Position numbers and translations under genes: made by a program | NCBI GenBank assembly: GCA_017859745.1 | Contig: JAFMML010000003.1 | Span: forward strand, 1 to 63,506 | Source: Planctomycetota bacterium | GTDB lineage: Bacteria > Planctomycetota > Phycisphaerae > Phycisphaerales > SM1A02 | Length of the DNA stretch: 63,506 nt | Reading direction: 5' to 3' | The notes under the pieces: generated by a model | The model's database searches: none | The model's input: only the letters and a program-made list of their open reading frames with translations | What the model was told of the DNA's origin: nothing | In this document: one piece after another, positions 1 through 63,506 of the stretch | Layout: each line of letters begins with the position of its first letter | How positions within the stretch are numbered: the stretch's first letter is position 1

Positions 1-3
1 GGC

Positions 4-363
4 ATGGACCCCGACGACGAGGTCTGCCTCTGCTTTCGGGTGAGTCTTCGGAAGATCCGGAACTTCGTCCGAAGAACCGAGCCGCGGGTTCCGAGCCAGA
101 TCGCCGACTGTCTCGGGGCCGGCACCGGCTGCCGGTGGTGCGTGCCGTTCCTCGAGAAGCTGCATCGACAATGGGAGGCGGGCGAGCCCATGGGACTGCC
201 GATCGCCCCAGCGGAGTACGCGGCCAGACGGAGTCGCTATCGCCGCACCGGCGCCCGTGAGGTCCAAGAGGCGCCGAAGGAGGCGCCGAAGGAGGCGCCG
301 AAGGAGGCGCCGAAGCAGGTGCCGAAGGAGGATTCCGCATCCGGCGACCCGGTCGGGAAGTAG
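4..363 (+). CDS. BFD-like [2Fe-2S]-binding protein with EAPK-repeat tail
   Basis: A small protein with a bacterioferritin-associated-ferredoxin-like cluster motif. C8-x-C10 is followed about 30 residues later by C43-x2-C46 (GTGCRWC), the usual BFD ligand arrangement; an extra Cys lies at 36. After residue about 75 the protein becomes a low-complexity tail made of four EAPK units and a QVPK unit. BFD domains carry electrons or deliver iron, often as a ferredoxin for bacterioferritin or as a cluster domain in larger enzymes. The ATG at 4 is the first possible start in the window, so the gene could begin upstream. It ends 142 bp before the next gene, with a hairpin in between. The family call is fairly secure; the physiological partner is unknown. 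Confidence 0.75.
   Translation: MDPDDEVCLCFRVSLRKIRNFVRRTEPRVPSQIADCLGAGTGCRWCVPFLEKLHRQWEAGEPMGLPIAPAEYAARRSRYRRTGAREVQEAPKEAPKEAPKEAPKQVPKEDSASGDPVGK
268..327 (+). repeat. 12-bp tandem repeat in coding sequence (EAPK units)
   Basis: Four perfect copies of GAGGCGCCGAAG (268-315) are followed by one diverged copy (316-327). The period is a multiple of three, so the repeat adds EAPK tetrapeptides to the C-terminus of the BFD-like protein without breaking frame. Confidence 0.95.
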
Positions 364-371
364 GAACGTAC

Positions 372-395
372 GGTGGGCGGGGCGTTCCGCCCGCC
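372..395 (+). terminator. Hairpin after the BFD-like gene
   Basis: A 9-bp stem (372-380 with 387-395, one G.T wobble) encloses a 6-nt loop 8 bp after the stop codon. There is no U-tract, so it may be a weak or Rho-assisted terminator. Confidence 0.4.
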
Positions 396-396
396 A

Positions 397-402
397 TAGG
401 AT
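397..402 (+). promoter_or_regulatory. Possible -10 (TAGGAT) for the 506-13019 operon
   Basis: TAGGAT lies about 100 bp upstream of the first gene of the Bat-type operon and matches the TANNNT hexamers seen before many starts in this window. No clear -35 was found. If used, the operon would have a leader of roughly 95 nt. Confidence 0.3.
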
Positions 403-505
403 CGACCGTCATCCCTTGGTGTCGGATGGAGACCTGGCCGATCGGTCTCACGGTCGTTCGACCAGGGTCGTGAAGAACCCGGACTCCCTACTCCGGAACC
501 GCGTG

Positions 506-2305
506 ATGGACACTCCAACCGATCGCTCGCCATCCAAGCCTCGCTCGTCCGTCGACGCCGTGAGGTCCCTTGTCGCGGTCGGCCGCAGACGCCTGCGCCT
601 GCGGCGCCTCCTCGAGGCGTTGCCGACCTCGCTCCTCGCGTCGGCGATCGCGACGTTGGGCGCCGTGGGTCTCGATCGGGCGATGCCGGGCGTGCTTCCT
701 CCATGGTGGATCGTCGCGGTCGTGCTGGCGTCGGCGGGGCTGGTCGCCGCGATCGCGGTCGCGATGCGGAGAGACCCCAGCGAGTTCGCCGCGGCCGTCG
801 AGGTCGATCGAATCCTCGGCCTTCGCGATCGGCTGTCGGTCGCGATCGAGTCCGCCGGCCGAGAGGACCTCTTCGCCCGGGCCGCCTGCGAGGACGCCGA
901 GCGGGTCGCCCGAGATCCCGCGCACCGTCGGCAGATCCAGCAGGGCTTGCCCGCCGCGGCGCCTCCTCGCTGGTGGTGGCCGCTTCCGGCGTGGGCCGCG
1001 GCAATCGGATTCGCGCTGCTCCTGCCGCAACTGCGCGGAACGTCGGCGAGCGCCGAAACGCCGCCCGCCGAGGCGGTCCGCGAGGAGGCCAAGGAGAGCC
1101 TCGAAAGTCTGGTGGCGGAGATCGCCGAGAACGAGGCGCTGGCCGATGCCCTCGAGGGCGACGGCGCGTTCGAGTTCGACGACGCCGCCTTCGAAGACCT
1201 CGAGGATCCCGAGGAGATCCAACTCGAGGCGATTCGCCAGGTGACGGCGCTCGAGGAGCGGCTCGAGGCGCTGCTCCAGAGCGACGAGGCCCGCGCGGCG
1301 GACGCCCTTCGGGAGCAGTTCGCGGGTCTCGACGTGCCCGAGGATGGGCCCGCCCGCGATCTCGCCCTGGCCCTTCGGATGGGCGATCATGCGGCGGCGG
1401 CCGACGCGATCGAGGAGATGCGAGAGCGGCTCGAGCAGGGGGAGGAGGGCATGAGTGCCCAGGAGCGGCAGCAGCTCGCCGAGGCGCTGGAGCGACTCGC
1501 CGAACAACTTCAGCAGGACGCCGCGGACACGGATCGGCTCGACGACATGATGCGGGCGGCGGGTCTCGATCCGCAGGCGGCGGGTGAATTGAGCGATGCG
1601 GACCTCGAGCGCCTGCGGCAGATGGCCGAGCAGCTCGAGAATCTGAGCGAGTCGCAGCGCGAGGAGCTGATGCAGGCCGCCCGGGCCGCACAACGCTCCC
1701 AGCAGGACGCCACGCGGTTGTCCGAGGCGATGCGGCGGATGGCCGGACAGTGCTCGGGCGGCCCGAACGGCGAGATGGGCGAGGTCGCTTCGGGCACCTT
1801 CGGCAAGGACGCCCAAGAGATGCTCGGCGAACTCGATCGCATGCAGGCCATGATGCGGCAGGCTCGCGCCGCACAAGGGCAGTGCCGAGGCAAGGCTCGC
1901 GGTCTTGGTGGGCAGGGCTTCATCCGCCCCGGCGACGGCAACGGCGACAGCGAGGGGCCGGGCATGGGCGGACGCGGTCGCGGACGCGGCGGCGTCGCGC
2001 CGCGAGCCGAAACGCCAACCGGAACCGAGATCGTTCGCGAGGCCGGCGAGATCGGCGCCGGCGATGTGATCGCACGGGAGTTCTTCGAAGGGCCGCTCGA
2101 CGTGGGCGAGGCGAGAATCCCGCTCGAGCGGATCGAGCGTCGCCTCGAGGCGGCCGATCCCGCCGCCGCGACCGGCGACGATCCGGTGCCGCCGCATCTG
2201 CGCGACGCCCACCGGCACTACTTCGGCTCGCTGCGTCGCATGGTGCGCCCGGAGACGCCGTCCGCGACGACGCCGGAGTCCTCGGACAAGGGCGGATCGG
2301 AGTGA
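506..2305 (+). CDS. Coiled-coil membrane protein at the head of a Bat/MoxR operon
   Basis: A 599-residue protein of unknown function. Two hydrophobic segments lie near residues 33-50 and 58-78, and a third near 150-170. A long acidic, Gln/Glu-rich region with strong coiled-coil character follows (about 190-460), then a Gly/Arg-rich linker and a C-terminal segment. The layout resembles DUF4175-like proteins that lie beside VWA and MoxR genes in planctomycetes; I infer a role in the same membrane complex. The ATG at 506 was chosen because upstream sequence in the same frame is arginine-rich shadow coding from the EAPK repeat. The next gene starts with GTG inside this stop codon (GTGA), which indicates translational coupling. 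Confidence 0.75.
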   Translation: MDTPTDRSPSKPRSSVDAVRSLVAVGRRRLRLRRLLEALPTSLLASAIATLGAVGLDRAMPGVLPPWWIVAVVLASAGLVAAIAVAMRRDPSEFAAAVEVDRILGLRDRLSVAIESAGREDLFARAACEDAERVARDPAHRRQIQQGLPAAAPPRWWWPLPAWAAAIGFALLLPQLRGTSASAETPPAEAVREEAKESLESLVAEIAENEALADALEGDGAFEFDDAAFEDLEDPEEIQLEAIRQVTALEERLEALLQSDEARAADALREQFAGLDVPEDGPARDLALALRMGDHAAAADAIEEMRERLEQGEEGMSAQERQQLAEALERLAEQLQQDAADTDRLDDMMRAAGLDPQAAGELSDADLERLRQMAEQLENLSESQREELMQAARAAQRSQQDATRLSEAMRRMAGQCSGGPNGEMGEVASGTFGKDAQEMLGELDRMQAMMRQARAAQGQCRGKARGLGGQGFIRPGDGNGDSEGPGMGGRGRGRGGVAPRAETPTGTEIVREAGEIGAGDVIAREFFEGPLDVGEARIPLERIERRLEAADPAAATGDDPVPPHLRDAHRHYFGSLRRMVRPETPSATTPESSDKGGSE

Positions 2306-3438
2306 TCCGCCCGGTCGTTCCGTCTCGCATCGCGCGCCGGAGCGCCGCGGCCTTCGTCGGCGCCGCGCTTTCTGCCGCGCTTTCTGCCGCACTTTCTATC
2401 GCATCGGGATGTGGGGATGGGCGGCCGCAGGTCGTGGCGTACGTCTCGGCGGACGACGCCGTGGCGCGACCGATTCTCGAGGCGTTCGAGGACGAACATG
2501 GTGTGCGGGTGCTGGTGCGGTACGACACCGAAGCGACCAAGACCACCGGGCTGGTCAACCGGATTCGCGCCGAACGCGATCGCCCGGCGGCGGATCTTCT
2601 CTGGTCGAGCGAGCCGTTCATGATGGCGCAACTCGCCGACGAGGGCCTGCTCGAAGCGCCGCCCGCGGAGGTGCTGCCCGACTGGCCGGACGCCCTCAAG
2701 GATGGCGATCGGCGCTGGCACGCGTTCTCGGGCAGAGCGAGGGTCGTGGTCTACTCGCCCGAGCGGGTCGATGCGGCGGAGGCGCCGGCCACCTGGATGG
2801 ACCTGCTCGACGAGCGATGGCGGGGGCGAGTGGTCATGGCGGATCCTCGATTCGGCACCACCCGCGGACACCTCGGCGCGATGAAGCGGTACTGGGATCG
2901 AAACGTCATGCCCGGCTACTACGGGGCGTTCCTCCAGGGCCTTGCCGAGAACGAAGTGCGCCTGCTTCCCGGGGGGAACGCCGCCGTGGTCGAAGCGGTC
3001 GCGTCGGGCGAGGCGGAGGTCGGCCTGACGGACACCGACGACGTCTTCGCCGCTCGGGACCGAGGCCTCGCGGTCGCGATGGTCATGCCGCGTCACGATC
3101 CCGACGAGATCGTGCCCGGCGGTGGCACTCTGGTGGTGCCCAACACCGTCGCGCTGGTCCGGGGCGGCCCGAATCGGGAACTCGCGATCGAGCTGCTCGA
3201 GCATCTGCTGTCGGCGGAGGTCGAGTTGGCGCTGCTGCGTTCGCCTTCGCGGAACGTGCCGCTGGTCCACGCCGGTGCGATGACCGCCGCCGACGCCGAG
3301 CGTGCCGCGGCGGCGACGGTCGCGGATCCGCTGCGGGTCGACCTCGGGCGTGCCGCGGCGGCGATGCCTGCAGCGGTCGAGGACGCGATGTCGGTGCTGA
3401 TGCCGCAGGGATCCGACGCATCGTCCGGACGCGATTGA
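2302..3438 (+). CDS. ABC transporter solute-binding lipoprotein (Fe(III)/thiamine type)
   Basis: A 378-residue extracellular solute-binding protein. The N-terminus has basic residues (RIARR), an Ala/Leu-rich stretch and a lipobox ending ASGC37, so export and lipid anchoring are expected. The mature part resembles the FbpA/FutA/ThiB group, with a stretch near residue 95 reading ADLLWSSEPFMMAQLADEGLL. Such proteins bind ferric iron, thiamine or similar ligands and hand them to an FbpB-type permease; a permease of that type is encoded directly downstream. The start is a GTG overlapping the previous stop. The signal peptide contains a 12-bp triplication encoding AALS units. No ABC ATPase gene occurs in the operon. 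The ligand cannot be read from sequence. Confidence 0.8.
   Translation: MIRPVVPSRIARRSAAAFVGAALSAALSAALSIASGCGDGRPQVVAYVSADDAVARPILEAFEDEHGVRVLVRYDTEATKTTGLVNRIRAERDRPAADLLWSSEPFMMAQLADEGLLEAPPAEVLPDWPDALKDGDRRWHAFSGRARVVVYSPERVDAAEAPATWMDLLDERWRGRVVMADPRFGTTRGHLGAMKRYWDRNVMPGYYGAFLQGLAENEVRLLPGGNAAVVEAVASGEAEVGLTDTDDVFAARDRGLAVAMVMPRHDPDEIVPGGGTLVVPNTVALVRGGPNRELAIELLEHLLSAEVELALLRSPSRNVPLVHAGAMTAADAERAAAATVADPLRVDLGRAAAAMPAAVEDAMSVLMPQGSDASSGRD
2362..2397 (+). repeat. 12-bp triplication in a signal peptide
   Basis: Two perfect and one slightly diverged copies of GCCGCGCTTTCT encode repeated AALS inside the hydrophobic core of the lipoprotein signal peptide. Confidence 0.9.
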
Positions 3439-3439
3439 G

Positions 3440-6049
3440 GTGGGGGCGGCTCCGCTCACCGGCTTCACCACGGCGACGGTTCTGGCGTTGCCGGCGGTGG
3501 TGGTTCCGATCGTGCTCGTGGTCGCGGCGATCGGTTCGGGCTTCGGGGGCTCCGGTGAATCGACGGTCGAGGGTGCGGCGGCGTTCCGTGGCGCCGAGAC
3601 GCTGTGGCGCACCGTCGGTTGGACGGCATCGATCGGTGCGTTGGCGGCCCTGGCGGGTTGGGCGCCGGGGCGCCGACTGGCCGCCGGAGGGGCCCGCTGG
3701 CTCGCCTTCGCGGCGGTCCTTCCCCTGATGCTTCCGGGGTGGCTGCTGTTCCACGGCTTCTGGACCGCCATCGGCCCCGGCACGTTCGTGGGCGATCTGG
3801 CCTCGCGCCTGGATCAGGTTCGCCTGCTTCGGGAACTGGCCCTCGGCGCGGGGCTGCTTGCCGCGTGCTGGCCGTTGGCGGCGTGGAGCGTGGCGATCGA
3901 ACGGCGAGGACGCGAGTGCTCTTCGGCGGCATTGGAGGCGATCGACGGCCTGCCCTGGGCTCGCCGGATCGCGATCGCGTTTCGGGAGGATCGCGCTGCG
4001 CTGCTGCGCGGTGCGGTCATGGCGATGCTGCTGCTCTGGTCGACGACGGTCGCCTTCGATCTCGCCGGGGTCCGCACGTTCGGATTCGAGCTCCGCACGC
4101 TCGACGCGGAGGGCGCATCGACGGCGACGATCCTGGCACTGGGATGGCCCGGGCTGCTGCCGGGCATCGCGCTGCTGGCGATCGTGACGTCCCTGCCTTC
4201 GCCGCGAGAGGACGCGACAACCGAATCCGCACCGGGTGGACGGTGGAGCATCGCGCTCTGGTCGACGGTCGTGCTCGTGGGCGTGCCGATCCTCCTCATG
4301 GCATGGGGAGTGTTGCGGGATTCGGGCCTGGATCCCGAGGCGCTGCGGGCCTTCGCGATTCTTCACGGTCCGTCGGTGCTGCCGACGTTGGCCGTGGCCG
4401 GTTCGACGGCGGCCTTGGCGGGCATCCTCGCGGCGGCGCTGGTGGTGGCGTGGGCGCCGGCGCCGGGACGTCCTTCGAACCTGCTCCGGATCGGTCTCGC
4501 GATCGAAGCGCTGGCCTGGACCGTGGCCGCGGGAATGCCCTCGGCAGTGCTGGCGGCCGCGGTCATCGATCTCTGGAATCGTCCGGTCGTGGATTGGGTG
4601 CATCGGTCGCCGGCGATTCTGGTTCTCGGCCTGCTTGGTCGATTCGGCGTCGTGGCGGTGGCGACCGCGTGGTGGCTGTCTCGTCGTCGTCCATCCGGCG
4701 AGAGCGCCCTCTCGGCGATCGACGGCCCGCGGCGTCTCGGCGAGGTGTTGGCGATCGAGCGATCCCGAGTCCTCGCAGCGGCGCTCGCCACCTTCGCGGC
4801 GGTCTTCTCGCTCTCGCTTGGCGAAGTCGCGCTTTCGAGCCGGCTGGCACCGCCCGGTGACGCCTGGCTCGCGACGGCGGTCCTCAACGCGATCCACTAC
4901 CAGCGCGGCGAGACCGTGTTGATCGCGGCCTTGGCGATGCTGGTCGCGGGGGTTCTGGCGTCGTCGACGGCGCTGTGGGCGTTTCGCCCGAGGCGCAGGT
5001 CGCCCGGCGGCGGGGGGCTCGTGGCGATCGCCTCGGGACTGTCGCTGGTGGCGCTGGCGGCCTCGCTTCCCGGATGCGATTCCAGGGATGGCGCGCCGTC
5101 GTCGCCAGGCATGGAGGCCGCCATGGACGACGAGTCGCCCCCACCGGTGCCGGCGACCTTCACCGTGGGCGGACAGGGCACCGTGCCGGGGCGTTTCAGG
5201 ACCCCGCGGGCCGTCGAGTTCGCGCCTGACCGAGATGCCCTGCTGGTCGTCGACCGGAGCGGTCGCCTGCAGCGCATCGATCTTGACGAGGCGAGGAGAG
5301 GTCGGGCCGATGCGGTGTGGCCGCTGCCCGAGTTCGACATGGGATTTCCGACCGGTCTCACCGTGATCGACGATCTCATCGTCGTGGCCGACACCCACGA
5401 GCATCGGGTGCTGGTGCTCGACGCGGAAGGCCGGATGCTCGAGACCTTCGGGCGCTACGGAACGGGGCCGGGAGAGTTCGTGTATCCGACCGACGTCGTC
5501 GAGACGACCGATGGTCGCCTGTTCGTGGCGGAGTACGGAGGCAACGACCGGGTGCAGCTCTTCGACGCGGATCGACGATCGCTGCTCGCCTTCGATGCCG
5601 GGGAGACGGGGATGCCATTCCGGCGACCGCAGTCCCTCGCGCTCGCGCCCGACGGCGAGGAGCTGTTCATCGCCGACGCCTGCAACCACCGCGTCGTGGT
5701 GGTCGATCTCGAGGGTCGGGTACGGCGGGTGCTGGGTGAACTTGGCCGCGACCCGGGCCGTCTCGCCTACCCCTACGGCATCGCCTTCGATGGCCGAGGC
5801 GGCCTGTTGGTCGCGGAGTTCGGCAACAATCGCCTGCAGCGGCTCGATCCGGCCACCGGCGCCTCGCTGGGATGCTGGGGCGGCTTCGGCGAGGGGGAGG
5901 GACGCCTGCGATATCCTTGGTCCGTGGCGGTGCGGGACGGCCGCGTCGCGGTGCTCGACTCCGGCAACCACCGCATGATGCTTCTCGAGATCGATGCCCT
6001 GCTGGGGCCGACGCGCGGGCCGGACACCGAAGAGGAGTCCTCGCCGTGA
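3440..6049 (+). CDS. Fused FbpB/ThiP-like ABC permease and NHL beta-propeller
   Basis: An uninterrupted 869-codon frame joins two usually separate proteins. Residues 1 to about 520 form a two-half permease with about 12 transmembrane segments; the first half carries an EAA-like loop near residues 155-175 (ALEAIDGLPWARRIAIAF). Residues 528-546 then form a further hydrophobic stretch ending LPGC, which looks like a lipobox, preceded by an RPRRRSPGGGG linker. Residues about 560-850 contain NHL-type propeller repeats (for example FRTPRAVEF, FVYPTDVVE, FRRPQSLAL, LAYPYGIAF, LRYPWSVAV). With 12 segments the permease ends in the cytoplasm, so the extra segment would put the propeller outside. The GTG start lies 2 nt after the preceding stop. 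The permease presumably works with the solute-binding protein encoded upstream. An internal GTG at 5021 could alternatively start a separate lipoprotein. Confidence 0.75.
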   Translation: MGAAPLTGFTTATVLALPAVVVPIVLVVAAIGSGFGGSGESTVEGAAAFRGAETLWRTVGWTASIGALAALAGWAPGRRLAAGGARWLAFAAVLPLMLPGWLLFHGFWTAIGPGTFVGDLASRLDQVRLLRELALGAGLLAACWPLAAWSVAIERRGRECSSAALEAIDGLPWARRIAIAFREDRAALLRGAVMAMLLLWSTTVAFDLAGVRTFGFELRTLDAEGASTATILALGWPGLLPGIALLAIVTSLPSPREDATTESAPGGRWSIALWSTVVLVGVPILLMAWGVLRDSGLDPEALRAFAILHGPSVLPTLAVAGSTAALAGILAAALVVAWAPAPGRPSNLLRIGLAIEALAWTVAAGMPSAVLAAAVIDLWNRPVVDWVHRSPAILVLGLLGRFGVVAVATAWWLSRRRPSGESALSAIDGPRRLGEVLAIERSRVLAAALATFAAVFSLSLGEVALSSRLAPPGDAWLATAVLNAIHYQRGETVLIAALAMLVAGVLASSTALWAFRPRRRSPGGGGLVAIASGLSLVALAASLPGCDSRDGAPSSPGMEAAMDDESPPPVPATFTVGGQGTVPGRFRTPRAVEFAPDRDALLVVDRSGRLQRIDLDEARRGRADAVWPLPEFDMGFPTGLTVIDDLIVVADTHEHRVLVLDAEGRMLETFGRYGTGPGEFVYPTDVVETTDGRLFVAEYGGNDRVQLFDADRRSLLAFDAGETGMPFRRPQSLALAPDGEELFIADACNHRVVVVDLEGRVRRVLGELGRDPGRLAYPYGIAFDGRGGLLVAEFGNNRLQRLDPATGASLGCWGGFGEGEGRLRYPWSVAVRDGRVAVLDSGNHRMMLLEIDALLGPTRGPDTEEESSP

Positions 6050-9000
6050 CGCTGGGCCCGCTTCGATTCGAGCATCCGGGCTGGCTTCTGCTGCTGTTGC
6101 TGATCCCCTTGGCGTGGTGGATCGCCCGGGCCGGACGCGGATCGCTCTCGCGAGGGCGACGGACGACTTCGCTGGTGGTGCGGGCGCTGGTGATCCTGGC
6201 GCTCACCGCCGCGCTCGCCGAGCCGAGCGTCGTGCATCGGAGCGACGACCTCGCGGTGATCGTGGTGGCCGATGCGAGTCGCTCGGTTCCGCGCGATCGT
6301 CTCGAGGAGGCCGAGCGTTTCGTCGTCGCGGCAGCGGAGGCCCGCGAACGTCCCGAGGACCGGCTCGCGGTGGTGACCGTCGCCCAGGCCGCCGAGGTCG
6401 CGGCATTGCCCGAGGCGGGGACGGAGCCGGGATTCGGAGGGCACGCCGGTGCCGATGCGGGGACCAATCTCGCCGAAGGACTCCGCCTGGCCCTTGCGAT
6501 CGTGCCGCAGGACGCGGCGGCGCGGATCCTGCTGGTCTCCGACGGCAACGAAACGGACGACCGGGTGCTCGAAGCCGCGGATCTCGCCCGCGCGAACCGC
6601 GTGCCCGTCGACGTCCTGCCGATCCGCTACCGCCGCGACGGCGAGATCGTGCTGGAGGAGCTTCGGGCGCCGACCCGAGCCCGCGTCGGCCAGACCGTGG
6701 AGTTGCGGGTCTCCCTTCGAAGCGGCGCAGCGGCGTCGGGGCGTCTGGTGCTTCGGCACGACGATCGCCTCGTCGATCTCGATCCCTCCGGCCCCGGCAC
6801 CGGTCTTCCGCTCATGCTCGAGCCGGGGGTCAACACGTTCCTCGTTCCGGTCTCGCTCGATCGCTCGGGCGCGCATCGCTTCGAGGCGGTCTTCGAGCCG
6901 GACGAGGGCGCCCCGGACGTCGTCGCGGAGAACAACCGCGGCGCCGCGGCAACCTTCATCTCCGGCGAGGGGCGGGTGCTGATCCTCGACGTCGCCGACG
7001 ACGGCGCGGCACTGGAGGAGGTGCTTCGCACCGCGGGCATCGAGGTGGAGCGACGCAGTCCCGAGGTCCTCGGAGGCCGCGCGGCGACGACGATCGCCGG
7101 GTTCGATGCGGTGGTCCTTGCGAACGTGCCGCGATGGGCGATCGACCCCGCCACCGACCGGCTGCTGCGCGGATACGTCCACGATCTCGGCGGCGGCCTG
7201 ATGATGATGGGCGGGGACCGTTCGTTCGGGGCCGGCGGCTGGATCGACTCCGAGACCGCCGAGGCGATTCCGGTCGAGATGGACCCCCCGCAGGAGCGAC
7301 AGCTGGTTCGCGGCGTGCTCGGCCTGATCATGCACTCCTGCGAGATGGCCGAGGGCAACTACTGGAGCGAGCAGGTCGCGATCTCCGCGATCGAGGCGCT
7401 CACCGCCGAGGACTACGCGGGCATCATCACCTTCGAGTGGGGCGCCTCGAACGAGACCAGTTGGGCGCATCCGCTCCAACCCGTTGGAGACAAGAGCCGA
7501 GCGGTGGCGGCGGCGCGTCGCATGACCGTCGGCGACATGCCCGACTTCGGTCCCTCGATCGATCTCCTCGTGCGGGGCATCTCCGATCTCGAGGCCGAGG
7601 GCGGCGTCCGTTTCGGCCAGCGGCACGCGATCATCATCTCCGACGGCGACGCGATGCCCCCCTCGGAGGCCCTCGTCGAGCGGGCCATCGATCTCGGACT
7701 CACCATCACCACGGTCATGGTCGCGGGGCACGGTTCGGCGATCGACCGCCTCAACATGGAGCGGCTCGCGCAGTTCACCGGAGGCACCTTCTACGAAGTC
7801 GACGATCCCAACGCGTTGCCCGAGATCTTCATCAAGGAGGCGGTGGTGGTCAGCCGCTCGCTGATCGTCGACGACGCCCCGTTCGTGCCGACGTCGACTC
7901 CCGATCCGGGTGGGCCGTTGAGTTCGACGTCGGGCGTGCCGCCCCTGCTGGGCTACGTCCTGACGGTCCCGCGAGAGGGGCTCGCGAGGGTGGTGCTGGA
8001 GCGACGCACCAACGAGAGCGACGATCCGATCTACGCGTGGTGGAACCACGGGACCGGCCGCGCCATCGCGTTCACGAGCGACTTCAGCGGGCGTTGGGGG
8101 CGGGAGTGGCTCGGATGGGCCGGCGCCTCGGCGTTCTGGGAGGAGTCGATGCGGTGGCTGATGCGGTCGGCGGCTCCGCGGGATCTGGTGTTGCGGACCA
8201 GAATCGACGGCAAGGAGGCCGTCGTCGAGGTCGAGTCGATGGCCGAGGATGGCGGTCCTCGCGGCTTCCTCGCCGCCGAAGGTCGCCTCGTGCGTCCCGA
8301 CGGTTCGGTGGAGGTGCTGCCCCTGCGCCAGACCGGACCGGGCCGGGCGGCGGGACGATTTTCGATCGACTCGTTCGGTTCGCACCTCGTCAGCGTCGCC
8401 GTGCCCGGCGAGGACGGGACGCGGGGGACCATCCAGGGTGCGGTCACCGTGCCGTATGCCCGCGAGTTTCTGGCGACCCGCGACGACTCGGCGCTGCTTC
8501 GCGCCGTGGCCGAGCGAACCGGAGGCAGGGTGATCGACATGGGCGATCCCCGACTCGCCGACCTGTTCCTGCACGAGGCGGTGGCGGTGCCGCTGGCGCC
8601 GCGACGCTTCTGGGACATCCTGATCCTGGTGGCGCTGGGGTTGTTCCTGATCGACGTCGCGGTGCGTCGTCTGAGCCTGTTCGGGGATGGCGGAGGGGTG
8701 CTGTCGCGCCTCGCCGGGCGTCGGTCGAGCGGCGGAGATGGGCGCAGCGTGGCGGCGTGGCAGCGGGCCCGCGCTCGCGCCGGTGGAGAGCCCGAGTTCG
8801 ACTCCCCGACCGACGCCCCCGACACGGCACGAGGTGTGGTGGCGCCTCGTCCGACGGCCAAGGACCCCGCGGTCCGACCCGCCGAAACGCCCGCGACGCC
8901 GAACGCCGGCGATTCGTCGAGTGCTTCGGGGTCCGACTCGGGCCCGGATTCGAACTCGCAGGAGCCCTCCTCGGAGAGCGTGAGCCACACCTCTCGCCTC

Positions 9001-9060
9001 CTGCTGGCGAAACGCAAGGCCCGTGGCGAGGCGGGAGAGGGAGGCGGCCATGGCGCCTGA
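6046..9060 (+). CDS. Large membrane VWA / glutamine-amidotransferase-like protein
   Basis: A 1004-residue protein of the BatA/DUF1355-like type found beside MoxR in planctomycetes. Two N-terminal membrane segments (about 10-28 and 43-58) precede a VWA domain with an intact MIDAS start D76-A-S78-R-S80. A class-I amidotransferase-like region follows (about 307-420, with GGGLMMMGGDRSFGAGGW). Next comes a second VWA-like region whose MIDAS is degenerate (MHSCEMAEG instead of DxSxS) but which keeps IISDGD. One more membrane segment lies near 855-878, ahead of a disordered acidic tail. Such proteins are thought to be periplasmic-facing partners of MoxR chaperone ATPases in envelope stress tolerance; that role is inferred. 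The start is a GTG overlapping the previous stop. Confidence 0.8.
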   Translation: MTLGPLRFEHPGWLLLLLLIPLAWWIARAGRGSLSRGRRTTSLVVRALVILALTAALAEPSVVHRSDDLAVIVVADASRSVPRDRLEEAERFVVAAAEARERPEDRLAVVTVAQAAEVAALPEAGTEPGFGGHAGADAGTNLAEGLRLALAIVPQDAAARILLVSDGNETDDRVLEAADLARANRVPVDVLPIRYRRDGEIVLEELRAPTRARVGQTVELRVSLRSGAAASGRLVLRHDDRLVDLDPSGPGTGLPLMLEPGVNTFLVPVSLDRSGAHRFEAVFEPDEGAPDVVAENNRGAAATFISGEGRVLILDVADDGAALEEVLRTAGIEVERRSPEVLGGRAATTIAGFDAVVLANVPRWAIDPATDRLLRGYVHDLGGGLMMMGGDRSFGAGGWIDSETAEAIPVEMDPPQERQLVRGVLGLIMHSCEMAEGNYWSEQVAISAIEALTAEDYAGIITFEWGASNETSWAHPLQPVGDKSRAVAAARRMTVGDMPDFGPSIDLLVRGISDLEAEGGVRFGQRHAIIISDGDAMPPSEALVERAIDLGLTITTVMVAGHGSAIDRLNMERLAQFTGGTFYEVDDPNALPEIFIKEAVVVSRSLIVDDAPFVPTSTPDPGGPLSSTSGVPPLLGYVLTVPREGLARVVLERRTNESDDPIYAWWNHGTGRAIAFTSDFSGRWGREWLGWAGASAFWEESMRWLMRSAAPRDLVLRTRIDGKEAVVEVESMAEDGGPRGFLAAEGRLVRPDGSVEVLPLRQTGPGRAAGRFSIDSFGSHLVSVAVPGEDGTRGTIQGAVTVPYAREFLATRDDSALLRAVAERTGGRVIDMGDPRLADLFLHEAVAVPLAPRRFWDILILVALGLFLIDVAVRRLSLFGDGGGVLSRLAGRRSSGGDGRSVAAWQRARARAGGEPEFDSPTDAPDTARGVVAPRPTAKDPAVRPAETPATPNAGDSSSASGSDSGPDSNSQEPSSESVSHTSRLLLAKRKARGEAGEGGGHGA

Positions 9061-10093
9061 AGCCTCCGCCATCGTCGACTCCGAGGCGATCGAGCGTCTG
9101 CGTGGCGAATGCGACGCGTTTCGCGAACGGATCTCGAGGCTCCGAGCATCGCTGGGCGAGGTGCTGGTCGGGCAGTCGCGGGTCGTCGCCGAGGTGCTGG
9201 TGGCCCTCTTCGCGGACGGGCACGTCCTGCTCGAAGGCCCGCCTGGACTCGGCAAGACGCTGCTCGTGCGCACGCTCGCGGACGCGATGCGACTCGACTT
9301 CGGAAGGGTGCAGTTCACACCGGATCTCATGCCCGCGGACATCACCGGGACATCGGTCATCACCGACGACGGCGAGGGCGGTCGTCGCCGCATCGAGTTC
9401 CGGCCGGGACCGATCTTCACCCAACTGCTGCTCGCCGACGAGATCAACCGCGCCGCGCCGCGGACCCAGTCGGCCCTGCTCGAGGCGATGGCGGAGCGTT
9501 CGGTGTCGGTTGGCGGCGAGACTCGGTTGCTCGAGCGGCCCTTCCTGGTGCTCGCGACGCAGAACCCCATCGAGCAGGAGGGGACCTTCCCGCTGCCCGA
9601 GGCCCAGCTCGATCGGTTCCTGCTGAAGGTCCATGTGCCCGCGCCCACGCGTGGCGAACTCGACGAGATCCTTTCCCGAACCACGTCCGGGAGAACCTCC
9701 GAGGCGACGGTGGTCTTCGACGCGGCGTCGATTCGTGAAGGTCAGGCCCTCGCCCGGAGGGTGTTCCTCGCGCCGAGCATCGCCGACTACGCGGCCCGCC
9801 TGGTGCTGGCGACCCAGCCGGGAGGTCCGTACGCCACCGAGGAGATCGATCGCCTCGTTGCCGTCGGGTCGAGTCCGCGAGGCCTCATCGCGCTGGTGTC
9901 CACGGCGAAGGTCGCCGCGCTGCTCGACGGGCGGTACGCGGTCTCCGGCGACGACCTTCGAGCGATGGCCTTGCCGGCCCTGCGGCATCGGCTGGTGCGA
10001 AGCTTCGAGGCCGAGAGCGCCCGTCGCGACGCCGACGAGATCGTTCGGGCCGTGATCGCGGCGACGCCGCGGGCGCCGGAGGATCCCGCATGA
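9050..10093 (+). CDS. MoxR-family AAA+ ATPase
   Basis: A 347-residue AAA+ chaperone-type ATPase. A Walker A (GPPGLGKT, about 62-69), a Walker B (LLADEINRA) and the MoxR signature ATQNPIEQEGTFPLPEAQLDRF are all intact. MoxR proteins act with VWA-domain partners, probably inserting metal cofactors or remodelling complexes; both partner types are encoded here in one operon. The ATG at 9050 lies just after a GAGGGAGG Shine-Dalgarno and overlaps the end of the VWA gene by 11 bp, which decided the start. The next gene overlaps by ATGA. Confidence 0.95.
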   Translation: MAPEASAIVDSEAIERLRGECDAFRERISRLRASLGEVLVGQSRVVAEVLVALFADGHVLLEGPPGLGKTLLVRTLADAMRLDFGRVQFTPDLMPADITGTSVITDDGEGGRRRIEFRPGPIFTQLLLADEINRAAPRTQSALLEAMAERSVSVGGETRLLERPFLVLATQNPIEQEGTFPLPEAQLDRFLLKVHVPAPTRGELDEILSRTTSGRTSEATVVFDAASIREGQALARRVFLAPSIADYAARLVLATQPGGPYATEEIDRLVAVGSSPRGLIALVSTAKVAALLDGRYAVSGDDLRAMALPALRHRLVRSFEAESARRDADEIVRAVIAATPRAPEDPA

Positions 10094-11031
10094 GCGCCGC
10101 CCGGGCCCGAAGCATCGACGAGCTGATCGACTCGGCGCTCATGAGCCGCCTCGATCGACTCGACGTGGTCAGCCGCAAGATCTTCGCCGGCAAGCTGCAG
10201 GGGGAGCGGCGAAGCAAGCGTCGAGGGCGCAGCGTCGAGTTCGCCGACTTCCGGCCCTACGTCCACGGCGACGATCTGCGCTTCGTCGATTGGAACATCT
10301 ACGGCCGCCTCGATCGACTCTTCCTGAAGATGTTCCTCGAGGAGGAGGATCTCTCCCTGCTGGTGGTGATCGATGCGACCGCGTCCATGGCATCTGGCGA
10401 GCCGGAGAAGTTCGCCTTCGCCCAGCGCCTCGCGATGGCCCTGGGGTACGTGGGACTGGTCAATCGAAACCGGGTCACGCTCGCGAGCTTCGGAGGCGCG
10501 GGCGAGGGAACCCAGGTTCGCGGCGGGTCCGGAGTGCGGCGACTCGCGAACCTGCGTGGGCGGCGGCGGACCCGGGAGATGGGCCAGTGGCTGCTCGACA
10601 CCGAGCCGGCCGGCGGCGGCGACTTCGCCGAGGCGATGAAGACGATCGCCCTCGCCCGGCAGGGGCGGGGGGTGATGGTGCTGCTGTCCGATCTCCTGTT
10701 TCGAGAAGGCTACGAACGGGGTCTCAACTATGCGGCGGGAAGGGGCTTCGACGTCTTCGCCCTGCAGGTCCTGTCGCCGCAGGAGACCGATCCCGCGGCC
10801 CACGGCATCGTCGGGGACCTGCGCCTCGTGGACGTCGAGGACGGCGGCGAGACCGAGATCACCGCCACGCCGGCGGTGCTCGAGCGATATCGCTCGCGCC
10901 TGGAGGCGTTCGTTTCGGGACTCCGAGAGTTCTGCGTCCGACGCAACATCATGCACGTGCCGCTCGACACCACGCAGGCGGTCGATGCGGTGATCCTCGA
11001 GACGCTGCGTCGTCGGGGACTCGTGCGATGA
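10090..11031 (+). CDS. DUF58 domain protein (MoxR partner)
   Basis: A 313-residue soluble protein of the DUF58 family. The family core is visible as SVEFADFRPYVHGDDLRFVDW (split: SVEFADFRPY and VHGDDLRFVDW) near residues 48-70, followed by a VWA-like fold beginning VVIDATASM. DUF58 proteins almost always pair with MoxR and are thought to be its substrate adaptor. ATGA overlaps exist with both the MoxR gene and the next gene, so the three products are probably made in fixed proportion. Confidence 0.92.
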   Translation: MSAARARSIDELIDSALMSRLDRLDVVSRKIFAGKLQGERRSKRRGRSVEFADFRPYVHGDDLRFVDWNIYGRLDRLFLKMFLEEEDLSLLVVIDATASMASGEPEKFAFAQRLAMALGYVGLVNRNRVTLASFGGAGEGTQVRGGSGVRRLANLRGRRRTREMGQWLLDTEPAGGGDFAEAMKTIALARQGRGVMVLLSDLLFREGYERGLNYAAGRGFDVFALQVLSPQETDPAAHGIVGDLRLVDVEDGGETEITATPAVLERYRSRLEAFVSGLREFCVRRNIMHVPLDTTQAVDAVILETLRRRGLVR

Positions 11032-13019
11032 CCTGGCTGACACCGCTCACCGGACTGCTCGCGGCTGCCGCGGTGATCCCGCCTCTGGTGGCGCTCTACT
11101 TCCTGAAGCTGCGTCGCAAGCGACGCACCATCTCCTCGACGCTTCTCTGGAGCCGTTCGGTCGAGGATCTGGAGGCCAACGCCCCCTGGCAGCGTCTGCG
11201 GCCCAACCTGCTGTTCCTCCTGCAGCTTCTGGTGCTGGTGGCGCTGGCCGTCGCGGTGGCCCAACCGATCGCCGAGGGCGGGGGCGGACAGGGCCGCACC
11301 GCACTCCTGATCGACCGCTCCGGATCGATGCTGGCGACCGACGATCCGAACGGGGATGCGACGCGTCTCGACCGGGCCAAGGCGGCGGCCGTGGCGCGGG
11401 TCGAGACGCTGCTTGGCGGCGGCTGGCTCGGTGGCGGCGATGCGGAGGTGATGGTGATCGCCTTCGACGAGCGAGGCGAGGTGCGGGCGCCGTTCACCTC
11501 CAACGCCCGCACCGCGATCGAGGCGATCGAGGCGATCGAGCCGAGCGACGCCACGAGCCTGCTGAAGCCGGCGCTCGATCTCGCGAGGGCGTTCGCCACC
11601 AACGTCGATCCGGAGAGCGGCCCGAACGAGGTCGGGGATCTCTCGATCGAACTCTTCTCCGATGGACGTCTCGAGGATCTTGCGACCACCGTCCTGCGAT
11701 CGAACGAGCGCCTCCGATTCGAGCCCATCGGCGCCTCGGACGCCCCGAACCTCGGCTTCGAGATCGCGGCTGCCGAGCGGCCTGCCGACACCCCGGGCTC
11801 GATCGCGGTCTTCGCAAGCGTCTTCAACGCGGGCTTCGAGGAACGACTGGTTCGGGTGGCGATCGCCGTCGACGGGGTGGTGCAGTCGGTGACGCCCGAG
11901 CCCGTACGTCTGCCCGCGGCGCGGATCGACCCGGCGACCGGCGTCATGGAGCCGGGCCGCGGCGATGTCGCGTTCCTCCCCTTCGAGCAGCCTCGCGACG
12001 CGCTGATCGAACTGTCGCTGCGGCCCGCCGACGACCTTCCGGATGTGCTCGCCACCGACGACCGGGCCGCGATCGTGGTGCCCCCGCCGCGTCGCCTCGA
12101 GGTGCTTCGAGTGGGCGAATCGGGAGGTGTGCTGTCGATGCTGCTCGAGGGACTTCCGCTGGCCCGGTTCGAGTCGATGTCGCTTGCCCGCTTCGACGAA
12201 CTGGCTTCCGGCGATCCGGCCTCGCTTGGCGGCTTCGACGTGGTGGTCCTCGACGGTGTCGCTCCGGAGACCTTGCCGCCCGGCCGCTATCTCGCCTTTG
12301 GAGCGATCGCACCGCTGGAGGGTCTCGACGAGTTCGGCACCCGCGATGGGGTCATGGTGCGCTCGATGCAGCGGGGCCACGAGATCTTCCGCAACGTCAA
12401 CCTCGACGAGCTCGTCGTCGCGACCTCGCGCCTGGTGGCGCCGGGGGCGGACGTTCGGGTGCTGGCGGAGTCGGCGGGCGGGCCGCTGGTCATGTCGGTC
12501 GACCGGGGGGATCTGCGGCTGATCCAGGTCGCGTTCGATCCGCTGGACAGCAACTGGCCGCTGCTGCGGAGCTTCGTCAACTTCACCGCGAACGCCATCG
12601 AGCATCTCGGCAGCGCCGACGACGCCGCGGCGCTGGCGGGTCTCGTTCCCGGCGACACCCTGACCGCGACGGTGCGTGCGGGCGTCGCGGGAGCCACCTT
12701 GGCGACACCGGACGGCGGCTCCGTCGCCCTGGTGCCCGATCCCTCGGGCGTGGTCGCGTGGGGACCGGTTCGGCGGGCGGGCGTGCACGAACTGGTGTGG
12801 GGCGAGGGCGACGACGCCCGGCGCCGCATCGCCGTCAACCGCTTCGGTCTCGACGAGGGGCGACTGGACGCCGCCGACGCGTTGCGTCTCGGCGACGAAC
12901 GGGTCGCGGCCTCTCGAACGGCCGGTGGCGGCATCGATCTCTGGCCGTGGCTGCTCGGTCTCGGACTGACGCTGCTCTTCGCAGAGTGGATCGTCTACCA
13001 GCGGCGGGCGGCAGCGTAG
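11028..13019 (+). CDS. BatA-type membrane VWA protein
   Basis: A 663-residue protein with an N-terminal BatA (aerotolerance regulator) domain. Membrane segments lie at about 5-26 and 60-79, with the typical basic link FLKLRRKRRTISSTLLW between them. A VWA domain with an intact MIDAS D96-R-S98-G-S100 follows. The long middle part is extracytoplasmic, and the chain ends in a final membrane segment near residues 643-657 (WPWLLGLGLTLLFAEWIVY). It is the last gene of the operon. Bat proteins support tolerance of oxidative or envelope stress in Bacteroides and Francisella; here the role is inferred from context. Confidence 0.85.
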   Translation: MTWLTPLTGLLAAAAVIPPLVALYFLKLRRKRRTISSTLLWSRSVEDLEANAPWQRLRPNLLFLLQLLVLVALAVAVAQPIAEGGGGQGRTALLIDRSGSMLATDDPNGDATRLDRAKAAAVARVETLLGGGWLGGGDAEVMVIAFDERGEVRAPFTSNARTAIEAIEAIEPSDATSLLKPALDLARAFATNVDPESGPNEVGDLSIELFSDGRLEDLATTVLRSNERLRFEPIGASDAPNLGFEIAAAERPADTPGSIAVFASVFNAGFEERLVRVAIAVDGVVQSVTPEPVRLPAARIDPATGVMEPGRGDVAFLPFEQPRDALIELSLRPADDLPDVLATDDRAAIVVPPPRRLEVLRVGESGGVLSMLLEGLPLARFESMSLARFDELASGDPASLGGFDVVVLDGVAPETLPPGRYLAFGAIAPLEGLDEFGTRDGVMVRSMQRGHEIFRNVNLDELVVATSRLVAPGADVRVLAESAGGPLVMSVDRGDLRLIQVAFDPLDSNWPLLRSFVNFTANAIEHLGSADDAAALAGLVPGDTLTATVRAGVAGATLATPDGGSVALVPDPSGVVAWGPVRRAGVHELVWGEGDDARRRIAVNRFGLDEGRLDAADALRLGDERVAASRTAGGGIDLWPWLLGLGLTLLFAEWIVYQRRAAA

Positions 13020-13024
13020 GGGCT

Positions 13025-13037
13025 CCCGCCACGCGGG
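13025..13037. terminator. Small hairpin between convergent genes
   Basis: CCCGC / GCGGG with a 3-nt loop lies in the 30-bp space between the convergent BatA and TPR-YggX genes. It could help end both transcripts, but it is short and lacks a U-tract. Confidence 0.3.
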
Positions 13038-13049
13038 CCGATCCGGGAT

Positions 13050-13682
13050 TCAGCCACCGGTGCCGGAGGCCATCATCTCGTCCACGCCGAGGTACTCGCG
13101 CATGTGGCGGTCGTAGGTCTCCGCGTCCTGATCCCGCGACAGGTCCAGACGCAGTTCGTTGATGACCTTGGTGCCCTGGCCGATCCAGTCCTTCCAGGTC
13201 TCGGCGGAGATGTGGCCGTGGATCCACTCGCCGACAGGGCCCTTGAAGGGCGGCCGGTCGAGCTGGTGCCCGGGCCGGCCGGTGCGTTGGCAGACGAAGG
13301 TCCCCGATGCTCGAAGTTCCTCGGCCTTCTGTTCGACCTCGGCGGCGAGCTTCGGGGGTTCGCGTCCGATCGACTCGAGCAGCCTGGCGATCGCCTCCTG
13401 CGGCATCCGGTCGCCCTTGCCGGCCGCGACCTCGTAGCCCTTCTCGAGGGTGGCGACGGCCTTGTCGGCCCAGCCGGCCTTGATCATCGCCTCGCCGCAC
13501 AACTGGTAGGCCTTGCTCATCTCCGGGGCGATCCGTACGCACTGCTCGAAGCTTCCGGCGGCTTCTGCGGCCCGGTCCGCCTGCAGGTAGGCGTTGCCCA
13601 GGGAGAAGTGGGCCATCTCGTTGTTGGGGTCGGCGGAGGCCATCCGCTCGAACTGGGCGATGCGTCGTTCGAGATCGCTCAT
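13050..13682 (-). CDS. TPR protein fused to a YggX Fe(II)-trafficking domain
   Basis: A 210-residue two-domain protein. Residues about 5-110 form TPR-like helical repeats (HFSLGNAYLQADRAAEAAGSF, split as HFSLGNAYLQ and ADRAAEAAGSF). Residues 127-202 match the YggX family over its whole length: TFVCQRTGRPG, the LDRPPFKGPVGEWIHGHIS core, WKDWIGQGTKVINELRLDL, and the acidic end. YggX helps protect Fe-S clusters and labile iron from oxidants in enterobacteria and is normally a 90-residue stand-alone protein. The start at 13682 (MSDLERR) was chosen because the upstream in-frame sequence is arginine-rich filler. The gene is divergent from pyrD. Confidence 0.88.
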   Translation of the reverse strand: MSDLERRIAQFERMASADPNNEMAHFSLGNAYLQADRAAEAAGSFEQCVRIAPEMSKAYQLCGEAMIKAGWADKAVATLEKGYEVAAGKGDRMPQEAIARLLESIGREPPKLAAEVEQKAEELRASGTFVCQRTGRPGHQLDRPPFKGPVGEWIHGHISAETWKDWIGQGTKVINELRLDLSRDQDAETYDRHMREYLGVDEMMASGTGG

Positions 13683-13766
13683 GGGTCGGTCATGCTCCGA
13701 TCGGCCGCGGCCCGGCCGAATCGACGGTCGGACCGCGGGGTGCTTGCGAGGTCGGTGAAAGGCTCG

Positions 13767-13772
13767 ATCATA
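13767..13772 (-). promoter_or_regulatory. Likely -10 (TATGAT) for the TPR-YggX gene
   Basis: TATGAT on the minus strand lies about 85 bp upstream of the start codon. It is the best -10 match in the intergenic region and implies a leader of about 75 nt. No strong -35 was seen. Confidence 0.45.
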
Positions 13773-13843
13773 CGAGGCCACCCGCGGCGGTTCGCGATCG
13801 TCGCGGCGTCGATTCACCTTCGAGAGGCCGCACGCCGACCCCG

Positions 13844-14767
13844 ATGACCACGCTCTCGATCGAACTCGCCGGCGTGCGTCTGGCCAATCCGGTGATCCTC
13901 GCCGCGGGCACCTGCGGATACGGACCCGAGGTCGCCGACTTCATGGACCCCCGTGGCCTCGGCGCCGTGGTCACCAAGTCGATCACACCCGAGTCCCGCG
14001 AGGGCCATCCGCCGTGGCGGGTGGTTGACGTGCCGGGCGGCATGATGAACGCGATCGGGCTTGCGAACATGGGCCTCGAGCGGTTCCTCGCCGAGCAGGT
14101 TCCTGCGATCGAGGCGCTCGACACCGTCGTGATCGGATCGATCGCAGGCCACTCGGTCGAGGACTACGCGACCGTGGCGGCGGCCTTCGACGAGGTGTCG
14201 AGCCTCCCGATCGTCGAACTCAACGTCTCCTGTCCCAACACCGCCGACGGAAGGCAGTTCGGGCACGATCCGGCGGCCTTGCGGACGGTGCTGACGGAGG
14301 TTCGTCCCGTGCTGGCGCGGACGAAGCTGCTTGTGAAGCTCGCACCGGACGCCCCGGATCCGATCGCGATGGCGACCGCGGCGATCGAGGCAGGCGCCGA
14401 CGGACTGACCGTCGCGAACACCTGGCCGGCGATGGCGATCGACGTCGAGACGCGGAGGTCGCGTCTCTCGGCGGGCCGCGGCGGCTTGAGCGGTCCCGCG
14501 GTGCATCCGCTGGCGGTGCGATTGGTGCACGAGATCCACCGACGGGTCGCGGGGCCGGCGAAGGTTCCCATCGTCGGCCTCGGTGGCGTGCTCGACTGGC
14601 AGGGGGCCGCGGAGTTCGTGCTGGCCGGAGCGACGGCGGTGGGCCTCGGGACGGCGCTCTTCGTGGATCCGCGGATCCCCCAGCGGGTGGCGAGAGGTCT
14701 CGATCGCTGGGTGCGAAGGCAGGAGAGAGGCGACATCGCAGAGTTGGTCGGAGCGTTCGAGCCGTGA
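13844..14767 (+). CDS. pyrD: Dihydroorotate dehydrogenase, class 1B type
   Basis: A 307-residue FMN enzyme of pyrimidine biosynthesis that oxidises dihydroorotate to orotate. The N-terminal ILAAGTCGYG, the KSIT loop, NVSCPN with catalytic C130, and the C-terminal phosphate-binding IVGLGGV / GATAVGLGTALF are present. A catalytic Cys rather than Ser identifies class 1. Class 1B enzymes normally use a PyrK subunit; no pyrK is visible here. The length is normal. The following zincin gene starts with GTG inside this stop codon. Another pyrimidine gene, pyrF, lies 19 kb away. Confidence 0.93.
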   Translation: MTTLSIELAGVRLANPVILAAGTCGYGPEVADFMDPRGLGAVVTKSITPESREGHPPWRVVDVPGGMMNAIGLANMGLERFLAEQVPAIEALDTVVIGSIAGHSVEDYATVAAAFDEVSSLPIVELNVSCPNTADGRQFGHDPAALRTVLTEVRPVLARTKLLVKLAPDAPDPIAMATAAIEAGADGLTVANTWPAMAIDVETRRSRLSAGRGGLSGPAVHPLAVRLVHEIHRRVAGPAKVPIVGLGGVLDWQGAAEFVLAGATAVGLGTALFVDPRIPQRVARGLDRWVRRQERGDIAELVGAFEP

Positions 14768-15186
14768 TCCGCCGCGACGAGCGGGACCGCTTCGACCGTC
14801 TGCTCGAGAAGGTCATCGAGAGTCTGCCGGCGGCGATTCGGGAACGCCTCGAGGAGGCTCCGGTCTACGTGGACGACGCCCCCAGCGCGGCGGTGATGCG
14901 GGAGTTCGGCGTCGAGGATCCGTCGGACCTGTGCGGGCTGCACTCGGGGATCCCCCTGACCGAGCGAAGCGTCGCCGATCCGGGCGGGCACATCGAGACG
15001 ATCTCGCTCTATCGGGTCGGAATCATCGAGGCCGCCGGCGGCTGGCATCGGTGGAAGGACGAGGAAGGTCGGATCTGGGGCGGGATCGACCGGGTGCGGG
15101 AGGAGATCCGGATCACGCTGCTCCACGAGATCGGGCATCACTTCGGTCTCGACGAGGACGACCTCGACCGTCTCGGGTACGCCTGA
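14764..15186 (+). CDS. Small zincin-like metallopeptidase
   Basis: A 140-residue protein of the small zincin group often annotated as metallopeptidase family protein. The zinc motif H121-E122-x2-H125 (HEIGHHFGLDEDDLDRLGY) lies near the C-terminus, with the acidic tail typical of the family. No signal peptide is present, so it should be cytoplasmic. It starts with GTG overlapping the pyrD stop (GTGA) and is therefore coupled to pyrD translation. Its substrate is unknown. Confidence 0.85.
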   Translation: MIRRDERDRFDRLLEKVIESLPAAIRERLEEAPVYVDDAPSAAVMREFGVEDPSDLCGLHSGIPLTERSVADPGGHIETISLYRVGIIEAAGGWHRWKDEEGRIWGGIDRVREEIRITLLHEIGHHFGLDEDDLDRLGYA

Positions 15187-15319
15187 AGGAGGCCTGCCGG
15201 ACGGTCGGGGCGGTCCCGTAATCCCGGCGGATCGAATCGCGTGGAAAGACCTGCGATCGGGCGACTCCGAGTTGGCCGATCCACGAAGGAAATCGTTCCT
15301 GATCGCCGCGAACGAGGAC

Positions 15320-15331
15320 TAGGATTCCTTC
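15320..15331 (+). promoter_or_regulatory. Leaderless promoter: TAGGAT-N6-ATG
   Basis: A TANNNT hexamer (15320-15325) ends 6 nt before the ATG of the acyl-CoA dehydrogenase gene, which puts the expected transcription start on the A of ATG. There is no Shine-Dalgarno in the gap. Confidence 0.65.
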
Positions 15332-16582
15332 ATGACCCCCGAAATGCTCAAGGCCGCCGAGGCCGTTGCCGCGTCCACTCCCGTCTCCGCCGACGAGGCC
15401 TTCACGGCCGAGGATCGGGAGAAGCTCGTCGCCGACGTCGAGGCCTACTGCCAGGAGCTTCGTCCGGTCGAGGAGATCAAGTATCTCGAGCGCGAGTTCA
15501 ACCCCGCGATCACCGAACTCGCCAAGAAGCACGGGGTCTGCGGCATGCCGGTGCCGAAGCGCTACGGCGGCCGGGGTGCGGACAGCCTGACCTACGCCCG
15601 GATGCTCGCCCGCATCAACCGCGAGGGCTCGGGGCCGCGGACCTTCTTCAGTGGCCAGTCCTCGATCGGCCAGTACCCGATCCTCAAGTACGGCACCGAG
15701 GACCAGAAGCTCCGCTACCTGCCGAAGTCCTGCACCGGCGACCTGATCCTCGCCTTCGGCCTCACCGAGCCGGACGCCGGTTCCAATCCGCTCGAGGGCA
15801 CGACGACCTACCGCAAGGAGGGCGACAAGCTCATCCTGAACGGCGTCAAGTACCTGATCTCCAACGGCTCGATCGCGGACGCGGTCATCGTCTTCGCGTT
15901 CCCCGAGGGGGCCGAAGGCGCCGATCGACGCATGAGCGCGATCATCGTCGACACCGCCGGCGACACCTTCGAGAAGGAGCAGTTGCACTCGAAGCCCGGC
16001 ATGTACACCTGCGACACCGCGATGTTCCAGATGACCGAGCATCCGGTGCGGGCCGACAACCTGCTCGGTCAGGAGGGCGGCGGCTTCCGGATCGCCATGC
16101 ACACCCTCGTCTCGGGGCGCCTGTCGGTCGCCTCGGGATGTCTCGGTTCGATCGAGGATTGCCTCGCCGAGTGCATCGAGTGGGCGAAGACCCGTGAGCA
16201 GCACGGCAAGCCGATCGGACGACATCAGCTGGTGCAGGACCACCTCGCCAAGATCGAGATGGCCCGGGCCGCGAGCGACGCGATGATCGAGCGGGCCGCG
16301 ATCGCCAAGCAGCGATCCGACGACCATCCCGAGGACAAGGGGCTGCTCGCAGAGGCGGACTACCGTGTCGCCCAGGCGAAGTTCTTCGCGAGCAATGCCG
16401 CCTGGGAGGCCTCGGACCACGCGGTGCAGATCTTCGGCGGCCGTGGGTGGAGCGAGCTCTACCGTCCGTTCCGCCACCTCCAGGACGTGCGGGTCTGCAG
16501 GATCTACGAAGGCACCGACGAGGTGATGAAGCTCAAGATGGGCGCTCATCTGCTCGGCAAGGAGTTCGACGCCTTCAGGTGA
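15332..16582 (+). CDS. Acyl-CoA dehydrogenase
   Basis: A 416-residue FAD enzyme of fatty-acyl or related CoA-ester oxidation. It has the family motif FGLTEPDAGSNP, the FAD-binding C-terminal stretch AVQIFGGRGW, and RIYEGTDEVMKL with the position of the catalytic Glu. The length is typical. It stands alone, with its own leaderless-type promoter and a terminator hairpin behind it. The substrate chain length cannot be told, and no ETF or enoyl-CoA hydratase genes lie nearby. Confidence 0.93.
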   Translation: MTPEMLKAAEAVAASTPVSADEAFTAEDREKLVADVEAYCQELRPVEEIKYLEREFNPAITELAKKHGVCGMPVPKRYGGRGADSLTYARMLARINREGSGPRTFFSGQSSIGQYPILKYGTEDQKLRYLPKSCTGDLILAFGLTEPDAGSNPLEGTTTYRKEGDKLILNGVKYLISNGSIADAVIVFAFPEGAEGADRRMSAIIVDTAGDTFEKEQLHSKPGMYTCDTAMFQMTEHPVRADNLLGQEGGGFRIAMHTLVSGRLSVASGCLGSIEDCLAECIEWAKTREQHGKPIGRHQLVQDHLAKIEMARAASDAMIERAAIAKQRSDDHPEDKGLLAEADYRVAQAKFFASNAAWEASDHAVQIFGGRGWSELYRPFRHLQDVRVCRIYEGTDEVMKLKMGAHLLGKEFDAFR

Positions 16583-16583
16583 T

Positions 16584-16603
16584 CGGCCCTTCGGCCGTTC
16601 TCT
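16584..16603 (+). terminator. Hairpin plus TTCTCTT after the acyl-CoA dehydrogenase
   Basis: The stem CGGCC / GGCCG around CTTC is followed by TTCTCTT, immediately after the stop codon. It is a plausible intrinsic terminator. Confidence 0.5.
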
Positions 16604-16665
16604 TCGATGCGGAGATCTCCGTTCGTGCGAGACGACGCCGCCGTCGACGGAAGGCACGCCGATCC

Positions 16666-17265
16666 ATGCGCATCGCCATCAGTGGGGCCCATTCGCTCGG
16701 CAAGTCCACCGTCGTCGACGACTGGGCGGAGTCGAATCCCGGATGGGTGCGTGAGGAGGAGCCCTATCGGGCACTCGGGCTGTACGGCCCGTACGAGATC
16801 CTCTTTCGAGACGCCTCGACCCGCCTGCACAACGGCATTCAACTGCACTACTGCATCGGGCGTGTGAACCGGTACTGCCGTCGCGAGGACGATGTCGTCT
16901 TCGATCGGGCCCCCGTCGACTACATCGCCTACTCCCAGTACACCGCCGAGTGCGGAACCACCGACATCGACGAGGCGTTCGTCCACTCGATGGTGTCCGC
17001 GGTGAGGGAGTCGCTCGACCGCCTCGACGTCATCGCGTTCGTGCCGATCTCCGAGCGATGGCCCGTGGAGATGGAGAACGACGGGATTCGCCCGGTCGAT
17101 CTGGAGTACCGCGAACGGGTGGATGCGATCTTCAAGCAGATCTACCGCGAGGGGCGATTCGACGTCATGCCCGCGCGGGGCGGTCCCGACCTCGTCGAAC
17201 TCGAAGGCCCTCGGGAGCGGCGGATCGAACAGCTGCGCGAGGCGATCGCAGCCCGTCGCGGCTGA
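16666..17265 (+). CDS. P-loop NTPase of the AAA_28 / NadR-kinase-like type
   Basis: A 199-residue protein that begins almost directly with a P-loop, GAHSLGKST (residues 7-15). A DRAPVDYIAY stretch near 85 fits the nucleoside-kinase-like AAA_28 group. Members phosphorylate small molecules or are uncharacterised ATP-binding proteins. The ATG at 16666 was chosen because upstream codons are arginine-rich filler and the P-loop is normally N-terminal. It converges on the SRPBCC gene with 2 bp between the stops. The substrate is unknown. Confidence 0.7.
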   Translation: MRIAISGAHSLGKSTVVDDWAESNPGWVREEEPYRALGLYGPYEILFRDASTRLHNGIQLHYCIGRVNRYCRREDDVVFDRAPVDYIAYSQYTAECGTTDIDEAFVHSMVSAVRESLDRLDVIAFVPISERWPVEMENDGIRPVDLEYRERVDAIFKQIYREGRFDVMPARGGPDLVELEGPRERRIEQLREAIAARRG

Positions 17266-17267
17266 AC

Positions 17268-17729
17268 TCAGGCCTCGGCGAGCGTGGATCGCACCGCGTC
17301 CCAGCCGTCTTCGAGGACCTTGTTGGCCGCCGCCTGGATCAGCGACGGGCCGACCGCGGAGACGAGACCCTTCCGCTCGACGACCTTGGCGTCCCAGGAG
17401 GCCTTGGTCTCGGCGCCGCCGGCGATCGGTTCGAGGGTGATGGCGCTCTCGATCGTCATCGACATGCCGATCCCCTCGCTCTTGGCCGTCTGCACCAGCA
17501 TTCGTCCGGGCTCGGTCTCGTCGATGGTCATGGTCACCCGAAGAGTGCCGCGGATGAAGGAGAAGCCCGGCTTCACCACGAGCTTCAGCGTCCGGTCGTC
17601 CACCCGGTCGACCTTGGTCACGTCGGGCATCCGCCCGGCGACCTGCTCGAGGTTCACCAGGGCGTTCCGCACCGTCTCCGGGGGATAGGGCAGGGTGGTC
17701 TCACCGACGAACGAGGGAATCGCGGCCAT
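17268..17729 (-). CDS. SRPBCC / CoxG-like protein
   Basis: A 153-residue protein of the START/SRPBCC superfamily, most like carbon-monoxide-dehydrogenase subunit G (CoxG). The pattern is an N-terminal strand plus PPETVRNALVNLEQVAGRMP (split PPETVRNALV and NLEQVAGRMP), several strands with alternating hydrophobics, and a long C-terminal helix. A GGAGG sequence lies about 13 nt upstream of the ATG. There are no CO-dehydrogenase genes nearby, so the name should not be read as a CO role. Confidence 0.75.
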   Translation of the reverse strand: MAAIPSFVGETTLPYPPETVRNALVNLEQVAGRMPDVTKVDRVDDRTLKLVVKPGFSFIRGTLRVTMTIDETEPGRMLVQTAKSEGIGMSMTIESAITLEPIAGGAETKASWDAKVVERKGLVSAVGPSLIQAAANKVLEDGWDAVRSTLAEA

Positions 17730-17810
17730 GGCGGCTCGGCCTCCGGGGCTGGGGGGACGGAATGCGGTCGGGGATTCGTCGAAACCGATCCCGCGGCTTC
17801 ACCCTCGACG

Positions 17811-18560
17811 TCAGTCGCCGACGGCGACCTCGTTCTCGACGGGCACGTACAGGATCCGCTCGCAGGCTCGGCACTGCACGACCACGTTGCCCGTGCCGGA
17901 AAGCTGGGCGAAGGACTCCTTGGGAAGCTCGATGTTGCATGCGCCGCAGGCGTACTCTCGGTGGCGCTTGCTGATCTCGATCATCGGGGCCATCACCTCG
18001 CCGTCGGTCTCGTCGGACACGCGATCGAACAGCGATCGGGTCTCCTCGGGAAGCACTCGAGCCGCTTGCTCCCGCTCCTCCTCGAGCCTTGCAAGTCGGT
18101 CCCCGACGTCGGCCTTGCGCTGGTCGAGATCGGCCTGGGCTCGCTCGACCAGCGTGGTGCGCTCGGCGACCGCGGCGTCGAGTTCGGCGTGCTGCGATCG
18201 CAGCGACTCGGCTCGCTCCATGTGGGCGAGGGCCTGCGTGTCGACCTCGTCCCGCTTCTGCTGAAGATTCTTCACGTCGGCGAGGATCGCCTGGTACTGC
18301 TTGTCGTTCCGGGAGGCGTTGAGGTCGACGCGAAGCTTGTCGATCCGCTCCTCGATCCCCTTGCTCTCGGTCTCGAGGTTGGCCGCCGAGGCCTCGAGCT
18401 GCCGGATCTGACCGTGCAACTCGTCGGCCTGCTGCTTGACCTGCTCCTGAATCCTCGTCTGGGCGGCCAGGAACCGCTTCGCCGAGTCGAGCCGCTGCCG
18501 CAGTCCGGTCACCTGGGTGTTCACGCGGTGAAGGGTCAGCAGCTGCTCTTGAAGGCTCAT
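17811..18560 (-). CDS. Coiled-coil protein with C-terminal C4 zinc ribbon
   Basis: A 249-residue protein whose first 170 residues are a long helical hairpin rich in Leu/Gln/Glu heptads. A C4 zinc ribbon follows (YACGACNIELP and VVQCRACERILYVP). This is the CT398-like family, conserved in many bacteria including the PVC group. Proposed roles include binding nucleic acids or sigma-54/RNA polymerase components, but none is established here. It is monocistronic, with a TACGAT -10 candidate about 35 bp upstream. Confidence 0.85.
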   Translation of the reverse strand: MSLQEQLLTLHRVNTQVTGLRQRLDSAKRFLAAQTRIQEQVKQQADELHGQIRQLEASAANLETESKGIEERIDKLRVDLNASRNDKQYQAILADVKNLQQKRDEVDTQALAHMERAESLRSQHAELDAAVAERTTLVERAQADLDQRKADVGDRLARLEEEREQAARVLPEETRSLFDRVSDETDGEVMAPMIEISKRHREYACGACNIELPKESFAQLSGTGNVVVQCRACERILYVPVENEVAVGD

Positions 18561-18594
18561 GAGTCGTTCCGGCGGGAGGCGAGGCGAAGGGTCG

Positions 18595-18600
18595 ATCGTA
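18595..18600 (-). promoter_or_regulatory. Likely -10 (TACGAT) for the zinc-ribbon gene
   Basis: TACGAT on the minus strand lies about 34 nt before the ATG, which would give a short leader. Confidence 0.4.
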
Positions 18601-18668
18601 TCGAACCCGTCCGCCGATGGGAACGCGCCGCTCCCGGAACTGGATCGAGTTGGTTCAAGATTCGGAGG

Positions 18669-19598
18669 TCAGTTCGCCAGAAGCAGCGGCAGCAGGAATC
18701 CCGCGGGGAGCAGCGAGTCCATGACGTCGAAGATGCCGCCCAGGCCCGGCAGGGTTCTCCCGGAGTCCTTGGCCCCCGCGGCCCGCTTGAGCACGCTCTC
18801 GGCGAGGTCGCCGGCCTGTCCGAGCAGGCCGAGCAGACCTCCGAAGACGGCGGCCACGGCCGGACCGGGAAGCGTGCCGGCGGCCCCTTCGAGCACCGCC
18901 TGCCCCCAGAAGGCACATCCCGCGGCGACCGCGGCCGAGGTGCAGACGCCCCCGACGAGGCCTTCCCAGGTCTTGCCGGGACTGAGCCAGGGGATGAGTT
19001 TGCGGCGTCCGATGGCGACCCCCGTGAAGTAGGCCCCGATGTCGCAGCTCTTGATCGACAGCACCGCCGCTCCGAGCACCCAGGCATCGTGCTCCTGCCG
19101 AAGCAGCAGCCATCCGCCCAGCGCGCCACCCGCGTAGGCCGCGGCGAGGCTGCCACCGGCGGCTGCCAGCAGGGGCGACCGGAGATCGCCCGAGACTGCA
19201 GCCGGCTTGAGCCCGGCAAGGAGTGCCATGGTCGCGGTCAGGATCACCGTGACGACGGGAAGCATCGCCGTGCCCGGTCCGCTGGGACCGAGGCCCGCGA
19301 GCAGCACCGCAAGCGCCGTCAGCGCGGTGCCCAAGGGAATGGCCCTCGGCACGCCCCTGAGCGGTGTTCCCTGGGCGGCCGCGAGCAGGCGGGCGAACTC
19401 GCTTCCCAGAAGCGGGGCCACGACGACAAGCGTGAACAGCGTGATGGCCAGGCCGATCGGAGGTCTGGCGGACGCGTCGCCCCACCAACTCCGCCATTGC
19501 GAGGCATCGGGCCAGGGTCCCGGCCAGGTGCCGTCGACCGCCACCACCGCCAGGAGCAGGGCGATCAGCAAGGCGCCGGTCTTGATGCGGGTCTTCAC
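18669..19598 (-). CDS. cdsA: Phosphatidate cytidylyltransferase
   Basis: A 309-residue integral membrane enzyme that makes CDP-diacylglycerol from phosphatidate and CTP. The C-terminal CDS signature is clear: GDLAESVLKRAAGAKDSGRTLPGLGGIFDVMDSLL (in parts: ESVLKRAAGAKDSG, LPGLGGIFDVMDS). PGKTWEG and about eight membrane segments are also present. A GTG at 19598 (VKTRIKTG) gives the expected length, and the first membrane segment follows at once. The upstream in-frame extension is shadow sequence, and no Shine-Dalgarno is obvious. Unlike many bacteria, no uppS or dxr lies adjacent. Confidence 0.92.
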   Translation of the reverse strand: MKTRIKTGALLIALLLAVVAVDGTWPGPWPDASQWRSWWGDASARPPIGLAITLFTLVVVAPLLGSEFARLLAAAQGTPLRGVPRAIPLGTALTALAVLLAGLGPSGPGTAMLPVVTVILTATMALLAGLKPAAVSGDLRSPLLAAAGGSLAAAYAGGALGGWLLLRQEHDAWVLGAAVLSIKSCDIGAYFTGVAIGRRKLIPWLSPGKTWEGLVGGVCTSAAVAAGCAFWGQAVLEGAAGTLPGPAVAAVFGGLLGLLGQAGDLAESVLKRAAGAKDSGRTLPGLGGIFDVMDSLLPAGFLLPLLLAN

Positions 19599-19735
19599 GT
19601 CGGGAGGTTCGCGAGGTGGGTCTCGAAGTGGATCCGGCCCGTGGTTCGTGGTTCGTGGTTCGGCGGCGGTCGGGGCGAACGCTTCGGATCGGCGGGTCGG
19701 GGCGATGGATGCGACAGAGCGGATACGGGTCGGGC

Positions 19736-20113
19736 TCAGTAGGTCGCCACGCTCGAGTCGACCGCCTGCGACCAGAGATGAATGCCCCCGGCCATCGAGC
19801 GGGCGTTCCCGAAGCCGGCCTCGTGCAGCAACGCCACGACCTGCAGACTGCGGATGCCGTGGTGGCAGTGGACGACGATCGGGCGGTCGTCGGGATCGTC
19901 GCGGAGATCGTCGATCCACTCGACGACCCGTTCCATGGGGACGTGCTCGGTGTCGGCGAGCGTCGCGATGGCGCGCTCGAGCTCGCTTCGGCAGTCGACG
20001 ATTCGGAGCGCTTCGCCTGCGCGCCGACGGCGATCGACCTCGCGTGGCGCGATCTCGAGATGCTCGCGAAGGACGGCGCCTTCGGGAAGTCCTCGTTCGT
20101 CGAGCCGGCTCAC
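19736..20113 (-). CDS. Rhodanese-domain protein
   Basis: A 125-residue single rhodanese domain. It has IVDCRSELE near the start, and the active-site loop VVHCHHGIRSLQVV carries the Cys that accepts sulfane sulfur, followed by AGGIHLWS. Rhodaneses of this CHHG-R-S type sit at the end of MoeB/ThiF proteins or stand alone. The GTG start overlaps the stop of the upstream lipoprotein gene (GTGA). The physiological sulfur acceptor is unknown. Confidence 0.88.
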   Translation of the reverse strand: MSRLDERGLPEGAVLREHLEIAPREVDRRRRAGEALRIVDCRSELERAIATLADTEHVPMERVVEWIDDLRDDPDDRPIVVHCHHGIRSLQVVALLHEAGFGNARSMAGGIHLWSQAVDSSVATY

Positions 20114-20691
20114 GACGGACTCGCCCCTTGGCCGTTGCCGACAGGCATGTCGAGGCGGCGGATGCCGATCGGGCGGTCGCCTCTCGGCGGAAGCATCTCG
20201 ATGGGCACGATGGGTTCGATCCGCACCTGCCAAGGCGGTCGGATCACCAGACCCACCGGACTCTCGATCAGGCTCCACGCCGAACGGAACGGATCGAGCA
20301 GCGCCGCTGTCGTCACCCGTCCGCCGTCGGTCTCGACGGAGACCGCCTTCTCGGGCGAAGGGAGGGGCCCGACGGGAATCTCCCGGCCCGGCATCGGATC
20401 GATCTCGAAGGCGGGCGTGGGGTTCACCTCGACCTGGCCTCGGGGGGCGGACACCACCACCGTCGGCCAGGTGGTGCGATCGAACGGCACCGGAGTCCAT
20501 GGCGCGTCCGAAGGCAGCAGAGGCACGTCGCCGCGCGTCGTCGCGGTCGCCGCGGCGAGATCCGGCAAGTCCACGCCGAAGGGTCCGACGGCGGTGTTGA
20601 GCGAGCCGGTGCAGGCCGAGCCGGTCAGGACCGCCGCCGCCGCCGCCGCGCCGGACAACCCGATCGGACCGAGAAGACGGTGCGTTCGCAT
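20110..20691 (-). CDS. Hypothetical lipoprotein
   Basis: A 193-residue protein with a signal peptide ending TGSAC27, so probably an exported lipoprotein. The rest is Pro/Val-rich without a domain I recognise. It is cotranscribed with the downstream rhodanese gene (overlapping stop and start). A TACGAT hexamer lies 7 nt before the ATG, which suggests a leaderless message. Function unknown. Confidence 0.65.
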   Translation of the reverse strand: MRTHRLLGPIGLSGAAAAAAVLTGSACTGSLNTAVGPFGVDLPDLAAATATTRGDVPLLPSDAPWTPVPFDRTTWPTVVVSAPRGQVEVNPTPAFEIDPMPGREIPVGPLPSPEKAVSVETDGGRVTTAALLDPFRSAWSLIESPVGLVIRPPWQVRIEPIVPIEMLPPRGDRPIGIRRLDMPVGNGQGASPS

Positions 20692-20704
20692 GGCCCCGAT
20701 CGTA
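20692..20704 (-). promoter_or_regulatory. Leaderless promoter: TACGAT-N7-ATG
   Basis: The minus-strand hexamer at 20704-20699 is spaced 7 nt from the ATG at 20691. Confidence 0.55.
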
Positions 20705-20751
20705 CGCGGAGGACCTCGCGGAGGTGTTCCGCGTGGGGAGGTCGGGCGACC

Positions 20752-21417
20752 TCAGTCGGCGTCGAAGGCCTCGCGACAAGCCTCGATCCCTCGCACGATC
20801 TCCTCATCGAACCCACGGCGGGCGAGGGCCGAGGCGATGCGACGTGGGGTGGCCCGGGGACCCGTCGCCAGCGATTGCGCCACTCGCCGAGCGGCGGCCT
20901 GTTCGTCGCTGCGGAGATAGAGCGTGTCCAACGCGGCCTCGGCTTCGGCGCGATCCACACCTTCCTTCTCCAGTCGCGCGAGCAGGTACGTCCGGCCGTG
21001 CGCGGGACGTCTCAGCCAATCGTCGAGGCGTCGCTCGATGAACCTCGCCTCGTCGAGCCAGCCGTCGGTCTCCAGTTCGTCGAGGACCGGACCGATCCGC
21101 GAGGTCTCGAACCTCCGCCCCACGAGATGGGCCTCGAGTTCGGCGCGGGAATGCTCTCGGCGAGCCAGGCGCCGAAGGGCCTCCTCCCGGATCTCGCTGG
21201 TGTGGCGACGCGCCTCGATGGCGGCCACCAGGGCTTCCGACCACGCGAGGCCCGCGACGCAGCCGCACGCCTCGGCCTCGCCTCGGGCGAGGTTCACCCG
21301 TCGGCCATCGGAGAGCACCACCACGCAGAGCGCCGGACTCTCCGGCGGCGTGGTGAGCGACTCGATTCGAACCCCCGGGCCTGCAGGGGGAATGCCGGTC
21401 TGCGCGGAGCGAGGCAT
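20752..21417 (-). CDS. recX: RecX-family RecA regulator
   Basis: A 221-residue RecX protein, which inhibits RecA filament growth. Helical three-helix repeats typical of RecX are visible (ALRRLARREHSRAELEAHL, LDELETDGWLDEARFIERRL, and IASALARRGFDEEIVRG, each a repeat start). The N-terminal 60 residues are an extension beyond the classical core. The ATG at 21417 follows the stop of the TPR gene after 1 bp (TGACATG), so the two are cotranscribed. No recA lies in the window. Confidence 0.85.
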   Translation of the reverse strand: MPRSAQTGIPPAGPGVRIESLTTPPESPALCVVVLSDGRRVNLARGEAEACGCVAGLAWSEALVAAIEARRHTSEIREEALRRLARREHSRAELEAHLVGRRFETSRIGPVLDELETDGWLDEARFIERRLDDWLRRPAHGRTYLLARLEKEGVDRAEAEAALDTLYLRSDEQAAARRVAQSLATGPRATPRRIASALARRGFDEEIVRGIEACREAFDAD

Positions 21418-21418
21418 G

Positions 21419-21739
21419 TCAGCCGCCAAGAGCCTCGAGGGCACCTGCGATCTCGGACATCGCCTTGGCGTCGCCCGAAGACCGGGCCGCCTCGAGACCG
21501 GTTCGAAGTTCTTCGCGGGCCTCCGCGGCACGGCCGAGACCTTCGAGAAGTCGCGCCTTGTGGAAGCGGGCATAGGCATGGGTCGGATCGGCGGCGACGG
21601 TGCGGTCGTACCACTCGATCGCTCGTTCGAGGTCGCCCGCCTTGGCGTGCTCCTGGGCGATGCCGTAGAGGCAGAACGGATCGTCCGGCTCCGCGGCCAG
21701 CAGCCGTTGCAACTTCTCGAGGCGACTCGAATCGGGCAT
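21419..21739 (-). CDS. TPR protein
   Basis: A 106-residue protein with about two tetratricopeptide repeats (FCLYGIAQEHAKAGDLERAIEWYDR, in parts, then AYARFHKARLLEGLGRAAEA). It is likely a small protein-interaction module. An ATG ten codons upstream is possible, but the ATG at 21739 has a TACACT hexamer 6 nt before it, which supports this start. It is cotranscribed with recX. Partner unknown. Confidence 0.8.
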   Translation of the reverse strand: MPDSSRLEKLQRLLAAEPDDPFCLYGIAQEHAKAGDLERAIEWYDRTVAADPTHAYARFHKARLLEGLGRAAEAREELRTGLEAARSSGDAKAMSEIAGALEALGG

Positions 21740-21751
21740 GTCGGGAGTGTA
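21740..21751 (-). promoter_or_regulatory. Leaderless promoter: TACACT-N6-ATG
   Basis: The minus-strand -10 at 21751-21746 overlaps by two bases with the plus-strand -10 of the divergent lipoprotein gene. Confidence 0.65.
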
Positions 21752-21761
21752 CGGTGCCGCC
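21750..21761 (+). promoter_or_regulatory. Leaderless promoter: TACGGT-N6-ATG
   Basis: The plus-strand -10 at 21750-21755 ends 6 nt before the ATG at 21762. The shared TA at 21750-21751 also belongs to the opposite -10. Confidence 0.65.
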
Positions 21762-23351
21762 ATGCCCACACCGAGAGGTTCCGCCTGCCGTCCATTCGAG
21801 ACCCTTGCGGCGTGTCGATCCGTGCGAGCCGTTGCGCTGGTCCTGACCTCCGCGTCGCTTCTGGGGCCGCTCGTCGGCTGCTATACGCCACCGCCGCCCC
21901 GGGACTTCGGCCCTCCTGCGCCGCCGAAGGCGAGGGTGATCGATCAGGTCGGCGGGACCCACCATGTCCAGACCGTCCACGACGGCCGCTGGTATTGCGG
22001 CTTCGGCAGCGAACTTCTGGTGCTCGAGCCGACCCGTGGGTTCCTGCGGCATCGCATGGCGTTGCGCGAATTCGGCGAGGGCGGCGCGATCTGCGATCTG
22101 ATCGTCCGCGGCGACTCGATGTACGCGGTGCTCGAGGACACCGCGGTGGTCGAGCTGTCGCTGGCGGATCCCGACCGTCCGGAGATCGTGGGAGAGATCG
22201 CCTCGGAGGATCTGGGCGTGATGCCGCGTTCGATACGGGAGGTCGAAGGTGCGCTGTATGTGAGCGGGCGCGGCGGCGTGGTGCTCTTCGACGACCCCGG
22301 GCGTCCCCGACTCGCGGACCGACTTGCCGAGTCCGACGCGACGGAGGCCGGGCCGGTGGTTCCAACCGAACACGGGCCCGCGGCGTCGACCGGCCGGCGG
22401 GTGCACCGAATCGATGGGGGGCGGTACCTCGGAGCCGCCACGGCGCTGGAAGTGGTGCCGAACTCCCGCAACGGCCCCGCGCCGAGTCGCCTCGCATTCG
22501 CGCTGCAGGGCGCGAACGCGGCCGAGGTGGGACTTGCCGGCCCCGATCTTCGCTCGATCGCGACTCGGGCCGTTCCGGGCGAAGTTCGCCGGATTCGGGT
22601 GGATGGCGATCGTCTCTGGGTGGTCGAGGACACCGCGATCCTCGGCTACCCGATCCAGGGCGATCGCCTCGGCGACCCGTTGTTCGTATCGGTCAGCGGC
22701 GCCCGCGACGTCGCCGTGCTGGACGAGAACCATCTGGCCGTGTGCGGCCGGTTCGGTCGGGCGATCTACCGGATCGCGACGACCGATCAGGGGCCTGGCG
22801 ACACCTTCTTCGCGGTCGTTCGCGAGCCCTCGGGACTCGAGAAGGCCACCCATGACGGACGCTCGGTGCTCACGGGTGGCCCCGAGGGCGCATGGCTCTA
22901 CGACGCGGGACGCGGTGCCCGTCTGACCGAGCCACCGGACTCGGAGAGCCTGGAGCCGGAGACCGAGGCGGTGGCGGCCTGGGGCACGGCGAACATCGTC
23001 GACTCGGGCCGCCGCGTCGAGGTCGAGTTCGAGCCTCTCGTCGGTCCGAAGGGCGAGGAGGTCGCGCTCCCGACCTTTTCATGGTCCCCGCCGCGGGATG
23101 GCCTCGCCATCACCCTGCTGATCGTCGGCGACAGCCTTTGGGTCGGTCACGAACGAGGCCTCGATCTGCTCCGGCGCGAGCTGCCCCCGGAGGATCTCGA
23201 GCCCGACGATCCCGAGTGGCCGCCGCCGATGCGTCACGTCGAGGGCCTCGAGTTCGACGGACCCGTGCGCTATCTGTTCCCACAGCGAATCGGAAGCCGA
23301 GTGCACTTCGTCAGCGTCGAAGGGGGCCTCGGCGTCGTCGACGACGAGTGA
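21762..23351 (+). CDS. Lipoprotein with beta-propeller-like repeats
   Basis: A 529-residue lipoprotein with a signal peptide ending LVGC40. The mature chain has several short strand-rich units of the LWVVEDTAILGYPI / DVAVLDENHLAVCGRFGRAI kind, reminiscent of the LVIVD or other beta-propeller repeats used by secreted planctomycete proteins. No catalytic motif is visible. It is transcribed alone from a 22-bp divergent intergenic region shared with the TPR/recX unit. Function unknown; an extracytoplasmic scaffold is my best guess. Confidence 0.65.
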   Translation: MPTPRGSACRPFETLAACRSVRAVALVLTSASLLGPLVGCYTPPPPRDFGPPAPPKARVIDQVGGTHHVQTVHDGRWYCGFGSELLVLEPTRGFLRHRMALREFGEGGAICDLIVRGDSMYAVLEDTAVVELSLADPDRPEIVGEIASEDLGVMPRSIREVEGALYVSGRGGVVLFDDPGRPRLADRLAESDATEAGPVVPTEHGPAASTGRRVHRIDGGRYLGAATALEVVPNSRNGPAPSRLAFALQGANAAEVGLAGPDLRSIATRAVPGEVRRIRVDGDRLWVVEDTAILGYPIQGDRLGDPLFVSVSGARDVAVLDENHLAVCGRFGRAIYRIATTDQGPGDTFFAVVREPSGLEKATHDGRSVLTGGPEGAWLYDAGRGARLTEPPDSESLEPETEAVAAWGTANIVDSGRRVEVEFEPLVGPKGEEVALPTFSWSPPRDGLAITLLIVGDSLWVGHERGLDLLRRELPPEDLEPDDPEWPPPMRHVEGLEFDGPVRYLFPQRIGSRVHFVSVEGGLGVVDDE

Positions 23352-23373
23352 CCGAGGCGTCTGGTCCGTGGGT

Positions 23374-24168
23374 TCAACGCGCTGCGCGCGTCCTGCGGGA
23401 CGCCCGCGTGGCCGTCTTTCTGGCCGTCTTTCTGGCCGTCTTCCTGGCCGTCTTCCTGGCGTCCTTCCGGGAGGCGTTCCTGGCCGAGTCCTTCGCGGCC
23501 GCGGCGGCGTTGCGGCAGAACCGCCGGCAGATCGCGTCCTCGGCGCACGCGCCTCCACGAGCCTTGCAGACGCGGCGGCCGTGGAAGATCAGGAGGTGAC
23601 TGAGCATCGTCCAGTGCTCCTGCGGAAAGAGGGCCATCAGGTCTCGCTCGACCTTCAACGGTTCGTCGTGCCGGGTCAGGCCGAATCGCTTGGAGAGCCG
23701 CCCGACGTGCGTGTCGACCACGACGCCGAGGTTGATTCCAAAGGCGTTTCCGAGGACGACGTTGGCGGTCTTGCGGGCGACGCCTCGAAGCTCCAGCAAC
23801 TCCTCCATGGTCCTGGGCACCTCACCGCCGTGCCGCTCGACGACCGACCGCATGCTCTCGGCGATGGCGCGGGCCTTGTTGCGGAAGAAGTTGAGGGTTC
23901 GCACGTGCGGCTCGATGCCCTCGGGGCCGGCGGCGGCGAGGGCTTCGGGCGTCGGATAGGCCGCAAAGAGCCCCGGCGTCGCCTTGTTGACACCCACGTC
24001 GGTCGCCTGCGCCGACAGAATGGTCGCCACGAGCAGTTCGTGCGGCGAGGTGTGGTCCAGTTCGCATCGCGCGTCGGGGTGCCGCTCGACGAGGGCGTCG
24101 TGGATCTCCATGGCCCGCGCGCGCTGGGCGTCGCTCTTGCGGGGAAGTCGAGCGGGTGTCGGGCTCAT
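23374..24168 (-). CDS. nth: Endonuclease III with repeat-built basic tail
   Basis: A 264-residue DNA glycosylase/AP lyase for oxidised pyrimidines. The helix-hairpin-helix LRGVARKTANVVLG contains catalytic K133, and VVDTHVGR contains D152. Four cysteines (201, 208, 214, 218) should bind the [4Fe-4S] cluster, but the spacing is C-x6-C-x5-C-x3-C instead of the classical C-x6-C-x2-C-x5-C. Residues 219-264 form an Ala/Lys/Arg tail containing four ARKT-type units encoded by a 12-bp tandem repeat; it may help hold DNA. The ATG overlaps the upstream stop by ATGA. Confidence 0.92.
   Translation of the reverse strand: MSPTPARLPRKSDAQRARAMEIHDALVERHPDARCELDHTSPHELLVATILSAQATDVGVNKATPGLFAAYPTPEALAAAGPEGIEPHVRTLNFFRNKARAIAESMRSVVERHGGEVPRTMEELLELRGVARKTANVVLGNAFGINLGVVVDTHVGRLSKRFGLTRHDEPLKVERDLMALFPQEHWTMLSHLLIFHGRRVCKARGGACAEDAICRRFCRNAAAAAKDSARNASRKDARKTARKTARKTARKTATRASRRTRAAR
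23411..23458 (-). repeat. 12-bp tandem repeat in nth (basic tail)
   Basis: Four copies of GCCGTCTTTCTG (plus strand; the last two have C for T) encode repeated KTAR in the basic C-terminal tail of endonuclease III. Confidence 0.95.
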
Positions 24169-24794
24169 GGGGTTCCCCTTGCAGGCTCCGCGGCGCGTGC
24201 CATGTGCGAGCGTGGCCGCGTGGGCAGCCCCGGCAGGATCAGGGCCAGCGGCAGCGCGAGTCCCACCGCAAGCATCCTGACGCCGTAGAGGCGATCCGCG
24301 AGGACGTGCGTCGCCTCGAAGCCGTCCCGCACGGCGAGCGCCGATTCGAGATCCCCAGCCCGCAGTAGTTCGCGGTAGGTCGCGAGCGACGCCTGCATCG
24401 CGGGGGCGATCGAAAGATTGTGGATCGACGCAAGGACCAGTCCTGCGGCGACGAGGATCGCCACGATGGCGGCAAGGCGCCCGCCGGGCCGGCCCGCGAG
24501 GCGCCTCCAGCAGAACACCGCGACGCCGAATGCGATCGGTGCCAGGAGCCACTGCGCAAGATCGGTGACGCCGAAGACCCGGTCCATCGCGAAGCCGGCG
24601 GCGAGGCGCCCGCTCGCGGCGGGATCCGCCGCCGCCAGGATTTCGTGGCCGGGCACGATCACCCCTCGCGAGGAGAGGGCCGGGAATGCGGAGATGGCCG
24701 CGACCACGACCGCCAGGCCGCAGGCGAACCACAGCGACAGGGCCCATCCGAGCACCGCCGGCACAACGCGAGAAGTTCGGGACGAGTCGGACAT
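24165..24794 (-). CDS. Hypothetical membrane protein
   Basis: A 209-residue protein with four hydrophobic segments (about 11-35, 80-95, 107-125 and 175-190) and an extracytoplasmic loop after the first. It resembles DUF4149-like small membrane proteins in layout, but I cannot assign a family. It overlaps nth by ATGA and is the first gene of that unit, with a TAGCAT hexamer 6 nt before the ATG. Function unknown. Confidence 0.7.
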   Translation of the reverse strand: MSDSSRTSRVVPAVLGWALSLWFACGLAVVVAAISAFPALSSRGVIVPGHEILAAADPAASGRLAAGFAMDRVFGVTDLAQWLLAPIAFGVAVFCWRRLAGRPGGRLAAIVAILVAAGLVLASIHNLSIAPAMQASLATYRELLRAGDLESALAVRDGFEATHVLADRLYGVRMLAVGLALPLALILPGLPTRPRSHMARAAEPARGTP

Positions 24795-24806
24795 CCCGCG
24801 ATGCTA
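24795..24806 (-). promoter_or_regulatory. Leaderless promoter: TAGCAT-N6-ATG
   Basis: Minus-strand hexamer at 24806-24801; the ATG follows after 6 nt. Confidence 0.65.
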
Positions 24807-24857
24807 GAACTCCGGACGCCGGCGCGAGCGCCGGGCGTCGTTTCGGGGTGCCCGTCG

Positions 24858-24870
24858 TACACTCGCGTTC
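24858..24870 (+). promoter_or_regulatory. Leaderless promoter: TACACT-N7-ATG
   Basis: Hexamer 24858-24863, with the ATG at 24871. It is divergent from the leaderless promoter of the membrane-protein/nth unit. Confidence 0.55.
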
Positions 24871-25665
24871 ATGTTCGAGGCGTCCTCCCGCATCCGACTT
24901 GCCGCGGCCATCGAGGCGTTGGGCACGACCGCCCGCGAGGCGTTCGCTCATCTGCGTCATGCCGGGGTGCGAGGGGTCCAGTGGCCCGCGGCCGCGGCGG
25001 GCCTGAGGCCGCGCGATCTCGACCGCGGCGGAAGACGGGACCTCGCCACCGTGCTCCGTCGCTTCGAACTGGAGATGTCGGGCGTCGATCTGCCGATTCC
25101 CGCCGAGCACTTCGGGGACGCCTCGCGCGTCGATCGCGCCGTGGCGGCGGCCGAGGAGGCGATCCGCTTTGCGGCGGAGTTCTCACGAGTGCCGGTCTGC
25201 ATGAGACTGCCCGCCCTTCGGCGCGGGGACGTCGATGGCGGCTCTTCATCGAGCGAGGCCGAAGGCGCGATCGCGGCGGTGCTGGCGGTCGCCGATCGCC
25301 ATGGAGTGCGCCTCGCCGACGAGACGGTGCCGCCTCCGGACACGAGTTCCGATCGGGCGCTCGTCGGCCTCGGGCTCGATCCGGTGGCGCTGCTCGCGGG
25401 GGGCTTCGACCCGGCAGCGGTGGCGCTCGAACGCGGCGCCGACGTGGTCGCCGCCCGGTGGTGCGACCTCGACGCGGCCGGGGTTCGTCTGCCTCCCGGG
25501 CTCGGAGGGCGTCTCGACGTGGTGCGCTACCGAGTGAGCCTCGAGATCGCCGGCTTCGAAGGGCATGTGGTGATCGACCCGAGGCAATGGAACGATCCGA
25601 TCGGCGGCGTGGCGATCTCCGTCGACGCGTGGCGCGAGGCCGCATCGCCCGCGGAGCCGTCATGA
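24871..25665 (+). CDS. TIM-barrel-like hypothetical protein (sugar isomerase/AP-endonuclease-2 type)
   Basis: A 264-residue soluble protein with alternating helix and strand segments. It includes LRHAGVRGVQWP and LAVADRHGVRLADE, which resemble xylose-isomerase-like TIM barrels, but the usual metal-binding His/Glu residues are not convincing. It overlaps the acpS gene by ATGA and so is probably coexpressed with it. Function unknown; it may be a degenerate, non-enzymatic member of the fold. Confidence 0.55.
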   Translation: MFEASSRIRLAAAIEALGTTAREAFAHLRHAGVRGVQWPAAAAGLRPRDLDRGGRRDLATVLRRFELEMSGVDLPIPAEHFGDASRVDRAVAAAEEAIRFAAEFSRVPVCMRLPALRRGDVDGGSSSSEAEGAIAAVLAVADRHGVRLADETVPPPDTSSDRALVGLGLDPVALLAGGFDPAAVALERGADVVAARWCDLDAAGVRLPPGLGGRLDVVRYRVSLEIAGFEGHVVIDPRQWNDPIGGVAISVDAWREAASPAEPS

Positions 25666-26099
25666 GCGAGTCGCCGCACACGTCCGATCTGGCGATCGTC
25701 GGTCACGGCATCGACCTCTGCGAGGCGCATCGGATGCTCGAGCTCCTCGAGCGTCACGGCACGCGGGCGCTCGAGCGGCTCTTCACCGCCGAGGAGCAGG
25801 CCTACGCGGCGCCGGCAGGGGAGCCGAACGGCGAACGTCTCGCCGCGCGGTTCGCGGCGAAGGAGGCGATCCTGAAGGCCCTCGGCACGGGCTTGCGAGG
25901 TGGCATCCTCTGGACGGACGTCGAAGTCGTCCGCGACGCCAATGGGCGGCCGGGCGTCCGTCTCGCCGGCGAGGCCGCGGTGGTCGCGGAGCGTCTCGGC
26001 ATCGTCGCCTGGCACCTGTCCCTGTCGCACGCCGCAGGCATGGCCATGGCGAGCGTCATCGCATGCGGATGGCGGCCGTGCCCGGATAGCATGCGGTGA
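25662..26099 (+). CDS. acpS: Holo-[acyl-carrier-protein] synthase
   Basis: A 145-residue 4'-phosphopantetheinyl transferase that activates acyl carrier protein. VGHGIDLCEAHRM carries the Mg-binding D18, and RFAAKEAILKALGTGL is the second signature. HLSLSHAAGMAMASVIA closes the fold. The length is slightly above the usual 120-130. It overlaps the upstream gene by ATGA. Its last codons contain the -10 element of the next gene. Confidence 0.93.
   Translation: MSESPHTSDLAIVGHGIDLCEAHRMLELLERHGTRALERLFTAEEQAYAAPAGEPNGERLAARFAAKEAILKALGTGLRGGILWTDVEVVRDANGRPGVRLAGEAAVVAERLGIVAWHLSLSHAAGMAMASVIACGWRPCPDSMR
26087..26098 (+). promoter_or_regulatory. Leaderless promoter TAGCAT-N6-ATG inside the acpS 3' end
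   Basis: Hexamer 26087-26092 lies within the last acpS codons; the ATG at 26099 follows after 6 nt. This supports ATG 26099 over the GTG at 26096 and would let the downstream gene be transcribed independently. Confidence 0.6.
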
Positions 26100-26830
26100 T
26101 GCGACGACGTGGTGGACCAGTCCCCTACGAACTGCTCGGGCAGGCCCGTGGGTTGCCGACGCCCTCCGGAGACGCTCGATCCGAGGGCACCGGGTTCGAC
26201 GGGAGTGCCTCCGGCGGGACTTGGGGACCCGGTCGGACCGTTCGCATGCCGGTGGGCTGGGTGCCTCTGGCGGTCGTCGGCATGACGCTCGTGGCGGTCC
26301 TGGCCTACATCTGGGGGTTTTCGCGAGGGCAGTACGACGCCCGCCTCGAGGCGGGGAGGGCACTCGAGGCCTCCATGGCGTCGAGATCGATCGACGACCC
26401 TCTCGCCGTTCCTCGGGTCCCTGAAGGGCCTGCGGGAGGGGGCGCACCCGCATCCCAGGCCTCGGACGCGGCGGACCCCGGTCGGGAGTCCGGTGGAGTC
26501 CTGGCGGCCCTGGAGTCTGGCGATCCACGCCGGGCGGGTCTCAACTACTTCGTACTGGCCCATGCCACCCCGGCCACCGCCCCGGAGTTGGCCACGTTCT
26601 GTCGCGAGCGGGGACTTGAGGCTCGGGTCGTTGACGACCATAATGGCGTGGCTCGGAAGGTCGTCGTCGTCCCCGGCTACGTCGACGGCGAGCGACGCAG
26701 CGATCGGATCCAGGCTCTCGAGCAACGGATCGTCGAAGTCGGTCTCGCCTGGAAGTCGCACCGTCGCGGCAACGCCGACTTCTCCGGCTACTACCCGGAA
26801 CTTCATCGCGGCCCCGGCGGGGGCGGATGA
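26099..26830 (+). CDS. Single-pass membrane protein with SPOR-like C-terminus
   Basis: A 243-residue protein. A Pro/Gly-rich N-terminal tail of about 55 residues precedes one membrane segment (VGWVPLAVVGMTLVAVLAYIWG, near 57-77), so the topology is N-in. After a disordered linker, residues about 150-240 contain a small alpha/beta domain (NYFVLAHAT, ELATFCRERGLEARVV, RKVVVVPGY) resembling SPOR-type domains that bind denuded peptidoglycan. That similarity is only at pattern level. The ATG overlaps the acpS stop (TGATG). Confidence 0.65.
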   Translation: MRRRGGPVPYELLGQARGLPTPSGDARSEGTGFDGSASGGTWGPGRTVRMPVGWVPLAVVGMTLVAVLAYIWGFSRGQYDARLEAGRALEASMASRSIDDPLAVPRVPEGPAGGGAPASQASDAADPGRESGGVLAALESGDPRRAGLNYFVLAHATPATAPELATFCRERGLEARVVDDHNGVARKVVVVPGYVDGERRSDRIQALEQRIVEVGLAWKSHRRGNADFSGYYPELHRGPGGGG

Positions 26831-26932
26831 GTTCCCATCAGGTCGAGCATGTTCCGCTCGAATCCCCGCCCGCCTCGACCGAACCCACGGTCGAGGTTCC
26901 GACCCGCGAGCATTTCCCCAAGCAGGCCCACC

Positions 26933-27157
26933 ATGAGCATCCACCCCAGTCTCAAGTCCGCGTCCGGCTCTCTCAAGCAGCACCGCAACGTGCTGACCCG
27001 CGCCGAGCGGATCACCAAGCTGAGCGCCTCCGATCGGTTCGATCCCGAGTCGAGTTCGGCCATCGGTCTTCCCAAGGTCCGCAGCATCAAGCAGACCACC
27101 GGGAAGAAGCCCAAGAAGGCCGAAGAGGGCGACGACGACAAGAAGAAGAAGAAGTGA
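26933..27157 (+). CDS. PVC-type small basic protein
   Basis: A 74-residue basic protein matching the small basic protein family of Chlamydiae, Verrucomicrobia and Planctomycetes: MSIHPSLKSASGSLKQHRNV, LTRAERITKL, and IGLPKVRSIKQTT. Family members are about 45-50 residues long and probably ribosome-associated. This one has an extra charged tail of about 25 residues ending DDDKKKKK. It stands alone and is followed by a strong terminator, as expected for a highly expressed short message. It is good evidence for the PVC affiliation. Confidence 0.88.
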   Translation: MSIHPSLKSASGSLKQHRNVLTRAERITKLSASDRFDPESSSAIGLPKVRSIKQTTGKKPKKAEEGDDDKKKKK

Positions 27158-27183
27158 TCCCACCCCGCATCGATGGGGTGTCC

Positions 27184-27220
27184 CGACGCCGCGGCACCGA
27201 TGTGCTCGCGGCGTCGTTGT
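27184..27220 (+). terminator. Strong hairpin terminator after the small basic protein gene
   Basis: A perfect 10-bp stem (27184-27193 with 27207-27216) has a 13-nt loop and is followed by TTGT. It begins 26 bp after the stop codon. Confidence 0.7.
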
Positions 27221-27275
27221 CGTATCCGGGCGGTCGAGACCGCCGGCTCGCAACCTCGTGGAGCGTGCACCAGTC

Positions 27276-28490
27276 ATGACCGTGCCTTCGGACATTCGGG
27301 GCATTCGCGCGACCGACGCTCCGCATCCGCCGCATGGCGGCATCGATCTCGACGCGCTGCTCTCCGCACGCAGCCGCGCCATCGACGCGTCGGGCATTCG
27401 TCGGGTGTTCGATCTGGGGGCGACGCTCGAGAATCCCATCAACCTGTCGATCGGCCAGCCGGACTTCCCCGTTCCCGAGCCGATCAAGCGGGCGGCGGTC
27501 GCCGCCATCGAGGGCGACCACAACGGCTACACCCCGACGCAGGGACTCGCGCCGCTGCGGCAGGCGATTCGACGCCGCCTCGAGGACCGTGCGGGCTGGG
27601 CGGCGGACGATCCCTCGATCGACGTTCTCGTGACCAGCGGAACCAGCGGTGGTCTGCTCCTCGCGGCGATGGCGCTGCTCGAGGCGGGCGACGAGATCGT
27701 GGTGCCGGATCCCTACTTCGTGATGTACCCGCAGCTCGGTCCGTTGACCGGTGGAAGAGTCGTGACCTGTTCGACGTACCCCGACTTCCGCTTGACCGCC
27801 GAGCGGGTGGAGCCGCTCCTCGGCCCCCGCACCAAGGCGGTCCTGCTCAACAGTCCCTCGAATCCCTGCGGGGTCGTGGCCACCGAGACGGAGGTGCGGG
27901 ATCTGGTGGATCTCTGTCGTCGTCGCGGAGTGCTGCTCATCTCCGACGAGATCTACGACGAATTCGTCTTCGACGACGCCCTCGAGCACGGCACCTGTCC
28001 GACCCCGGCCCGTTTCGAGGAGGACCTGCTGCTCATCGGGGGCTTCGGAAAGACCTACGCCTGCACCGGCTGGCGCCTCGGGTACGCCGCGGGTCCGAAG
28101 CGGCTGATCGCCGAGATGGCGAAGATGCAGCAGTACACGTTCGTCTGCGCGCCGACTCCAGCCCAGCATGGCGTGCTGGCGAGCTTCGACGTCTCGATGC
28201 GGGATCACGTCGAGGCCTACGCACGGCGTCGGGATCTGGTGCTCGAGAAGCTGAGTCCCCACGCGTCGGTGGCTCGCCCGGGCGGGGCGTTCTACGCCTT
28301 CGTCGAGGTGCCCAGACATCTGGGGATGACCGGCACGGCCTTCGTCGAGCGAGCCGTGGCGGAGCGGGTCCTGACGATTCCCGGGGCGGTGTTCAGCGAG
28401 AGGGACACCCACTTCCGCCTGAGCTTCGCCACGGCCGAGGACCGTCTCGTCGAGGGACTGGAGATCCTCGCGCGGCTGCTTCGGGGCTGA
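27276..28490 (+). CDS. PLP-dependent class I/II aminotransferase
   Basis: A 404-residue fold-type I aminotransferase of the aspartate-aminotransferase-like group. It has NLSIGQPDFPVPEP near residue 56, GYTPTQGLAPLRQAI, LLNSPSNPCG, ISDEIYDEFVFD, and the Schiff-base lysine K259 in GGFGKTYACTGWRLGYAAG. The amino-acid substrate cannot be told. The ATG at 27276 was preferred to a GTG 18 nt upstream. It is monocistronic and convergent with a small lipoprotein gene, with a shared hairpin between them. Confidence 0.92.
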   Translation: MTVPSDIRGIRATDAPHPPHGGIDLDALLSARSRAIDASGIRRVFDLGATLENPINLSIGQPDFPVPEPIKRAAVAAIEGDHNGYTPTQGLAPLRQAIRRRLEDRAGWAADDPSIDVLVTSGTSGGLLLAAMALLEAGDEIVVPDPYFVMYPQLGPLTGGRVVTCSTYPDFRLTAERVEPLLGPRTKAVLLNSPSNPCGVVATETEVRDLVDLCRRRGVLLISDEIYDEFVFDDALEHGTCPTPARFEEDLLLIGGFGKTYACTGWRLGYAAGPKRLIAEMAKMQQYTFVCAPTPAQHGVLASFDVSMRDHVEAYARRRDLVLEKLSPHASVARPGGAFYAFVEVPRHLGMTGTAFVERAVAERVLTIPGAVFSERDTHFRLSFATAEDRLVEGLEILARLLRG

Positions 28491-28570
28491 ACGGATTCAT
28501 GACGCCCTGTTGCGGGAGCCGCTGGAGGCTTCGGGGTGTGGGACACGTCGTGGCCCGGGGCCAAACGCAC

Positions 28571-28603
28571 ACGCCGCCGATCGGGGGGACCGACCGGCGG
28601 CGT
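28571..28603. terminator. Bidirectional hairpin between convergent genes
   Basis: A long stem ACGCCGCCG.TCGG / CCGA.CGGCGGCGT (one mismatch) lies between the aminotransferase and the lipoprotein stop codons. On the minus strand it is followed by GTGCGTTTGG, which makes it more likely to serve the lipoprotein. Confidence 0.6.
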
Positions 28604-28651
28604 GGAAGTTGCTTCGAGATCCGCCCCTCGGGAGCGGGGCTGGAATCGAAC

Positions 28652-28831
28652 TCAGTCGTTGCGCATTTCCGGGTTGCGGAAGTTCGCCGACCCCGGGGTG
28701 ACCTGGTTGGCCGGATCGACCGGCTTGACCTCGGCCTCCTGCGGGGCGCCGCCGGAGCTGTCGCAGGCGGCGAGCATCGCAAGGCCAGCGGTCGCGACGG
28801 CGACGACAAGGGTGTTTCGAAGAGTCTTCAT
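28652..28831 (-). CDS. Short lipoprotein
   Basis: A 59-residue protein consisting of a lipoprotein signal peptide (MKTLRNTLVVAVATAGLAM, then LAAC23) and a 36-residue acidic, Pro-rich mature part. A GAGAGGA sequence stands about 8 nt before the ATG, so this start is of the normal leadered type. Entericidin-like and other very short lipoproteins have this form, but no family is clear. Confidence 0.7.
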   Translation of the reverse strand: MKTLRNTLVVAVATAGLAMLAACDSSGGAPQEAEVKPVDPANQVTPGSANFRNPEMRND

Positions 28832-29025
28832 CGCGGATTCCTCTCGCGGATTCCCCGAGTGACGGTCTCGCGGAACTCCACGTCGGGGTCGTGGGGAGCC
28901 GCAGGTGAAGTCGACGCACGACCTTGCGGACACGCACGTCGTCCGCTCGGCCTCGGTGGATTGGATGCCGACGACGGGGTTCCGTCAACCGGCTGACCCG
29001 ATGGAGGCCGTTGGCGGGGGGGAGT

Positions 29026-31074
29026 CTATCTGGGAGTCCGCACCTCGGTCCCGGTCGGATCCGTCCGCATCAGCATCAGCGGATGCGTCTTCGGCGCCAG
29101 CCAACGCCACTGGGTGTGGTAGGTGTCGTCGTTGTCCGCGACGCCCACCTGCAGGCGCAGGGGGCGCCCGTCGTCGAGGAGGCCCGGCAGGCGAACCTGT
29201 GCCGACCACCCGTCGCCAAGCGGACGGCAGATCGCCTCCGGCGCCGTCGGATCCCCGCCCGTCACCTCGATCGCCGAGGGAACGCCGCCGGAAGACGAGG
29301 CGAATGCCCGAATCGAGGCCTCTCCGGGGAGAAGTTCAAGCAGCAGCGACCGGCGGGACGGTCCTTCGCCGACATCGATGCGGATGGCATCCTGCATCGG
29401 ATCCTCGAGCCTTTCCCGATCGATCCTCGAGTCCTCGACCGCCCCAGCGAGACGGTCGCCGGGGGCGAGGACGATCAGCATCAGGTCGCCGTCCTCCAGC
29501 CTCGAGATCGCCACCGTCGGATCCGGCTCGGGCAGGTCGTAGGGCGAGAACGTCCAGGCCGAGACTGGAAGTTCGACGACGTCGCCGACGGCAAGTCCCC
29601 GTTCCCGTGCGATCGGCACCCGGCGAATCACCGTCATCGGAACCTCGCGGCCGCGAGAGTCGCGAAACGTCGCCTTCAGGCGCAGTTCCGTAGGCGGCAG
29701 GGGGGCCGCATGGTCCTTCAGCGTCCAGGCGAGATCGACGCTCCGTCGCTCGCCCGGCGCCAGTTCGATGGGGCCACCGGCTGCGATGGCGATCGGCGAG
29801 TCGAGTCGCATCGTGAAGCGGTTGAAGGTGTCGACCGGCGTGCGGCTCGCCCACGCCAGATCGCCTGCCGACTCGGGCTCGACCGGTGCCGGCGCGGGCA
29901 TCTCCGTCAGGGGCATCCAGGTCCAAGACAGCGGCACGTCGAGGGGGTTCGCCAGATCCAGTCGCAGCGTCCCCGAGGTCGCGGCGCCTTCGGAGGTCTC
30001 GACGACGGCGCCGACGATCGCGGCCGCGTCGCCGGCGTTCTTCAAGCGCCACGCGCGATCCTGATCCTCGCGCAGAACGTGGTCCTCCCCAAGGGTGGCG
30101 CCGACGAGTTGATGATGGACCCGCACCGAATCGCCGTCGTCCACGCCCGGGTGGATGGTGAGAAAGGTCAGGTGCTGCAACTGGCCGCTCGCGGGGTGCT
30201 GGTCGATCAGGCCGCCGCATGAGCCAAGCACGTGGTACTGCACCCCGTCGAGATCGGGATCGCGCTGCATCGCGTGGAAGTGGCCGGCGATCACCGCATC
30301 CACGCCGTGTTCGACGAGCATCGGATGCACCCGCTCTTCCCACGCGGCCGATCCATATCGCCACATCGGACGATGCACGAGCAGCACCGTGGGAAGCTCG
30401 CGCGAGGCCGCGTGAGCGAGGGTGTCGTCGAGCCACGCCAGGTCCTCCGGCGAGAAGGCGACGCCCTCCTCGCCGCGACGCCCCTCGCTGTATCCCACCA
30501 CGATGGTGGCACGATCGAATTCGACCGCGTAGCGAAGCGGTCCGAAGCGATCGCGGTACCGGTCTTCGAAGGTGTCGTCGTTCGGATCGCGGGTTCCCGA
30601 CACGATGTCGTGGTTCCCCGCGACCGGCCAGGCTGGGGTGGGCAGACCCGAGGCGATCTCGAACCACTCGTCGGTTTCCCGATCCCAGGTGCCGGTGGAA
30701 CGGGTGTAGCCCTGAACCATGTCGCCGATGGTGAAGACGGCGTCCGGTTCGATGCGCTCGAGATCACGCACTGCAGTGGCGAGGTAGGGCAGGCCCCACG
30801 CCCGTCCCGTGGTTCGGTCGGGCAGGATCGCCAGTCGAAGCGGCGGCGTCGGCAGCGTGACCGCGACGACCTGTCGTTCGACGATCGATCCGTTCGAGTC
30901 TCGCGTGAACCGATCGAGTCCCGACGGATCGATCGACTGGGCGATCGCGACCGACGACGCGACGCCCGCCCAGACCACGGCAAGATCGAGCGGTCGAATC
31001 CGATGCCATGCGCAGCGAGTGCAAGGACGGGGCGACTCCAGACTCGCGCGGACGAAAGGTTGGCGATGTTGCAT
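29026..31074 (-). CDS. Exported calcineurin-like metallophosphoesterase
   Basis: A 682-residue protein with a cleavable or anchor-type signal (about 27-48), a metallophosphoesterase domain, and a C-terminal strand-rich region ending in a CBM9/DOMON-like module (about 560-680). Metal motifs IGDMVQG, AGNHD, and GHFHAM are present. The first motif, usually D-x-H, reads LPDRTTG here, so one metal ligand is replaced, as in other planctomycete members. A TACGCT hexamer stands 6 nt before the ATG. It may act on extracellular phosphoesters; the substrate is unknown. Confidence 0.82.
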   Translation of the reverse strand: MQHRQPFVRASLESPRPCTRCAWHRIRPLDLAVVWAGVASSVAIAQSIDPSGLDRFTRDSNGSIVERQVVAVTLPTPPLRLAILPDRTTGRAWGLPYLATAVRDLERIEPDAVFTIGDMVQGYTRSTGTWDRETDEWFEIASGLPTPAWPVAGNHDIVSGTRDPNDDTFEDRYRDRFGPLRYAVEFDRATIVVGYSEGRRGEEGVAFSPEDLAWLDDTLAHAASRELPTVLLVHRPMWRYGSAAWEERVHPMLVEHGVDAVIAGHFHAMQRDPDLDGVQYHVLGSCGGLIDQHPASGQLQHLTFLTIHPGVDDGDSVRVHHQLVGATLGEDHVLREDQDRAWRLKNAGDAAAIVGAVVETSEGAATSGTLRLDLANPLDVPLSWTWMPLTEMPAPAPVEPESAGDLAWASRTPVDTFNRFTMRLDSPIAIAAGGPIELAPGERRSVDLAWTLKDHAAPLPPTELRLKATFRDSRGREVPMTVIRRVPIARERGLAVGDVVELPVSAWTFSPYDLPEPDPTVAISRLEDGDLMLIVLAPGDRLAGAVEDSRIDRERLEDPMQDAIRIDVGEGPSRRSLLLELLPGEASIRAFASSSGGVPSAIEVTGGDPTAPEAICRPLGDGWSAQVRLPGLLDDGRPLRLQVGVADNDDTYHTQWRWLAPKTHPLMLMRTDPTGTEVRTPR

Positions 31075-31086
31075 GGCGGCAGCGTA
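31075..31086 (-). promoter_or_regulatory. Leaderless promoter: TACGCT-N6-ATG
   Basis: Minus-strand hexamer at 31086-31081, with 6 nt to the ATG at 31074. Confidence 0.65.
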
Positions 31087-31205
31087 CGTCGCCACGCGTG
31101 ATCGACTTGGGGCCAGACTCCACCCATCCGGCACTCGGTCGGCACCCGGTCGGTACCAGGTCGGCAAATGGAGAGGTCGCACAACGGGGCCGGCCGCGTG
31201 TGGCG

Positions 31206-31242
31206 CAGAAAAACCCCGTTGAAGCACAGGGCGTCAACGGGG
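31206..31242 (-). terminator. Strong intrinsic terminator on the minus strand
   Basis: A perfect 9-bp stem (CCCCGTTGA / TCAACGGGG, 31214-31222 with 31234-31242) is followed on the minus strand by TTTTTCTGC. It is the most canonical intrinsic terminator in the window and lies 230 bp beyond the glycosyltransferase-like stop. Confidence 0.85.
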
Positions 31243-31471
31243 CGGAGGGGAGAAAGATGCAGGTTGAGAAACGACCGGGGCAGAGGGGGCGTCGCACTTC
31301 ATTCGCCGGACACGCTGTTGGATGGCTCAGTTTCGGAGGCGGCCCCAAATGCCGGGTCGGCCAGCCCACTTGCCCATCCAAGAGGATTACTCGGCAAACT
31401 CGCCCCGGGTTCTTGAGCCATCCCCGACTTTTGTGCGCAGCCTCTCCAGATTGCCCAGATCACCGGTAGGA
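31243..31471 (-). other. 229-bp low-GC non-coding stretch ending at the terminator
   Basis: No convincing reading frame is present on either strand, and base composition is clearly less GC-rich than the flanking genes. It precedes the perfect terminator at 31206-31242 on the minus strand. It could be a long 3' UTR of the upstream gene, a small regulatory RNA, or the remnant of a lost gene. I did not recognise 6S, SRP, RNase P or tmRNA motifs in it. Confidence 0.4.
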
Positions 31472-32794
31472 CTACGGAAGTTCATGTGATTTCGAAACTT
31501 GCGATCCTTCGGAGGGCGGCCTCACAGACGTCGCCGGCGTCGTCGGATGAAAAAACTTGATCTGGTGGGGGGCGGAAACTCGCGAGAGCACTTCGGCAAC
31601 GGCATCCACCCGAGTACGGGGTGTGAGCAATGGTGCCAGGCGACGTCTCATGGCTGCGGCGTGATTGCGGCGTCGGGCATCGTCTTCGACGGCATCGAGC
31701 AGCGCATCGACGGCCGTTTCTCGATCGAGGGCGTTCCCGCCAAGAGGCAGATCGATTCCGCCCGCGTCGCCTCCAAACCACGACGCCAACTCGGGATCGG
31801 TGGGGGAGGCGAAGACCGCGCCCGCGGCCAACGCCTCGATCACTGCTGGTCGCTGACGCAGCAACGGCTGAATCGCGATCAGCGCGTCACCCTCGCCGAG
31901 CACGCCTCGGCATCGGCCGAGAGGCGGGATGCGGACGATCCGCTCGTCGGCGATCCCCGCGGCCTTGTCCGAGGTCTGCCCGGTCTTCGGCACGTCGAGC
32001 ACGTCGGGCGTCGGCACATCGACGCCGAGTCGCCGAAGCAGGCGTCGGATCGCTGGACGGTCGCCGAGCGGATCTTCGAGAAAGACCTCGATCGGTGGGT
32101 CGCCGGAGAGGCCATTGGCGGAGGCGTGCCGCCGGTCGCGATTCCGCGCATGGACCCGCTCGATCACTGTTCGGAGGAGCCGCTGCCCGTGAGCATTCGG
32201 GCGCCTTCCCGGATGCGCCAGCACGATCTTGCAGGAGGGCGTCGGTCCGCTCGCCGAGACCCCCAGCCGTCCTCTTTCGGGCGGTTCCGAGATCGCTGGC
32301 GGCACGAGAAGCGGCTCGCCCTTGACGTCGGTCACGAGTCGGTCCCGAAGCGGAACGGGAAGGCAGTCCATCTCGGCGGCGCTGGCCACGGTCAGCAGCA
32401 GGTCCACGCCGCGTGGCGGTCGAGAGAGCGCCGCCGCCTCGACGATCGAGCCCAACTCGATCCAGAGCGGGGCCTCGAGTCTCGCGGCCGCCCTCGTCGC
32501 GGCCCGCCAGGCGTCTCGCCCACGAGCCCACACCAGATCGATCCCGCGTCCGCGGCTCGACGCGCAGATCGCATCCACCTCACCCGCCTCGTACCAGCGT
32601 GCCTGCCGTGGATTCCACGGCAGACGCCGCACGCCCGCCGTCTCGCGAACGGGGCGAGCGGGATCGCTCTCGCTCCGGGAAGGGAGGACGCGGATCTCCT
32701 CGTGTCCGGATTCGGCGATCGCGGCGATCACGGCGCGATCGGCCGCCGCCTCGGAGTCGACCCGATCCTCGGCGATCCACTCGAGGATCCTCAT
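31472..32794 (-). CDS. Glycosyltransferase-like (GT-B) protein
   Basis: A 440-residue protein with a two-lobe pattern like GT-B glycosyltransferases. The first half has ICASSRGRGIDLVWARGRDAW; the second half has ALIAIQPLLRQRPAVIEALAAGAVFASP, which resembles the donor-nucleotide loop (ExxA-G) of family 1/4 enzymes. The match is weak and the signature EX7E is not seen, so catalytic competence is uncertain. ATG 32794 overlaps the thioesterase stop (ATGA). The last 30 residues look like read-on tail. Confidence 0.5.
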   Translation of the reverse strand: MRILEWIAEDRVDSEAAADRAVIAAIAESGHEEIRVLPSRSESDPARPVRETAGVRRLPWNPRQARWYEAGEVDAICASSRGRGIDLVWARGRDAWRAATRAAARLEAPLWIELGSIVEAAALSRPPRGVDLLLTVASAAEMDCLPVPLRDRLVTDVKGEPLLVPPAISEPPERGRLGVSASGPTPSCKIVLAHPGRRPNAHGQRLLRTVIERVHARNRDRRHASANGLSGDPPIEVFLEDPLGDRPAIRRLLRRLGVDVPTPDVLDVPKTGQTSDKAAGIADERIVRIPPLGRCRGVLGEGDALIAIQPLLRQRPAVIEALAAGAVFASPTDPELASWFGGDAGGIDLPLGGNALDRETAVDALLDAVEDDARRRNHAAAMRRRLAPLLTPRTRVDAVAEVLSRVSAPHQIKFFHPTTPATSVRPPSEGSQVSKSHELP

Positions 32795-33264
32795 GCGTCG
32801 GGCTCCGGCGGGCAGGCGTCGATCACCTCGGCCGGGATCCGTGTCGGGCGGCGGGATCGGAGATCCATGTGGGCCCAGCGCGTCGATGCCTCGGCGACGA
32901 CCACGGCATCTCTCGGGCGAAGGATGCGGGTCGCACGCTCGCTCGTGGTGCGCCCGTAGCGTCGAACCCAGGTCGCCGCGATGAGGCGATCTCCGCCGAA
33001 CGCCTCTGCTCGGTAGTCGATCTCGTGACGTGCGACGAACCACATGGTTCCCCCGGCGGCCATGGTCGGACGCGCCCAGCCCAACGACTCGAGGTGGGCT
33101 TCCGCGGCGCGATCGATCAGGCGCACGATCTCGACGTTGTTCAGATGCGGCACCGTCTCGCTGAGGGCGTCCTTCTCCACCTCGAACCAGATGAAGAACG
33201 GCCGTGGATGGGGGAGTGCGACCGCGGGTGGCCAGGACGAGGGTTCGGCAACGCTCCCCTTCAT
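32791..33264 (-). CDS. Acyl-CoA thioesterase, hotdog fold
   Basis: A 157-residue protein of the 4-hydroxybenzoyl-CoA thioesterase/YbgC-type family. It has HLNNVEIVRLIDRAAEAHLESLG near residue 40, FVARHEIDYRAEAFGGDRL, and a C-terminal ARWAHMDL-like strand. The usual catalytic Asp of the YbgC motif (D in YxDTDxxGxV) is replaced by Asn-rich sequence (HLNNVE), a common variant. It lies between the DUF971 and glycosyltransferase-like genes, with ATGA overlaps on both sides. Confidence 0.78.
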   Translation of the reverse strand: MKGSVAEPSSWPPAVALPHPRPFFIWFEVEKDALSETVPHLNNVEIVRLIDRAAEAHLESLGWARPTMAAGGTMWFVARHEIDYRAEAFGGDRLIAATWVRRYGRTTSERATRILRPRDAVVVAEASTRWAHMDLRSRRPTRIPAEVIDACPPEPDA

Positions 33265-33626
33265 GAGGTCGGACCGGTGGAGAGGGACCGCAGGTACGCC
33301 CAGGTGTAGATTCCGGTGGAGTGCCCGTCGGAAAAGAGGATTCGGACGGCGTAGTTGCCCACCAGTTCGGCGCCGTTCGCTCTCAGTGGGCCGGAGGCCG
33401 CTCCGCTCGGCAGCACCGCGAGCGGATTGCGATCGATTTCCGCCCGGAGCTCCCGAGCATCTGCCGAGGGGCTGTTGCGCCTCAGGTGCTCGATCGAGAG
33501 AAGGTCGATCCGTCCATCGGTCCACTCGATCTCGAGGCCGCGTTCCCGATCGAGATGCAGCCGTTTCGGGGGCGGCACCTCGCCGGCGGGGTGGGCGACG
33601 GAGATGTCGGCAGGTCCGCGGGGCAC
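33261..33626 (-). CDS. DUF971 domain protein
   Basis: A 121-residue protein carrying the DUF971 fold (also the N-terminal part of gamma-butyrobetaine hydroxylases and of some Mrp/ApbC proteins). LEIEWTDGRIDLLSIEHLRRNSPSA, VGNYAVRILFSDGHSTGIYTWAYL (each in two parts) and the C-terminal end fit it. DUF971 proteins are often linked to iron-sulfur cluster or cofactor biosynthesis. I chose GTG 33626 over ATG 33659, because GTG has a TACCAT hexamer 6 nt upstream and the ATG has none. It is the first gene of the unit that includes the thioesterase. Confidence 0.82.
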   Translation of the reverse strand: MPRGPADISVAHPAGEVPPPKRLHLDRERGLEIEWTDGRIDLLSIEHLRRNSPSADARELRAEIDRNPLAVLPSGAASGPLRANGAELVGNYAVRILFSDGHSTGIYTWAYLRSLSTGPTS

Positions 33627-33638
33627 GGCGGAATGGTA
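33627..33638 (-). promoter_or_regulatory. Leaderless promoter: TACCAT-N6-GTG
   Basis: The minus-strand hexamer at 33638-33633 is spaced 6 nt from the GTG at 33626. It shows the motif also works with a GTG start. Confidence 0.6.
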
Positions 33639-33653
33639 CGCCCGTCGCGTCGA

Positions 33654-33665
33654 TAGCATGCGTCC
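33654..33665 (+). promoter_or_regulatory. Leaderless promoter: TAGCAT-N6-ATG
   Basis: Hexamer 33654-33659, with 6 nt to the pyrF ATG at 33666. It is divergent from the DUF971 promoter 16 bp away. Confidence 0.65.
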
Positions 33666-34616
33666 ATGGCCCAACCGACGACCACCCGGACGCCCGCCGA
33701 GGAACTCGATGGCGACGACGCGACGACGCCGACCGCTCGCGAGCATCCGGCCGATCTGCTGCTCGACGCGATCGACGAGATCGGAGCTCCGGCGTGCGTC
33801 GGCCTCGACCCGGTTCTGGACAAGCTTCCGCGGACCGTGGCTCCGGGCGAGTCGCCGGTGCGTCGCATCGAGTCGTACTCGCTGGCGGTGATCGAGGCGA
33901 TCGCCGGTCGGGTGCCGGCCGTGAAGCCCCAGTCGGCATGCTTCGAGCGCTACGGCGCCGAAGGCGTCGCGGCGCTCCAGGCGGTCGTGGCTCGTGCCCG
34001 CGAGTTGGGGCTCGTGGTCGTGCTCGACGCCAAGCGAGGCGACATCGGCATCTCGGCGTCGCACTACGCCGCCGCCGCCGCTGGGCTCGGCGCCGACTGG
34101 ACCACCGTCAACGGCTACTTCGGCCCGGAGGGATTCGATCCGTTCCGGCACGGCCGCGGGGCGTTCGTGCTGGTGCGAACCAGCAATCGGGACAGCGGTC
34201 GCCTGCAGTCCCAACGTCTCGCCGACGGTCGCACCGTCGCCGAGGCGATGGCGGCGATCGTCGCCGAGGCCGGCGACGCGTCGATCGGCCGTCGCGGCTA
34301 CAGCGATCTCGGTGCGGTGGTCGGTGCGACCCACCCCGAGGACGCGAACCGCCTGCGACGGGCGATGCCTCGTCAGATCCTGCTGGTCCCGGGGTTCGGG
34401 GCGCAGGGGGGCGGGCTCGACGACGTGAGATCGCTGTTCGACCGCGAGGGGCGAGGTGCACTGGTCACGGCGAGCCGTTCGGTCATCTACGCGTTCGATG
34501 CCGACGCGGAGGGCTGGAGCGAACAGGTGGCCGCCGCCGCGGACGAACTGCGTCGGACGCTCGCCGGGATTCCAGGGCGAAGTTCGGGCCGCGATGCCGA
34601 GGGCGCCGAACGATGA
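33666..34616 (+). CDS. pyrF: Orotidine 5'-phosphate decarboxylase, subfamily 2
   Basis: A 316-residue enzyme for the last step of UMP synthesis. CVGLDPV (about 44-50), KPQSACFERYG, the catalytic DAKRGDIG, and the phosphate-binding LVPGFGAQGG are all present. Longer length and FERYG are typical of the subfamily 2 (PyrF2) form. An N-terminal extension of about 30 disordered residues is unusual but lies within the reading frame. It begins a five-gene operon; the next gene overlaps by ATGA. Confidence 0.93.
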   Translation: MAQPTTTRTPAEELDGDDATTPTAREHPADLLLDAIDEIGAPACVGLDPVLDKLPRTVAPGESPVRRIESYSLAVIEAIAGRVPAVKPQSACFERYGAEGVAALQAVVARARELGLVVVLDAKRGDIGISASHYAAAAAGLGADWTTVNGYFGPEGFDPFRHGRGAFVLVRTSNRDSGRLQSQRLADGRTVAEAMAAIVAEAGDASIGRRGYSDLGAVVGATHPEDANRLRRAMPRQILLVPGFGAQGGGLDDVRSLFDREGRGALVTASRSVIYAFDADAEGWSEQVAAAADELRRTLAGIPGRSSGRDAEGAER

Positions 34617-36247
34617 GCGAGCACGCCGGCGGAACTCGTCGAATCGGTGGCATCCTCGTGGCGACGGGTCTGGTCGCGCTGGTCGCGGTACCGGTCGTGG
34701 TTCGCGACGGGGGTGGTCTGACGGAGTCCTCGACGCGGCAACTGGTGATCCTGTCGCCGCACAACGAGCAGATTCGCACCGAGATGGGGCGAGGCTTCGC
34801 GGCGTGGCACGAGGAGCGGTTCGGCGAAGCGGTGACCGTCGCGTGGTCGACGCCCGGTGGGACGAGCGAAATCCGCAAGATGCTCGTCGCGTCGGCCGAA
34901 GCCGACCTTCGCGAGGGACGACCCGTCGGGGGCAACGCGGACCTGCTGTTCGGAGGCGGTTCCTACGAGTTCAACCAGCTGTCGAGGCCCGTCGAGGTGG
35001 ACGTGGATGGTGAAACCCGCGCCGCCACGATCCTCGAGCCGATCGACTTCTCGCCGGCGTTCCTCGAGGAGGTCTACGGCGACGGGCGGGTCGGGGACGA
35101 GCCGCTGTACTCGGCCGAGGGCATGTGGTTCGGTGTTGCCCTCAGCGGGTTCGGCATCGTCTACAACCGCGAGATCCTCGAGTCCCTGAAGGTGCCCGCT
35201 CCCGAGGTGTGGGCCGATCTGTGCACCCCGAAGCTGCGCACCTGGCTGGTGCTGGCCAACCCGGGCCAGTCCGGATCGGTGACGACGGCGATGGAGGCCA
35301 TTCTTCAGAGGCGAGGGTGGGACGAAGGCTGGGCGATCCTGAGGCGCATGGCCGCCAACAGCCGCAGCTTCGTCTCGAGCGCGTCGAAGGCGCCGATCGA
35401 GGTGAGTCTGGGTGAAGCCGCGGCCGGCCTCTGCATCGACTTCTATGGCCGCTATCAGGCCCAGGCTCTCGCCGACGCGGCCGAGGCCCTCGGCGTCCCC
35501 GGTCTCGATCGCCTCGGCTACGTCGACCCGCCGGGCCAGACCGTGATCGATCCCGATCCGATCGCGTTGCTCCGCGGGGCGCCGGAGGCGGCGTTGGCGC
35601 GACGGTTCGTCGAATTCTGTCTCTCCGAGCAGGGGCAGGCGCTGTGGCAGTTCCATGCCGGCTTCGAGGGCGACCCCGCCAACGGCGTGCCGCGGGGACC
35701 GGAGCGATTCGAGTTGCGTCGGATGCCGGTGAGGCGGGATCTCTACGCGAAGCATGCGGCCCTCATGGTGGATCGGGTCGACCCCTACGCGGTCGCAAGC
35801 GGAGTCCCGGACTACGACCGCTCGATGCGGGCATTCATCGCGCCGATCTTCGCGGCGTTCGCCATCGATCGGGCGCCGCTGCTGCGGAAGGCCTGGGATG
35901 CGATCGTCGATCATCCCGCCTATCCCCGGGACGCTCGCGGACTGGTGCTGGCCGAAGACGTCGCCGATCCGCAGCTGCGGGCGATGCTCGAGAACTTCGA
36001 CGCGATGCCCGAGGTGGCCGGCCCCGATGGCGGCGTGATCGGCCTGGCCGTTCGGGACGGCCGGAGTCTGGTCAAGGCGGGATGGCTCCGCGGCGTGTGG
36101 GACGGCAAGGGACTCTGGCCGCCCGACGCCTCGCCGACGACCGAGTTCCGCCGCCGTGTCGGCACCTTCTTCGACGATCGCTATCGGGAGGTGATCGAGT
36201 TGGGCTCCCACGAAGCGCCTCCCGCGACCGGCGGATCGTCCGGATGA
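34613..36247 (+). CDS. Extracellular solute-binding protein (unusually long)
   Basis: A 544-residue extracytoplasmic solute-binding protein with an N-terminal membrane/signal segment (residues about 11-30). The start of the mature domain, VILSPHNEQIRTEMGRGFAAWH, is typical of iron/putrescine-type binding proteins. The following DLLFGGGSYEFNQLSRP, FGIVYNREILESL and CIDFYGRYQA blocks also fit. It exceeds the usual 330-380 residues by about 160 at the C-terminus. No permease or ATPase is adjacent, and it sits in a metabolic operon between pyrF and pyruvate kinase. Substrate unknown. Confidence 0.78.
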   Translation: MSEHAGGTRRIGGILVATGLVALVAVPVVVRDGGGLTESSTRQLVILSPHNEQIRTEMGRGFAAWHEERFGEAVTVAWSTPGGTSEIRKMLVASAEADLREGRPVGGNADLLFGGGSYEFNQLSRPVEVDVDGETRAATILEPIDFSPAFLEEVYGDGRVGDEPLYSAEGMWFGVALSGFGIVYNREILESLKVPAPEVWADLCTPKLRTWLVLANPGQSGSVTTAMEAILQRRGWDEGWAILRRMAANSRSFVSSASKAPIEVSLGEAAAGLCIDFYGRYQAQALADAAEALGVPGLDRLGYVDPPGQTVIDPDPIALLRGAPEAALARRFVEFCLSEQGQALWQFHAGFEGDPANGVPRGPERFELRRMPVRRDLYAKHAALMVDRVDPYAVASGVPDYDRSMRAFIAPIFAAFAIDRAPLLRKAWDAIVDHPAYPRDARGLVLAEDVADPQLRAMLENFDAMPEVAGPDGGVIGLAVRDGRSLVKAGWLRGVWDGKGLWPPDASPTTEFRRRVGTFFDDRYREVIELGSHEAPPATGGSSG

Positions 36248-37758
36248 CGCGGCGGCCGACCTCCGCCGTGACGTCCCCACCGCGGCAGACGCGGCCGCTC
36301 ACGAGGATCGTGGCGACGCTCGGTCCGGCGACCGACGGCGACGACGAGTTGGCTCGAGTCGTCGAAGCGGGCGTCAGCGTCGTTCGCCTCAACTTCAGTC
36401 ACGGCACCTTCGCCGATCACCTTCGACATCTCCAGCGGGTGCGACGCGTGGCGGATCGCCTCGGTCGAACCGTCGCGGTGCTTGGCGATCTGCGCGGTCC
36501 GAGGATCCGGGTCGGGCATTGTCCGCATCCGGTCGAGGTGAAGGAGGGCGAACTCGTCGAGTGGCGGCGGACGCCTTCGAGGGGACGCGTGCGTCATGGG
36601 CTCGCCGCGGCCTTCGCCGTGACCGAGCCGTCGGTCATCGAGGATCTGAGAATCGGACAGCGAGTGCTCGTGGCCGACGGCACCCTTCGCATGCGGGTGG
36701 TCGAGGCGCATGGGTCGCGGGTCGTGACCGAGGTCGAGATCGGCGGCGAGATCCGGACCGGCAAAGGCATCAATCTCCCGGACACTCGCCTGTCGGTGCC
36801 CGTGATCGGTCCGCACGATCGCAAGGCGATCGCTTGGAGCCTTCGGCACGAGGTGGATCTGCTGGCCTTGAGCTTCGTCCGACGAGCCGCCGATCTGCAC
36901 GAGTTGCGACGTCTCGCCGGCGGTGGACGACGAAGTTCGCGTCGGGAGGACGGGCCGCGTCTGGTGGCGAAGATCGAGCGGCCCGAGGCGATCGATCATC
37001 TCGAGGCGATCGTCGCCGCGAGCGATGCGGTCATGGTCGCCCGAGGCGACCTCGGCGCGGAGATGGGCCTCGAGGCCGTCCCGCCGTTGCAACGACGGAT
37101 CCTCGCCTCGGCACACGCGGCAGGTCGTCCTGCGATCGTGGCGACCGAAGTGCTCGCAAGCATGACCACCGCCGCGACGCCGACCCGCGCGGAGGTCGGC
37201 GACCTGTCCCGGGCGGTGCTCGACGAAGCCGACGCCATCATGCTCAGCGGCGAGACCGCCATCGGACGTCATCCGGATCTGGTCGTGCGTGCCGCCGCCA
37301 CGGTGCTGCGTCGCGCCGAGCGGTGGAGCGCCGAGTCCCAGATCTTCGCCGCCACGCCCTCGCAGCCCGGGGAGGCCTTCGCCCTCGCCCTCGCCGCGTG
37401 GCAGTACGCCACGCAGCGTGGTGCGGATCTGGTCGTGGTCGCGTCCGACGAGCCGGAACTGGTGCGAACGCTCGCGCAACGGAACTTCTCGGTGCCGATC
37501 GTGGCGGTCGGACTCGGCGGGGCGCCGCTGCGGCGCCTGCTGCTTCACCGGGGCGTGGTGCCGGTTCCAAGCGACGCCCATCCGACGCTGGATGCGGCGC
37601 TCGAGGCGATCCGCGACCGCGCGGCGATGCTCGGAGTTCCTTGGCCCGCCCTCGAAGGCGGCGGGGTCTGCGTGGCGGTGGGTCGACTCGCGAACGGCGG
37701 CTTGCGTCCCATCGAGATGGCCGGGACGGCCGCGACGAGACGGAGGCGCCGCTCATGA
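36244..37758 (+). CDS. pyk: Pyruvate kinase
   Basis: A 504-residue glycolytic enzyme converting phosphoenolpyruvate and ADP to pyruvate and ATP. Signatures: RIVATLGPAT near the start, RLNFSHG, DLRGPRIR (usually DLQGPKIR), AKIERPEAIDHLEAI with the active-site Lys, VARGDLGAEM, and ATEVLASM. A 25-residue basic/Pro tail precedes the catalytic domain. It is coupled to the neighbouring genes by ATGA at both ends. Confidence 0.95.
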   Translation: MTRRPTSAVTSPPRQTRPLTRIVATLGPATDGDDELARVVEAGVSVVRLNFSHGTFADHLRHLQRVRRVADRLGRTVAVLGDLRGPRIRVGHCPHPVEVKEGELVEWRRTPSRGRVRHGLAAAFAVTEPSVIEDLRIGQRVLVADGTLRMRVVEAHGSRVVTEVEIGGEIRTGKGINLPDTRLSVPVIGPHDRKAIAWSLRHEVDLLALSFVRRAADLHELRRLAGGGRRSSRREDGPRLVAKIERPEAIDHLEAIVAASDAVMVARGDLGAEMGLEAVPPLQRRILASAHAAGRPAIVATEVLASMTTAATPTRAEVGDLSRAVLDEADAIMLSGETAIGRHPDLVVRAAATVLRRAERWSAESQIFAATPSQPGEAFALALAAWQYATQRGADLVVVASDEPELVRTLAQRNFSVPIVAVGLGGAPLRRLLLHRGVVPVPSDAHPTLDAALEAIRDRAAMLGVPWPALEGGGVCVAVGRLANGGLRPIEMAGTAATRRRRRS

Positions 37759-39041
37759 ACGGCCCCCCAACCGCTGGCATCCTCGCCATCGGCGACGAAC
37801 TGCTCGGTGGAGAGACGCTCGACCGCAACTCCGCGTGGATCTCCTCGAGGCTCGCCGAGCTCGGCATCGGGACGGGCGAGCATCGGACCGTCGGCGACGA
37901 CGCGTCGGCGATCGCAGGGGCGTTCGCCGAGTTGCGTTCCCGCCACGGGGTGGTGATCTCGACCGGAGGACTCGGGCCGACCCTCGACGACTGCACTCGC
38001 CCGGGCCTGGCCGAGTCGCTTGGCGAGCCGCTTGTCGAGGATGCCGAGGCGCTCGCACATCTGGAGGCCTGGTTCACCGGGCGGGGCCGACCGATGCCTG
38101 TCGCCAATCGCACGCAGGCCCTGCGTCCCGAAGGAGCGATCTGCCTCGACAACCCCCATGGCACGGCTCCGGGCCTGCTCGTCGAGGCGGAGGCGGGAGG
38201 CCTCGTCGCCTGCCTGCCGGGCCCGCCTCGAGAGATGCAGCCGATGTTTCTCGAACAGGTTCGGCCTCGTCTGGCGGTCGCAGGCGAGGCCGTGGGGCGG
38301 ACGCGTCTCGTGCACGCCTGCGGCGCCGGCGAGTCGGATCTTGCGGCCCGACTCGGAGAACTGATGGCGCCCGGCCGCACGCCTCAGGTCGGCATCACCG
38401 CGAGTCATGGCGTCGTCACGGCAAGAATCCGAAGCCGAGGCCGAGCCGCGGATGTCGAATCGCAACTCGACCGGGCCGCGGAGGAGATCGAACGTCGCTG
38501 GGCCCCGTACGCGTTCGGCCGCGACGCGACGACGCTGGCATCGGCCACCGCCGCGGACCTCGTCGCGGGCGGCCGCACGCTCGCGGTCGCCGAGAGCTGC
38601 ACCGCCGGAATGCTCGGGGAGATGCTGGTGGCCGTGTCGGGCGCGAGCTCGTTCTTCGAGGGTGGATGGCTCGTCTACTCCAATGCGCTCAAGACCTCGC
38701 AGCTCGGTGTGCCGGAGTCGGTGCTCGAACGTCACGGCGCCGTTTCCGAGCCGACGGCCGCACTGCTGGCGATGGCGGCGGCGAGCCGTGCCGGCACGGA
38801 TCTCGCCCTTTCGGTGACGGGTGTCGCCGGGCCGACCGGGGGCAGCGAGCACAAGCCCGTCGGCACCGTCTTCATCGGCCTCTGCGATCGACGGGATGGG
38901 CCGGCGAGGGTGCGTCGGTTCAGATTTCCAGGCGATCGCGACGCGGTGCGACGGCGCAGTGCGACGTCCGCGCTCGCGATGCTGCGACTGCACATTGCGG
39001 GCGCCGGCGGGACACCGCTGCTCTGGGAGTGGCCCGAATGA
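37755..39041 (+). CDS. cinA: CinA-like protein (MoCF domain plus NMN amidohydrolase)
   Basis: A 428-residue two-domain protein. The N-terminal half (AIGDELLGGETLDRNSAWIS, STGGLGPTLDD, PGPPREM) is a molybdopterin-binding-like domain. The C-terminal half (VAESCTAGMLGEMLVAVSG, SNALKTSQLGV, SVTGVAGPTGG) is the CinA domain that can deamidate nicotinamide mononucleotide. The length is typical of full CinA. It sits in an operon with pyk and folK. Confidence 0.95.
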   Translation: MNGPPTAGILAIGDELLGGETLDRNSAWISSRLAELGIGTGEHRTVGDDASAIAGAFAELRSRHGVVISTGGLGPTLDDCTRPGLAESLGEPLVEDAEALAHLEAWFTGRGRPMPVANRTQALRPEGAICLDNPHGTAPGLLVEAEAGGLVACLPGPPREMQPMFLEQVRPRLAVAGEAVGRTRLVHACGAGESDLAARLGELMAPGRTPQVGITASHGVVTARIRSRGRAADVESQLDRAAEEIERRWAPYAFGRDATTLASATAADLVAGGRTLAVAESCTAGMLGEMLVAVSGASSFFEGGWLVYSNALKTSQLGVPESVLERHGAVSEPTAALLAMAAASRAGTDLALSVTGVAGPTGGSEHKPVGTVFIGLCDRRDGPARVRRFRFPGDRDAVRRRSATSALAMLRLHIAGAGGTPLLWEWPE

Positions 39042-39610
39042 GCGGCAGGCCGACGGATCTCTCCGGCGGGGCGGGCATCGTCGCTGCAATCGGCATCGGC
39101 TCGAACCTCGGCGATCGAGAGACGACCATCTCCGCGGCGCTGACCGATCTCGATCGCCTGCCGCAGACTCGACTCGACAGGGTGAGTCGCCTGCACGAGA
39201 CCGAGCCGGTGGGGCCGCCGGGGCAGGGGCCCTATCTCAACGGCGCCGCGCTCTTGCGCACCACCCTGCCGCCTCGCCGCCTCCTCGAGGCGCTGCTGGC
39301 GATCGAACGGAGCTTCGGCCGTGATCGAGCGAACGAGGTTCGCCACGGCCCGCGGACCCTCGATCTCGATCTGCTGCTGTACGGCGATCTGGTGCTCGAC
39401 GAGGCGGGTCTGACGATTCCGCATCCGCGGATGACCGAACGGCGGTTCGTCTTGGAACCGCTCTCGGAGGTCGGGGGCGAGTTGATGCACCCGGTTCACG
39501 GAGCGTCGGTAGACTCCCTGCGGCGGGCGGTGGCGACGGCAGGTCGTGCCGGCGTCCCCTCGGATCGCGACGAGGCGACGTCGGATGCCGAGGCGAATCG
39601 CAACGTCTGA
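39038..39610 (+). CDS. folK: Hydroxymethyldihydropterin pyrophosphokinase
   Basis: A 190-residue folate-pathway enzyme that transfers pyrophosphate from ATP to 6-hydroxymethyl-dihydropterin. It has IGIGSNLGDRETTI, YLNGAALLRT, FGRDRANEVRHGPRTLDLDLLLYG (in parts) and HPRMTERRFVLEPL. The C-terminal 25 residues are an Asp/Glu-rich extra. The ATG overlaps the cinA stop; folK is the last gene of this operon. No folP is nearby. Confidence 0.94.
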   Translation: MSGRPTDLSGGAGIVAAIGIGSNLGDRETTISAALTDLDRLPQTRLDRVSRLHETEPVGPPGQGPYLNGAALLRTTLPPRRLLEALLAIERSFGRDRANEVRHGPRTLDLDLLLYGDLVLDEAGLTIPHPRMTERRFVLEPLSEVGGELMHPVHGASVDSLRRAVATAGRAGVPSDRDEATSDAEANRNV

Positions 39611-39693
39611 TCGAGTTCGCCGGTCGCTCTGTTCCGATCTCGGTCAGTCGGACGGATGCAAGCGCCTCCGCTCCTGCTCCGGCCCCTGAATCT

Positions 39694-39714
39694 GGTCTGG
39701 GAGCCGTCCAGACC
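39694..39714 (+). terminator. Hairpin after folK
   Basis: GGTCTGG / CCAGACC (7-bp perfect stem, 7-nt loop) lies 84 bp after the folK stop. No U-tract follows. A nearby 12-bp palindrome GAATCCGGATTC lies in the same 250-bp intergenic region, which otherwise has no gene. Confidence 0.35.
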
Positions 39715-39860
39715 GCGTCCCTGCAGGTCGTCCGAATCCGGATTCGTCCGATCGGGACCCCCGACAGACCACGATCCGACGAACCCAGGCATCCGCCGAC
39801 TCGTCTCTTCAGCACGCTCTTTCAGTCACGACTCTCTTCTCGCCCGGAACTCCATTGCCC

Positions 39861-41156
39861 ATGCGACCCATCCGCCCCTCGACCGTCACCATCGCCGCTG
39901 CGGCGGCCTCGCTCCTGCTGTTCTCGGGTTCAGCCGCCCTGGCCGCGCCGCAGCAGGGTGGCGTGCCCATGCCGATGCCCACGGCCCCCGACCTCGAACT
40001 CGACAAGGGATTCGACGAGGCGAGTCGATCGCCCGAACGCCTCGAGGCCGCCGAGAAGCGACTGGCCCAGATGGCGAAGGCCTACCGCGAGGCGGAGACC
40101 CTCGCCGACTCCGTCTCGATCGAGATGAACGGCCCGATGGGCGTCCAGAAGCAGAACGTCGGGGTCGCGTTTGGTCCGAAGGGCGCGGCCCGGTTCGACC
40201 TCGACGGACAGGTCGAGATCGTCGCCATCGACGGCAAGGTGAACCTTCTCCAACCCAGCGTGAAGGACAAGTACCTGCAGGTGGCCATGCCCGCCGAGGT
40301 CGAGAACCCGATCGCCGCCATGGCGACGGTGGTTCCGGGATTCAGCCTGCCGATTCCCCACGTGGCCCTTCGCTACGACGAGGCGTTCGATCTCGGCTCG
40401 GTCTTCGGCATGGGACTCATGCAGTCGCCCCGCCTCGTCGGCTACCGCACCGAGGGGGATCGCGAGTTCTTCCTCATCGAGGACGACCTCGCGGCGCTGC
40501 TGGTGGAGACCGCCCGGAACGGTCTCATCGAGAACATGAAGGCGAGCTTCACGCCGCCCGGCCTGCCGCCGGGCGTCGAGATCTCGATGAATCTGCTCTT
40601 CGCCCTCGATCCGTCGGTTGCGGCGTCTTCGGCGGCCCCGATCGCCTTCGATGCGGGGGGACGGACCGCGGTCACCTCGATCGAGGAACTCGAGCCGCAG
40701 CCGGTGAAGGTCGGCGACGCGGCGCCGGGATTCGACCTGAAGGATCTTTCCGGGGCGTCGTTCAGCCTCGCCTCGATGAAGGGCGAGGTCGTGGTGCTCG
40801 ACTTCTGGGCGACGTGGTGCGGACCGTGCCGACGCGGTCTGCCGAAGATCCAGGAACTCGCCGACTGGGCGAAGGACAAGCCGGTCAAGGTGTTCGCCGT
40901 GAACGTGATGGAGCAGCCCCAGGGCGCGGCACGCCTCGACCTTGTTCGGGAGTTCTGGACGAAGGAGAAGTTCACCTTCCCGACCCTGATCGATGCCGAC
41001 GACTCCGTGGTGGCCGAGTACGGCTTCACCGGGATTCCCGCGACGGTGGTGATCGGGCCCGACGGCGTCATCTCCGCGGTGCATCTCGGATTCAGCCCGG
41101 ACCTTGGCGACACCCTCCGCAAGGACGTGGAGTCGGCCATGTCCTCGAAGGGCTGA
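39861..41156 (+). CDS. Exported thioredoxin-like (TlpA/ResA type) protein
   Basis: A 431-residue protein. A signal peptide (residues 1-29, ending near SAALAAP) precedes a DUF2092-like N-terminal domain of about 240 residues, then a C-terminal TlpA/AhpC-TSA-type domain. The redox motif WATWC320GPC323 and the cis-Pro loop FTGIPATVV are intact. It should act in the periplasm, where such proteins reduce disulfides or cytochrome c apoproteins. ATG 39861 was chosen over TTG 39855 because the signal peptide starts there. No cytochrome maturation genes are nearby. Confidence 0.85.
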   Translation: MRPIRPSTVTIAAAAASLLLFSGSAALAAPQQGGVPMPMPTAPDLELDKGFDEASRSPERLEAAEKRLAQMAKAYREAETLADSVSIEMNGPMGVQKQNVGVAFGPKGAARFDLDGQVEIVAIDGKVNLLQPSVKDKYLQVAMPAEVENPIAAMATVVPGFSLPIPHVALRYDEAFDLGSVFGMGLMQSPRLVGYRTEGDREFFLIEDDLAALLVETARNGLIENMKASFTPPGLPPGVEISMNLLFALDPSVAASSAAPIAFDAGGRTAVTSIEELEPQPVKVGDAAPGFDLKDLSGASFSLASMKGEVVVLDFWATWCGPCRRGLPKIQELADWAKDKPVKVFAVNVMEQPQGAARLDLVREFWTKEKFTFPTLIDADDSVVAEYGFTGIPATVVIGPDGVISAVHLGFSPDLGDTLRKDVESAMSSKG

Positions 41157-41219
41157 GTTCGACGAAGGTGCCCGAAATGCCGGCGGCGGCCTCGAATGTC
41201 GGGGACGCCGCCGGATCGC

Positions 41220-41225
41220 TAGCAT
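41220..41225 (+). promoter_or_regulatory. Candidate -10 (TAGCAT) upstream of the response regulator
   Basis: TAGCAT lies about 90 bp upstream of the response regulator start. The same hexamer is used as -10 at 24801, 26087 and 33654, but here it would yield a leader of about 80 nt. Confidence 0.4.
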
Positions 41226-41313
41226 CGCGACCGGAGGCATGCTCTCGAGACGGTCGGCGAACCTGTTTCGCGGCGAGTCCCCACGAATCCCCACCTCCCA
41301 GCGAGCCGTCTTG

Positions 41314-41814
41314 ATGACCGATCAATCCGAGCGCCGAGAGGGCGAGATCGAGACCTTCCCGGAGGGCGAACTCGAGACCGTCGACCTCTCATCCGCCCAC
41401 ATCCTCCTTGTCGACGACAACCAGCAGAATCTCGAACTGGTGCAGGCCTATCTCGAGGCGCTGCCATGTCGACTCTCGATCGCCAGGGACGGCGTCGAGG
41501 CGATGGAGGCGATCGAGCGTGATCGCCCCGATCTGATGCTGCTCGATGTGATGATGCCGCGGATGAGCGGCTTCGAGGTCTGTCGCCGTGTCAAGAACAA
41601 TCCGGACACCCGGAGCGTCGTGGTGGTGATGCTGACCGCGCTCAACGAGGTCGCCGACTACGAGCGGGCGGTCGAGAGCGGAACCGACGACTTCCTCTCC
41701 AAGCCCGTGAACAAGCTGGAACTGCTCACCCGCATCCGCAGCCTCCTGCGGGTCGCGCTGCTGAGACGGCGGCTGGACGCGCTCCTCGGTCGTGCCCCAT
41801 CTCCGGAACGGTGA
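41314..41814 (+). CDS. Single-domain response regulator
   Basis: A 166-residue protein with one CheY-like receiver domain (residues about 28-150). It has the acidic pair ILLVDDNQQN, the phospho-acceptor D78 in LLDVMMPR, the Thr in MLTALN, and Lys in FLSKPVNK. A 27-residue acidic leader precedes the domain and a short helical tail follows it. It has no DNA-binding domain, so it works through protein contacts, perhaps with a hybrid kinase elsewhere. An earlier in-frame ATG at 41239 exists, but its GGAGG is only 1 nt away, so 41314 is preferred. Confidence 0.88.
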   Translation: MTDQSERREGEIETFPEGELETVDLSSAHILLVDDNQQNLELVQAYLEALPCRLSIARDGVEAMEAIERDRPDLMLLDVMMPRMSGFEVCRRVKNNPDTRSVVVVMLTALNEVADYERAVESGTDDFLSKPVNKLELLTRIRSLLRVALLRRRLDALLGRAPSPER

Positions 41815-41953
41815 CCGGCAGGTCGACCTTCGGGATGGAACGCCGGCGGTGCCTCTTGACGCCGTGGCGAGGGACGGATCGCTCGCACTGGGGGATGGCC
41901 CGGTCGAACCGGCCAAAGGGCCGTTGCCGGACCGCGAGCGGCGGGGCGGTGGC

Positions 41954-42175
41954 TCAGGCCGCCCGCCGCTCGTAGGCCGGAGGGGTGCCGTTGGGACGAA
42001 CCCAGACGGTGCCGCGGGGCCGAATCACCAGATCGAGGTGCTCGAGATACTCGCGAAGGTGCTCGGTCTCGAACGACTCGAGCCAGGCGCGGGAGACGCC
42101 GTGGTTGATCTCCACGATCGACTCGATGATCTCTTCACGCTCGATCCTGCAGGTGGGGGCGGTCGCCGTCGTCAT
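41954..42175 (-). CDS. Small conserved-looking acidic protein
   Basis: A 73-residue protein, convergent with the response regulator. It is rich in Glu/Ile at the start (IEREEIIESIVEINHGVSRAW, in two parts) and forms predicted helices followed by a strand. There is no signal peptide. The frame is continuous, codon composition is like that of neighbours, and no longer ORF explains it. I could not match a family. The 139 bp between the two convergent stops contain a bulged hairpin near 41897-41914. Confidence 0.5.
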   Translation of the reverse strand: MTTATAPTCRIEREEIIESIVEINHGVSRAWLESFETEHLREYLEHLDLVIRPRGTVWVRPNGTPPAYERRAA

Positions 42176-42647
42176 GGGGGTGCTCTCTGGAGGTCGATTC
42201 GGCGGTCTCCTCCGCCGCCGTGTGTGGAGATCGGAGGACCTCCCGGCACGGATCGAACGGATAACCGGCCCTCAGGGGCCTTCCGCGGCCGTTTGGAGGC
42301 CAGCGACCCCCGGATGGTGGGGGGGACTCCGAGGGCGCCCCTAGGTGTCGTGTGGTCCGGGTGGAGAAGAGATTTTTGAACTGTCCAGGGCGGACCTTGC
42401 GATCGGTCCGAGCGGATGACGAGCGATGGCCCGGGTGCAGAGGGGTGAAGATCCAGGGCAGGCCGCGGTGAACCTGAACCGAGGGCCGACTTGGCGGGTA
42501 GGCTCGGACGGGAGTGCCGCTCGGGGTGATTCGATCTTTCTCCCGTGGCACCTGCGCTTCTCGCACCAGACGTTCCCTCACCAGACGTTCCCTCACCCCA
42601 GACGTTCCCTCACCAGACGTTCCCTCACCTTGGCATGGATCGCCGGC
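42176..42647. other. 472-bp intergenic region with minisatellite
   Basis: This region upstream of the SpoIID gene holds no convincing gene. In its last 85 bp it contains a 15-bp tandem repeat (42565-42626). Reading-frame continuity through the repeat could extend the downstream protein to an ATG at 42426, but the added sequence is repeat translation and is not expected in a Tat signal. Confidence 0.6.
42565..42626. repeat. 15-bp tandem repeat upstream of the SpoIID gene
   Basis: Four copies of ACCAGACGTTCCCTC; copy 3 carries a 2-bp insertion (ACCCC), so the repeat is not in a single frame. It could bind a regulator or be a slippage product; no direct evidence for function. Confidence 0.9.
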
Positions 42648-44123
42648 GTGACTCCTCCTTCCCCATCCGCCGATCGCCCTTGCGGCTCCGAGCAGGCCTG
42701 CGATGCCGGCGCCGCGTCGGGGCTCGGTCGCGAGTGGGTGCTCGATCGCCGCGGGGCCCTGAAGTTCGGCCTCGCCGCGACCGGCGGATGGCTGGCGGTG
42801 GGCTGCGGCGGTGAGCAGGCCGGTGGGCCGCCGCCCGCACGCGTGGATCGGCAGCGGAGGCCGGCCACTTCGTCTCAGCTCGATCCGCGGCCGGCGCCAC
42901 CGACCTCCGAGCCGGAGGTTCGGGTCCGCCTGGCATCGCTTCGGCAAGGCGAGGCGTTGTCCGTCGAGGTGGAGGGGCGATGGTTGCGCCTCGAGGACGA
43001 GGGGCAAGGCGGGGGCGCGGTCTTCGACGGCGCGCTCCGCATCGAGTCCACCAGCGATGGGTGGCGACTCGTGCCCGAGCGTGGTCCGGTGCTTCGGTTG
43101 CCGCGGGGCCGTCTCGAGTGTGGGCCGGTGCCTGGCGAGCCCTCGCGAATGCGTGTCGGGTGGGCCGGTCGAGAGGCGATCTCCCTGCCGGGCAGGGTGG
43201 CTCTGGTCCCCACCGAACGGACGCCGGTCGAGGGTTCGAGGCGACCCGAGGACCGCCGGCCTTCGACGGACCTCGTGTCGATCAAACGCATCGAGTCCTA
43301 CCTGCCCGGTGTGCTTGCGAAGGAACTCTACGGTCACTGGTCGCCGGGGTGCTTTCGTGCGCAGGCGGTGGCCGCGCGCAGCTTCGCCGTGTGCGAGGCC
43401 GCCCACTGGCGCCATCGTCGGCACTACGACCTCACCGCGGGGCCCGATACCCAGGCGTGGGAGGCGATCGATCCCAATGCCCCTTCAAGTGGTCCCGAGA
43501 CCGACGCGGTCGAGGCGACCCGCGGTCTGGTGCTGTCCTGGAGCGGTCTGGTGGTCCCCGCCTACTTCAGCAGTTGTTGCGGTGGCTGGCCCGCCACGGC
43601 TCGCGATGCGATCGGCTCGAATCCCGCCAACGCGATCGAGCCTCTCGAAGGGCGACGGGACGGCGACCCCTGCTGCGAGTCGGCGCCGACCTTCCGCTGG
43701 CGACGGCAGGCTTCGACACCGGAGATCGCCCGGGGACTTTCCGCATGGGCCCTTCGGCAGGGGCGACGCGATGCGGTGGACCTTGCGACGCTTCGTGAGG
43801 TCGACGTGCTCGAGGTCAACCGGCATGGTCGACCGGTCGCCTTCGAACTGACCGATCGCAGTGGTCGTCGCGATGCCTGGTCGGCGGAGACCTTTCGTCG
43901 CGCACTGACCGCCGCGATGCCGACGGGCAGCAGGCCCGTGTACTCCTCCGCGATCGAGCCGGAGATCGATCTGGCATCGGCGCGATTCGCGGGCCGTGGA
44001 CACGGCCACGGTGTCGGTCTCTGTCAGTACGGTGCCGAGGCGATGGCCTCCCGCGGCGCGGCGGCCGAGCGGATCCTCGAGCGGTACTACCCCGGCGCCT
44101 GGATCCACTCGGCGTGGAGTTGA
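42648..44123 (+). CDS. Tat-exported lipoprotein of the SpoIID/LytB family
   Basis: A 491-residue protein. A twin-arginine signal (D-R34-R35-GALKFG, hydrophobic core) runs into a lipobox AVGC53, so folding before export and lipid anchoring are expected. The SpoIID core follows: IESYLPGVLAKELYG, QAVAARSFAVCEAAHW, and the late GRGHGHGVGLCQYGAEAMASRG. SpoIID in sporulators cleaves denuded glycan strands; in a Gram-negative-like planctomycete it may trim peptidoglycan at division. GTG 42648 was chosen so that the repeat region is excluded; the exact start is uncertain. Confidence 0.78.
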   Translation: MTPPSPSADRPCGSEQACDAGAASGLGREWVLDRRGALKFGLAATGGWLAVGCGGEQAGGPPPARVDRQRRPATSSQLDPRPAPPTSEPEVRVRLASLRQGEALSVEVEGRWLRLEDEGQGGGAVFDGALRIESTSDGWRLVPERGPVLRLPRGRLECGPVPGEPSRMRVGWAGREAISLPGRVALVPTERTPVEGSRRPEDRRPSTDLVSIKRIESYLPGVLAKELYGHWSPGCFRAQAVAARSFAVCEAAHWRHRRHYDLTAGPDTQAWEAIDPNAPSSGPETDAVEATRGLVLSWSGLVVPAYFSSCCGGWPATARDAIGSNPANAIEPLEGRRDGDPCCESAPTFRWRRQASTPEIARGLSAWALRQGRRDAVDLATLREVDVLEVNRHGRPVAFELTDRSGRRDAWSAETFRRALTAAMPTGSRPVYSSAIEPEIDLASARFAGRGHGHGVGLCQYGAEAMASRGAAAERILERYYPGAWIHSAWS

Positions 44124-44175
44124 CGCCAAACTGGGGAAGGCTCGAGGCATGCCCTTGAATTCATCAGGCTGCAGG

Positions 44176-44231
44176 CTGGAGTCTGGAGTCTGGAGTCTGG
44201 AGTCTGGAGTCTGGAGTCTGGAGTCTGGAGT
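44176..44231. repeat. 7-bp tandem repeat (eight copies)
   Basis: Eight consecutive copies of CTGGAGT run from 44176 to 44231 in the intergenic region after the SpoIID gene. The period is not a multiple of three, which also argues against coding. Confidence 0.95.
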
Positions 44232-44796
44232 CAAAAGTAGACACGGCCGCGCCCTTTTCAGATCGCGGCCGGTCTCCCTTTCCCTACAGCTCCAAGACCA
44301 TGCGGGTGAAAACGTGCCTTCGTGCAGACCAGGGGGGTCCGTCCGGGGAAGCGCAGGTGTCTGGGGTTCCCTTTCCCATCGACCTCCGAGTGGTCCGCGC
44401 CCTTTTCATCGCGGGACTCGGTGCTTCAGCACTCTTCCACTCCAACCGTGCAATGCGAAGGTCCCTTGCTCCCTGCATTGCTCGGCCCGTCGTTGCTTCG
44501 GAATACTCCCTCCCTTGAAGCGACGTCGTCGGCCTTGAGCCTCCACCCAGATTGTGGGGCGGGTCCGAGATCATGCAAGCGTCCATCCCGGAATTGGGCG
44601 TTTTTTATTGCCACCAAGTCGCCATCCCTCCGTCTTCCCGGGGATCGCATCCGAGGGATGCCGGCAGATGGCTCTGGCCGTGAAATCGCTGTTCTCGCAC
44701 CCGTCGGGCCGCCTGACGGCCGCCCTGAACCTCGCCCGGAGCGCTGAGATTCCCTCCCGGAGGCGTGCCTCGGCCCACGGCTTCCCGACCGATTCC

Positions 44797-44802
44797 TAGG
44801 CT
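44797..44802 (+). promoter_or_regulatory. Candidate -10 (TAGGCT), 9 nt before ATG
   Basis: This would give a message with a leader of only 2-4 nt for the following gene. Confidence 0.4.
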
Positions 44803-44811
44803 CCCGTCAGC

Positions 44812-46146
44812 ATGGCGATCGTCGGACCACCACCCTGTTGCCGGAGCAGGCTCGCCGAGTCGCGTCGGAGGCGCCATCGGACGAGGGTCTGCGAGACTCG
44901 CGTTGGATCGATCGCGTCGTTGGTGGTCCTGCTGGGACTCGTCGCTCCCTTCGAGACGGCTTCGGGTGCGGCGTCGATCGCGACTCCAGCGCGAGTCGGA
45001 TTTCTTCGCCCCCAGAAGACGTCGGCTCCACCGCTCGAGGCCGCGTGGATCGACCGCACAACGCCCCGCCTCGTCGACGGTCGGGCGGTCCGATCCGATC
45101 TGGATCGCGCCTCGACAAGCGCCGTGCTCGCCGAACTCGCAGCCCTGGGGCGACGCTTCACGGATCGATTCGGTCCCGTGTCCGGTCGTCTCCAGGTCTG
45201 GCTCTTCGCCAATGCAACCGAGGCGAGCGACACGGTGCGCACGCTGTTGGGATCGCCGCTCGACGCCGATCGGCAGGCGGCCTTCGTGCAGGATCCGGTC
45301 GGCGGCGGCGATGGGATCGTGGTCGTCGTTCCCCGTTCGGGCGACGCCTCGCTTTTGCACGCCGACCTCGCTCGGGCGGTCGCCGAGTACGGGACCTCGA
45401 CTGGGGGCCGCGAGCAGCGTCCGCTGCCGCCGTGGCTCGCCCACGGCATCGTCGAGTGGTTCTCGTGGGCGGACTCTCCCATGGCGGCGATCGAGGGCGT
45501 TCGCCCTCCGGCGTCCCTGCGCCGAGCGGTTCGCGAGGCGGAGCGCGAGGGCCGACGCTTCGGCGTCGAACGCCTGATCCGACTCGACGGGCCATCGTGG
45601 GCGGCGAACGAGGCCGCCGGCAGCGGCCCGCTTCAACGAGCCGAGGCCGGCGCCCTGGTGACGGCGCTCATGGATTCGGAGAAGACCAGAACGGGGGTGC
45701 AACGGATGCTGACGGCCCGCATGCCCCCGGGAACCTCGCCATTGGTGCAGTGGAGCCGGGCCTGGCCAGGCATGCCGCCGGAAGCGTTCGGCCGATCGGT
45801 GTCGCGACTGTTCGAGCCGGAGACGAGCGGACTCGAGGCGGCGTTTCGCGAGGCCGTCTGGCTTGCCGACGGTCGACCGCGGCTTCAGGACGGTGCCGCT
45901 GCGAGCTCGCCCGAGAAGGTGCGGACGGCGATCATCGGGGAGGATCTCGGAGCGTTCGAATCGTGCCTGGCGGCGTCGGGGCGGTGTCGCATGGCGACGC
46001 CCGAGCCGGTCGTCGAGTGGGATCGACTCGAGCCGACCTCGTGGGCGGGTCGCGCGGGAAGGTGGCGGCTCCGGCTGGAGTGGAGAACCCTCGGTGCGCG
46101 AACCATCGGCCTCGTTTCGGTCGAGGCGGCCGACAGGGGCGAGTGA
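44812..46146 (+). CDS. Exported protein resembling DUF1570-type peptidases, without HExxH
   Basis: A 444-residue protein with a membrane/signal segment at about 33-52. Its middle part has the arrangement of the DUF1570/peptidase-MA-like group, including PLPPWLAHGIVEWFSW (typically LPxWLxEGxAxYF). The upstream helix that should hold HExxH reads LLHADLARAVAEYG, so the zinc site is absent. It is therefore probably not a working metallopeptidase. The function is unknown. The stop lies 46 bp before the convergent rhomboid gene. Confidence 0.65.
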   Translation: MAIVGPPPCCRSRLAESRRRRHRTRVCETRVGSIASLVVLLGLVAPFETASGAASIATPARVGFLRPQKTSAPPLEAAWIDRTTPRLVDGRAVRSDLDRASTSAVLAELAALGRRFTDRFGPVSGRLQVWLFANATEASDTVRTLLGSPLDADRQAAFVQDPVGGGDGIVVVVPRSGDASLLHADLARAVAEYGTSTGGREQRPLPPWLAHGIVEWFSWADSPMAAIEGVRPPASLRRAVREAEREGRRFGVERLIRLDGPSWAANEAAGSGPLQRAEAGALVTALMDSEKTRTGVQRMLTARMPPGTSPLVQWSRAWPGMPPEAFGRSVSRLFEPETSGLEAAFREAVWLADGRPRLQDGAAASSPEKVRTAIIGEDLGAFESCLAASGRCRMATPEPVVEWDRLEPTSWAGRAGRWRLRLEWRTLGARTIGLVSVEAADRGE

Positions 46147-46192
46147 TCCGACGGGGTTCCTCGCACCGGCCGGGTTCGCCGCGCCCGAGTTC

Positions 46193-47365
46193 TCAGGATG
46201 GGACCGGGGGAAGTTCGGCCGACAACTGGGCGTGCAGCGAACGAAGCGCTGCGCCGAGTTCATCGGACCGAACCGCCTCGAGATGCGGTCGGGCCCGGTC
46301 GGGCCGGCCGAGACTTCGCAGCCATTTCGCCGCGAGCAGCAGGCGAATCTCGGGCGTTCGTCCCTTGAGCGGGTACTGCTCGATCAGGCGCTCCCAGGCC
46401 GCCACTGCCGCCGCGTCGTGTCCGGCGGCGGCGAGTTGCGTTGCGATCTCCTCCTGGTGGTCCGGTGACAGCACGGTGTCGGGCGCCTCGGCGAGGAGGG
46501 ACAGGAATCGATCCACGGCACCGGAATAGTCGCGCTGCTCGAGGCGACGCCCCACCTCGGCCCGCCGACTCCGGAAGGGATCCTCGGCGTCGGGGGAGGG
46601 CGAGGGTCTTGCAGTGGTCGATGGAGCGGGGGCCGAGGCCCACGGTGATGGGCCGGCTGCGACGGCGCGACGCATGGCGCGACGACGGTTCCACTGTCGG
46701 AACAGGTAGAGCAGGTCGAACTCGCCCCGGGGAACGATGCCGGTGGCGAGGAGTCCGAGTCCGGTGACGAGACCGAACGCGTATCCCCCGAGATGCGCGA
46801 CGTAGGCGACCCCGCTGCCTCGGCCGCCGAGGGCCCCGAGCAGATCCAGCGCCACGTACAGGCCGATGAACCAGCCCGCGGGGATGAGGTAGACGCCGAT
46901 CAGCAGGAAGACCAGCAGCGTGCGGATGCGGGCCCGCGGAAAGAGTGCAAGGAACGCCCCGGCCGTGGCCGCCGTCGAACCGCTCGCCCCGATCACCGGA
47001 GCCGTGCTCGAAGCGATGTGGGCGAGTCCCGCCGCGGCGCCGCCGGCGATGTAGAACGCGACGAAGCCGAAACGCCCGAGTCGACTCTCCACCGCGTTGC
47101 CGAACACCCACAGGAACACCATGTTGAACAGCAGGTGGGTGATTCCCCAGGGATCGTGCAGGAACTGGTAGCTCGCCAGCTGCCACCATCGGAATCCATC
47201 GCCGGAGCGCAGCATGCCAGCGTCGGCGAGGCGTTCGACCGGCCAGCCCAACGCCCGCTCCCCGACGAGGCCTGCGAGCATGACCGCCACGTTGAGGCCG
47301 ATGATGAACGGCACCACCACCGGGGCGCGGCGGGGCGGCGGGTCGCAGCCGAGGGGGATGAACAA
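46193..47365 (-). CDS. Rhomboid intramembrane serine protease with C-terminal extension
   Basis: A 390-residue protein. The six-TM rhomboid core covers residues about 18-215, with the catalytic GASG motif (S128) and the partner H191 in AHLGGYAFG. HLLFNMVFLWVFG and the WQLASYQFLHD helix also fit. A linker rich in Pro/Ser and a TPR-like C-terminal domain (about 265-390) follow. The start is a TTG at 47365 preceded by an AGAGGGA Shine-Dalgarno; no ATG or GTG fits better. It probably cleaves membrane proteins, target unknown. Confidence 0.88.
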   Translation of the reverse strand: MFIPLGCDPPPRRAPVVVPFIIGLNVAVMLAGLVGERALGWPVERLADAGMLRSGDGFRWWQLASYQFLHDPWGITHLLFNMVFLWVFGNAVESRLGRFGFVAFYIAGGAAAGLAHIASSTAPVIGASGSTAATAGAFLALFPRARIRTLLVFLLIGVYLIPAGWFIGLYVALDLLGALGGRGSGVAYVAHLGGYAFGLVTGLGLLATGIVPRGEFDLLYLFRQWNRRRAMRRAVAAGPSPWASAPAPSTTARPSPSPDAEDPFRSRRAEVGRRLEQRDYSGAVDRFLSLLAEAPDTVLSPDHQEEIATQLAAAGHDAAAVAAWERLIEQYPLKGRTPEIRLLLAAKWLRSLGRPDRARPHLEAVRSDELGAALRSLHAQLSAELPPVPS

Positions 47366-47406
47366 GACGCGTATCCCTCTGAGAGAGCCGAAGGGCGAGG
47401 TGCCGA

Positions 47407-49752
47407 TCAGCGGGTGTCGGCGTCTCCGCCGGAATCCTGCGGATAGACCAGCACGCGGTCGTGGCAGAGCAGCACCAGATCGTCGCGACCGTCGCCGGTG
47501 ACGTCGGCGATCAGCATCTGATGAGGCTCGAACTCCCGAATCTCGCCTGCGGAGAAGATCTTGGTCTCGAAGATCGGAAAACCGGTTGCGGGGAGCATGG
47601 TTCCGTTCTCGGCGAAGGTCGCGAGATCGAGGCGCTGTCGGCCCGCGTCGGCAAGCGCGAGATCGGTGAACCCGTCTCCGTTGAGATCGCCCGCCACCAG
47701 ATCGTGGTGAAGTGAACGCTCCTCCTCGGGACGCCAGGATGCCGTCTCGCGCAGCACCGGCCCTCGCTTTCCATCGAGCGAGACGACTGCGAAGCCGTCG
47801 TCGGCGACGATGAGGACGTCCTCCTCCACGCCGCCGGAGAACCTTCCGCCTTCGATCGAGCGAACCCGAAACCCTTCGAGATCGATCGAGTCCGACTGGG
47901 CCCACTTGCGATCCTCGCCGCGGGCGAAGACGACGAGTCGATTGTTCTCGCGATCCGCCGCGACGATGCGGTCGCCGACGAACGCGATCGACACCAGGCG
48001 GCTGTCCGACCGGTCGGCGTTGATCTGATCGACCACCTGCCAGCCTGCCGCGCCCTGCCCGCCTCCGGCCTCGTAGCGGACGCCGCGCACGAAGTTCCGA
48101 TCGGCGATCAGGAGTTCGTCCCGTCCATCGCCGTCGAGATCGAACACGGCGGTGTTGTCGCCGCCGGCGGCCTGCACCAGACCGAACTGTCCCATGTCGC
48201 CGCTGCCGAGCACCTCCCATGCCTCCGGTCCGGGGCCGGCGCCGGTCGATCGAAGCATGGTCATCGGTCGATCCGGGACCAGCAGCAGGAGATCGCGGCG
48301 GCCGTCGCCGTCGGCGTCGATCGTGCGAATCGCCGACGGGGGACGGCCAAGATCGGGAAGCGGCACGCTCTCGAGCGTCTCGCCGGGCAGATCGAGGACC
48401 GAATCGCGACCTTCTCGCGAGACCACCACCGGCCGGTGGCCACCGTCCAGCGGGGCGGTGCCGACGGCGACGGGCACATGTCCGGGACTCAACGCGAGCG
48501 GTCGAGGGAACGCCAGGCGGCCATCCCTCCACGACGAGACGCCGACGACGCCCTCCTTCTCGCTCTGCAGCAGGACCTCGGCACGTCCGTCCCCGTCGAG
48601 GTCGGCGATCGAGAGGCCCTCGAGTTCGGAGTACCCGGGGAACGACTCCGCCCGTTCGAATCCGCGGTCGGGCACCTGACGATGCAGCACGATCTCGTTG
48701 GCTTCGACATGCGACGCCACCAGATCCTCCAGTCCGTCGCCATCGACGTCGCCGACGGCCACGAGACGCCGGCGGCTGGTGGGATCCTCGAACCCGAAGT
48801 AGCGAAGCGAGGGTCGGCCGAAGCGATCGTCGGCGTCGTCCTCGGCGAGTTCGTAGATCGCCAGGCGCTTGCTCGCCCGCTCGAGCACCGCGATCTGGGC
48901 CGCCTCGCGACCGGGCAGACCGATCGTGCCGAGGCGGCGAATGGGCGGCATCTCGAACCGCAGTTGGGGGCCAAGGGTCCGGCCGGTCGGCGATGTGCCG
49001 ACGATCCAGACGCGAAGTGGTGCGGGATCCTCGGGCACCGCAGCGAGAAGGTCGAGTCTGCCGTCGCCGTCGACGTCGGCGACGTCGATGGCGGCGACCG
49101 AACCCGATCCCGCCGACAACACCTGCGCCTCGCCGAGGCGTCGTCCATCGAGCAGCGGCCAGACGTGGATCCGACCTCCGACGACGCCGACGACCTCCGG
49201 CCGTTCATCGCCCACGAGGTCGGCGAGCTCGAAGCCCTCCCGCAACGACGCGAGGCCGCGGGCGGCATTGCGTTCGACGACCTCGAAGCGGCCCGGCTCG
49301 GGCTGATCCATCACGACGATGGCCCCGGGTTGGCCGGCGTAGACCAGTTCCAGGGACTCGTCGTCGTCGAGATTCTCCGCGGCGATGCCGAAGACCTCGT
49401 GGCCCAGCGGCACCCAGCTGCGTTCGTACCGCCAATGGTCCGGCAGTTCGTTCATCCGGGTCGGCGGAGGAACGGGGTCTTCCGGAGACGCCCCCGGCTT
49501 CTGCCGCAGGATCTCCAGACGACTGAGGCGGTTGTTGACGACCACGAGGTCAAGCAGGCCGTCGCCGTCGACGTCGGCGGCGATCGCGGGCCCGGCCTTC
49601 GCGCCGATCGGAAGGATGTCGAGTCCGTCGAACCCGAAGAAGTCGCCGAGCGGAGGACGCTCCTGCCCGACTGCCATCGCTGCCGTCGCGGCGACGGCGA
49701 GAGAGGCCCGGAGCAGGATGGTGGACGCGGATCGGACTCGTGTGCGAGGCAT
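47407..49752 (-). CDS. Exported FG-GAP/VCBS repeat protein
   Basis: A 781-residue protein with a signal peptide (1-29) and many Ca-binding type repeats: DVDGDGLLDLVVVNN, DVDGDGRLDLLAAVP, DVDGDGLEDLVASHV, DLDGDGRAEVLLQSE, DADGDGRRDLLLLVP, DLDGDGRDELLIAD, DLNGDGFTDLALADA and DVTGDGRDDLVLLC. These DxDGDG loops belong to FG-GAP beta-propellers. The protein is probably secreted or surface bound. It has a proper Shine-Dalgarno (GGAG, AAAGG) close to ATG 49752. It is divergent from the trypsin-like protease gene. Ligand unknown. Confidence 0.85.
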   Translation of the reverse strand: MPRTRVRSASTILLRASLAVAATAAMAVGQERPPLGDFFGFDGLDILPIGAKAGPAIAADVDGDGLLDLVVVNNRLSRLEILRQKPGASPEDPVPPPTRMNELPDHWRYERSWVPLGHEVFGIAAENLDDDESLELVYAGQPGAIVVMDQPEPGRFEVVERNAARGLASLREGFELADLVGDERPEVVGVVGGRIHVWPLLDGRRLGEAQVLSAGSGSVAAIDVADVDGDGRLDLLAAVPEDPAPLRVWIVGTSPTGRTLGPQLRFEMPPIRRLGTIGLPGREAAQIAVLERASKRLAIYELAEDDADDRFGRPSLRYFGFEDPTSRRRLVAVGDVDGDGLEDLVASHVEANEIVLHRQVPDRGFERAESFPGYSELEGLSIADLDGDGRAEVLLQSEKEGVVGVSSWRDGRLAFPRPLALSPGHVPVAVGTAPLDGGHRPVVVSREGRDSVLDLPGETLESVPLPDLGRPPSAIRTIDADGDGRRDLLLLVPDRPMTMLRSTGAGPGPEAWEVLGSGDMGQFGLVQAAGGDNTAVFDLDGDGRDELLIADRNFVRGVRYEAGGGQGAAGWQVVDQINADRSDSRLVSIAFVGDRIVAADRENNRLVVFARGEDRKWAQSDSIDLEGFRVRSIEGGRFSGGVEEDVLIVADDGFAVVSLDGKRGPVLRETASWRPEEERSLHHDLVAGDLNGDGFTDLALADAGRQRLDLATFAENGTMLPATGFPIFETKIFSAGEIREFEPHQMLIADVTGDGRDDLVLLCHDRVLVYPQDSGGDADTR

Positions 49753-49879
49753 GCCTTTCTCCGACGGGACCGCCGCGAGGATCGGAGGTCACGGAGGGCC
49801 GTTGTCGAGGCGAGCCGCGTGACGGATTCCCCGGCGGGCGTCACGACGAGTCGCGAATCGAGAGACGTATCGAGAGACG

Positions 49880-49891
49880 TATAGTACGACG
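49880..49891 (+). promoter_or_regulatory. Leaderless promoter: TATAGT-N6-ATG
   Basis: This is the best -10 match of the set, spaced 6 nt from the ATG at 49892. Just upstream is a 12-bp direct repeat (49858-49881, TCGAGAGACGTA twice) that overlaps it. Confidence 0.65.
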
Positions 49892-51013
49892 ATGAACCGA
49901 CCTCGAACCGTCGACGTCCGCGCTCGCCTCCTCCTTCTGGAGCCGGGATCGTCGCTCCTGCTCGCGATGATCCTGCTGGCGACGGCCATGGCGACCATGA
50001 CGACCATGACGGCCTCTGCCGACGACACCCCGTCTCCGGATGGAGATCGCCTGGTGCTCGAGGGTGGTGCGGAGGTCTTCGGCGAGATCGTCAAACGGAC
50101 CGGGGCCTCGATCTGGATCGACGTCGGTCCGCAGGTGCTGGAGTTTCGTCTCGCGGATGTGGCCGAGGTCGTGGACGTCGACGGCGGCACGACGAAGGCG
50201 GGTGGATTCTCAGGCGGCATCTTCTCCACCGCCGAGGACCTGCCCGAACGCAGTCCGTTGGAGCAGGCGGAGCGTCTCGGCCCGACGGTGGTGAAGGTGG
50301 CGACGCCCGGCGGACTCGGCTCGGGCGTGATCGTCCACCCCGACGGATACGCCGTGACCAATGCCCATGTGGTTCAAGGAGAGACCGCGCTGCGAGCGAC
50401 GGTCTGGCTGCCCGAGGCGGACGGGTCCACCGTTCGGACGACCATCGAAGACGTCGAACTGGTCGCCATCAACAACCACTACGACCTCGCTCTGGTCCGG
50501 ATTCCCCATCCCGAAGGGGTTCCCTTCGACTTCGCGCCGCTCGAACGGGCCGACGAACTCGAGCCGGGTCAGCCGATCTTCGCGATCGGCAATCCACTCG
50601 GGCTCGAGCAGACGCTCACGGAGGGGGTCGTCTCGACGCGCACCCGTCAGATGGACGGCCTGACCTACATTCAGATCGACGTCGCCATCAATCCGGGCAA
50701 CTCCGGCGGGCCGCTCTTCAACGCCCGCGGCGAGGTCGTGGGGATCACCAACATGGGGATCCTGTCGATGGAGTCGCTGAACTTCGCGATTCCCGCCCGC
50801 TACGTGAAGGACTTCCTGTTGAACCGGTCCGCCTTCGCCTACGACGAGAGCAACCCGAATTCAGGGCATCGGTACCACCTGCCTCCCACGCGACGCCGAG
50901 ACGGCGTGCCGTCCCAACTGCTGACCGGCCCCGCGCAACGGGCGCAGGATCGACCAGCCTCCACTTCTCCCGACTCTCCCGACTCTCCCGACCCCAGGGG
51001 ATCCTCCCGATGA
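49892..51013 (+). CDS. Trypsin-like periplasmic serine protease (HtrA-like, no PDZ)
   Basis: A 373-residue protein. A signal segment (about 22-43) is followed by a small N-terminal domain and a DegP-like protease domain with the full triad H159 (TNAHVV), D198 (YDLALVRI) and S271 (GNSGGPL). The usual PDZ domains are absent; instead the chain ends in a Pro/Ser/Asp tail partly built from a 9-bp repeat (SPD units). It likely degrades misfolded or damaged envelope proteins. It overlaps the next gene by ATGA. Confidence 0.87.
   Translation: MNRPRTVDVRARLLLLEPGSSLLLAMILLATAMATMTTMTASADDTPSPDGDRLVLEGGAEVFGEIVKRTGASIWIDVGPQVLEFRLADVAEVVDVDGGTTKAGGFSGGIFSTAEDLPERSPLEQAERLGPTVVKVATPGGLGSGVIVHPDGYAVTNAHVVQGETALRATVWLPEADGSTVRTTIEDVELVAINNHYDLALVRIPHPEGVPFDFAPLERADELEPGQPIFAIGNPLGLEQTLTEGVVSTRTRQMDGLTYIQIDVAINPGNSGGPLFNARGEVVGITNMGILSMESLNFAIPARYVKDFLLNRSAFAYDESNPNSGHRYHLPPTRRRDGVPSQLLTGPAQRAQDRPASTSPDSPDSPDPRGSSR
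50966..50992 (+). repeat. 9-bp tandem repeat (SPD units)
   Basis: Three copies of TCTCCCGAC encode repeated SPD in the C-terminal tail of the protease. Confidence 0.95.
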
Positions 51014-52806
51014 TCTGCTGCTCAAGCACCCGACGTCCCGCGCGTGTCCTTCTCTCCTCGATGGCGCCATCGCTGGCAGTCGGACTGCTTGCGGCGTCCG
51101 CACTCGCCGCGCCGCCGCTTTCGATTCGCGACATCGCTCCGAAGTCGAGCGTCCTCGTCGTGGGGGCGGACGATCTTGCGGGAGCGTGGGGGCGGTTCCA
51201 GAAGACGCCGCTCTGGGGGCTCTGGAAGTCCGAGGAGTTTCAGAAGGCCTTCGCGCCCATGATGGAGCAGATGAACGAGGCGATGGAGGAGTCGGCGCGG
51301 GATCTCGGCCGACCCGACGCCTCATGGACTGCGCCCGCGTCGTTCGGCTTCGCCCTCTACCCGATGCTCGACGAGGAGTTGGGGCTGGAACGCCCATGCG
51401 TCATCGGTTTCATCGACTGGGGCGCGGGCGGCGGCAGCCTGGAACTCCTCGAGGCGATGCTCGACGACTTCGAGAAGGACGGGGCCCTCGGGCGGACCGA
51501 TCTTCGCGGCGAGGTCGTTCGCACCATCGACCTCGGCGACGGCGAGGAGGAGATGGACGAGAACTTCGACGACCTCGGCGGGTTCTTGGAGCCGGACCTC
51601 GGTCTCGACGACATCGAGACCCTCTACATCCACCGGGCCGGCGATCGCCACCTCTTCACCACCGATCTGGTGGCCCTCGAGGAGATGCTCTCCTCGATCG
51701 ACGATCGCGGCGGCGCCGCGTCGATCGGCACCAGCGACGACTTCACCGACACCATGGATCTGCTTCGCGGGCCGGACCTCTACGGGATGCTGTTCACCGC
51801 GAACGCGCAGCGGATGCTGTCCGGCGGCGACATGGCCTTCATGCTCGCGACCGCGCAGCCGATCGTGTCGCGGCTCTTCGGCGACATCCGAACCCACGCC
51901 TTCGGCCTCGAGGTCGGTGGCGAGGGCGACGCCATGATCGACCAGACCATCGCGATGACGGTGCCGGGCGAGAAGGCGGGCCTGCTGGGCCTGATCACCA
52001 TGGAGTCGCCCGTCGCGGCTCCGCCGGCGATGGTGCCGGCCGACGCCATGGGGTACGGGCGCATCAACGTCCGCTTCGACCGGATCATGCCGACGATCCG
52101 CGAGGTCGTGGACGGCCTCGGCGAGATGGAGCGTCAGCAGATCGAGGGGGCGTTGATGCAGTTCGGGCCCATGTTGGAGCAGGCGTTCGCCTCGATGGAT
52201 CCGAGCGTGCAGATCTTCAACCGTGTGAGGATGCCGATCGACGTCGACAGCATGGAGACGCTGGTGGCGATCCCCTGCAACGATCCGACGCAGGTGGAAC
52301 CGATGATCGCGCTCGCCGGTCCGGGCATGGGCCTGATGCGTCGGGACTTCCAGGGGCAGGCGATCTACAGCGACGAGTTCAGCCCCATGGCGATCGGCCT
52401 CGGTCAGGGGCACGTGCTGATCGGCGCCGCCAGCGCCGTCGAGCAGGTCCTTCGGGGTGGAGCCGTCGAGGCCGAGGAGACCTTCGCGGACACCAAGGCC
52501 GCACGCGACGCGATGCGGGCCTTCGGCGACAAGCGGGTGGTCGGCTTCGGATTCAGCGACGTGATCGCCTCGCTGCGGGTGCAGCAGAAGCTGATGGCCG
52601 ATCTCGGCGTCTTCGAGGAGATGGAACTCGCCCTCGACGACGATCCCGATGGCGGTCTGCCCGACATGGACTTCGGCGAGGTGGACTTCGAGGCGCTGCT
52701 CGATCCGGATCTTTGGAAGCGATATCTCGGTCCGGCGATCTGGGACTTCACCGTGGCCGATCGAGGCTTCGTGATGAGCAGTCGACTGCTTCCGCCGGTC
52801 GAGTAG
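51010..52806 (+). CDS. Exported protein of unknown function, coupled to the protease
   Basis: A 598-residue protein with a signal peptide (residues about 15-34, ending SALAAPP). The mature part is acidic and alpha/beta, with repeated TLVAIP-type strands and Met-rich helices (MMEQMNEAMEESARDLG). It has the general look of DUF3352-like proteins, but I cannot confirm that. The ATG overlaps the stop of the trypsin-like protease gene, so they are probably a functional pair, perhaps a protease and an inhibitor or adaptor. Confidence 0.6.
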   Translation: MICCSSTRRPARVLLSSMAPSLAVGLLAASALAAPPLSIRDIAPKSSVLVVGADDLAGAWGRFQKTPLWGLWKSEEFQKAFAPMMEQMNEAMEESARDLGRPDASWTAPASFGFALYPMLDEELGLERPCVIGFIDWGAGGGSLELLEAMLDDFEKDGALGRTDLRGEVVRTIDLGDGEEEMDENFDDLGGFLEPDLGLDDIETLYIHRAGDRHLFTTDLVALEEMLSSIDDRGGAASIGTSDDFTDTMDLLRGPDLYGMLFTANAQRMLSGGDMAFMLATAQPIVSRLFGDIRTHAFGLEVGGEGDAMIDQTIAMTVPGEKAGLLGLITMESPVAAPPAMVPADAMGYGRINVRFDRIMPTIREVVDGLGEMERQQIEGALMQFGPMLEQAFASMDPSVQIFNRVRMPIDVDSMETLVAIPCNDPTQVEPMIALAGPGMGLMRRDFQGQAIYSDEFSPMAIGLGQGHVLIGAASAVEQVLRGGAVEAEETFADTKAARDAMRAFGDKRVVGFGFSDVIASLRVQQKLMADLGVFEEMELALDDDPDGGLPDMDFGEVDFEALLDPDLWKRYLGPAIWDFTVADRGFVMSSRLLPPVE

Positions 52807-52862
52807 GGGACCCCCGCAGCGGCCCCGACAAGGCCCGGCCAGGGCCCGACCCGATCGAGGCC

Positions 52863-52902
52863 CGAGCACGTCCGAGCACGTTCGAGCACGTCCGAGCAAA
52901 TC
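52863..52902. repeat. 10-bp tandem repeat between convergent genes
   Basis: Copies of CGAGCACGTC at 52863, 52873 and 52883 plus a diverged fourth. The period does not preserve frame and no coding sequence overlaps it. Confidence 0.9.
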
Positions 52903-52934
52903 GGAGTCGCCCCTCGGACCTGACCGGGGACGAC

Positions 52935-53852
52935 TCAGGGTTGCCGTTCGCCGCTCGGCAACTCGTCGAGCCAGTGTTCGATGCGTCGTTCGATGCCTTC
53001 GAGCGACTCGGGGCGCAGATCGTCGTGGCCGGTGTTCGGCAGGCCTTCGAACCGCCCGTGCCGCCCCGCGGCGGCGGCGATGAGGTGGGCATCTCCGATG
53101 GGGCACAACTGGTCGTCTTCGCCGTGCAGGACCAGGAGCGGCGTCTGCAGGTCGGACGCGGACCGGGTCGTCGAGGATTCGGTCACGCCGCAGATCCTCA
53201 ACACCGCCAGCAGGGGCGTCATGAGATGGCGCACGCCGAAGCCGGCGGCGGCGAGTTGCGCAGCGGCTGGAATCCGAACTCGCTCGTACGGTGCCAGGGC
53301 GACGACGCCGGAGATGAAGGGCGTCGGTCGCGCCGTCGATCCGGCACCGAGGCGAGCGGCGGTGTGGATCGCCACCACGCCGCCCATGGAGTGGCCGCAG
53401 AGAAGCACCTCGCCGGGCGGGAGCGCGTCGACCAGCGCCATCACGTCGCCCACTTCGGGCGTGCCGAGGCCGCTCGGTCCATCCGCATCGCCGTGGCCTC
53501 GAAGATCGGGCATCACCATGCGATAGCGACGACGACGCCACGGTTCGAGACGTCCGAGCATGTCGCGACGTGATCTGCCCCAGCCGTGCAGCAGCACCAC
53601 GGTCGGCGCGGATGGAGAGGCGAGCACCTCTTCGGAGTTCGCGGCGATCCAGAAGGGCATTCCGGCGACCGCGTCCTCGCGCCACGCCAGGCCGAGATCG
53701 CCCGGATCCGCGGGCCGTCCCCGAGCCAGCGCCCAGCCCGCGGTTCGTCGCGGCGGTCGCCGAAGGCGTTGGGCGAGTCGCGCCACGACCGCGAGCAGGA
53801 CGATCGCGGTGGCAAGGCCAAGCAGCGCGACCAGTCCCCATGGCATCGTCAT
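52935..53852 (-). CDS. Membrane-anchored alpha/beta hydrolase
   Basis: A 305-residue protein with one N-terminal membrane segment (about 5-27) and an alpha/beta-hydrolase fold. The nucleophile elbow GHSMGG, the acid in HGEDDQLCP and the His in NTGHDDL form a full catalytic triad. VVLLHGWGRSRRDM is the oxyanion region. The substrate is unknown; esterase or peptidase activity is likely. ATG 53852 was used, with a second ATG 6 nt later as an alternative. It follows the cyclodeaminase gene by 28 bp. Confidence 0.85.
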   Translation of the reverse strand: MTMPWGLVALLGLATAIVLLAVVARLAQRLRRPPRRTAGWALARGRPADPGDLGLAWREDAVAGMPFWIAANSEEVLASPSAPTVVLLHGWGRSRRDMLGRLEPWRRRRYRMVMPDLRGHGDADGPSGLGTPEVGDVMALVDALPPGEVLLCGHSMGGVVAIHTAARLGAGSTARPTPFISGVVALAPYERVRIPAAAQLAAAGFGVRHLMTPLLAVLRICGVTESSTTRSASDLQTPLLVLHGEDDQLCPIGDAHLIAAAAGRHGRFEGLPNTGHDDLRPESLEGIERRIEHWLDELPSGERQP

Positions 53853-53880
53853 CGTGCAGCGTCCGGCACGGTCGGTCCGT

Positions 53881-54501
53881 CTAGCGGCATGCCCGCTCGA
53901 GGCGGTCGGCGCGATGCCGAATCGAATCGACGACCTCGGCGAGCGAGGCCGTCTCGGTGGCGGCACGCGCCGGATCGTCGAGCAACGGAAGGTTGATGCG
54001 GACGTTGGCGGCGGCGCTGCGATGCCCGGCGTCGGCAAGCGTTGCGGCGATCGCGAGATCGCTGCGAAGCATGCGGTTGCTCCGATCCTCCAGCCGCTCC
54101 GAGATCTCGAGGATCTCGACGGCGATCGTCATGATCGAACGAGGTGCCTCGATCGCCGCATCGACCGCCGCCGCCCACCGCTCGACGCGTCGAGGGTCCT
54201 CCTTGTCGAGTCCCCACAGCGACTGCAGTTCGGCGTAGGCCCGAGCGTCGTCTTCGGCGGCGGCGAGCGCGTCGCTGCGAAGGGTCTCGAGCCGTGCGGC
54301 GATCGACTCGAGCTCGGCGGCGTGTTCGGCAAGGGCCTTTCGCCCGATGCTGTAGGCCACCACCATCGAGGCGAGGCCCGCCGCGGTGGCGACCACCACA
54401 CCGGCGGCGGCGCCTCCACCCGGCACCGGCTGTCTGGCCGCGAGGTCCGCGAGGAAGCCTCCGACGGTGGTCGAGGCCAATGCGTCGGTGTCCCCGGTCA
54501 C
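53881..54501 (-). CDS. Cyclodeaminase/cyclohydrolase family protein
   Basis: A 206-residue all-helical protein of the formimino-tetrahydrofolate cyclodeaminase (FTCD C-terminal) family, seen in ASTTVGGFLADLAARQPVPGGGAAAG (near the N-terminus) and the following helices. Stand-alone members may act on formyl- or formimino-folates in histidine catabolism or one-carbon metabolism. The GTG start overlaps the pheT stop codon (GTGA). Confidence 0.82.
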   Translation of the reverse strand: MTGDTDALASTTVGGFLADLAARQPVPGGGAAAGVVVATAAGLASMVVAYSIGRKALAEHAAELESIAARLETLRSDALAAAEDDARAYAELQSLWGLDKEDPRRVERWAAAVDAAIEAPRSIMTIAVEILEISERLEDRSNRMLRSDLAIAATLADAGHRSAAANVRINLPLLDDPARAATETASLAEVVDSIRHRADRLERACR

Positions 54502-56561
54502 GAGCCGCCTCGGATCTCGGCCGATAGCTCCGTCCCGAGCGCGGCCTGCACCGCAGCGACGGTGGGATCGACCTCCTCGTGTCGCAGGGTCCGATCGGAA
54601 TGGCGAAACACCATGCGGAGGGTGACGCTCTTTCGGTCCTCGCCGATGGAGCGGCCCCGCCAGCACTCGATGAACTCGAGCCCCTCGAGCGGTGCGGCGT
54701 TGCTCGCGACGGCGTCTCGAACCACTCGGTCGATCGAGTCCCATGCGACCGATTCTGCAACGACCACGGAGAGGTCGCGCTCGATCGAGGGGTGCTGTGG
54801 CGGCTCGGAGATCGCCGGCGTCGGTGCGGCATCCCCGATCAGGCGCGAAAGGTCCAGTTCGGCGACCGCGACCGGGCGATCGAGGCCGGCCTTCGCGACG
54901 AGATCGGTGGCGAGGAGGCCGATCACGCCGAGTTCGACACCTTCGTCGCCTGCGAAGGAGATCGACGCCGCCGGGCGGAGCCCGGGACGTTCGACGCCCT
55001 CGGCGGCGATCGCGATGGGACGCCCGGAGACCCGCTCGGCGAGACGTTCCACCGCGCCTCGAAGGCGTCGGTAGGCCGACTGGGCGTCCTCTCCGCCGTC
55101 GACGGCCATGCCGACGGTGCGACGTTCGAGGGTCTCTCCATCGGTGGCGATGCGGAAGCTCGCGGCGACCTCGAACACGGCGAGGCCTCGAACGCCCACG
55201 CCCTCGTTGCGGGCGAGCACCTCGAGCAGGCTCGGCAGCAGACTCGGCCTCAGGAACGGCGTGCCTCCGGCTCGGTCGTCATCGACCTGAAGGAGTCTCT
55301 CGCCCGGGAGCAGGAACACGTCCGCGAGGCGGGGACCGATCAGCGAGTGGCAGACCGATTCCACGAAGCCCGACGCCGCGAGCTGGTCGCGCACCGCCTT
55401 CACCGCCTGCACCGAGTGCTGCGGAGCGGGGGGTCGGATCTCGATCCGCTCGCGCAGCGGGACCGCGTCGAGGCCGTGGATGCGACAGATCTCCTCGACG
55501 AGATCGACCTCTCGCTCGACATCCATGCGCCGGGGAGGCACGGTGGTTCGGAAGACGGTGCCGCCCTCGCTCGAGTCGATGCGACACGCGAATCCGAGGG
55601 TGTCCAGGATCGCGGCGATCCGCGTCTCGGGGATCTCGATGCCGAGCAGGCGTGCGATCTCGGAGGATCGCAGCGCAACGTGCCGAGGGCCGGGGATCGC
55701 GGCGCCGTCGGCGACCACGTCGCCGACGAGCCGACCGCCCGCGAGTTCGAGGATGAGTTCCACGAGACGGTCCGCAGCCGGACCGACTTCCGCCGGATGG
55801 ACGCCGCGCTCGAATCGGAAGCTCGAGTCCGAACGGAGGTTCAGGCGTCGACTGGTCGTGCGGACCGAGACCGGATCGAAGGTGGCGGCCTCGACGAGCA
55901 CCGCCGTGGTCGCGTCGTCGACGGCGGTTGCGGCGCCGCCCTTGATGCCAGCGAGGGCGACGGCGCGGGTGGCGTCGGCGATGACCAGATCGCCTTCGGC
56001 AAGGTCGAGTTCGGCGGCGCCCTCGCCCAGAGGAAGGAATCGCTCTCCGGCCGCGGCGCCTCGGATCTCGATCCGGTCGCCTTGCAGCTTGCCGAGATCG
56101 AAGACATGGGTCGGCTGGCCGAGTTCCCAGAGCACGTAGTTGGTGCAGTCGACGAGGACGTTGCGGGGGATCTGGCCGATCGCCTCGAGGCGCCGCCGCA
56201 TCCATTCCGGACTCGGGCCGACGGTGACGCCCTCGATCACCTGCGCGGTGTACAGCGGGCACCGTTCGGGGGCGCGATCGAGCACGGTGATCGGCGTTGG
56301 TCCGACCCGATCCCGTCGAACGGGCGTCGCCGGCGGTCGATAGGTCCGGCCCGAGACCGCGGCGATCTCGCGGGCGAGCGCCGCATGGGCGAGGCAGTCG
56401 CCGCGGTTGGAGGTGATCTCGACCTCGAGCCAGGTCTCGCCATGGGCGTCCTCGCCGCGATCGTCGATCGGAAAGCCGACCGCCGTGAGGAAGGCGTCCT
56501 GCTCGTCGGCGGTGCAGGGCGGGTCGAGATGGGCGTTGATCCAGGAGACGCTGGCGCGCAT
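54498..56561 (-). CDS. pheT: Phenylalanyl-tRNA synthetase beta subunit, short form
   Basis: A 687-residue beta subunit that pairs with PheS to charge tRNA-Phe. The B1-type start TWLEVEITSNRGDCLAHAALAREI, the NVLVDCTNYVLWELGQPTHVFD B3/B4 editing block, the B5 segment (SSEIARLLGI) and the C-terminal anticodon-binding FDX-ACB domain (HPSIERDLSVVV) are present. Compared with E. coli PheT the first 45 residues lead directly into B1: the EMAP/OB-fold tRNA-binding insert (about 110 residues) is absent. No frameshift is visible. pheS is not adjacent. A TACCCT box precedes the ATG by 6 nt. Confidence 0.9.
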   Translation of the reverse strand: MRASVSWINAHLDPPCTADEQDAFLTAVGFPIDDRGEDAHGETWLEVEITSNRGDCLAHAALAREIAAVSGRTYRPPATPVRRDRVGPTPITVLDRAPERCPLYTAQVIEGVTVGPSPEWMRRRLEAIGQIPRNVLVDCTNYVLWELGQPTHVFDLGKLQGDRIEIRGAAAGERFLPLGEGAAELDLAEGDLVIADATRAVALAGIKGGAATAVDDATTAVLVEAATFDPVSVRTTSRRLNLRSDSSFRFERGVHPAEVGPAADRLVELILELAGGRLVGDVVADGAAIPGPRHVALRSSEIARLLGIEIPETRIAAILDTLGFACRIDSSEGGTVFRTTVPPRRMDVEREVDLVEEICRIHGLDAVPLRERIEIRPPAPQHSVQAVKAVRDQLAASGFVESVCHSLIGPRLADVFLLPGERLLQVDDDRAGGTPFLRPSLLPSLLEVLARNEGVGVRGLAVFEVAASFRIATDGETLERRTVGMAVDGGEDAQSAYRRLRGAVERLAERVSGRPIAIAAEGVERPGLRPAASISFAGDEGVELGVIGLLATDLVAKAGLDRPVAVAELDLSRLIGDAAPTPAISEPPQHPSIERDLSVVVAESVAWDSIDRVVRDAVASNAAPLEGLEFIECWRGRSIGEDRKSVTLRMVFRHSDRTLRHEEVDPTVAAVQAALGTELSAEIRGGS

Positions 56562-56573
56562 GGTCGAAGGGTA
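56562..56573 (-). promoter_or_regulatory. Leaderless promoter: TACCCT-N6-ATG
   Basis: The minus-strand hexamer 56573-56568 is spaced 6 nt from the pheT ATG at 56561. A leaderless pheT would have no room for the usual attenuation leader. Confidence 0.6.
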
Positions 56574-56599
56574 CCCGCACGCCGCCCTGCCCGTGGCGG

Positions 56600-56612
56600 T
56601 ACGCTGCGGCGG
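56600..56612 (+). promoter_or_regulatory. Leaderless promoter: TACGCT-N7-ATG
   Basis: Hexamer 56600-56605, with 7 nt to the ATG at 56613. It is divergent from the pheT promoter. Confidence 0.55.
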
Positions 56613-57260
56613 ATGTCTGCAACCGCCCGGTTTCGAAGCGTGTCTGCGACGGTCCTCGCAGCGGCGCTGCTCGCGGGAGTCTCGGCCGCCTGCAGCGGCA
56701 CGCCCACGGTCCCAGATGCGGCAAAGGTCCCCGAGGGGTTCTCGGTGAACGCCACGGTGATCCGCGGTCGTCAGGCGCCGGCGGTGCCTCGGGTCGAGGA
56801 GCGGTCCGGCCGATGGGTGCTGCTGCCGGACGGTTCGCTGCGTGCCGCCGCGGCGACCGATCCCGATCACGCCGATCGTCCGGGGCGGGCCCGGACCCTT
56901 CGAGAGTCGGAGGTCGCCGAACTCTGGGCGCTCGCCGTTCGCCTCGGGCTCGCCGATCCCGTCGCCGCCGACCCGGTCGGCAATGCCTCGCTGCTCGAGG
57001 CCGGTCCGGGCGAACTCGTGCAGATCGTCGAATTCGCCGTGGCCGATCCGACGACGGGGCCGCAAGCGTGGACCTTCGTCCATCGGGGGCCGGCCGACGC
57101 CGGCGGCGATCGGGTGCTCGGCATCTTCGTGAGGGCCCTCGCAGAGCGAGCGTGGATGGCCGACCGGCCCGGAGACTTCGAGCCGCCTGCGGCGATCCGA
57201 TACGACTTCGGACCCGACCCCCATGCCCGCTATCGCGTCCCCGAGGACGAGCAGCCGTGA
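56613..57260 (+). CDS. Hypothetical lipoprotein
   Basis: A 215-residue protein with a signal peptide ending VSAAC27, followed by a soluble domain of mixed helices and strands. A short run AELWALAVRLGLADP suggests a helical segment, but I see no known motif. It is the first of two overlapping lipoprotein genes (the next starts with GTG inside this stop). Function unknown. Confidence 0.65.
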   Translation: MSATARFRSVSATVLAAALLAGVSAACSGTPTVPDAAKVPEGFSVNATVIRGRQAPAVPRVEERSGRWVLLPDGSLRAAAATDPDHADRPGRARTLRESEVAELWALAVRLGLADPVAADPVGNASLLEAGPGELVQIVEFAVADPTTGPQAWTFVHRGPADAGGDRVLGIFVRALAERAWMADRPGDFEPPAAIRYDFGPDPHARYRVPEDEQP

Positions 57261-57838
57261 CGGGTTGGGGGGCGCCGCGATTGGAGCCGCGTTCCCGCGG
57301 CGAGATTCCCCTCGCGAGGAGGCTCGTCGGTCGGGGTGTTCTCGCGGTGATGCTCGCCGCGGCGACGACGTGGGCCGGATGCGCCTCGGCGGCCCGGGAC
57401 GATCGGACGCCAACCGGCGGTCGAAGTCTGTCGATCCAGCGGTGGATGCCCGCCGAGCGGAAGATCGTCTTCTACGAGGTCGACCGCAACGGCGTGTTCG
57501 GCACCTCCGGTGGCGTGGACGCCGAGATTCGGCAGGCCACGTGGACGACTCCGCTCGACGCCGAAACGCTCGCCGATCTGCTCGATCCGCCGAGCGCCGC
57601 TTCGTGGTGGGCCACGCTTGGCGAGGAGATCGATCGTGCCGGCTCGTCCAGGCCGGACGCGTCGTCGCCTCGCACCATGATCCGATTCATCGGTCCGACG
57701 CTCGATCGAGAACGGACCTACCGCGGCACGGCGGAATCGGTCGAGTCGCTGATCGATCGTCTTCGCGAGATCGCGATGGCCCGCTTCGAGGAGACGCTCG
57801 ACGCCCTGCCGCGGGCCGGCGAACGGTTCCCCAACTGA
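57257..57838 (+). CDS. Hypothetical lipoprotein
   Basis: A 193-residue protein with a signal peptide ending WAGC42 and an acidic alpha/beta mature part. WTTPLDAETLADLLDPPSA looks like a helix-forming unit. It has no recognisable family. The start is a GTG overlapping the preceding stop (GTGA), so it is made together with the lipoprotein upstream. Confidence 0.6.
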   Translation: MTGWGAPRLEPRSRGEIPLARRLVGRGVLAVMLAAATTWAGCASAARDDRTPTGGRSLSIQRWMPAERKIVFYEVDRNGVFGTSGGVDAEIRQATWTTPLDAETLADLLDPPSAASWWATLGEEIDRAGSSRPDASSPRTMIRFIGPTLDRERTYRGTAESVESLIDRLREIAMARFEETLDALPRAGERFPN

Positions 57839-57910
57839 ACGTCGTCCAGAGTCTTCGCCCTCGTCCAACTCCGGTGGTCGGCTCCCGTCGAACTCCACGC
57901 GGGACGCTCG

Positions 57911-57922
57911 TAGGATCCCGAC
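57911..57922 (+). promoter_or_regulatory. Leaderless promoter: TAGGAT-N6-ATG
   Basis: Hexamer 57911-57916, 6 nt before the ATG of the Hsp70-like gene. It is identical to the acyl-CoA dehydrogenase element at 15320. Confidence 0.65.
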
Positions 57923-59782
57923 ATGAGCGACGCGACTTCATCGCCGCCGGGCCGAGAGCCGATCGTCGGCATCGATCTTGGAACGACCCACTCGCTGGTG
58001 GCCGTCTGCGACGAAGCGGGACCGCGGGTGCTCGAGGACGACGCGGGGCGGGGGCTGCTGCCGTCGGTGGTGCGTCTCGGAGTCGAAGGTGATCCGGTCT
58101 TGGGACACGACGCTCGCGAGACCGCAGGCGACCACCCCGACCGGACGGTCTTCAGCGTCAAGCGCCTGATGGGTCGAAACGCCTCCGAGTTCGAGGCCGA
58201 GGCGTTCGGTGGCGTCGAGATCGCCGCCGGTCCGAGAGGCCTTGCCTGCGTCCGGGACGGGGAGGCGCTGAGAACCCCGCAGGAGATCTCGGCGCTCTAC
58301 CTCCGGCGCCTTCGCGAGATCGCCGAGGCCCGCCTCGGCACGCCGGTGGGACGGGCGGTCGTGACGGTTCCGGCATACTTCGACGACGCCCAGCGGCAGG
58401 CGACCCGAGATGCGGGGCGACTGGCCGGACTCGAGGTCGTCCGCATCGTGAACGAGCCGACCGCGGCCGCGCTGGCCTACGGCCTCGGTCGGGGCGGGGG
58501 CGCGGAGACCGTCGCGGTCTACGACTTCGGAGGCGGCACCTTCGACGTCTCCGTGCTGCGCCTTGCGGGGGGAGAGCACGAGGGCGTCTTCGAGGTCGTC
58601 GCGACCGCGGGCGACACCCGTCTCGGCGGCGACGACGTCGACCGGGCCCTCGCGGCAACGCTCGTGGCGGACGTCGAGGCTTCGCTCGGCCCGGGGAGCG
58701 GCTCGGGCGCCGCGTCCGCCCAGGCGATGCGGCTGGCGGCGGAGCGGGCGAAGATCGCCCTCGGCGAGAACGAGGAGGTCGAACTCGTCGCCGAACTTCC
58801 CGCGGGGACGTTTCGGCGTCGCGTCGGACGGGCGGAGGTCGAGGCGGCCGCAGCGCCTCTGGTGGCCAGAACCCTCCAGGCCTGCGCTCGTTGCCTGCGC
58901 GACGCCGAGATGAGCGCGGAGGCCGTCGACGCGGTGATCCTCGTCGGAGGTTCGACTCGAATGCCGATCGTGCGACGAGAGGTCGAGCGGTTCTTTGGCC
59001 GTGCTCCCTACACCGCGCTCGATCCGGATCGGGTGGTGGCTCTCGGCGCCGCCGTGCAGGCGGCGATCGTCGCCGGCGACCGACGGGACCTGCTGCTGCT
59101 CGATGTGATCCCGCTGTCCCTCGGCGTCGAGACCGTCGGAGGCGGGGTGGCCAAGCTGCTGGTCCGCAACAGTTCGATTCCCGCCCGCGCGGTCGAGCGG
59201 TTCTCGACCTCCGTGGACGGTCAGCGGCACGTCTCGATCCACGTGCTGCAGGGCGAGCGGGAGATGGTCGAGGATTGTCGAAGTCTCGCCCGATTCGAGC
59301 TGCGGGATCTTCCGCCGATGCCGGCAGGCATCCCGAAGATCGAGGTCGAGTTCCTCGTCGACGCCAACGGCGTGCTCGGCGTCACCGCGATCGAGGCCCG
59401 AAGCGGCATCCGCGCCCGGGTCCAGGTCGTGCCCAGCCATGGCCTCACCGCGGAGGAGGTCGAGGCGATCGAGCGGGAGTCCTTCGTCCACGCGAAGGAG
59501 GACATGCGGCGGCACCGCCTCGCCGACCTGCGGGTCAACGCCTCGCTCGATGCGAAGTGGACCACCGACGCCCTCGAGCGGACCCGCCGCGAGCTCGACG
59601 ACGCCTACATCCGGGAGCTCGAGGCGGCCATCGAGCGGGTCCGGTCGCTCGTCGCCGAGTCGGGGCGGGACACGAGCGTCGATCCGGAGCCGCTGGCCGC
59701 GGCCCGCGATCGGCTCGATCGCCTGTCGACCCGACTGCACGAGGTGGCGATCGCCGCCAGCCTCCGCGACGGCGGTGCCTGA
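57923..59782 (+). CDS. Hsp70-type chaperone (HscA/DnaK-like)
   Basis: A 619-residue Hsp70 with intact nucleotide-binding signatures: [29 protein letters not shown], and [21 protein letters not shown]. The substrate-binding domain begins near 390 and the helical lid ends at the C-terminus. Length and sequence style are closest to HscA, the chaperone of Fe-S cluster assembly (about 615 residues), rather than DnaK (about 640), but hscB, iscU or fdx are not adjacent. No dnaJ or grpE is present. The specific role is therefore open. Confidence 0.82.
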
Positions 59783-59857
59783 GGCGACCCGATTCGGCGA
59801 GCGGAGGATTGCCGATCGAAAGCGGGCTCGAGGGGCGGAAATCCCGTTGCGGAGAGG

Positions 59858-59863
59858 TACACT
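59858..59863 (+). promoter_or_regulatory. Candidate -10 (TACACT) upstream of speA
   Basis: It lies 67 nt before the speA start, so that message would have a leader of about 60 nt. No clear -35 was found. Confidence 0.35.
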
Positions 59864-59930
59864 TGCGCCTTGCGCGATCGGCGCCGAGTGCCGTCACCCT
59901 GCCCGTCATCCGCGTGCTGCGAGCCCTGCC

Positions 59931-61967
59931 ATGACCCAGCTTTCGAGTCGAGACTCCGCGTCGGCCGCCCCTGCCTCATCGCCCGACGCCCGGGGCGATG
60001 CCCGGACCCGCCCGGGGATCTCTCCGGCGTGGTCGATCGAGGACGCGGCCGAGCTCTACCAGTTGCGTGCGTGGGGCAAGGGCTTCTTCGACGTCGAACC
60101 GGGCGGGCACGTGGTGGTGCGTCCGACCCGCGATCCGAAGCGGCAGATCGATCTTCACGAGGTCGTCGCGGGCCTCCGCGAGCGAGGCTTCGGCACGCCG
60201 GTGCTGCTCCACTTCGGCGATCTGCTCGAGCAGCGGCTGAAGGATCTCCACGACGCGTTCGCCAAGGCGATCACGGACAACGCGTATCGCGGCGACTACC
60301 AGGCGGTCTATCCGGTCAAGGTGAACCAGCAGCGACGCATCGTCGAGGAGGTTCGGAACTACGGGGCTCCGCTGGGCTTCGGCCTCGAGGTCGGATCCAA
60401 GCCCGAACTCCTCGCCGTGCTCGGCCTGACCGGCACGCACCCCGATCGACTGATCGTCTGCAACGGCTTCAAGGAGGCCCGCTACATCGACTTCACGATG
60501 CTTGCGGCGAAGCTCGGTCGTCGAATCATTCCGGTCATCGAGAATCTCGCCGAGCTGCGCATGATCCTCGACAGCGCCGAACGACTTTCGGTTCGCCCTC
60601 GGATCGGCGTCCGGGTGAACCTGTCGACGTCGGGTGTCGGGCGATGGCGACACTCCAGCGGCGTGAAGGCGAAGTTCGGCCTCTCGCTGCCGGAAGTCAT
60701 CGAGGTGGTCGAACTGCTCGCGGCCCGCGGCATGGCGGACTGCCTCGAACTGCTGCACTGCCACATGGGAAGCCAGATCCACGACATCCGACAGGTCAAC
60801 GCCGGAGTCAACGAACTGGCCCGGATCCACGTCGAGCTGGTCCGGATGGGCGCGGGCATGAAGTACCTCGACGTGGGCGGCGGCCTGGGCATCGACTACG
60901 ACGGCAGCCAGACCAACTTCGAGTTCTCGACCAACTACACCCTCGCCGAGTATGCGAGCAACGTGGTCTACCGCATCCAGTCGGTCTGCGACGAAGCCGG
61001 GGTCGAGCATCCGACGATCATCACCGAGAGTGGCCGGGCGATGGCCGCCCAGCAGAGCGTGCTGGTCTTCGACGTGGTGGGCTCGAATCGTCTCGATCGC
61101 TTCGCCGTGCCCGCCGACGTGGCGAACTCCGTTCGGCCCGCCGAGGGCGAGGAGGAGCCGCCACGTCCGCTGGTCGATCTGCTGGAGGCGTGGCAGGGGG
61201 TCACCGAGCGACGGCTGCTCGAGTGCTATCACGACGCGCTGCAGGCCCGAGACGAAGCGCTGTCGCTGTTCAGCCTGGGCTATCTGACCCTGGAGCACCG
61301 GGCGCTTGCGGACCGGTTGTTCTGGTCCACCTGTCTGCGGATTCGCGAGAAGGTCCGCACCATGGACGAGGTCCCCGAGGAACTCGCCGATCTGCTCCCG
61401 ACGCTCTCCGACACGTACTTCTGCAACCTGTCGGTGTTCCAGTCGCTCCCGGACATCTGGGCGATCCGGCAGCTCTTCCCGATCATGCCGATCCATCGGC
61501 TCGACGAGCGACCCACCCGGCAGGCGACGCTGGCGGACCTGACCTGCGACTCCGACGGCAAGATCGATCGCTTCGTCGACCACCACGACATCAAGAAGGC
61601 CCTCCCGCTGCACGACCTCCGCGACGGCGAGCAGTACCTCGTGGGGGCGTTTCTCGTGGGGGCCTATCAGGAGACCCTCGGCGATCTGCACAACCTCTTC
61701 GGCGACACCCATGTGGTGCACGTCAAGCTCGACGAGAACGGGCAGTGGTGGATCGACGAGATCGTCGAAGGCGACACCGTCCGCGAGGTCCTCCAGTACG
61801 TCCACTACGAGCCGGATCGCCTGATGGCGGCGGTGCGGCGGGAGTGCGAGCGAGCCGTCCGCGACCGTGCGATGACGGTCTCGCAGAGCCAGTCCCTGCT
61901 GCGGGAGTACGAGCGGGGCCTCGCCGGCTACACCTACCTCGAGTGCGAGGACGCCTCGCTCGAGTAG
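59931..61967 (+). CDS. speA: Biosynthetic arginine decarboxylase
   Basis: A 678-residue PLP enzyme that forms agmatine from arginine, the first step to putrescine. The PLP lysine K130 lies in AVYPVKVNQQRRIVEEV. GFGLEVGSKPELLAVLGL, LHCHMGSQIHDIRQVN, YLDVGGGLGIDYDGS and the C-terminal Cys-containing SDTYFCNLSVFQS segment match SpeA along the full length, including the central insertion. A 30-residue Ala/Ser-rich N-terminus is extra. Agmatinase or agmatine deiminase genes are not adjacent. Confidence 0.96.
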   Translation: MTQLSSRDSASAAPASSPDARGDARTRPGISPAWSIEDAAELYQLRAWGKGFFDVEPGGHVVVRPTRDPKRQIDLHEVVAGLRERGFGTPVLLHFGDLLEQRLKDLHDAFAKAITDNAYRGDYQAVYPVKVNQQRRIVEEVRNYGAPLGFGLEVGSKPELLAVLGLTGTHPDRLIVCNGFKEARYIDFTMLAAKLGRRIIPVIENLAELRMILDSAERLSVRPRIGVRVNLSTSGVGRWRHSSGVKAKFGLSLPEVIEVVELLAARGMADCLELLHCHMGSQIHDIRQVNAGVNELARIHVELVRMGAGMKYLDVGGGLGIDYDGSQTNFEFSTNYTLAEYASNVVYRIQSVCDEAGVEHPTIITESGRAMAAQQSVLVFDVVGSNRLDRFAVPADVANSVRPAEGEEEPPRPLVDLLEAWQGVTERRLLECYHDALQARDEALSLFSLGYLTLEHRALADRLFWSTCLRIREKVRTMDEVPEELADLLPTLSDTYFCNLSVFQSLPDIWAIRQLFPIMPIHRLDERPTRQATLADLTCDSDGKIDRFVDHHDIKKALPLHDLRDGEQYLVGAFLVGAYQETLGDLHNLFGDTHVVHVKLDENGQWWIDEIVEGDTVREVLQYVHYEPDRLMAAVRRECERAVRDRAMTVSQSQSLLREYERGLAGYTYLECEDASLE

Positions 61968-61970
61968 CCG

Positions 61971-61987
61971 CCGGTCGCACGGACCGG
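61971..61987 (+). terminator. Weak hairpin after speA
   Basis: CCGGTC / GACCGG with a 5-nt loop lies directly after the stop. No U-tract follows. Confidence 0.3.
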
Positions 61988-62128
61988 GAACTTGCGATGA
62001 ACCGAGCCCGGGATCGGTCCGATGACCGTTTGGCCGTCGTTCCAGAAACCCTTCTCGTCGATCGACGAACCTCGAGGCCCGCCGTCGGGAGGCGATCCCT
62101 GGTCCGGCCTTCGACCAACGTGAATTCG

Positions 62129-63506
62129 ATGCAGATCACCAGCTTCGACGAGTTCGCTTCGCTCGCCCGCCTCGGCACCTTCGTGCCGGTGGTCAAGGAG
62201 GTCCCCGCAGACCTGCTGACGCCGGTTTCGGCGTTCCTGCGGATCGCCGAGCACGTCGAGCACGCGTTTCTCTTCGAGAGCGTCGAGGGTGGCGAGCAGA
62301 TCGCCCGCTACTCCTTTCTGGGCAAGGATCCCTTCCTGATCCTTCGAGTGGGTCGCGACGGCTCCGCGATCGTCGAGGAGGCCGGAGAGCGCCGTGTCGT
62401 CGACGGCACGCCGATGCAGGTGCTCCGGGAGCTGATGGATGCCTACCGGGCGCCGACCGTGCCGGGACTGCCTCGATTCACCGGCGGAGCGGTGGGGATG
62501 CTCGACTACGAGGCGGTGCGATGGTTCGAGCCGAGCGTGCCCGTGGCGGGCGACGGTGGCGGTTCGGGCGTCGGCCACGACGGGTCGTTCATGCTGTTCG
62601 ACACCGTGCTCGCCTTCGACCACGTGCAGCATCGGATCCTGATCATCTCCAATGCCCGCGTCGGTGGCGGAGCCGATCTTCGCAGCCTGTACGACGGTGC
62701 GGTCGCCCGGATCGAGGCGCTCGAGGAGGAACTCGAACGACCGCTGGCGATCGAACGGCGAACCGGCGGCGGGGTCCCCGAGTTCCGTTCGAACTTCGAT
62801 CCCGCGGCCTTCGAAGACGGTGTCCGTCGGATCCGCGAGCACATCGCCGCGGGCGACGTCTACCAGACGGTCCTGTCGCAGCGGTTCGAAGCCGCGATCG
62901 AGGCCCCTCCGTTCGAGGTCTACCGGGCCCTGCGCCGGGTGAACCCCTCGCCGTACATGTTCTTCATACGCAGCGGCGGACGAAGCGTGGTCGGCGCGAG
63001 TCCCGAGATGCTCGTCCGCGTCGAGGGCGATCGGGTGCAGACCCACCCGATCGCCGGAACCCGTCCTCGTGGGGCGACCGAGGAGGAGGACCGCCGCCTC
63101 GCGGAGGAACTCAAGCGCAGCGAGAAGGAGCGCGCCGAGCATGTGATGCTGGTCGACCTCGGCCGCAACGACGTCGGTCGCATCGCCGCGCCGGGGTCGG
63201 TGCGGGTGCCGGTCTACATGAGCCTCGAACGCTACAGCCACGTCATGCATCTGGTGTCGGTGGTCGAGGGACGTCTCGCCGAGGATCGGGATCGCCTCGA
63301 CGCGCTCGGATCGTGCTTCCCGGCCGGGACGGTCTCGGGAGCGCCCAAGGTGCGGGCGATGCAGCTGATCGCCGAGCTGGAGCCCGAACCGCGGGGGCTC
63401 TACGCCGGCAGCGTCGGCTATCTCGACTTCGCGGGGAACCTCGACTTCTGCATCGCGATTCGCACGATCGTCATCGAAGGCGGTCGGGCCCGGGTGCAGG
63501 CGGGCG
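62129..63506 (+). CDS. trpE: Anthranilate synthase component I (partial, cut by window end)
   Basis: The first 459 codons of a chorismate-utilising enzyme. VEHAFLFESVEGGEQIARYSFLG (in parts) holds the tryptophan-feedback site, GAVGMLDYEAVRW follows, and GDVYQTVLSQRF, NPSPYMFFI, GASPEMLVRVEG, PIAGTRPRG and FPAGTVSGAPKVRAMQLI are core TrpE motifs. ATG 62129 was chosen; a GTG 9 nt upstream is an alternative. No Trp-rich leader peptide was found in the 161 bp after speA. The reading frame is open to the end of the window. Confidence 0.93.
   Translation, partial: MQITSFDEFASLARLGTFVPVVKEVPADLLTPVSAFLRIAEHVEHAFLFESVEGGEQIARYSFLGKDPFLILRVGRDGSAIVEEAGERRVVDGTPMQVLRELMDAYRAPTVPGLPRFTGGAVGMLDYEAVRWFEPSVPVAGDGGGSGVGHDGSFMLFDTVLAFDHVQHRILIISNARVGGGADLRSLYDGAVARIEALEEELERPLAIERRTGGGVPEFRSNFDPAAFEDGVRRIREHIAAGDVYQTVLSQRFEAAIEAPPFEVYRALRRVNPSPYMFFIRSGGRSVVGASPEMLVRVEGDRVQTHPIAGTRPRGATEEEDRRLAEELKRSEKERAEHVMLVDLGRNDVGRIAAPGSVRVPVYMSLERYSHVMHLVSVVEGRLAEDRDRLDALGSCFPAGTVSGAPKVRAMQLIAELEPEPRGLYAGSVGYLDFAGNLDFCIAIRTIVIEGGRARVQAG

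Follow-up and report, generated by a model that had tools for sequence, protein, structure and literature searches.

What are the short boxes of the form TANNNT that lie immediately ahead of gene starts in this planctomycete, and do the genes behind them begin their transcripts on the start codon itself? Leaderless expression is best known from Actinobacteria and Deinococcus-Thermus. In the window considered here (the whole stretch of 63,506 nt that was analysed), a sequence-only reading had proposed fourteen such starts. We put the probability at roughly 0.88 that the boxes serve sigma70-type promoters as -10 elements, with no recognisable -35 element, that transcription starts at or near the start codon, and that translation of the resulting leaderless mRNA proceeds without any Shine-Dalgarno (SD) sequence. 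RNA polymerase would read the box as a -10 element with no -35 required; as 6-7 nt separate the box from the start codon, the enzyme would start on or just ahead of the codon, at the first base of the ATG or GTG or a few bases earlier at most, and the leaderless message would then be translated without an SD. That the polymerase reads the box, where it starts and how the message is translated we infer; the motif, its spacing, its preference among gene classes, the lack of SD and -35 sequences, its conservation in orthologues and its pattern across clades were computed directly. A start on the codon itself is likewise a prediction from the spacing, in which zero-length and very short leaders would look the same.

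Boxes ahead of fourteen genes

All fourteen hexamers are present where they had been reported, eleven with a gap of 6 nt and three with a gap of 7 nt, and the observation of TANNNT boxes at this distance from start codons is confirmed. On the forward strand, with a gap of 6 nt, TAGGAT precedes the ATG of an acyl-CoA dehydrogenase gene (start 15332; box through codon 15320-15334), TACGGT that of a protein which by inspection is a putative lipoprotein (21762; 21750-21764), TAGCAT the ATG at 26099 (26087-26101) and that of pyrF (33666; 33654-33668), TATAGT that of a trypsin-like protease gene (49892; 49880-49894) and TAGGAT that of an HSP70 gene (57923; 57911-57925), while a gap of 7 nt separates TACACT from the ATG of a TIM-barrel gene (24871; PF01261; 24858-24873) and TACGCT from the ATG at 56613 (56600-56615). 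On the reverse strand, the 6-nt gap is found between TACACT and the ATG of a TPR gene (21739; 21737-21751), TAGCAT and the ATG at 24794 (24792-24806), TACGCT and the ATG of a metallophosphoesterase gene (31074; 31072-31086), TACCAT and the GTG of a PF06155 gene (33626; 33624-33638), lying 39 nt from the opposite start of pyrF, and TACCCT and the ATG of pheT (56561; 56559-56573), 51 nt from the opposite start at 56613; the 7-nt gap is found between TACGAT and the ATG at 20691 (20689-20704). Nine of the fourteen proteins match a Pfam family at E<=0.01; those starting at 21762, 24794, 26099, 20691 and 56613 have none at that threshold, although relatives of the 21762 protein occur in 77 of 101 family genomes.

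The further claim that all fourteen are first genes of transcription units needs qualification. Ten are divergent, two lie behind a same-strand gene (15332 at 145 nt, 57923 at 84 nt), and 20691 is ambiguous, with a recX-like same-strand gene 60 nt ahead. The claim fails for 26099, whose start shares one base (TGATG) with the end of the gene at 25662-26099, a member of the 4'-phosphopantetheinyl transferase family (PF01648, E 2.9e-18). Because this box lies inside the end of the upstream gene it would be either a promoter within that gene or a coincidental match, and single sites of this kind may indeed be due to chance.

Our home-made gene caller omitted 33626, which faces 33666, and often chose later starts (15344 for 15332, 21936 for 21762, 49967 for 49892). 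The pattern TANNNT-N(g)-[AG]TG was counted in the window independently of gene calling. There are 12 matches at g=6, 11 of which start an open reading frame of at least 100 aa and are exactly the 11 sites above, and three at g=7, all among the fourteen; gaps of 3, 4, 5, 8, 9, 10, 12 and 15 nt give 2, 0, 0, 1, 4, 0, 1 and 0 matches.

Gene context and flanking sequence

Boxes are found ahead of 44 of 224 divergent genes but only 3 of 109 overlapping same-strand genes (Fisher P 5e-6), a preference for genes that open a unit, yet same-strand genes that follow a neighbour at 1-30 nt do not have a low rate (7/53). The boxed genes are a minority class, since a perfect box precedes only 46 of the 317 first genes in the sample. 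An SD-like motif accompanies 4 of 81 boxed genes versus 75 of 137 close operon-internal genes; the proposal of two separate start classes thus holds statistically, with the proviso that the contrast is partly mechanical, the box itself filling part of the SD zone. A TTGACA-like -35 hexamer was not found 15-19 bp upstream of the box (TTG 2 observed vs 3.5 expected, TTGA 1 vs 0.5), no position upstream of the box exceeds 0.08 bits, and neither a hidden -35 nor a TG extension was seen there. C at position -1 is moderately enriched (61/81 boxed genes vs 240/421, P 0.001); we do not treat it as firm evidence for where transcription starts, the contrast being modest because all gene classes often have C at that position.

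Could the hexamer instead be read in the RNA, as a ribosome-binding motif other than the SD, on mRNAs with ordinary leaders? It does occupy the location of an SD in genes that have no SD motif, and its presence in the 7 of 53 genes close behind a neighbour would suit such a role. Overlapping operon genes should then need the box too, however, and their low rate beside that of divergent genes led us to reject this as the main reading; moreover, where divergent starts lie only 17-22 nt apart (below), a leadered mRNA would have to begin within the opposite gene. A signal of this kind is improbable.

Spacing across the genome

In a 671 kb sample of the genome, gaps of 4 to 11 nt yield 1, 4, 32, 14, 6, 5, 5 and 1 matches where 2.0 are expected at each, a spectrum with an abrupt lower edge and a brief upper tail. 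Among all patterns that fix three letters in six, TANNNT ranks first at gap 6 (32 vs 1.7, z 21.6; the runner-up has z 9.7). The sequence-only reading would have fallen had TANNNT been equally frequent at neighbouring spacings; it is not so in the window, in this sample, in the whole genome or in 113 of 294 genomes of the phylum.

If the boxes are -10 elements, translation might still start at a later codon and the mRNAs be leadered. The start codons are, after all, predicted from sequence, and the gene caller often favoured later ones. The peak, however, is restricted to gaps 6-7 and to in-frame starts, out-of-frame candidates giving no peak, and in a divergent pair from different genera (L203/L204) both proteins align from their very first residues when the box-proximal ATGs are taken as starts, so that a general use of later codons appears very unlikely. 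Chance or base composition, which a motif fixing just three letters and a single window read by eye might invite, is hardly credible and was rejected for the class as a whole, given the gap-6 excess in the window, in the sample once the window is removed (24 matches vs 1.85 expected per gap, P=7e-19), across the whole genome at ATG starts (184 boxes at gap 6 vs 26 at gap 12) and, at gene level, in two further genomes of the family.

Distribution in the phylum

The 113 genomes with a significant excess are distributed clade by clade: the trait is found across many families of the phylum and is undetected in others. In other orders of the same class the excess is significant in 0 of 9 genomes. 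We rejected the idea that absence in AT-rich families is true absence, as chance counts there mask a few hundred sites; the GC-matched genome G081, from a negative family, is informative, with a box ahead of 0 of its 45 first genes. Orthologues of the 21762 gene carry the box at a gap of 5-8 nt in 52 of 69 loci and in 28 of 34 genera, other gap bins holding 2-5 loci each apart from the 9-12 bin with 16.

Relatives of PheT come from one Phycisphaerales MAG and four Planctomycetota MAGs at 47-48% identity and a fifth at 43%, which makes the label 'Phycisphaerae-like' plausible. These six genomes show a weak gap-6 excess over a mirrored control (182/145, 235/210, 318/280, 191/165, 309/306 and 873/838), and whole genomes from Armatimonadetes and Deltaproteobacteria loci give 356/278 and 718/557, all compared with the mirrored control alone. 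That control is imperfect, exceeding the pattern itself in several AT-richer genomes, and gap 12 was therefore chosen as the control above.

Putative two-way elements at divergent pairs

At 21737-21764 the boxes of the TPR and lipoprotein genes (21739 and 21762), on opposite strands, overlap by one shared TA, forming CAT-N6-ANNNTANNNT-N6-ATG with start codons 22 nt apart. Relatives also contain a form in which one symmetric TANNNTA serves both strands and the ATGs are 17 nt apart; the TPR/lipoprotein pair, of the 22-nt form in the window, takes the 17-nt form in another genus. Some orthologous divergent pairs retain overlapping boxes across genera while the spacer letters differ. With starts so close there is no space for leaders outside the opposite gene, and 17-22 nt would hold two promoters with zero 5' UTR.

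The counts behind the overlapping form are weak as statistical proof, because a genuine box on one strand may by chance face a match on the other. Within the family, both open reading frames are long in 12 of 30 loci with the shared-TA form (P 0.013) and in 14 of 29 with TANNNTA (P 0.0009), the base rate being that of any CAT-N10..39-ATG pair (1150/5530), for which the length rule is slightly stricter; across the phylum, mostly in AT-rich genomes, the shared-TA form has both long in just 4 of 30 loci. Control sums for the overlapping-box counts were added by eye from tables. We discarded the idea that several shared-TA sites in relatives are orthologous to the window pair, as tblastn with the window proteins matched 0 of 30 loci (L133-L162).

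It seems somewhat probable that in this family the 7-bp symmetric TANNNTA, or two boxes with one TA in common, is a complete two-way promoter between starts 17 or 22 nt apart, firing two opposite leaderless mRNAs without -35, UTR or SD, and that it is kept by selection. Polymerase bound in one direction would bar the other, and this competition would couple the two genes. The sequence-only reading did not mention such divergent pairs, with overlapping -10 elements and seemingly leaderless transcripts on both sides.

Discussion

These results extend predicted leaderless gene expression to many families of what seems to be Planctomycetota, and because families within a single phylum differ in whether it is present or apparently absent, its gain and loss would become traceable. 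Gene finders relying on SD sequences alone will misplace such starts, and our own caller did so in several cases. As a principle, leaderless expression is known from other bacteria; what sets this case apart is the two-way leaderless form, which compresses a divergent control region to 17-22 bp and would be a natural minimal case for the action of RNA polymerase and ribosome without -35, UTR or SD.

The suggestion that such starts are not described for planctomycetes of this kind stands in that the literature searched holds no description for the phylum; against it, PMC5397173 suggests a leaderless and/or S1-type bias for its single planctomycete, and the domain-wide Fig. S7 of PMC12340547 may include Planctomycetota. 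The closest known counterparts are the TA-led genes of PMC3160421. Their TANNNT lies some 12 bp ahead of the start codon, gives its signal without needing a -35 and has poorly informative middle letters in genomes of high GC; they occur in 207 of 953 genomes of the groups listed there, Planctomycetes not being one of those groups. The boxes here share the distance, the weak middle letters and the signal without a -35, and a TANNNT peak 10-13 bp upstream stands well above chance (gap 6, 32 vs 2.0; gap 7, 14 vs 2.0), but here boxed genes are in the minority and the trait is unevenly scattered within a single phylum. In Deinococcus-Thermus, according to PMC12340547, a -10 motif next to open reading frames acts experimentally as the -10 region of leaderless genes; motif and spacing are the same here, in a different phylum where the -10 role is predicted. 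Bidirectional promoters, as described in the main text of PMC10268837 and PMC12825309, where the word 'leaderless' occurs 0 times, likewise have overlapping -10 elements on opposite strands, with a distance between divergent start sites that is most often 18 bp, 10 and 23 bp also being common. The difference is that both transcripts are predicted here to be leaderless, which would make divergent start sites as far apart as the start codons; distances of 18 and 23 bp would follow only for transcripts that begin on those codons.

Results

The sequence-only reading had placed TANNNT 6 or 7 nt upstream of 14 starts in the window, and all 14 were confirmed at their sites. A scan without a gene model, in which the gap is counted from the end of this box to an ATG or GTG, returned 12 gap-6 and 3 gap-7 matches. 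A reading frame of 100 aa or more opens at 11 of the former and all 3 of the latter, and together these make up the 14 starts. The proposed tie to these two gaps holds against neighbouring spacings, the eight others scanned yielding 0–4 matches each (2, 0, 0, 1, 4, 0, 1 and 0 at gaps 3, 4, 5, 8, 9, 10, 12 and 15). That all 14 genes begin transcription units was borne out for the ten that diverge from a neighbour, namely the doubly boxed pairs 21739(-)/21762, 33626(-)/33666, 56561(-)/56613 and 24794(-)/24871, with 22, 39, 51 and 76 nt between start codons, together with 31074(-) and 49892, but not for 26099, which begins before the upstream PF01648 gene has ended. The same-strand gene upstream of 15332, 57923 and 20691(-) lies at 145, 84 and 60 nt. 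A perfect 12-bp tandem duplication (CGAGAGACGTAT x2) at 49859-49882 closely precedes the 49892 start, and the first bases of the 49892 box come from the second CGAGAGACGTAT copy.

The genome itself comprises 3.24 Mb in 147 contigs, from which a gene-level sample of 671 kb (40 stretches plus the window) was taken, with genes called by a home-made caller blind to upstream motifs. The 317 unit-starting genes offered 1203 in-frame ATG/GTG candidates, and the boxes before these numbered 4, 32, 14, 6, 5 and 5 at gaps 5-10 against a background of 2.0 per gap; with the window excluded, gap 6 still gave 24 vs 1.85 (P 7e-19). Gap-6 start codons in the sample were ATG in 25 cases, GTG in 7 and TTG in 0, and among patterns of three letters in six TANNNT ranks top at this gap by a wide margin. 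Of the 317 first genes, 46 have a perfect box with a gap of 6 or 7 nt, and whole-genome ATG counts were 184 at gap 6, 80 for the mirrored control and 26 at gap 12.

When the signal was analysed in three pooled family genomes (G000, G229 and G262), the box was present in 81/502 first genes, and its middle letters favoured C (TACNCT). No position among the 45 bases before the aligned box exceeded 0.08 bits, so that neither a -35 element nor a TG extension is visible, and TTG was not enriched 15-19 bp upstream of the box (2 vs 3.5). Box rates were 44/224 for divergent genes and, on the same strand, 25/197 at spacings >100 nt, 25/126 at 31-100 nt, 7/53 at 1-30 nt and 3/109 for overlapping genes. 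Motifs resembling a Shine-Dalgarno (SD) sequence were found in 4/81 boxed genes, 137/421 unboxed first genes and 75/137 genes lying <=20 nt behind a same-strand neighbour, which supports the earlier proposal of two classes of start, though the box occupies part of the SD zone. The 16S rRNA match in the window's own genome (C127, L002-L004) covers only about the first 800 positions, at a contig end, and not the anti-SD part.

Relatives of 21762, a putative lipoprotein gene, occur in 77/101 family genomes; 70 of the 77 loci were examined and 69 had a candidate start. A box at gap 5-8 was present in 52/69 loci and 28/34 genera, compared with 16 boxed loci in bin 9-12 and 5, 3, 3, 5, 2 and 5 in bins 0-3, 13-16, 17-20, 21-24, 25-28 and 29-32. 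For pyrF (33666), matched in 60 genomes, the box stood at gap 6-8 in 7/30 loci examined, the window counted. A relative of the TPR gene 21739(-) lies divergently upstream of the 21762 relative in 52/70 loci, of which 20 have both genes boxed, 22 the 21762-like gene alone, 2 the TPR gene alone and 8 neither; 17 of the 20 have 17-49 nt between start codons, and the remaining three are looser (86, 111 and 232 nt, the last doubtful).

At 21739(-)/21762 the opposite boxes have one TA in common, with 22 nt between starts. In the 101 family genomes the corresponding pattern, CAT-N6-ANNNTANNNT-N6-ATG, gave 75 matches vs 24 for the mirrored control, and the tighter CAT-N5-TANNNTA-N5-ATG, whose start codons stand 17 nt apart, gave 39 vs 24; boxed pairs 0-30 nt apart numbered 276 over 31 spacings, about 8 per spacing (control about 30). 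These counts are modest evidence for a two-way form. Orthology of the pairs is the strong evidence. The 17-nt form lies between a class-III aminotransferase and a glycosyltransferase in both G385 and G328, which belong to different genera. Across these genera the two proteins share 59% and 47% identity, and in both alignments residue 1 is matched with residue 1, fixing the two start codons. The same form is found between an amidohydrolase and an unnamed protein in G399 and four genomes of another genus, in the TPR/21762 pair (54% and 38% identical to the window's proteins) of G367 and G392, and, within one genus, between a radical-SAM protein and a ferredoxin in two genomes examined, with the 23-mer identical in two more. 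This radical-SAM protein resembles RlmN. Three genomes examined from a single genus carry the 22-nt form at a pseudouridine synthase pair.

Among the shared-TA matches, near-identical palindromic 28-mers are found repeatedly in AT-rich G065 (contigs C7, C9, C29, C40 and C48) and probably represent a dispersed repeat rather than promoters. In G300, the Armatimonadetes MAG of locus L031, opposite gap-6 boxes with a common TA lie at C15:6116-6143 and C63:1634-1661, and from these two sites the two-way form may be present in another phylum.

One set of 294 phylum genomes (completeness >=80) was scanned for both the gap-6 and the gap-12 pattern. Gap 6 exceeded gap 12 in 113/294 genomes and 29/85 families (Bonferroni 0.01), and the own-genome ratio of 7.1 was second highest. 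The window's order was positive in 19/19 genomes (3, 8, 3, 4 and 1 in families f1 to f5) vs 0/9 from other orders of its class (f6, f7, f8), making a gain or loss within the class possible. Elsewhere, families f59 (11/11), f23 (7/7), f32 (4/4), f27 (15/15) and f64 (5/5) were positive, and f29 (0/20), f47 (0/19), f20 (0/16), f37 (0/14) and f67 (0/5) were not, the test being weak in AT-rich genomes, where chance counts are high. The excess was weak in the named MAGs whose PheT matches underlie the placement of these families. Small gene-level samples of positive families had boxed first genes at gap 6/7 in 6/40 (G222), 2/18 (G184), 3/9 (G152), 2/35 (G025), 6/53 (G126) and 2/14 (G266), with gap 7 only in G025 and G266; G081, of negative family f29 and similar GC (0.67), had 0/45, and in AT-rich G113 the background was flat, gap 6 holding 0.

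Discussion

The box keeps a fixed spacing, prefers one class of genes, lacks an accompanying SD or -35 motif, is conserved and follows a clade pattern. It can be read as a -10 element from which transcription would begin on, or a few bases from, the start codon, and ribosomes would initiate without an SD. At the putative two-way promoters, polymerase bound in one direction should block the other.

TA-led leaderless genes have been described in 207/953 bacterial genomes, and the groups named in section 7 of that paper do not include Planctomycetes (PMC3160421); GeneMarkS-2, as quoted in PMC9581028, predicts that 21.6% of bacterial species have leaderless transcription. For one planctomycete, leaderless and/or S1-type bias has been suggested (PMC5397173). 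Among the open-access main texts listed for leaderless together with Planctomycetes, Planctomycetota or Phycisphaera (including PMC5397173 and PMC10783764), nothing further pointed to the present system; within the same scope nothing like leaderless two-way promoters was found among the matches listed. In Deinococcus the same motif has been shown to act as a -10 region (PMC12340547). If transcription does start at the start codons, the divergent start sites would be 18 or 23 bp apart, and 18 and 23 bp are reported as common start-site distances in E. coli bidirectional promoters (PMC12825309, PMC10268837).
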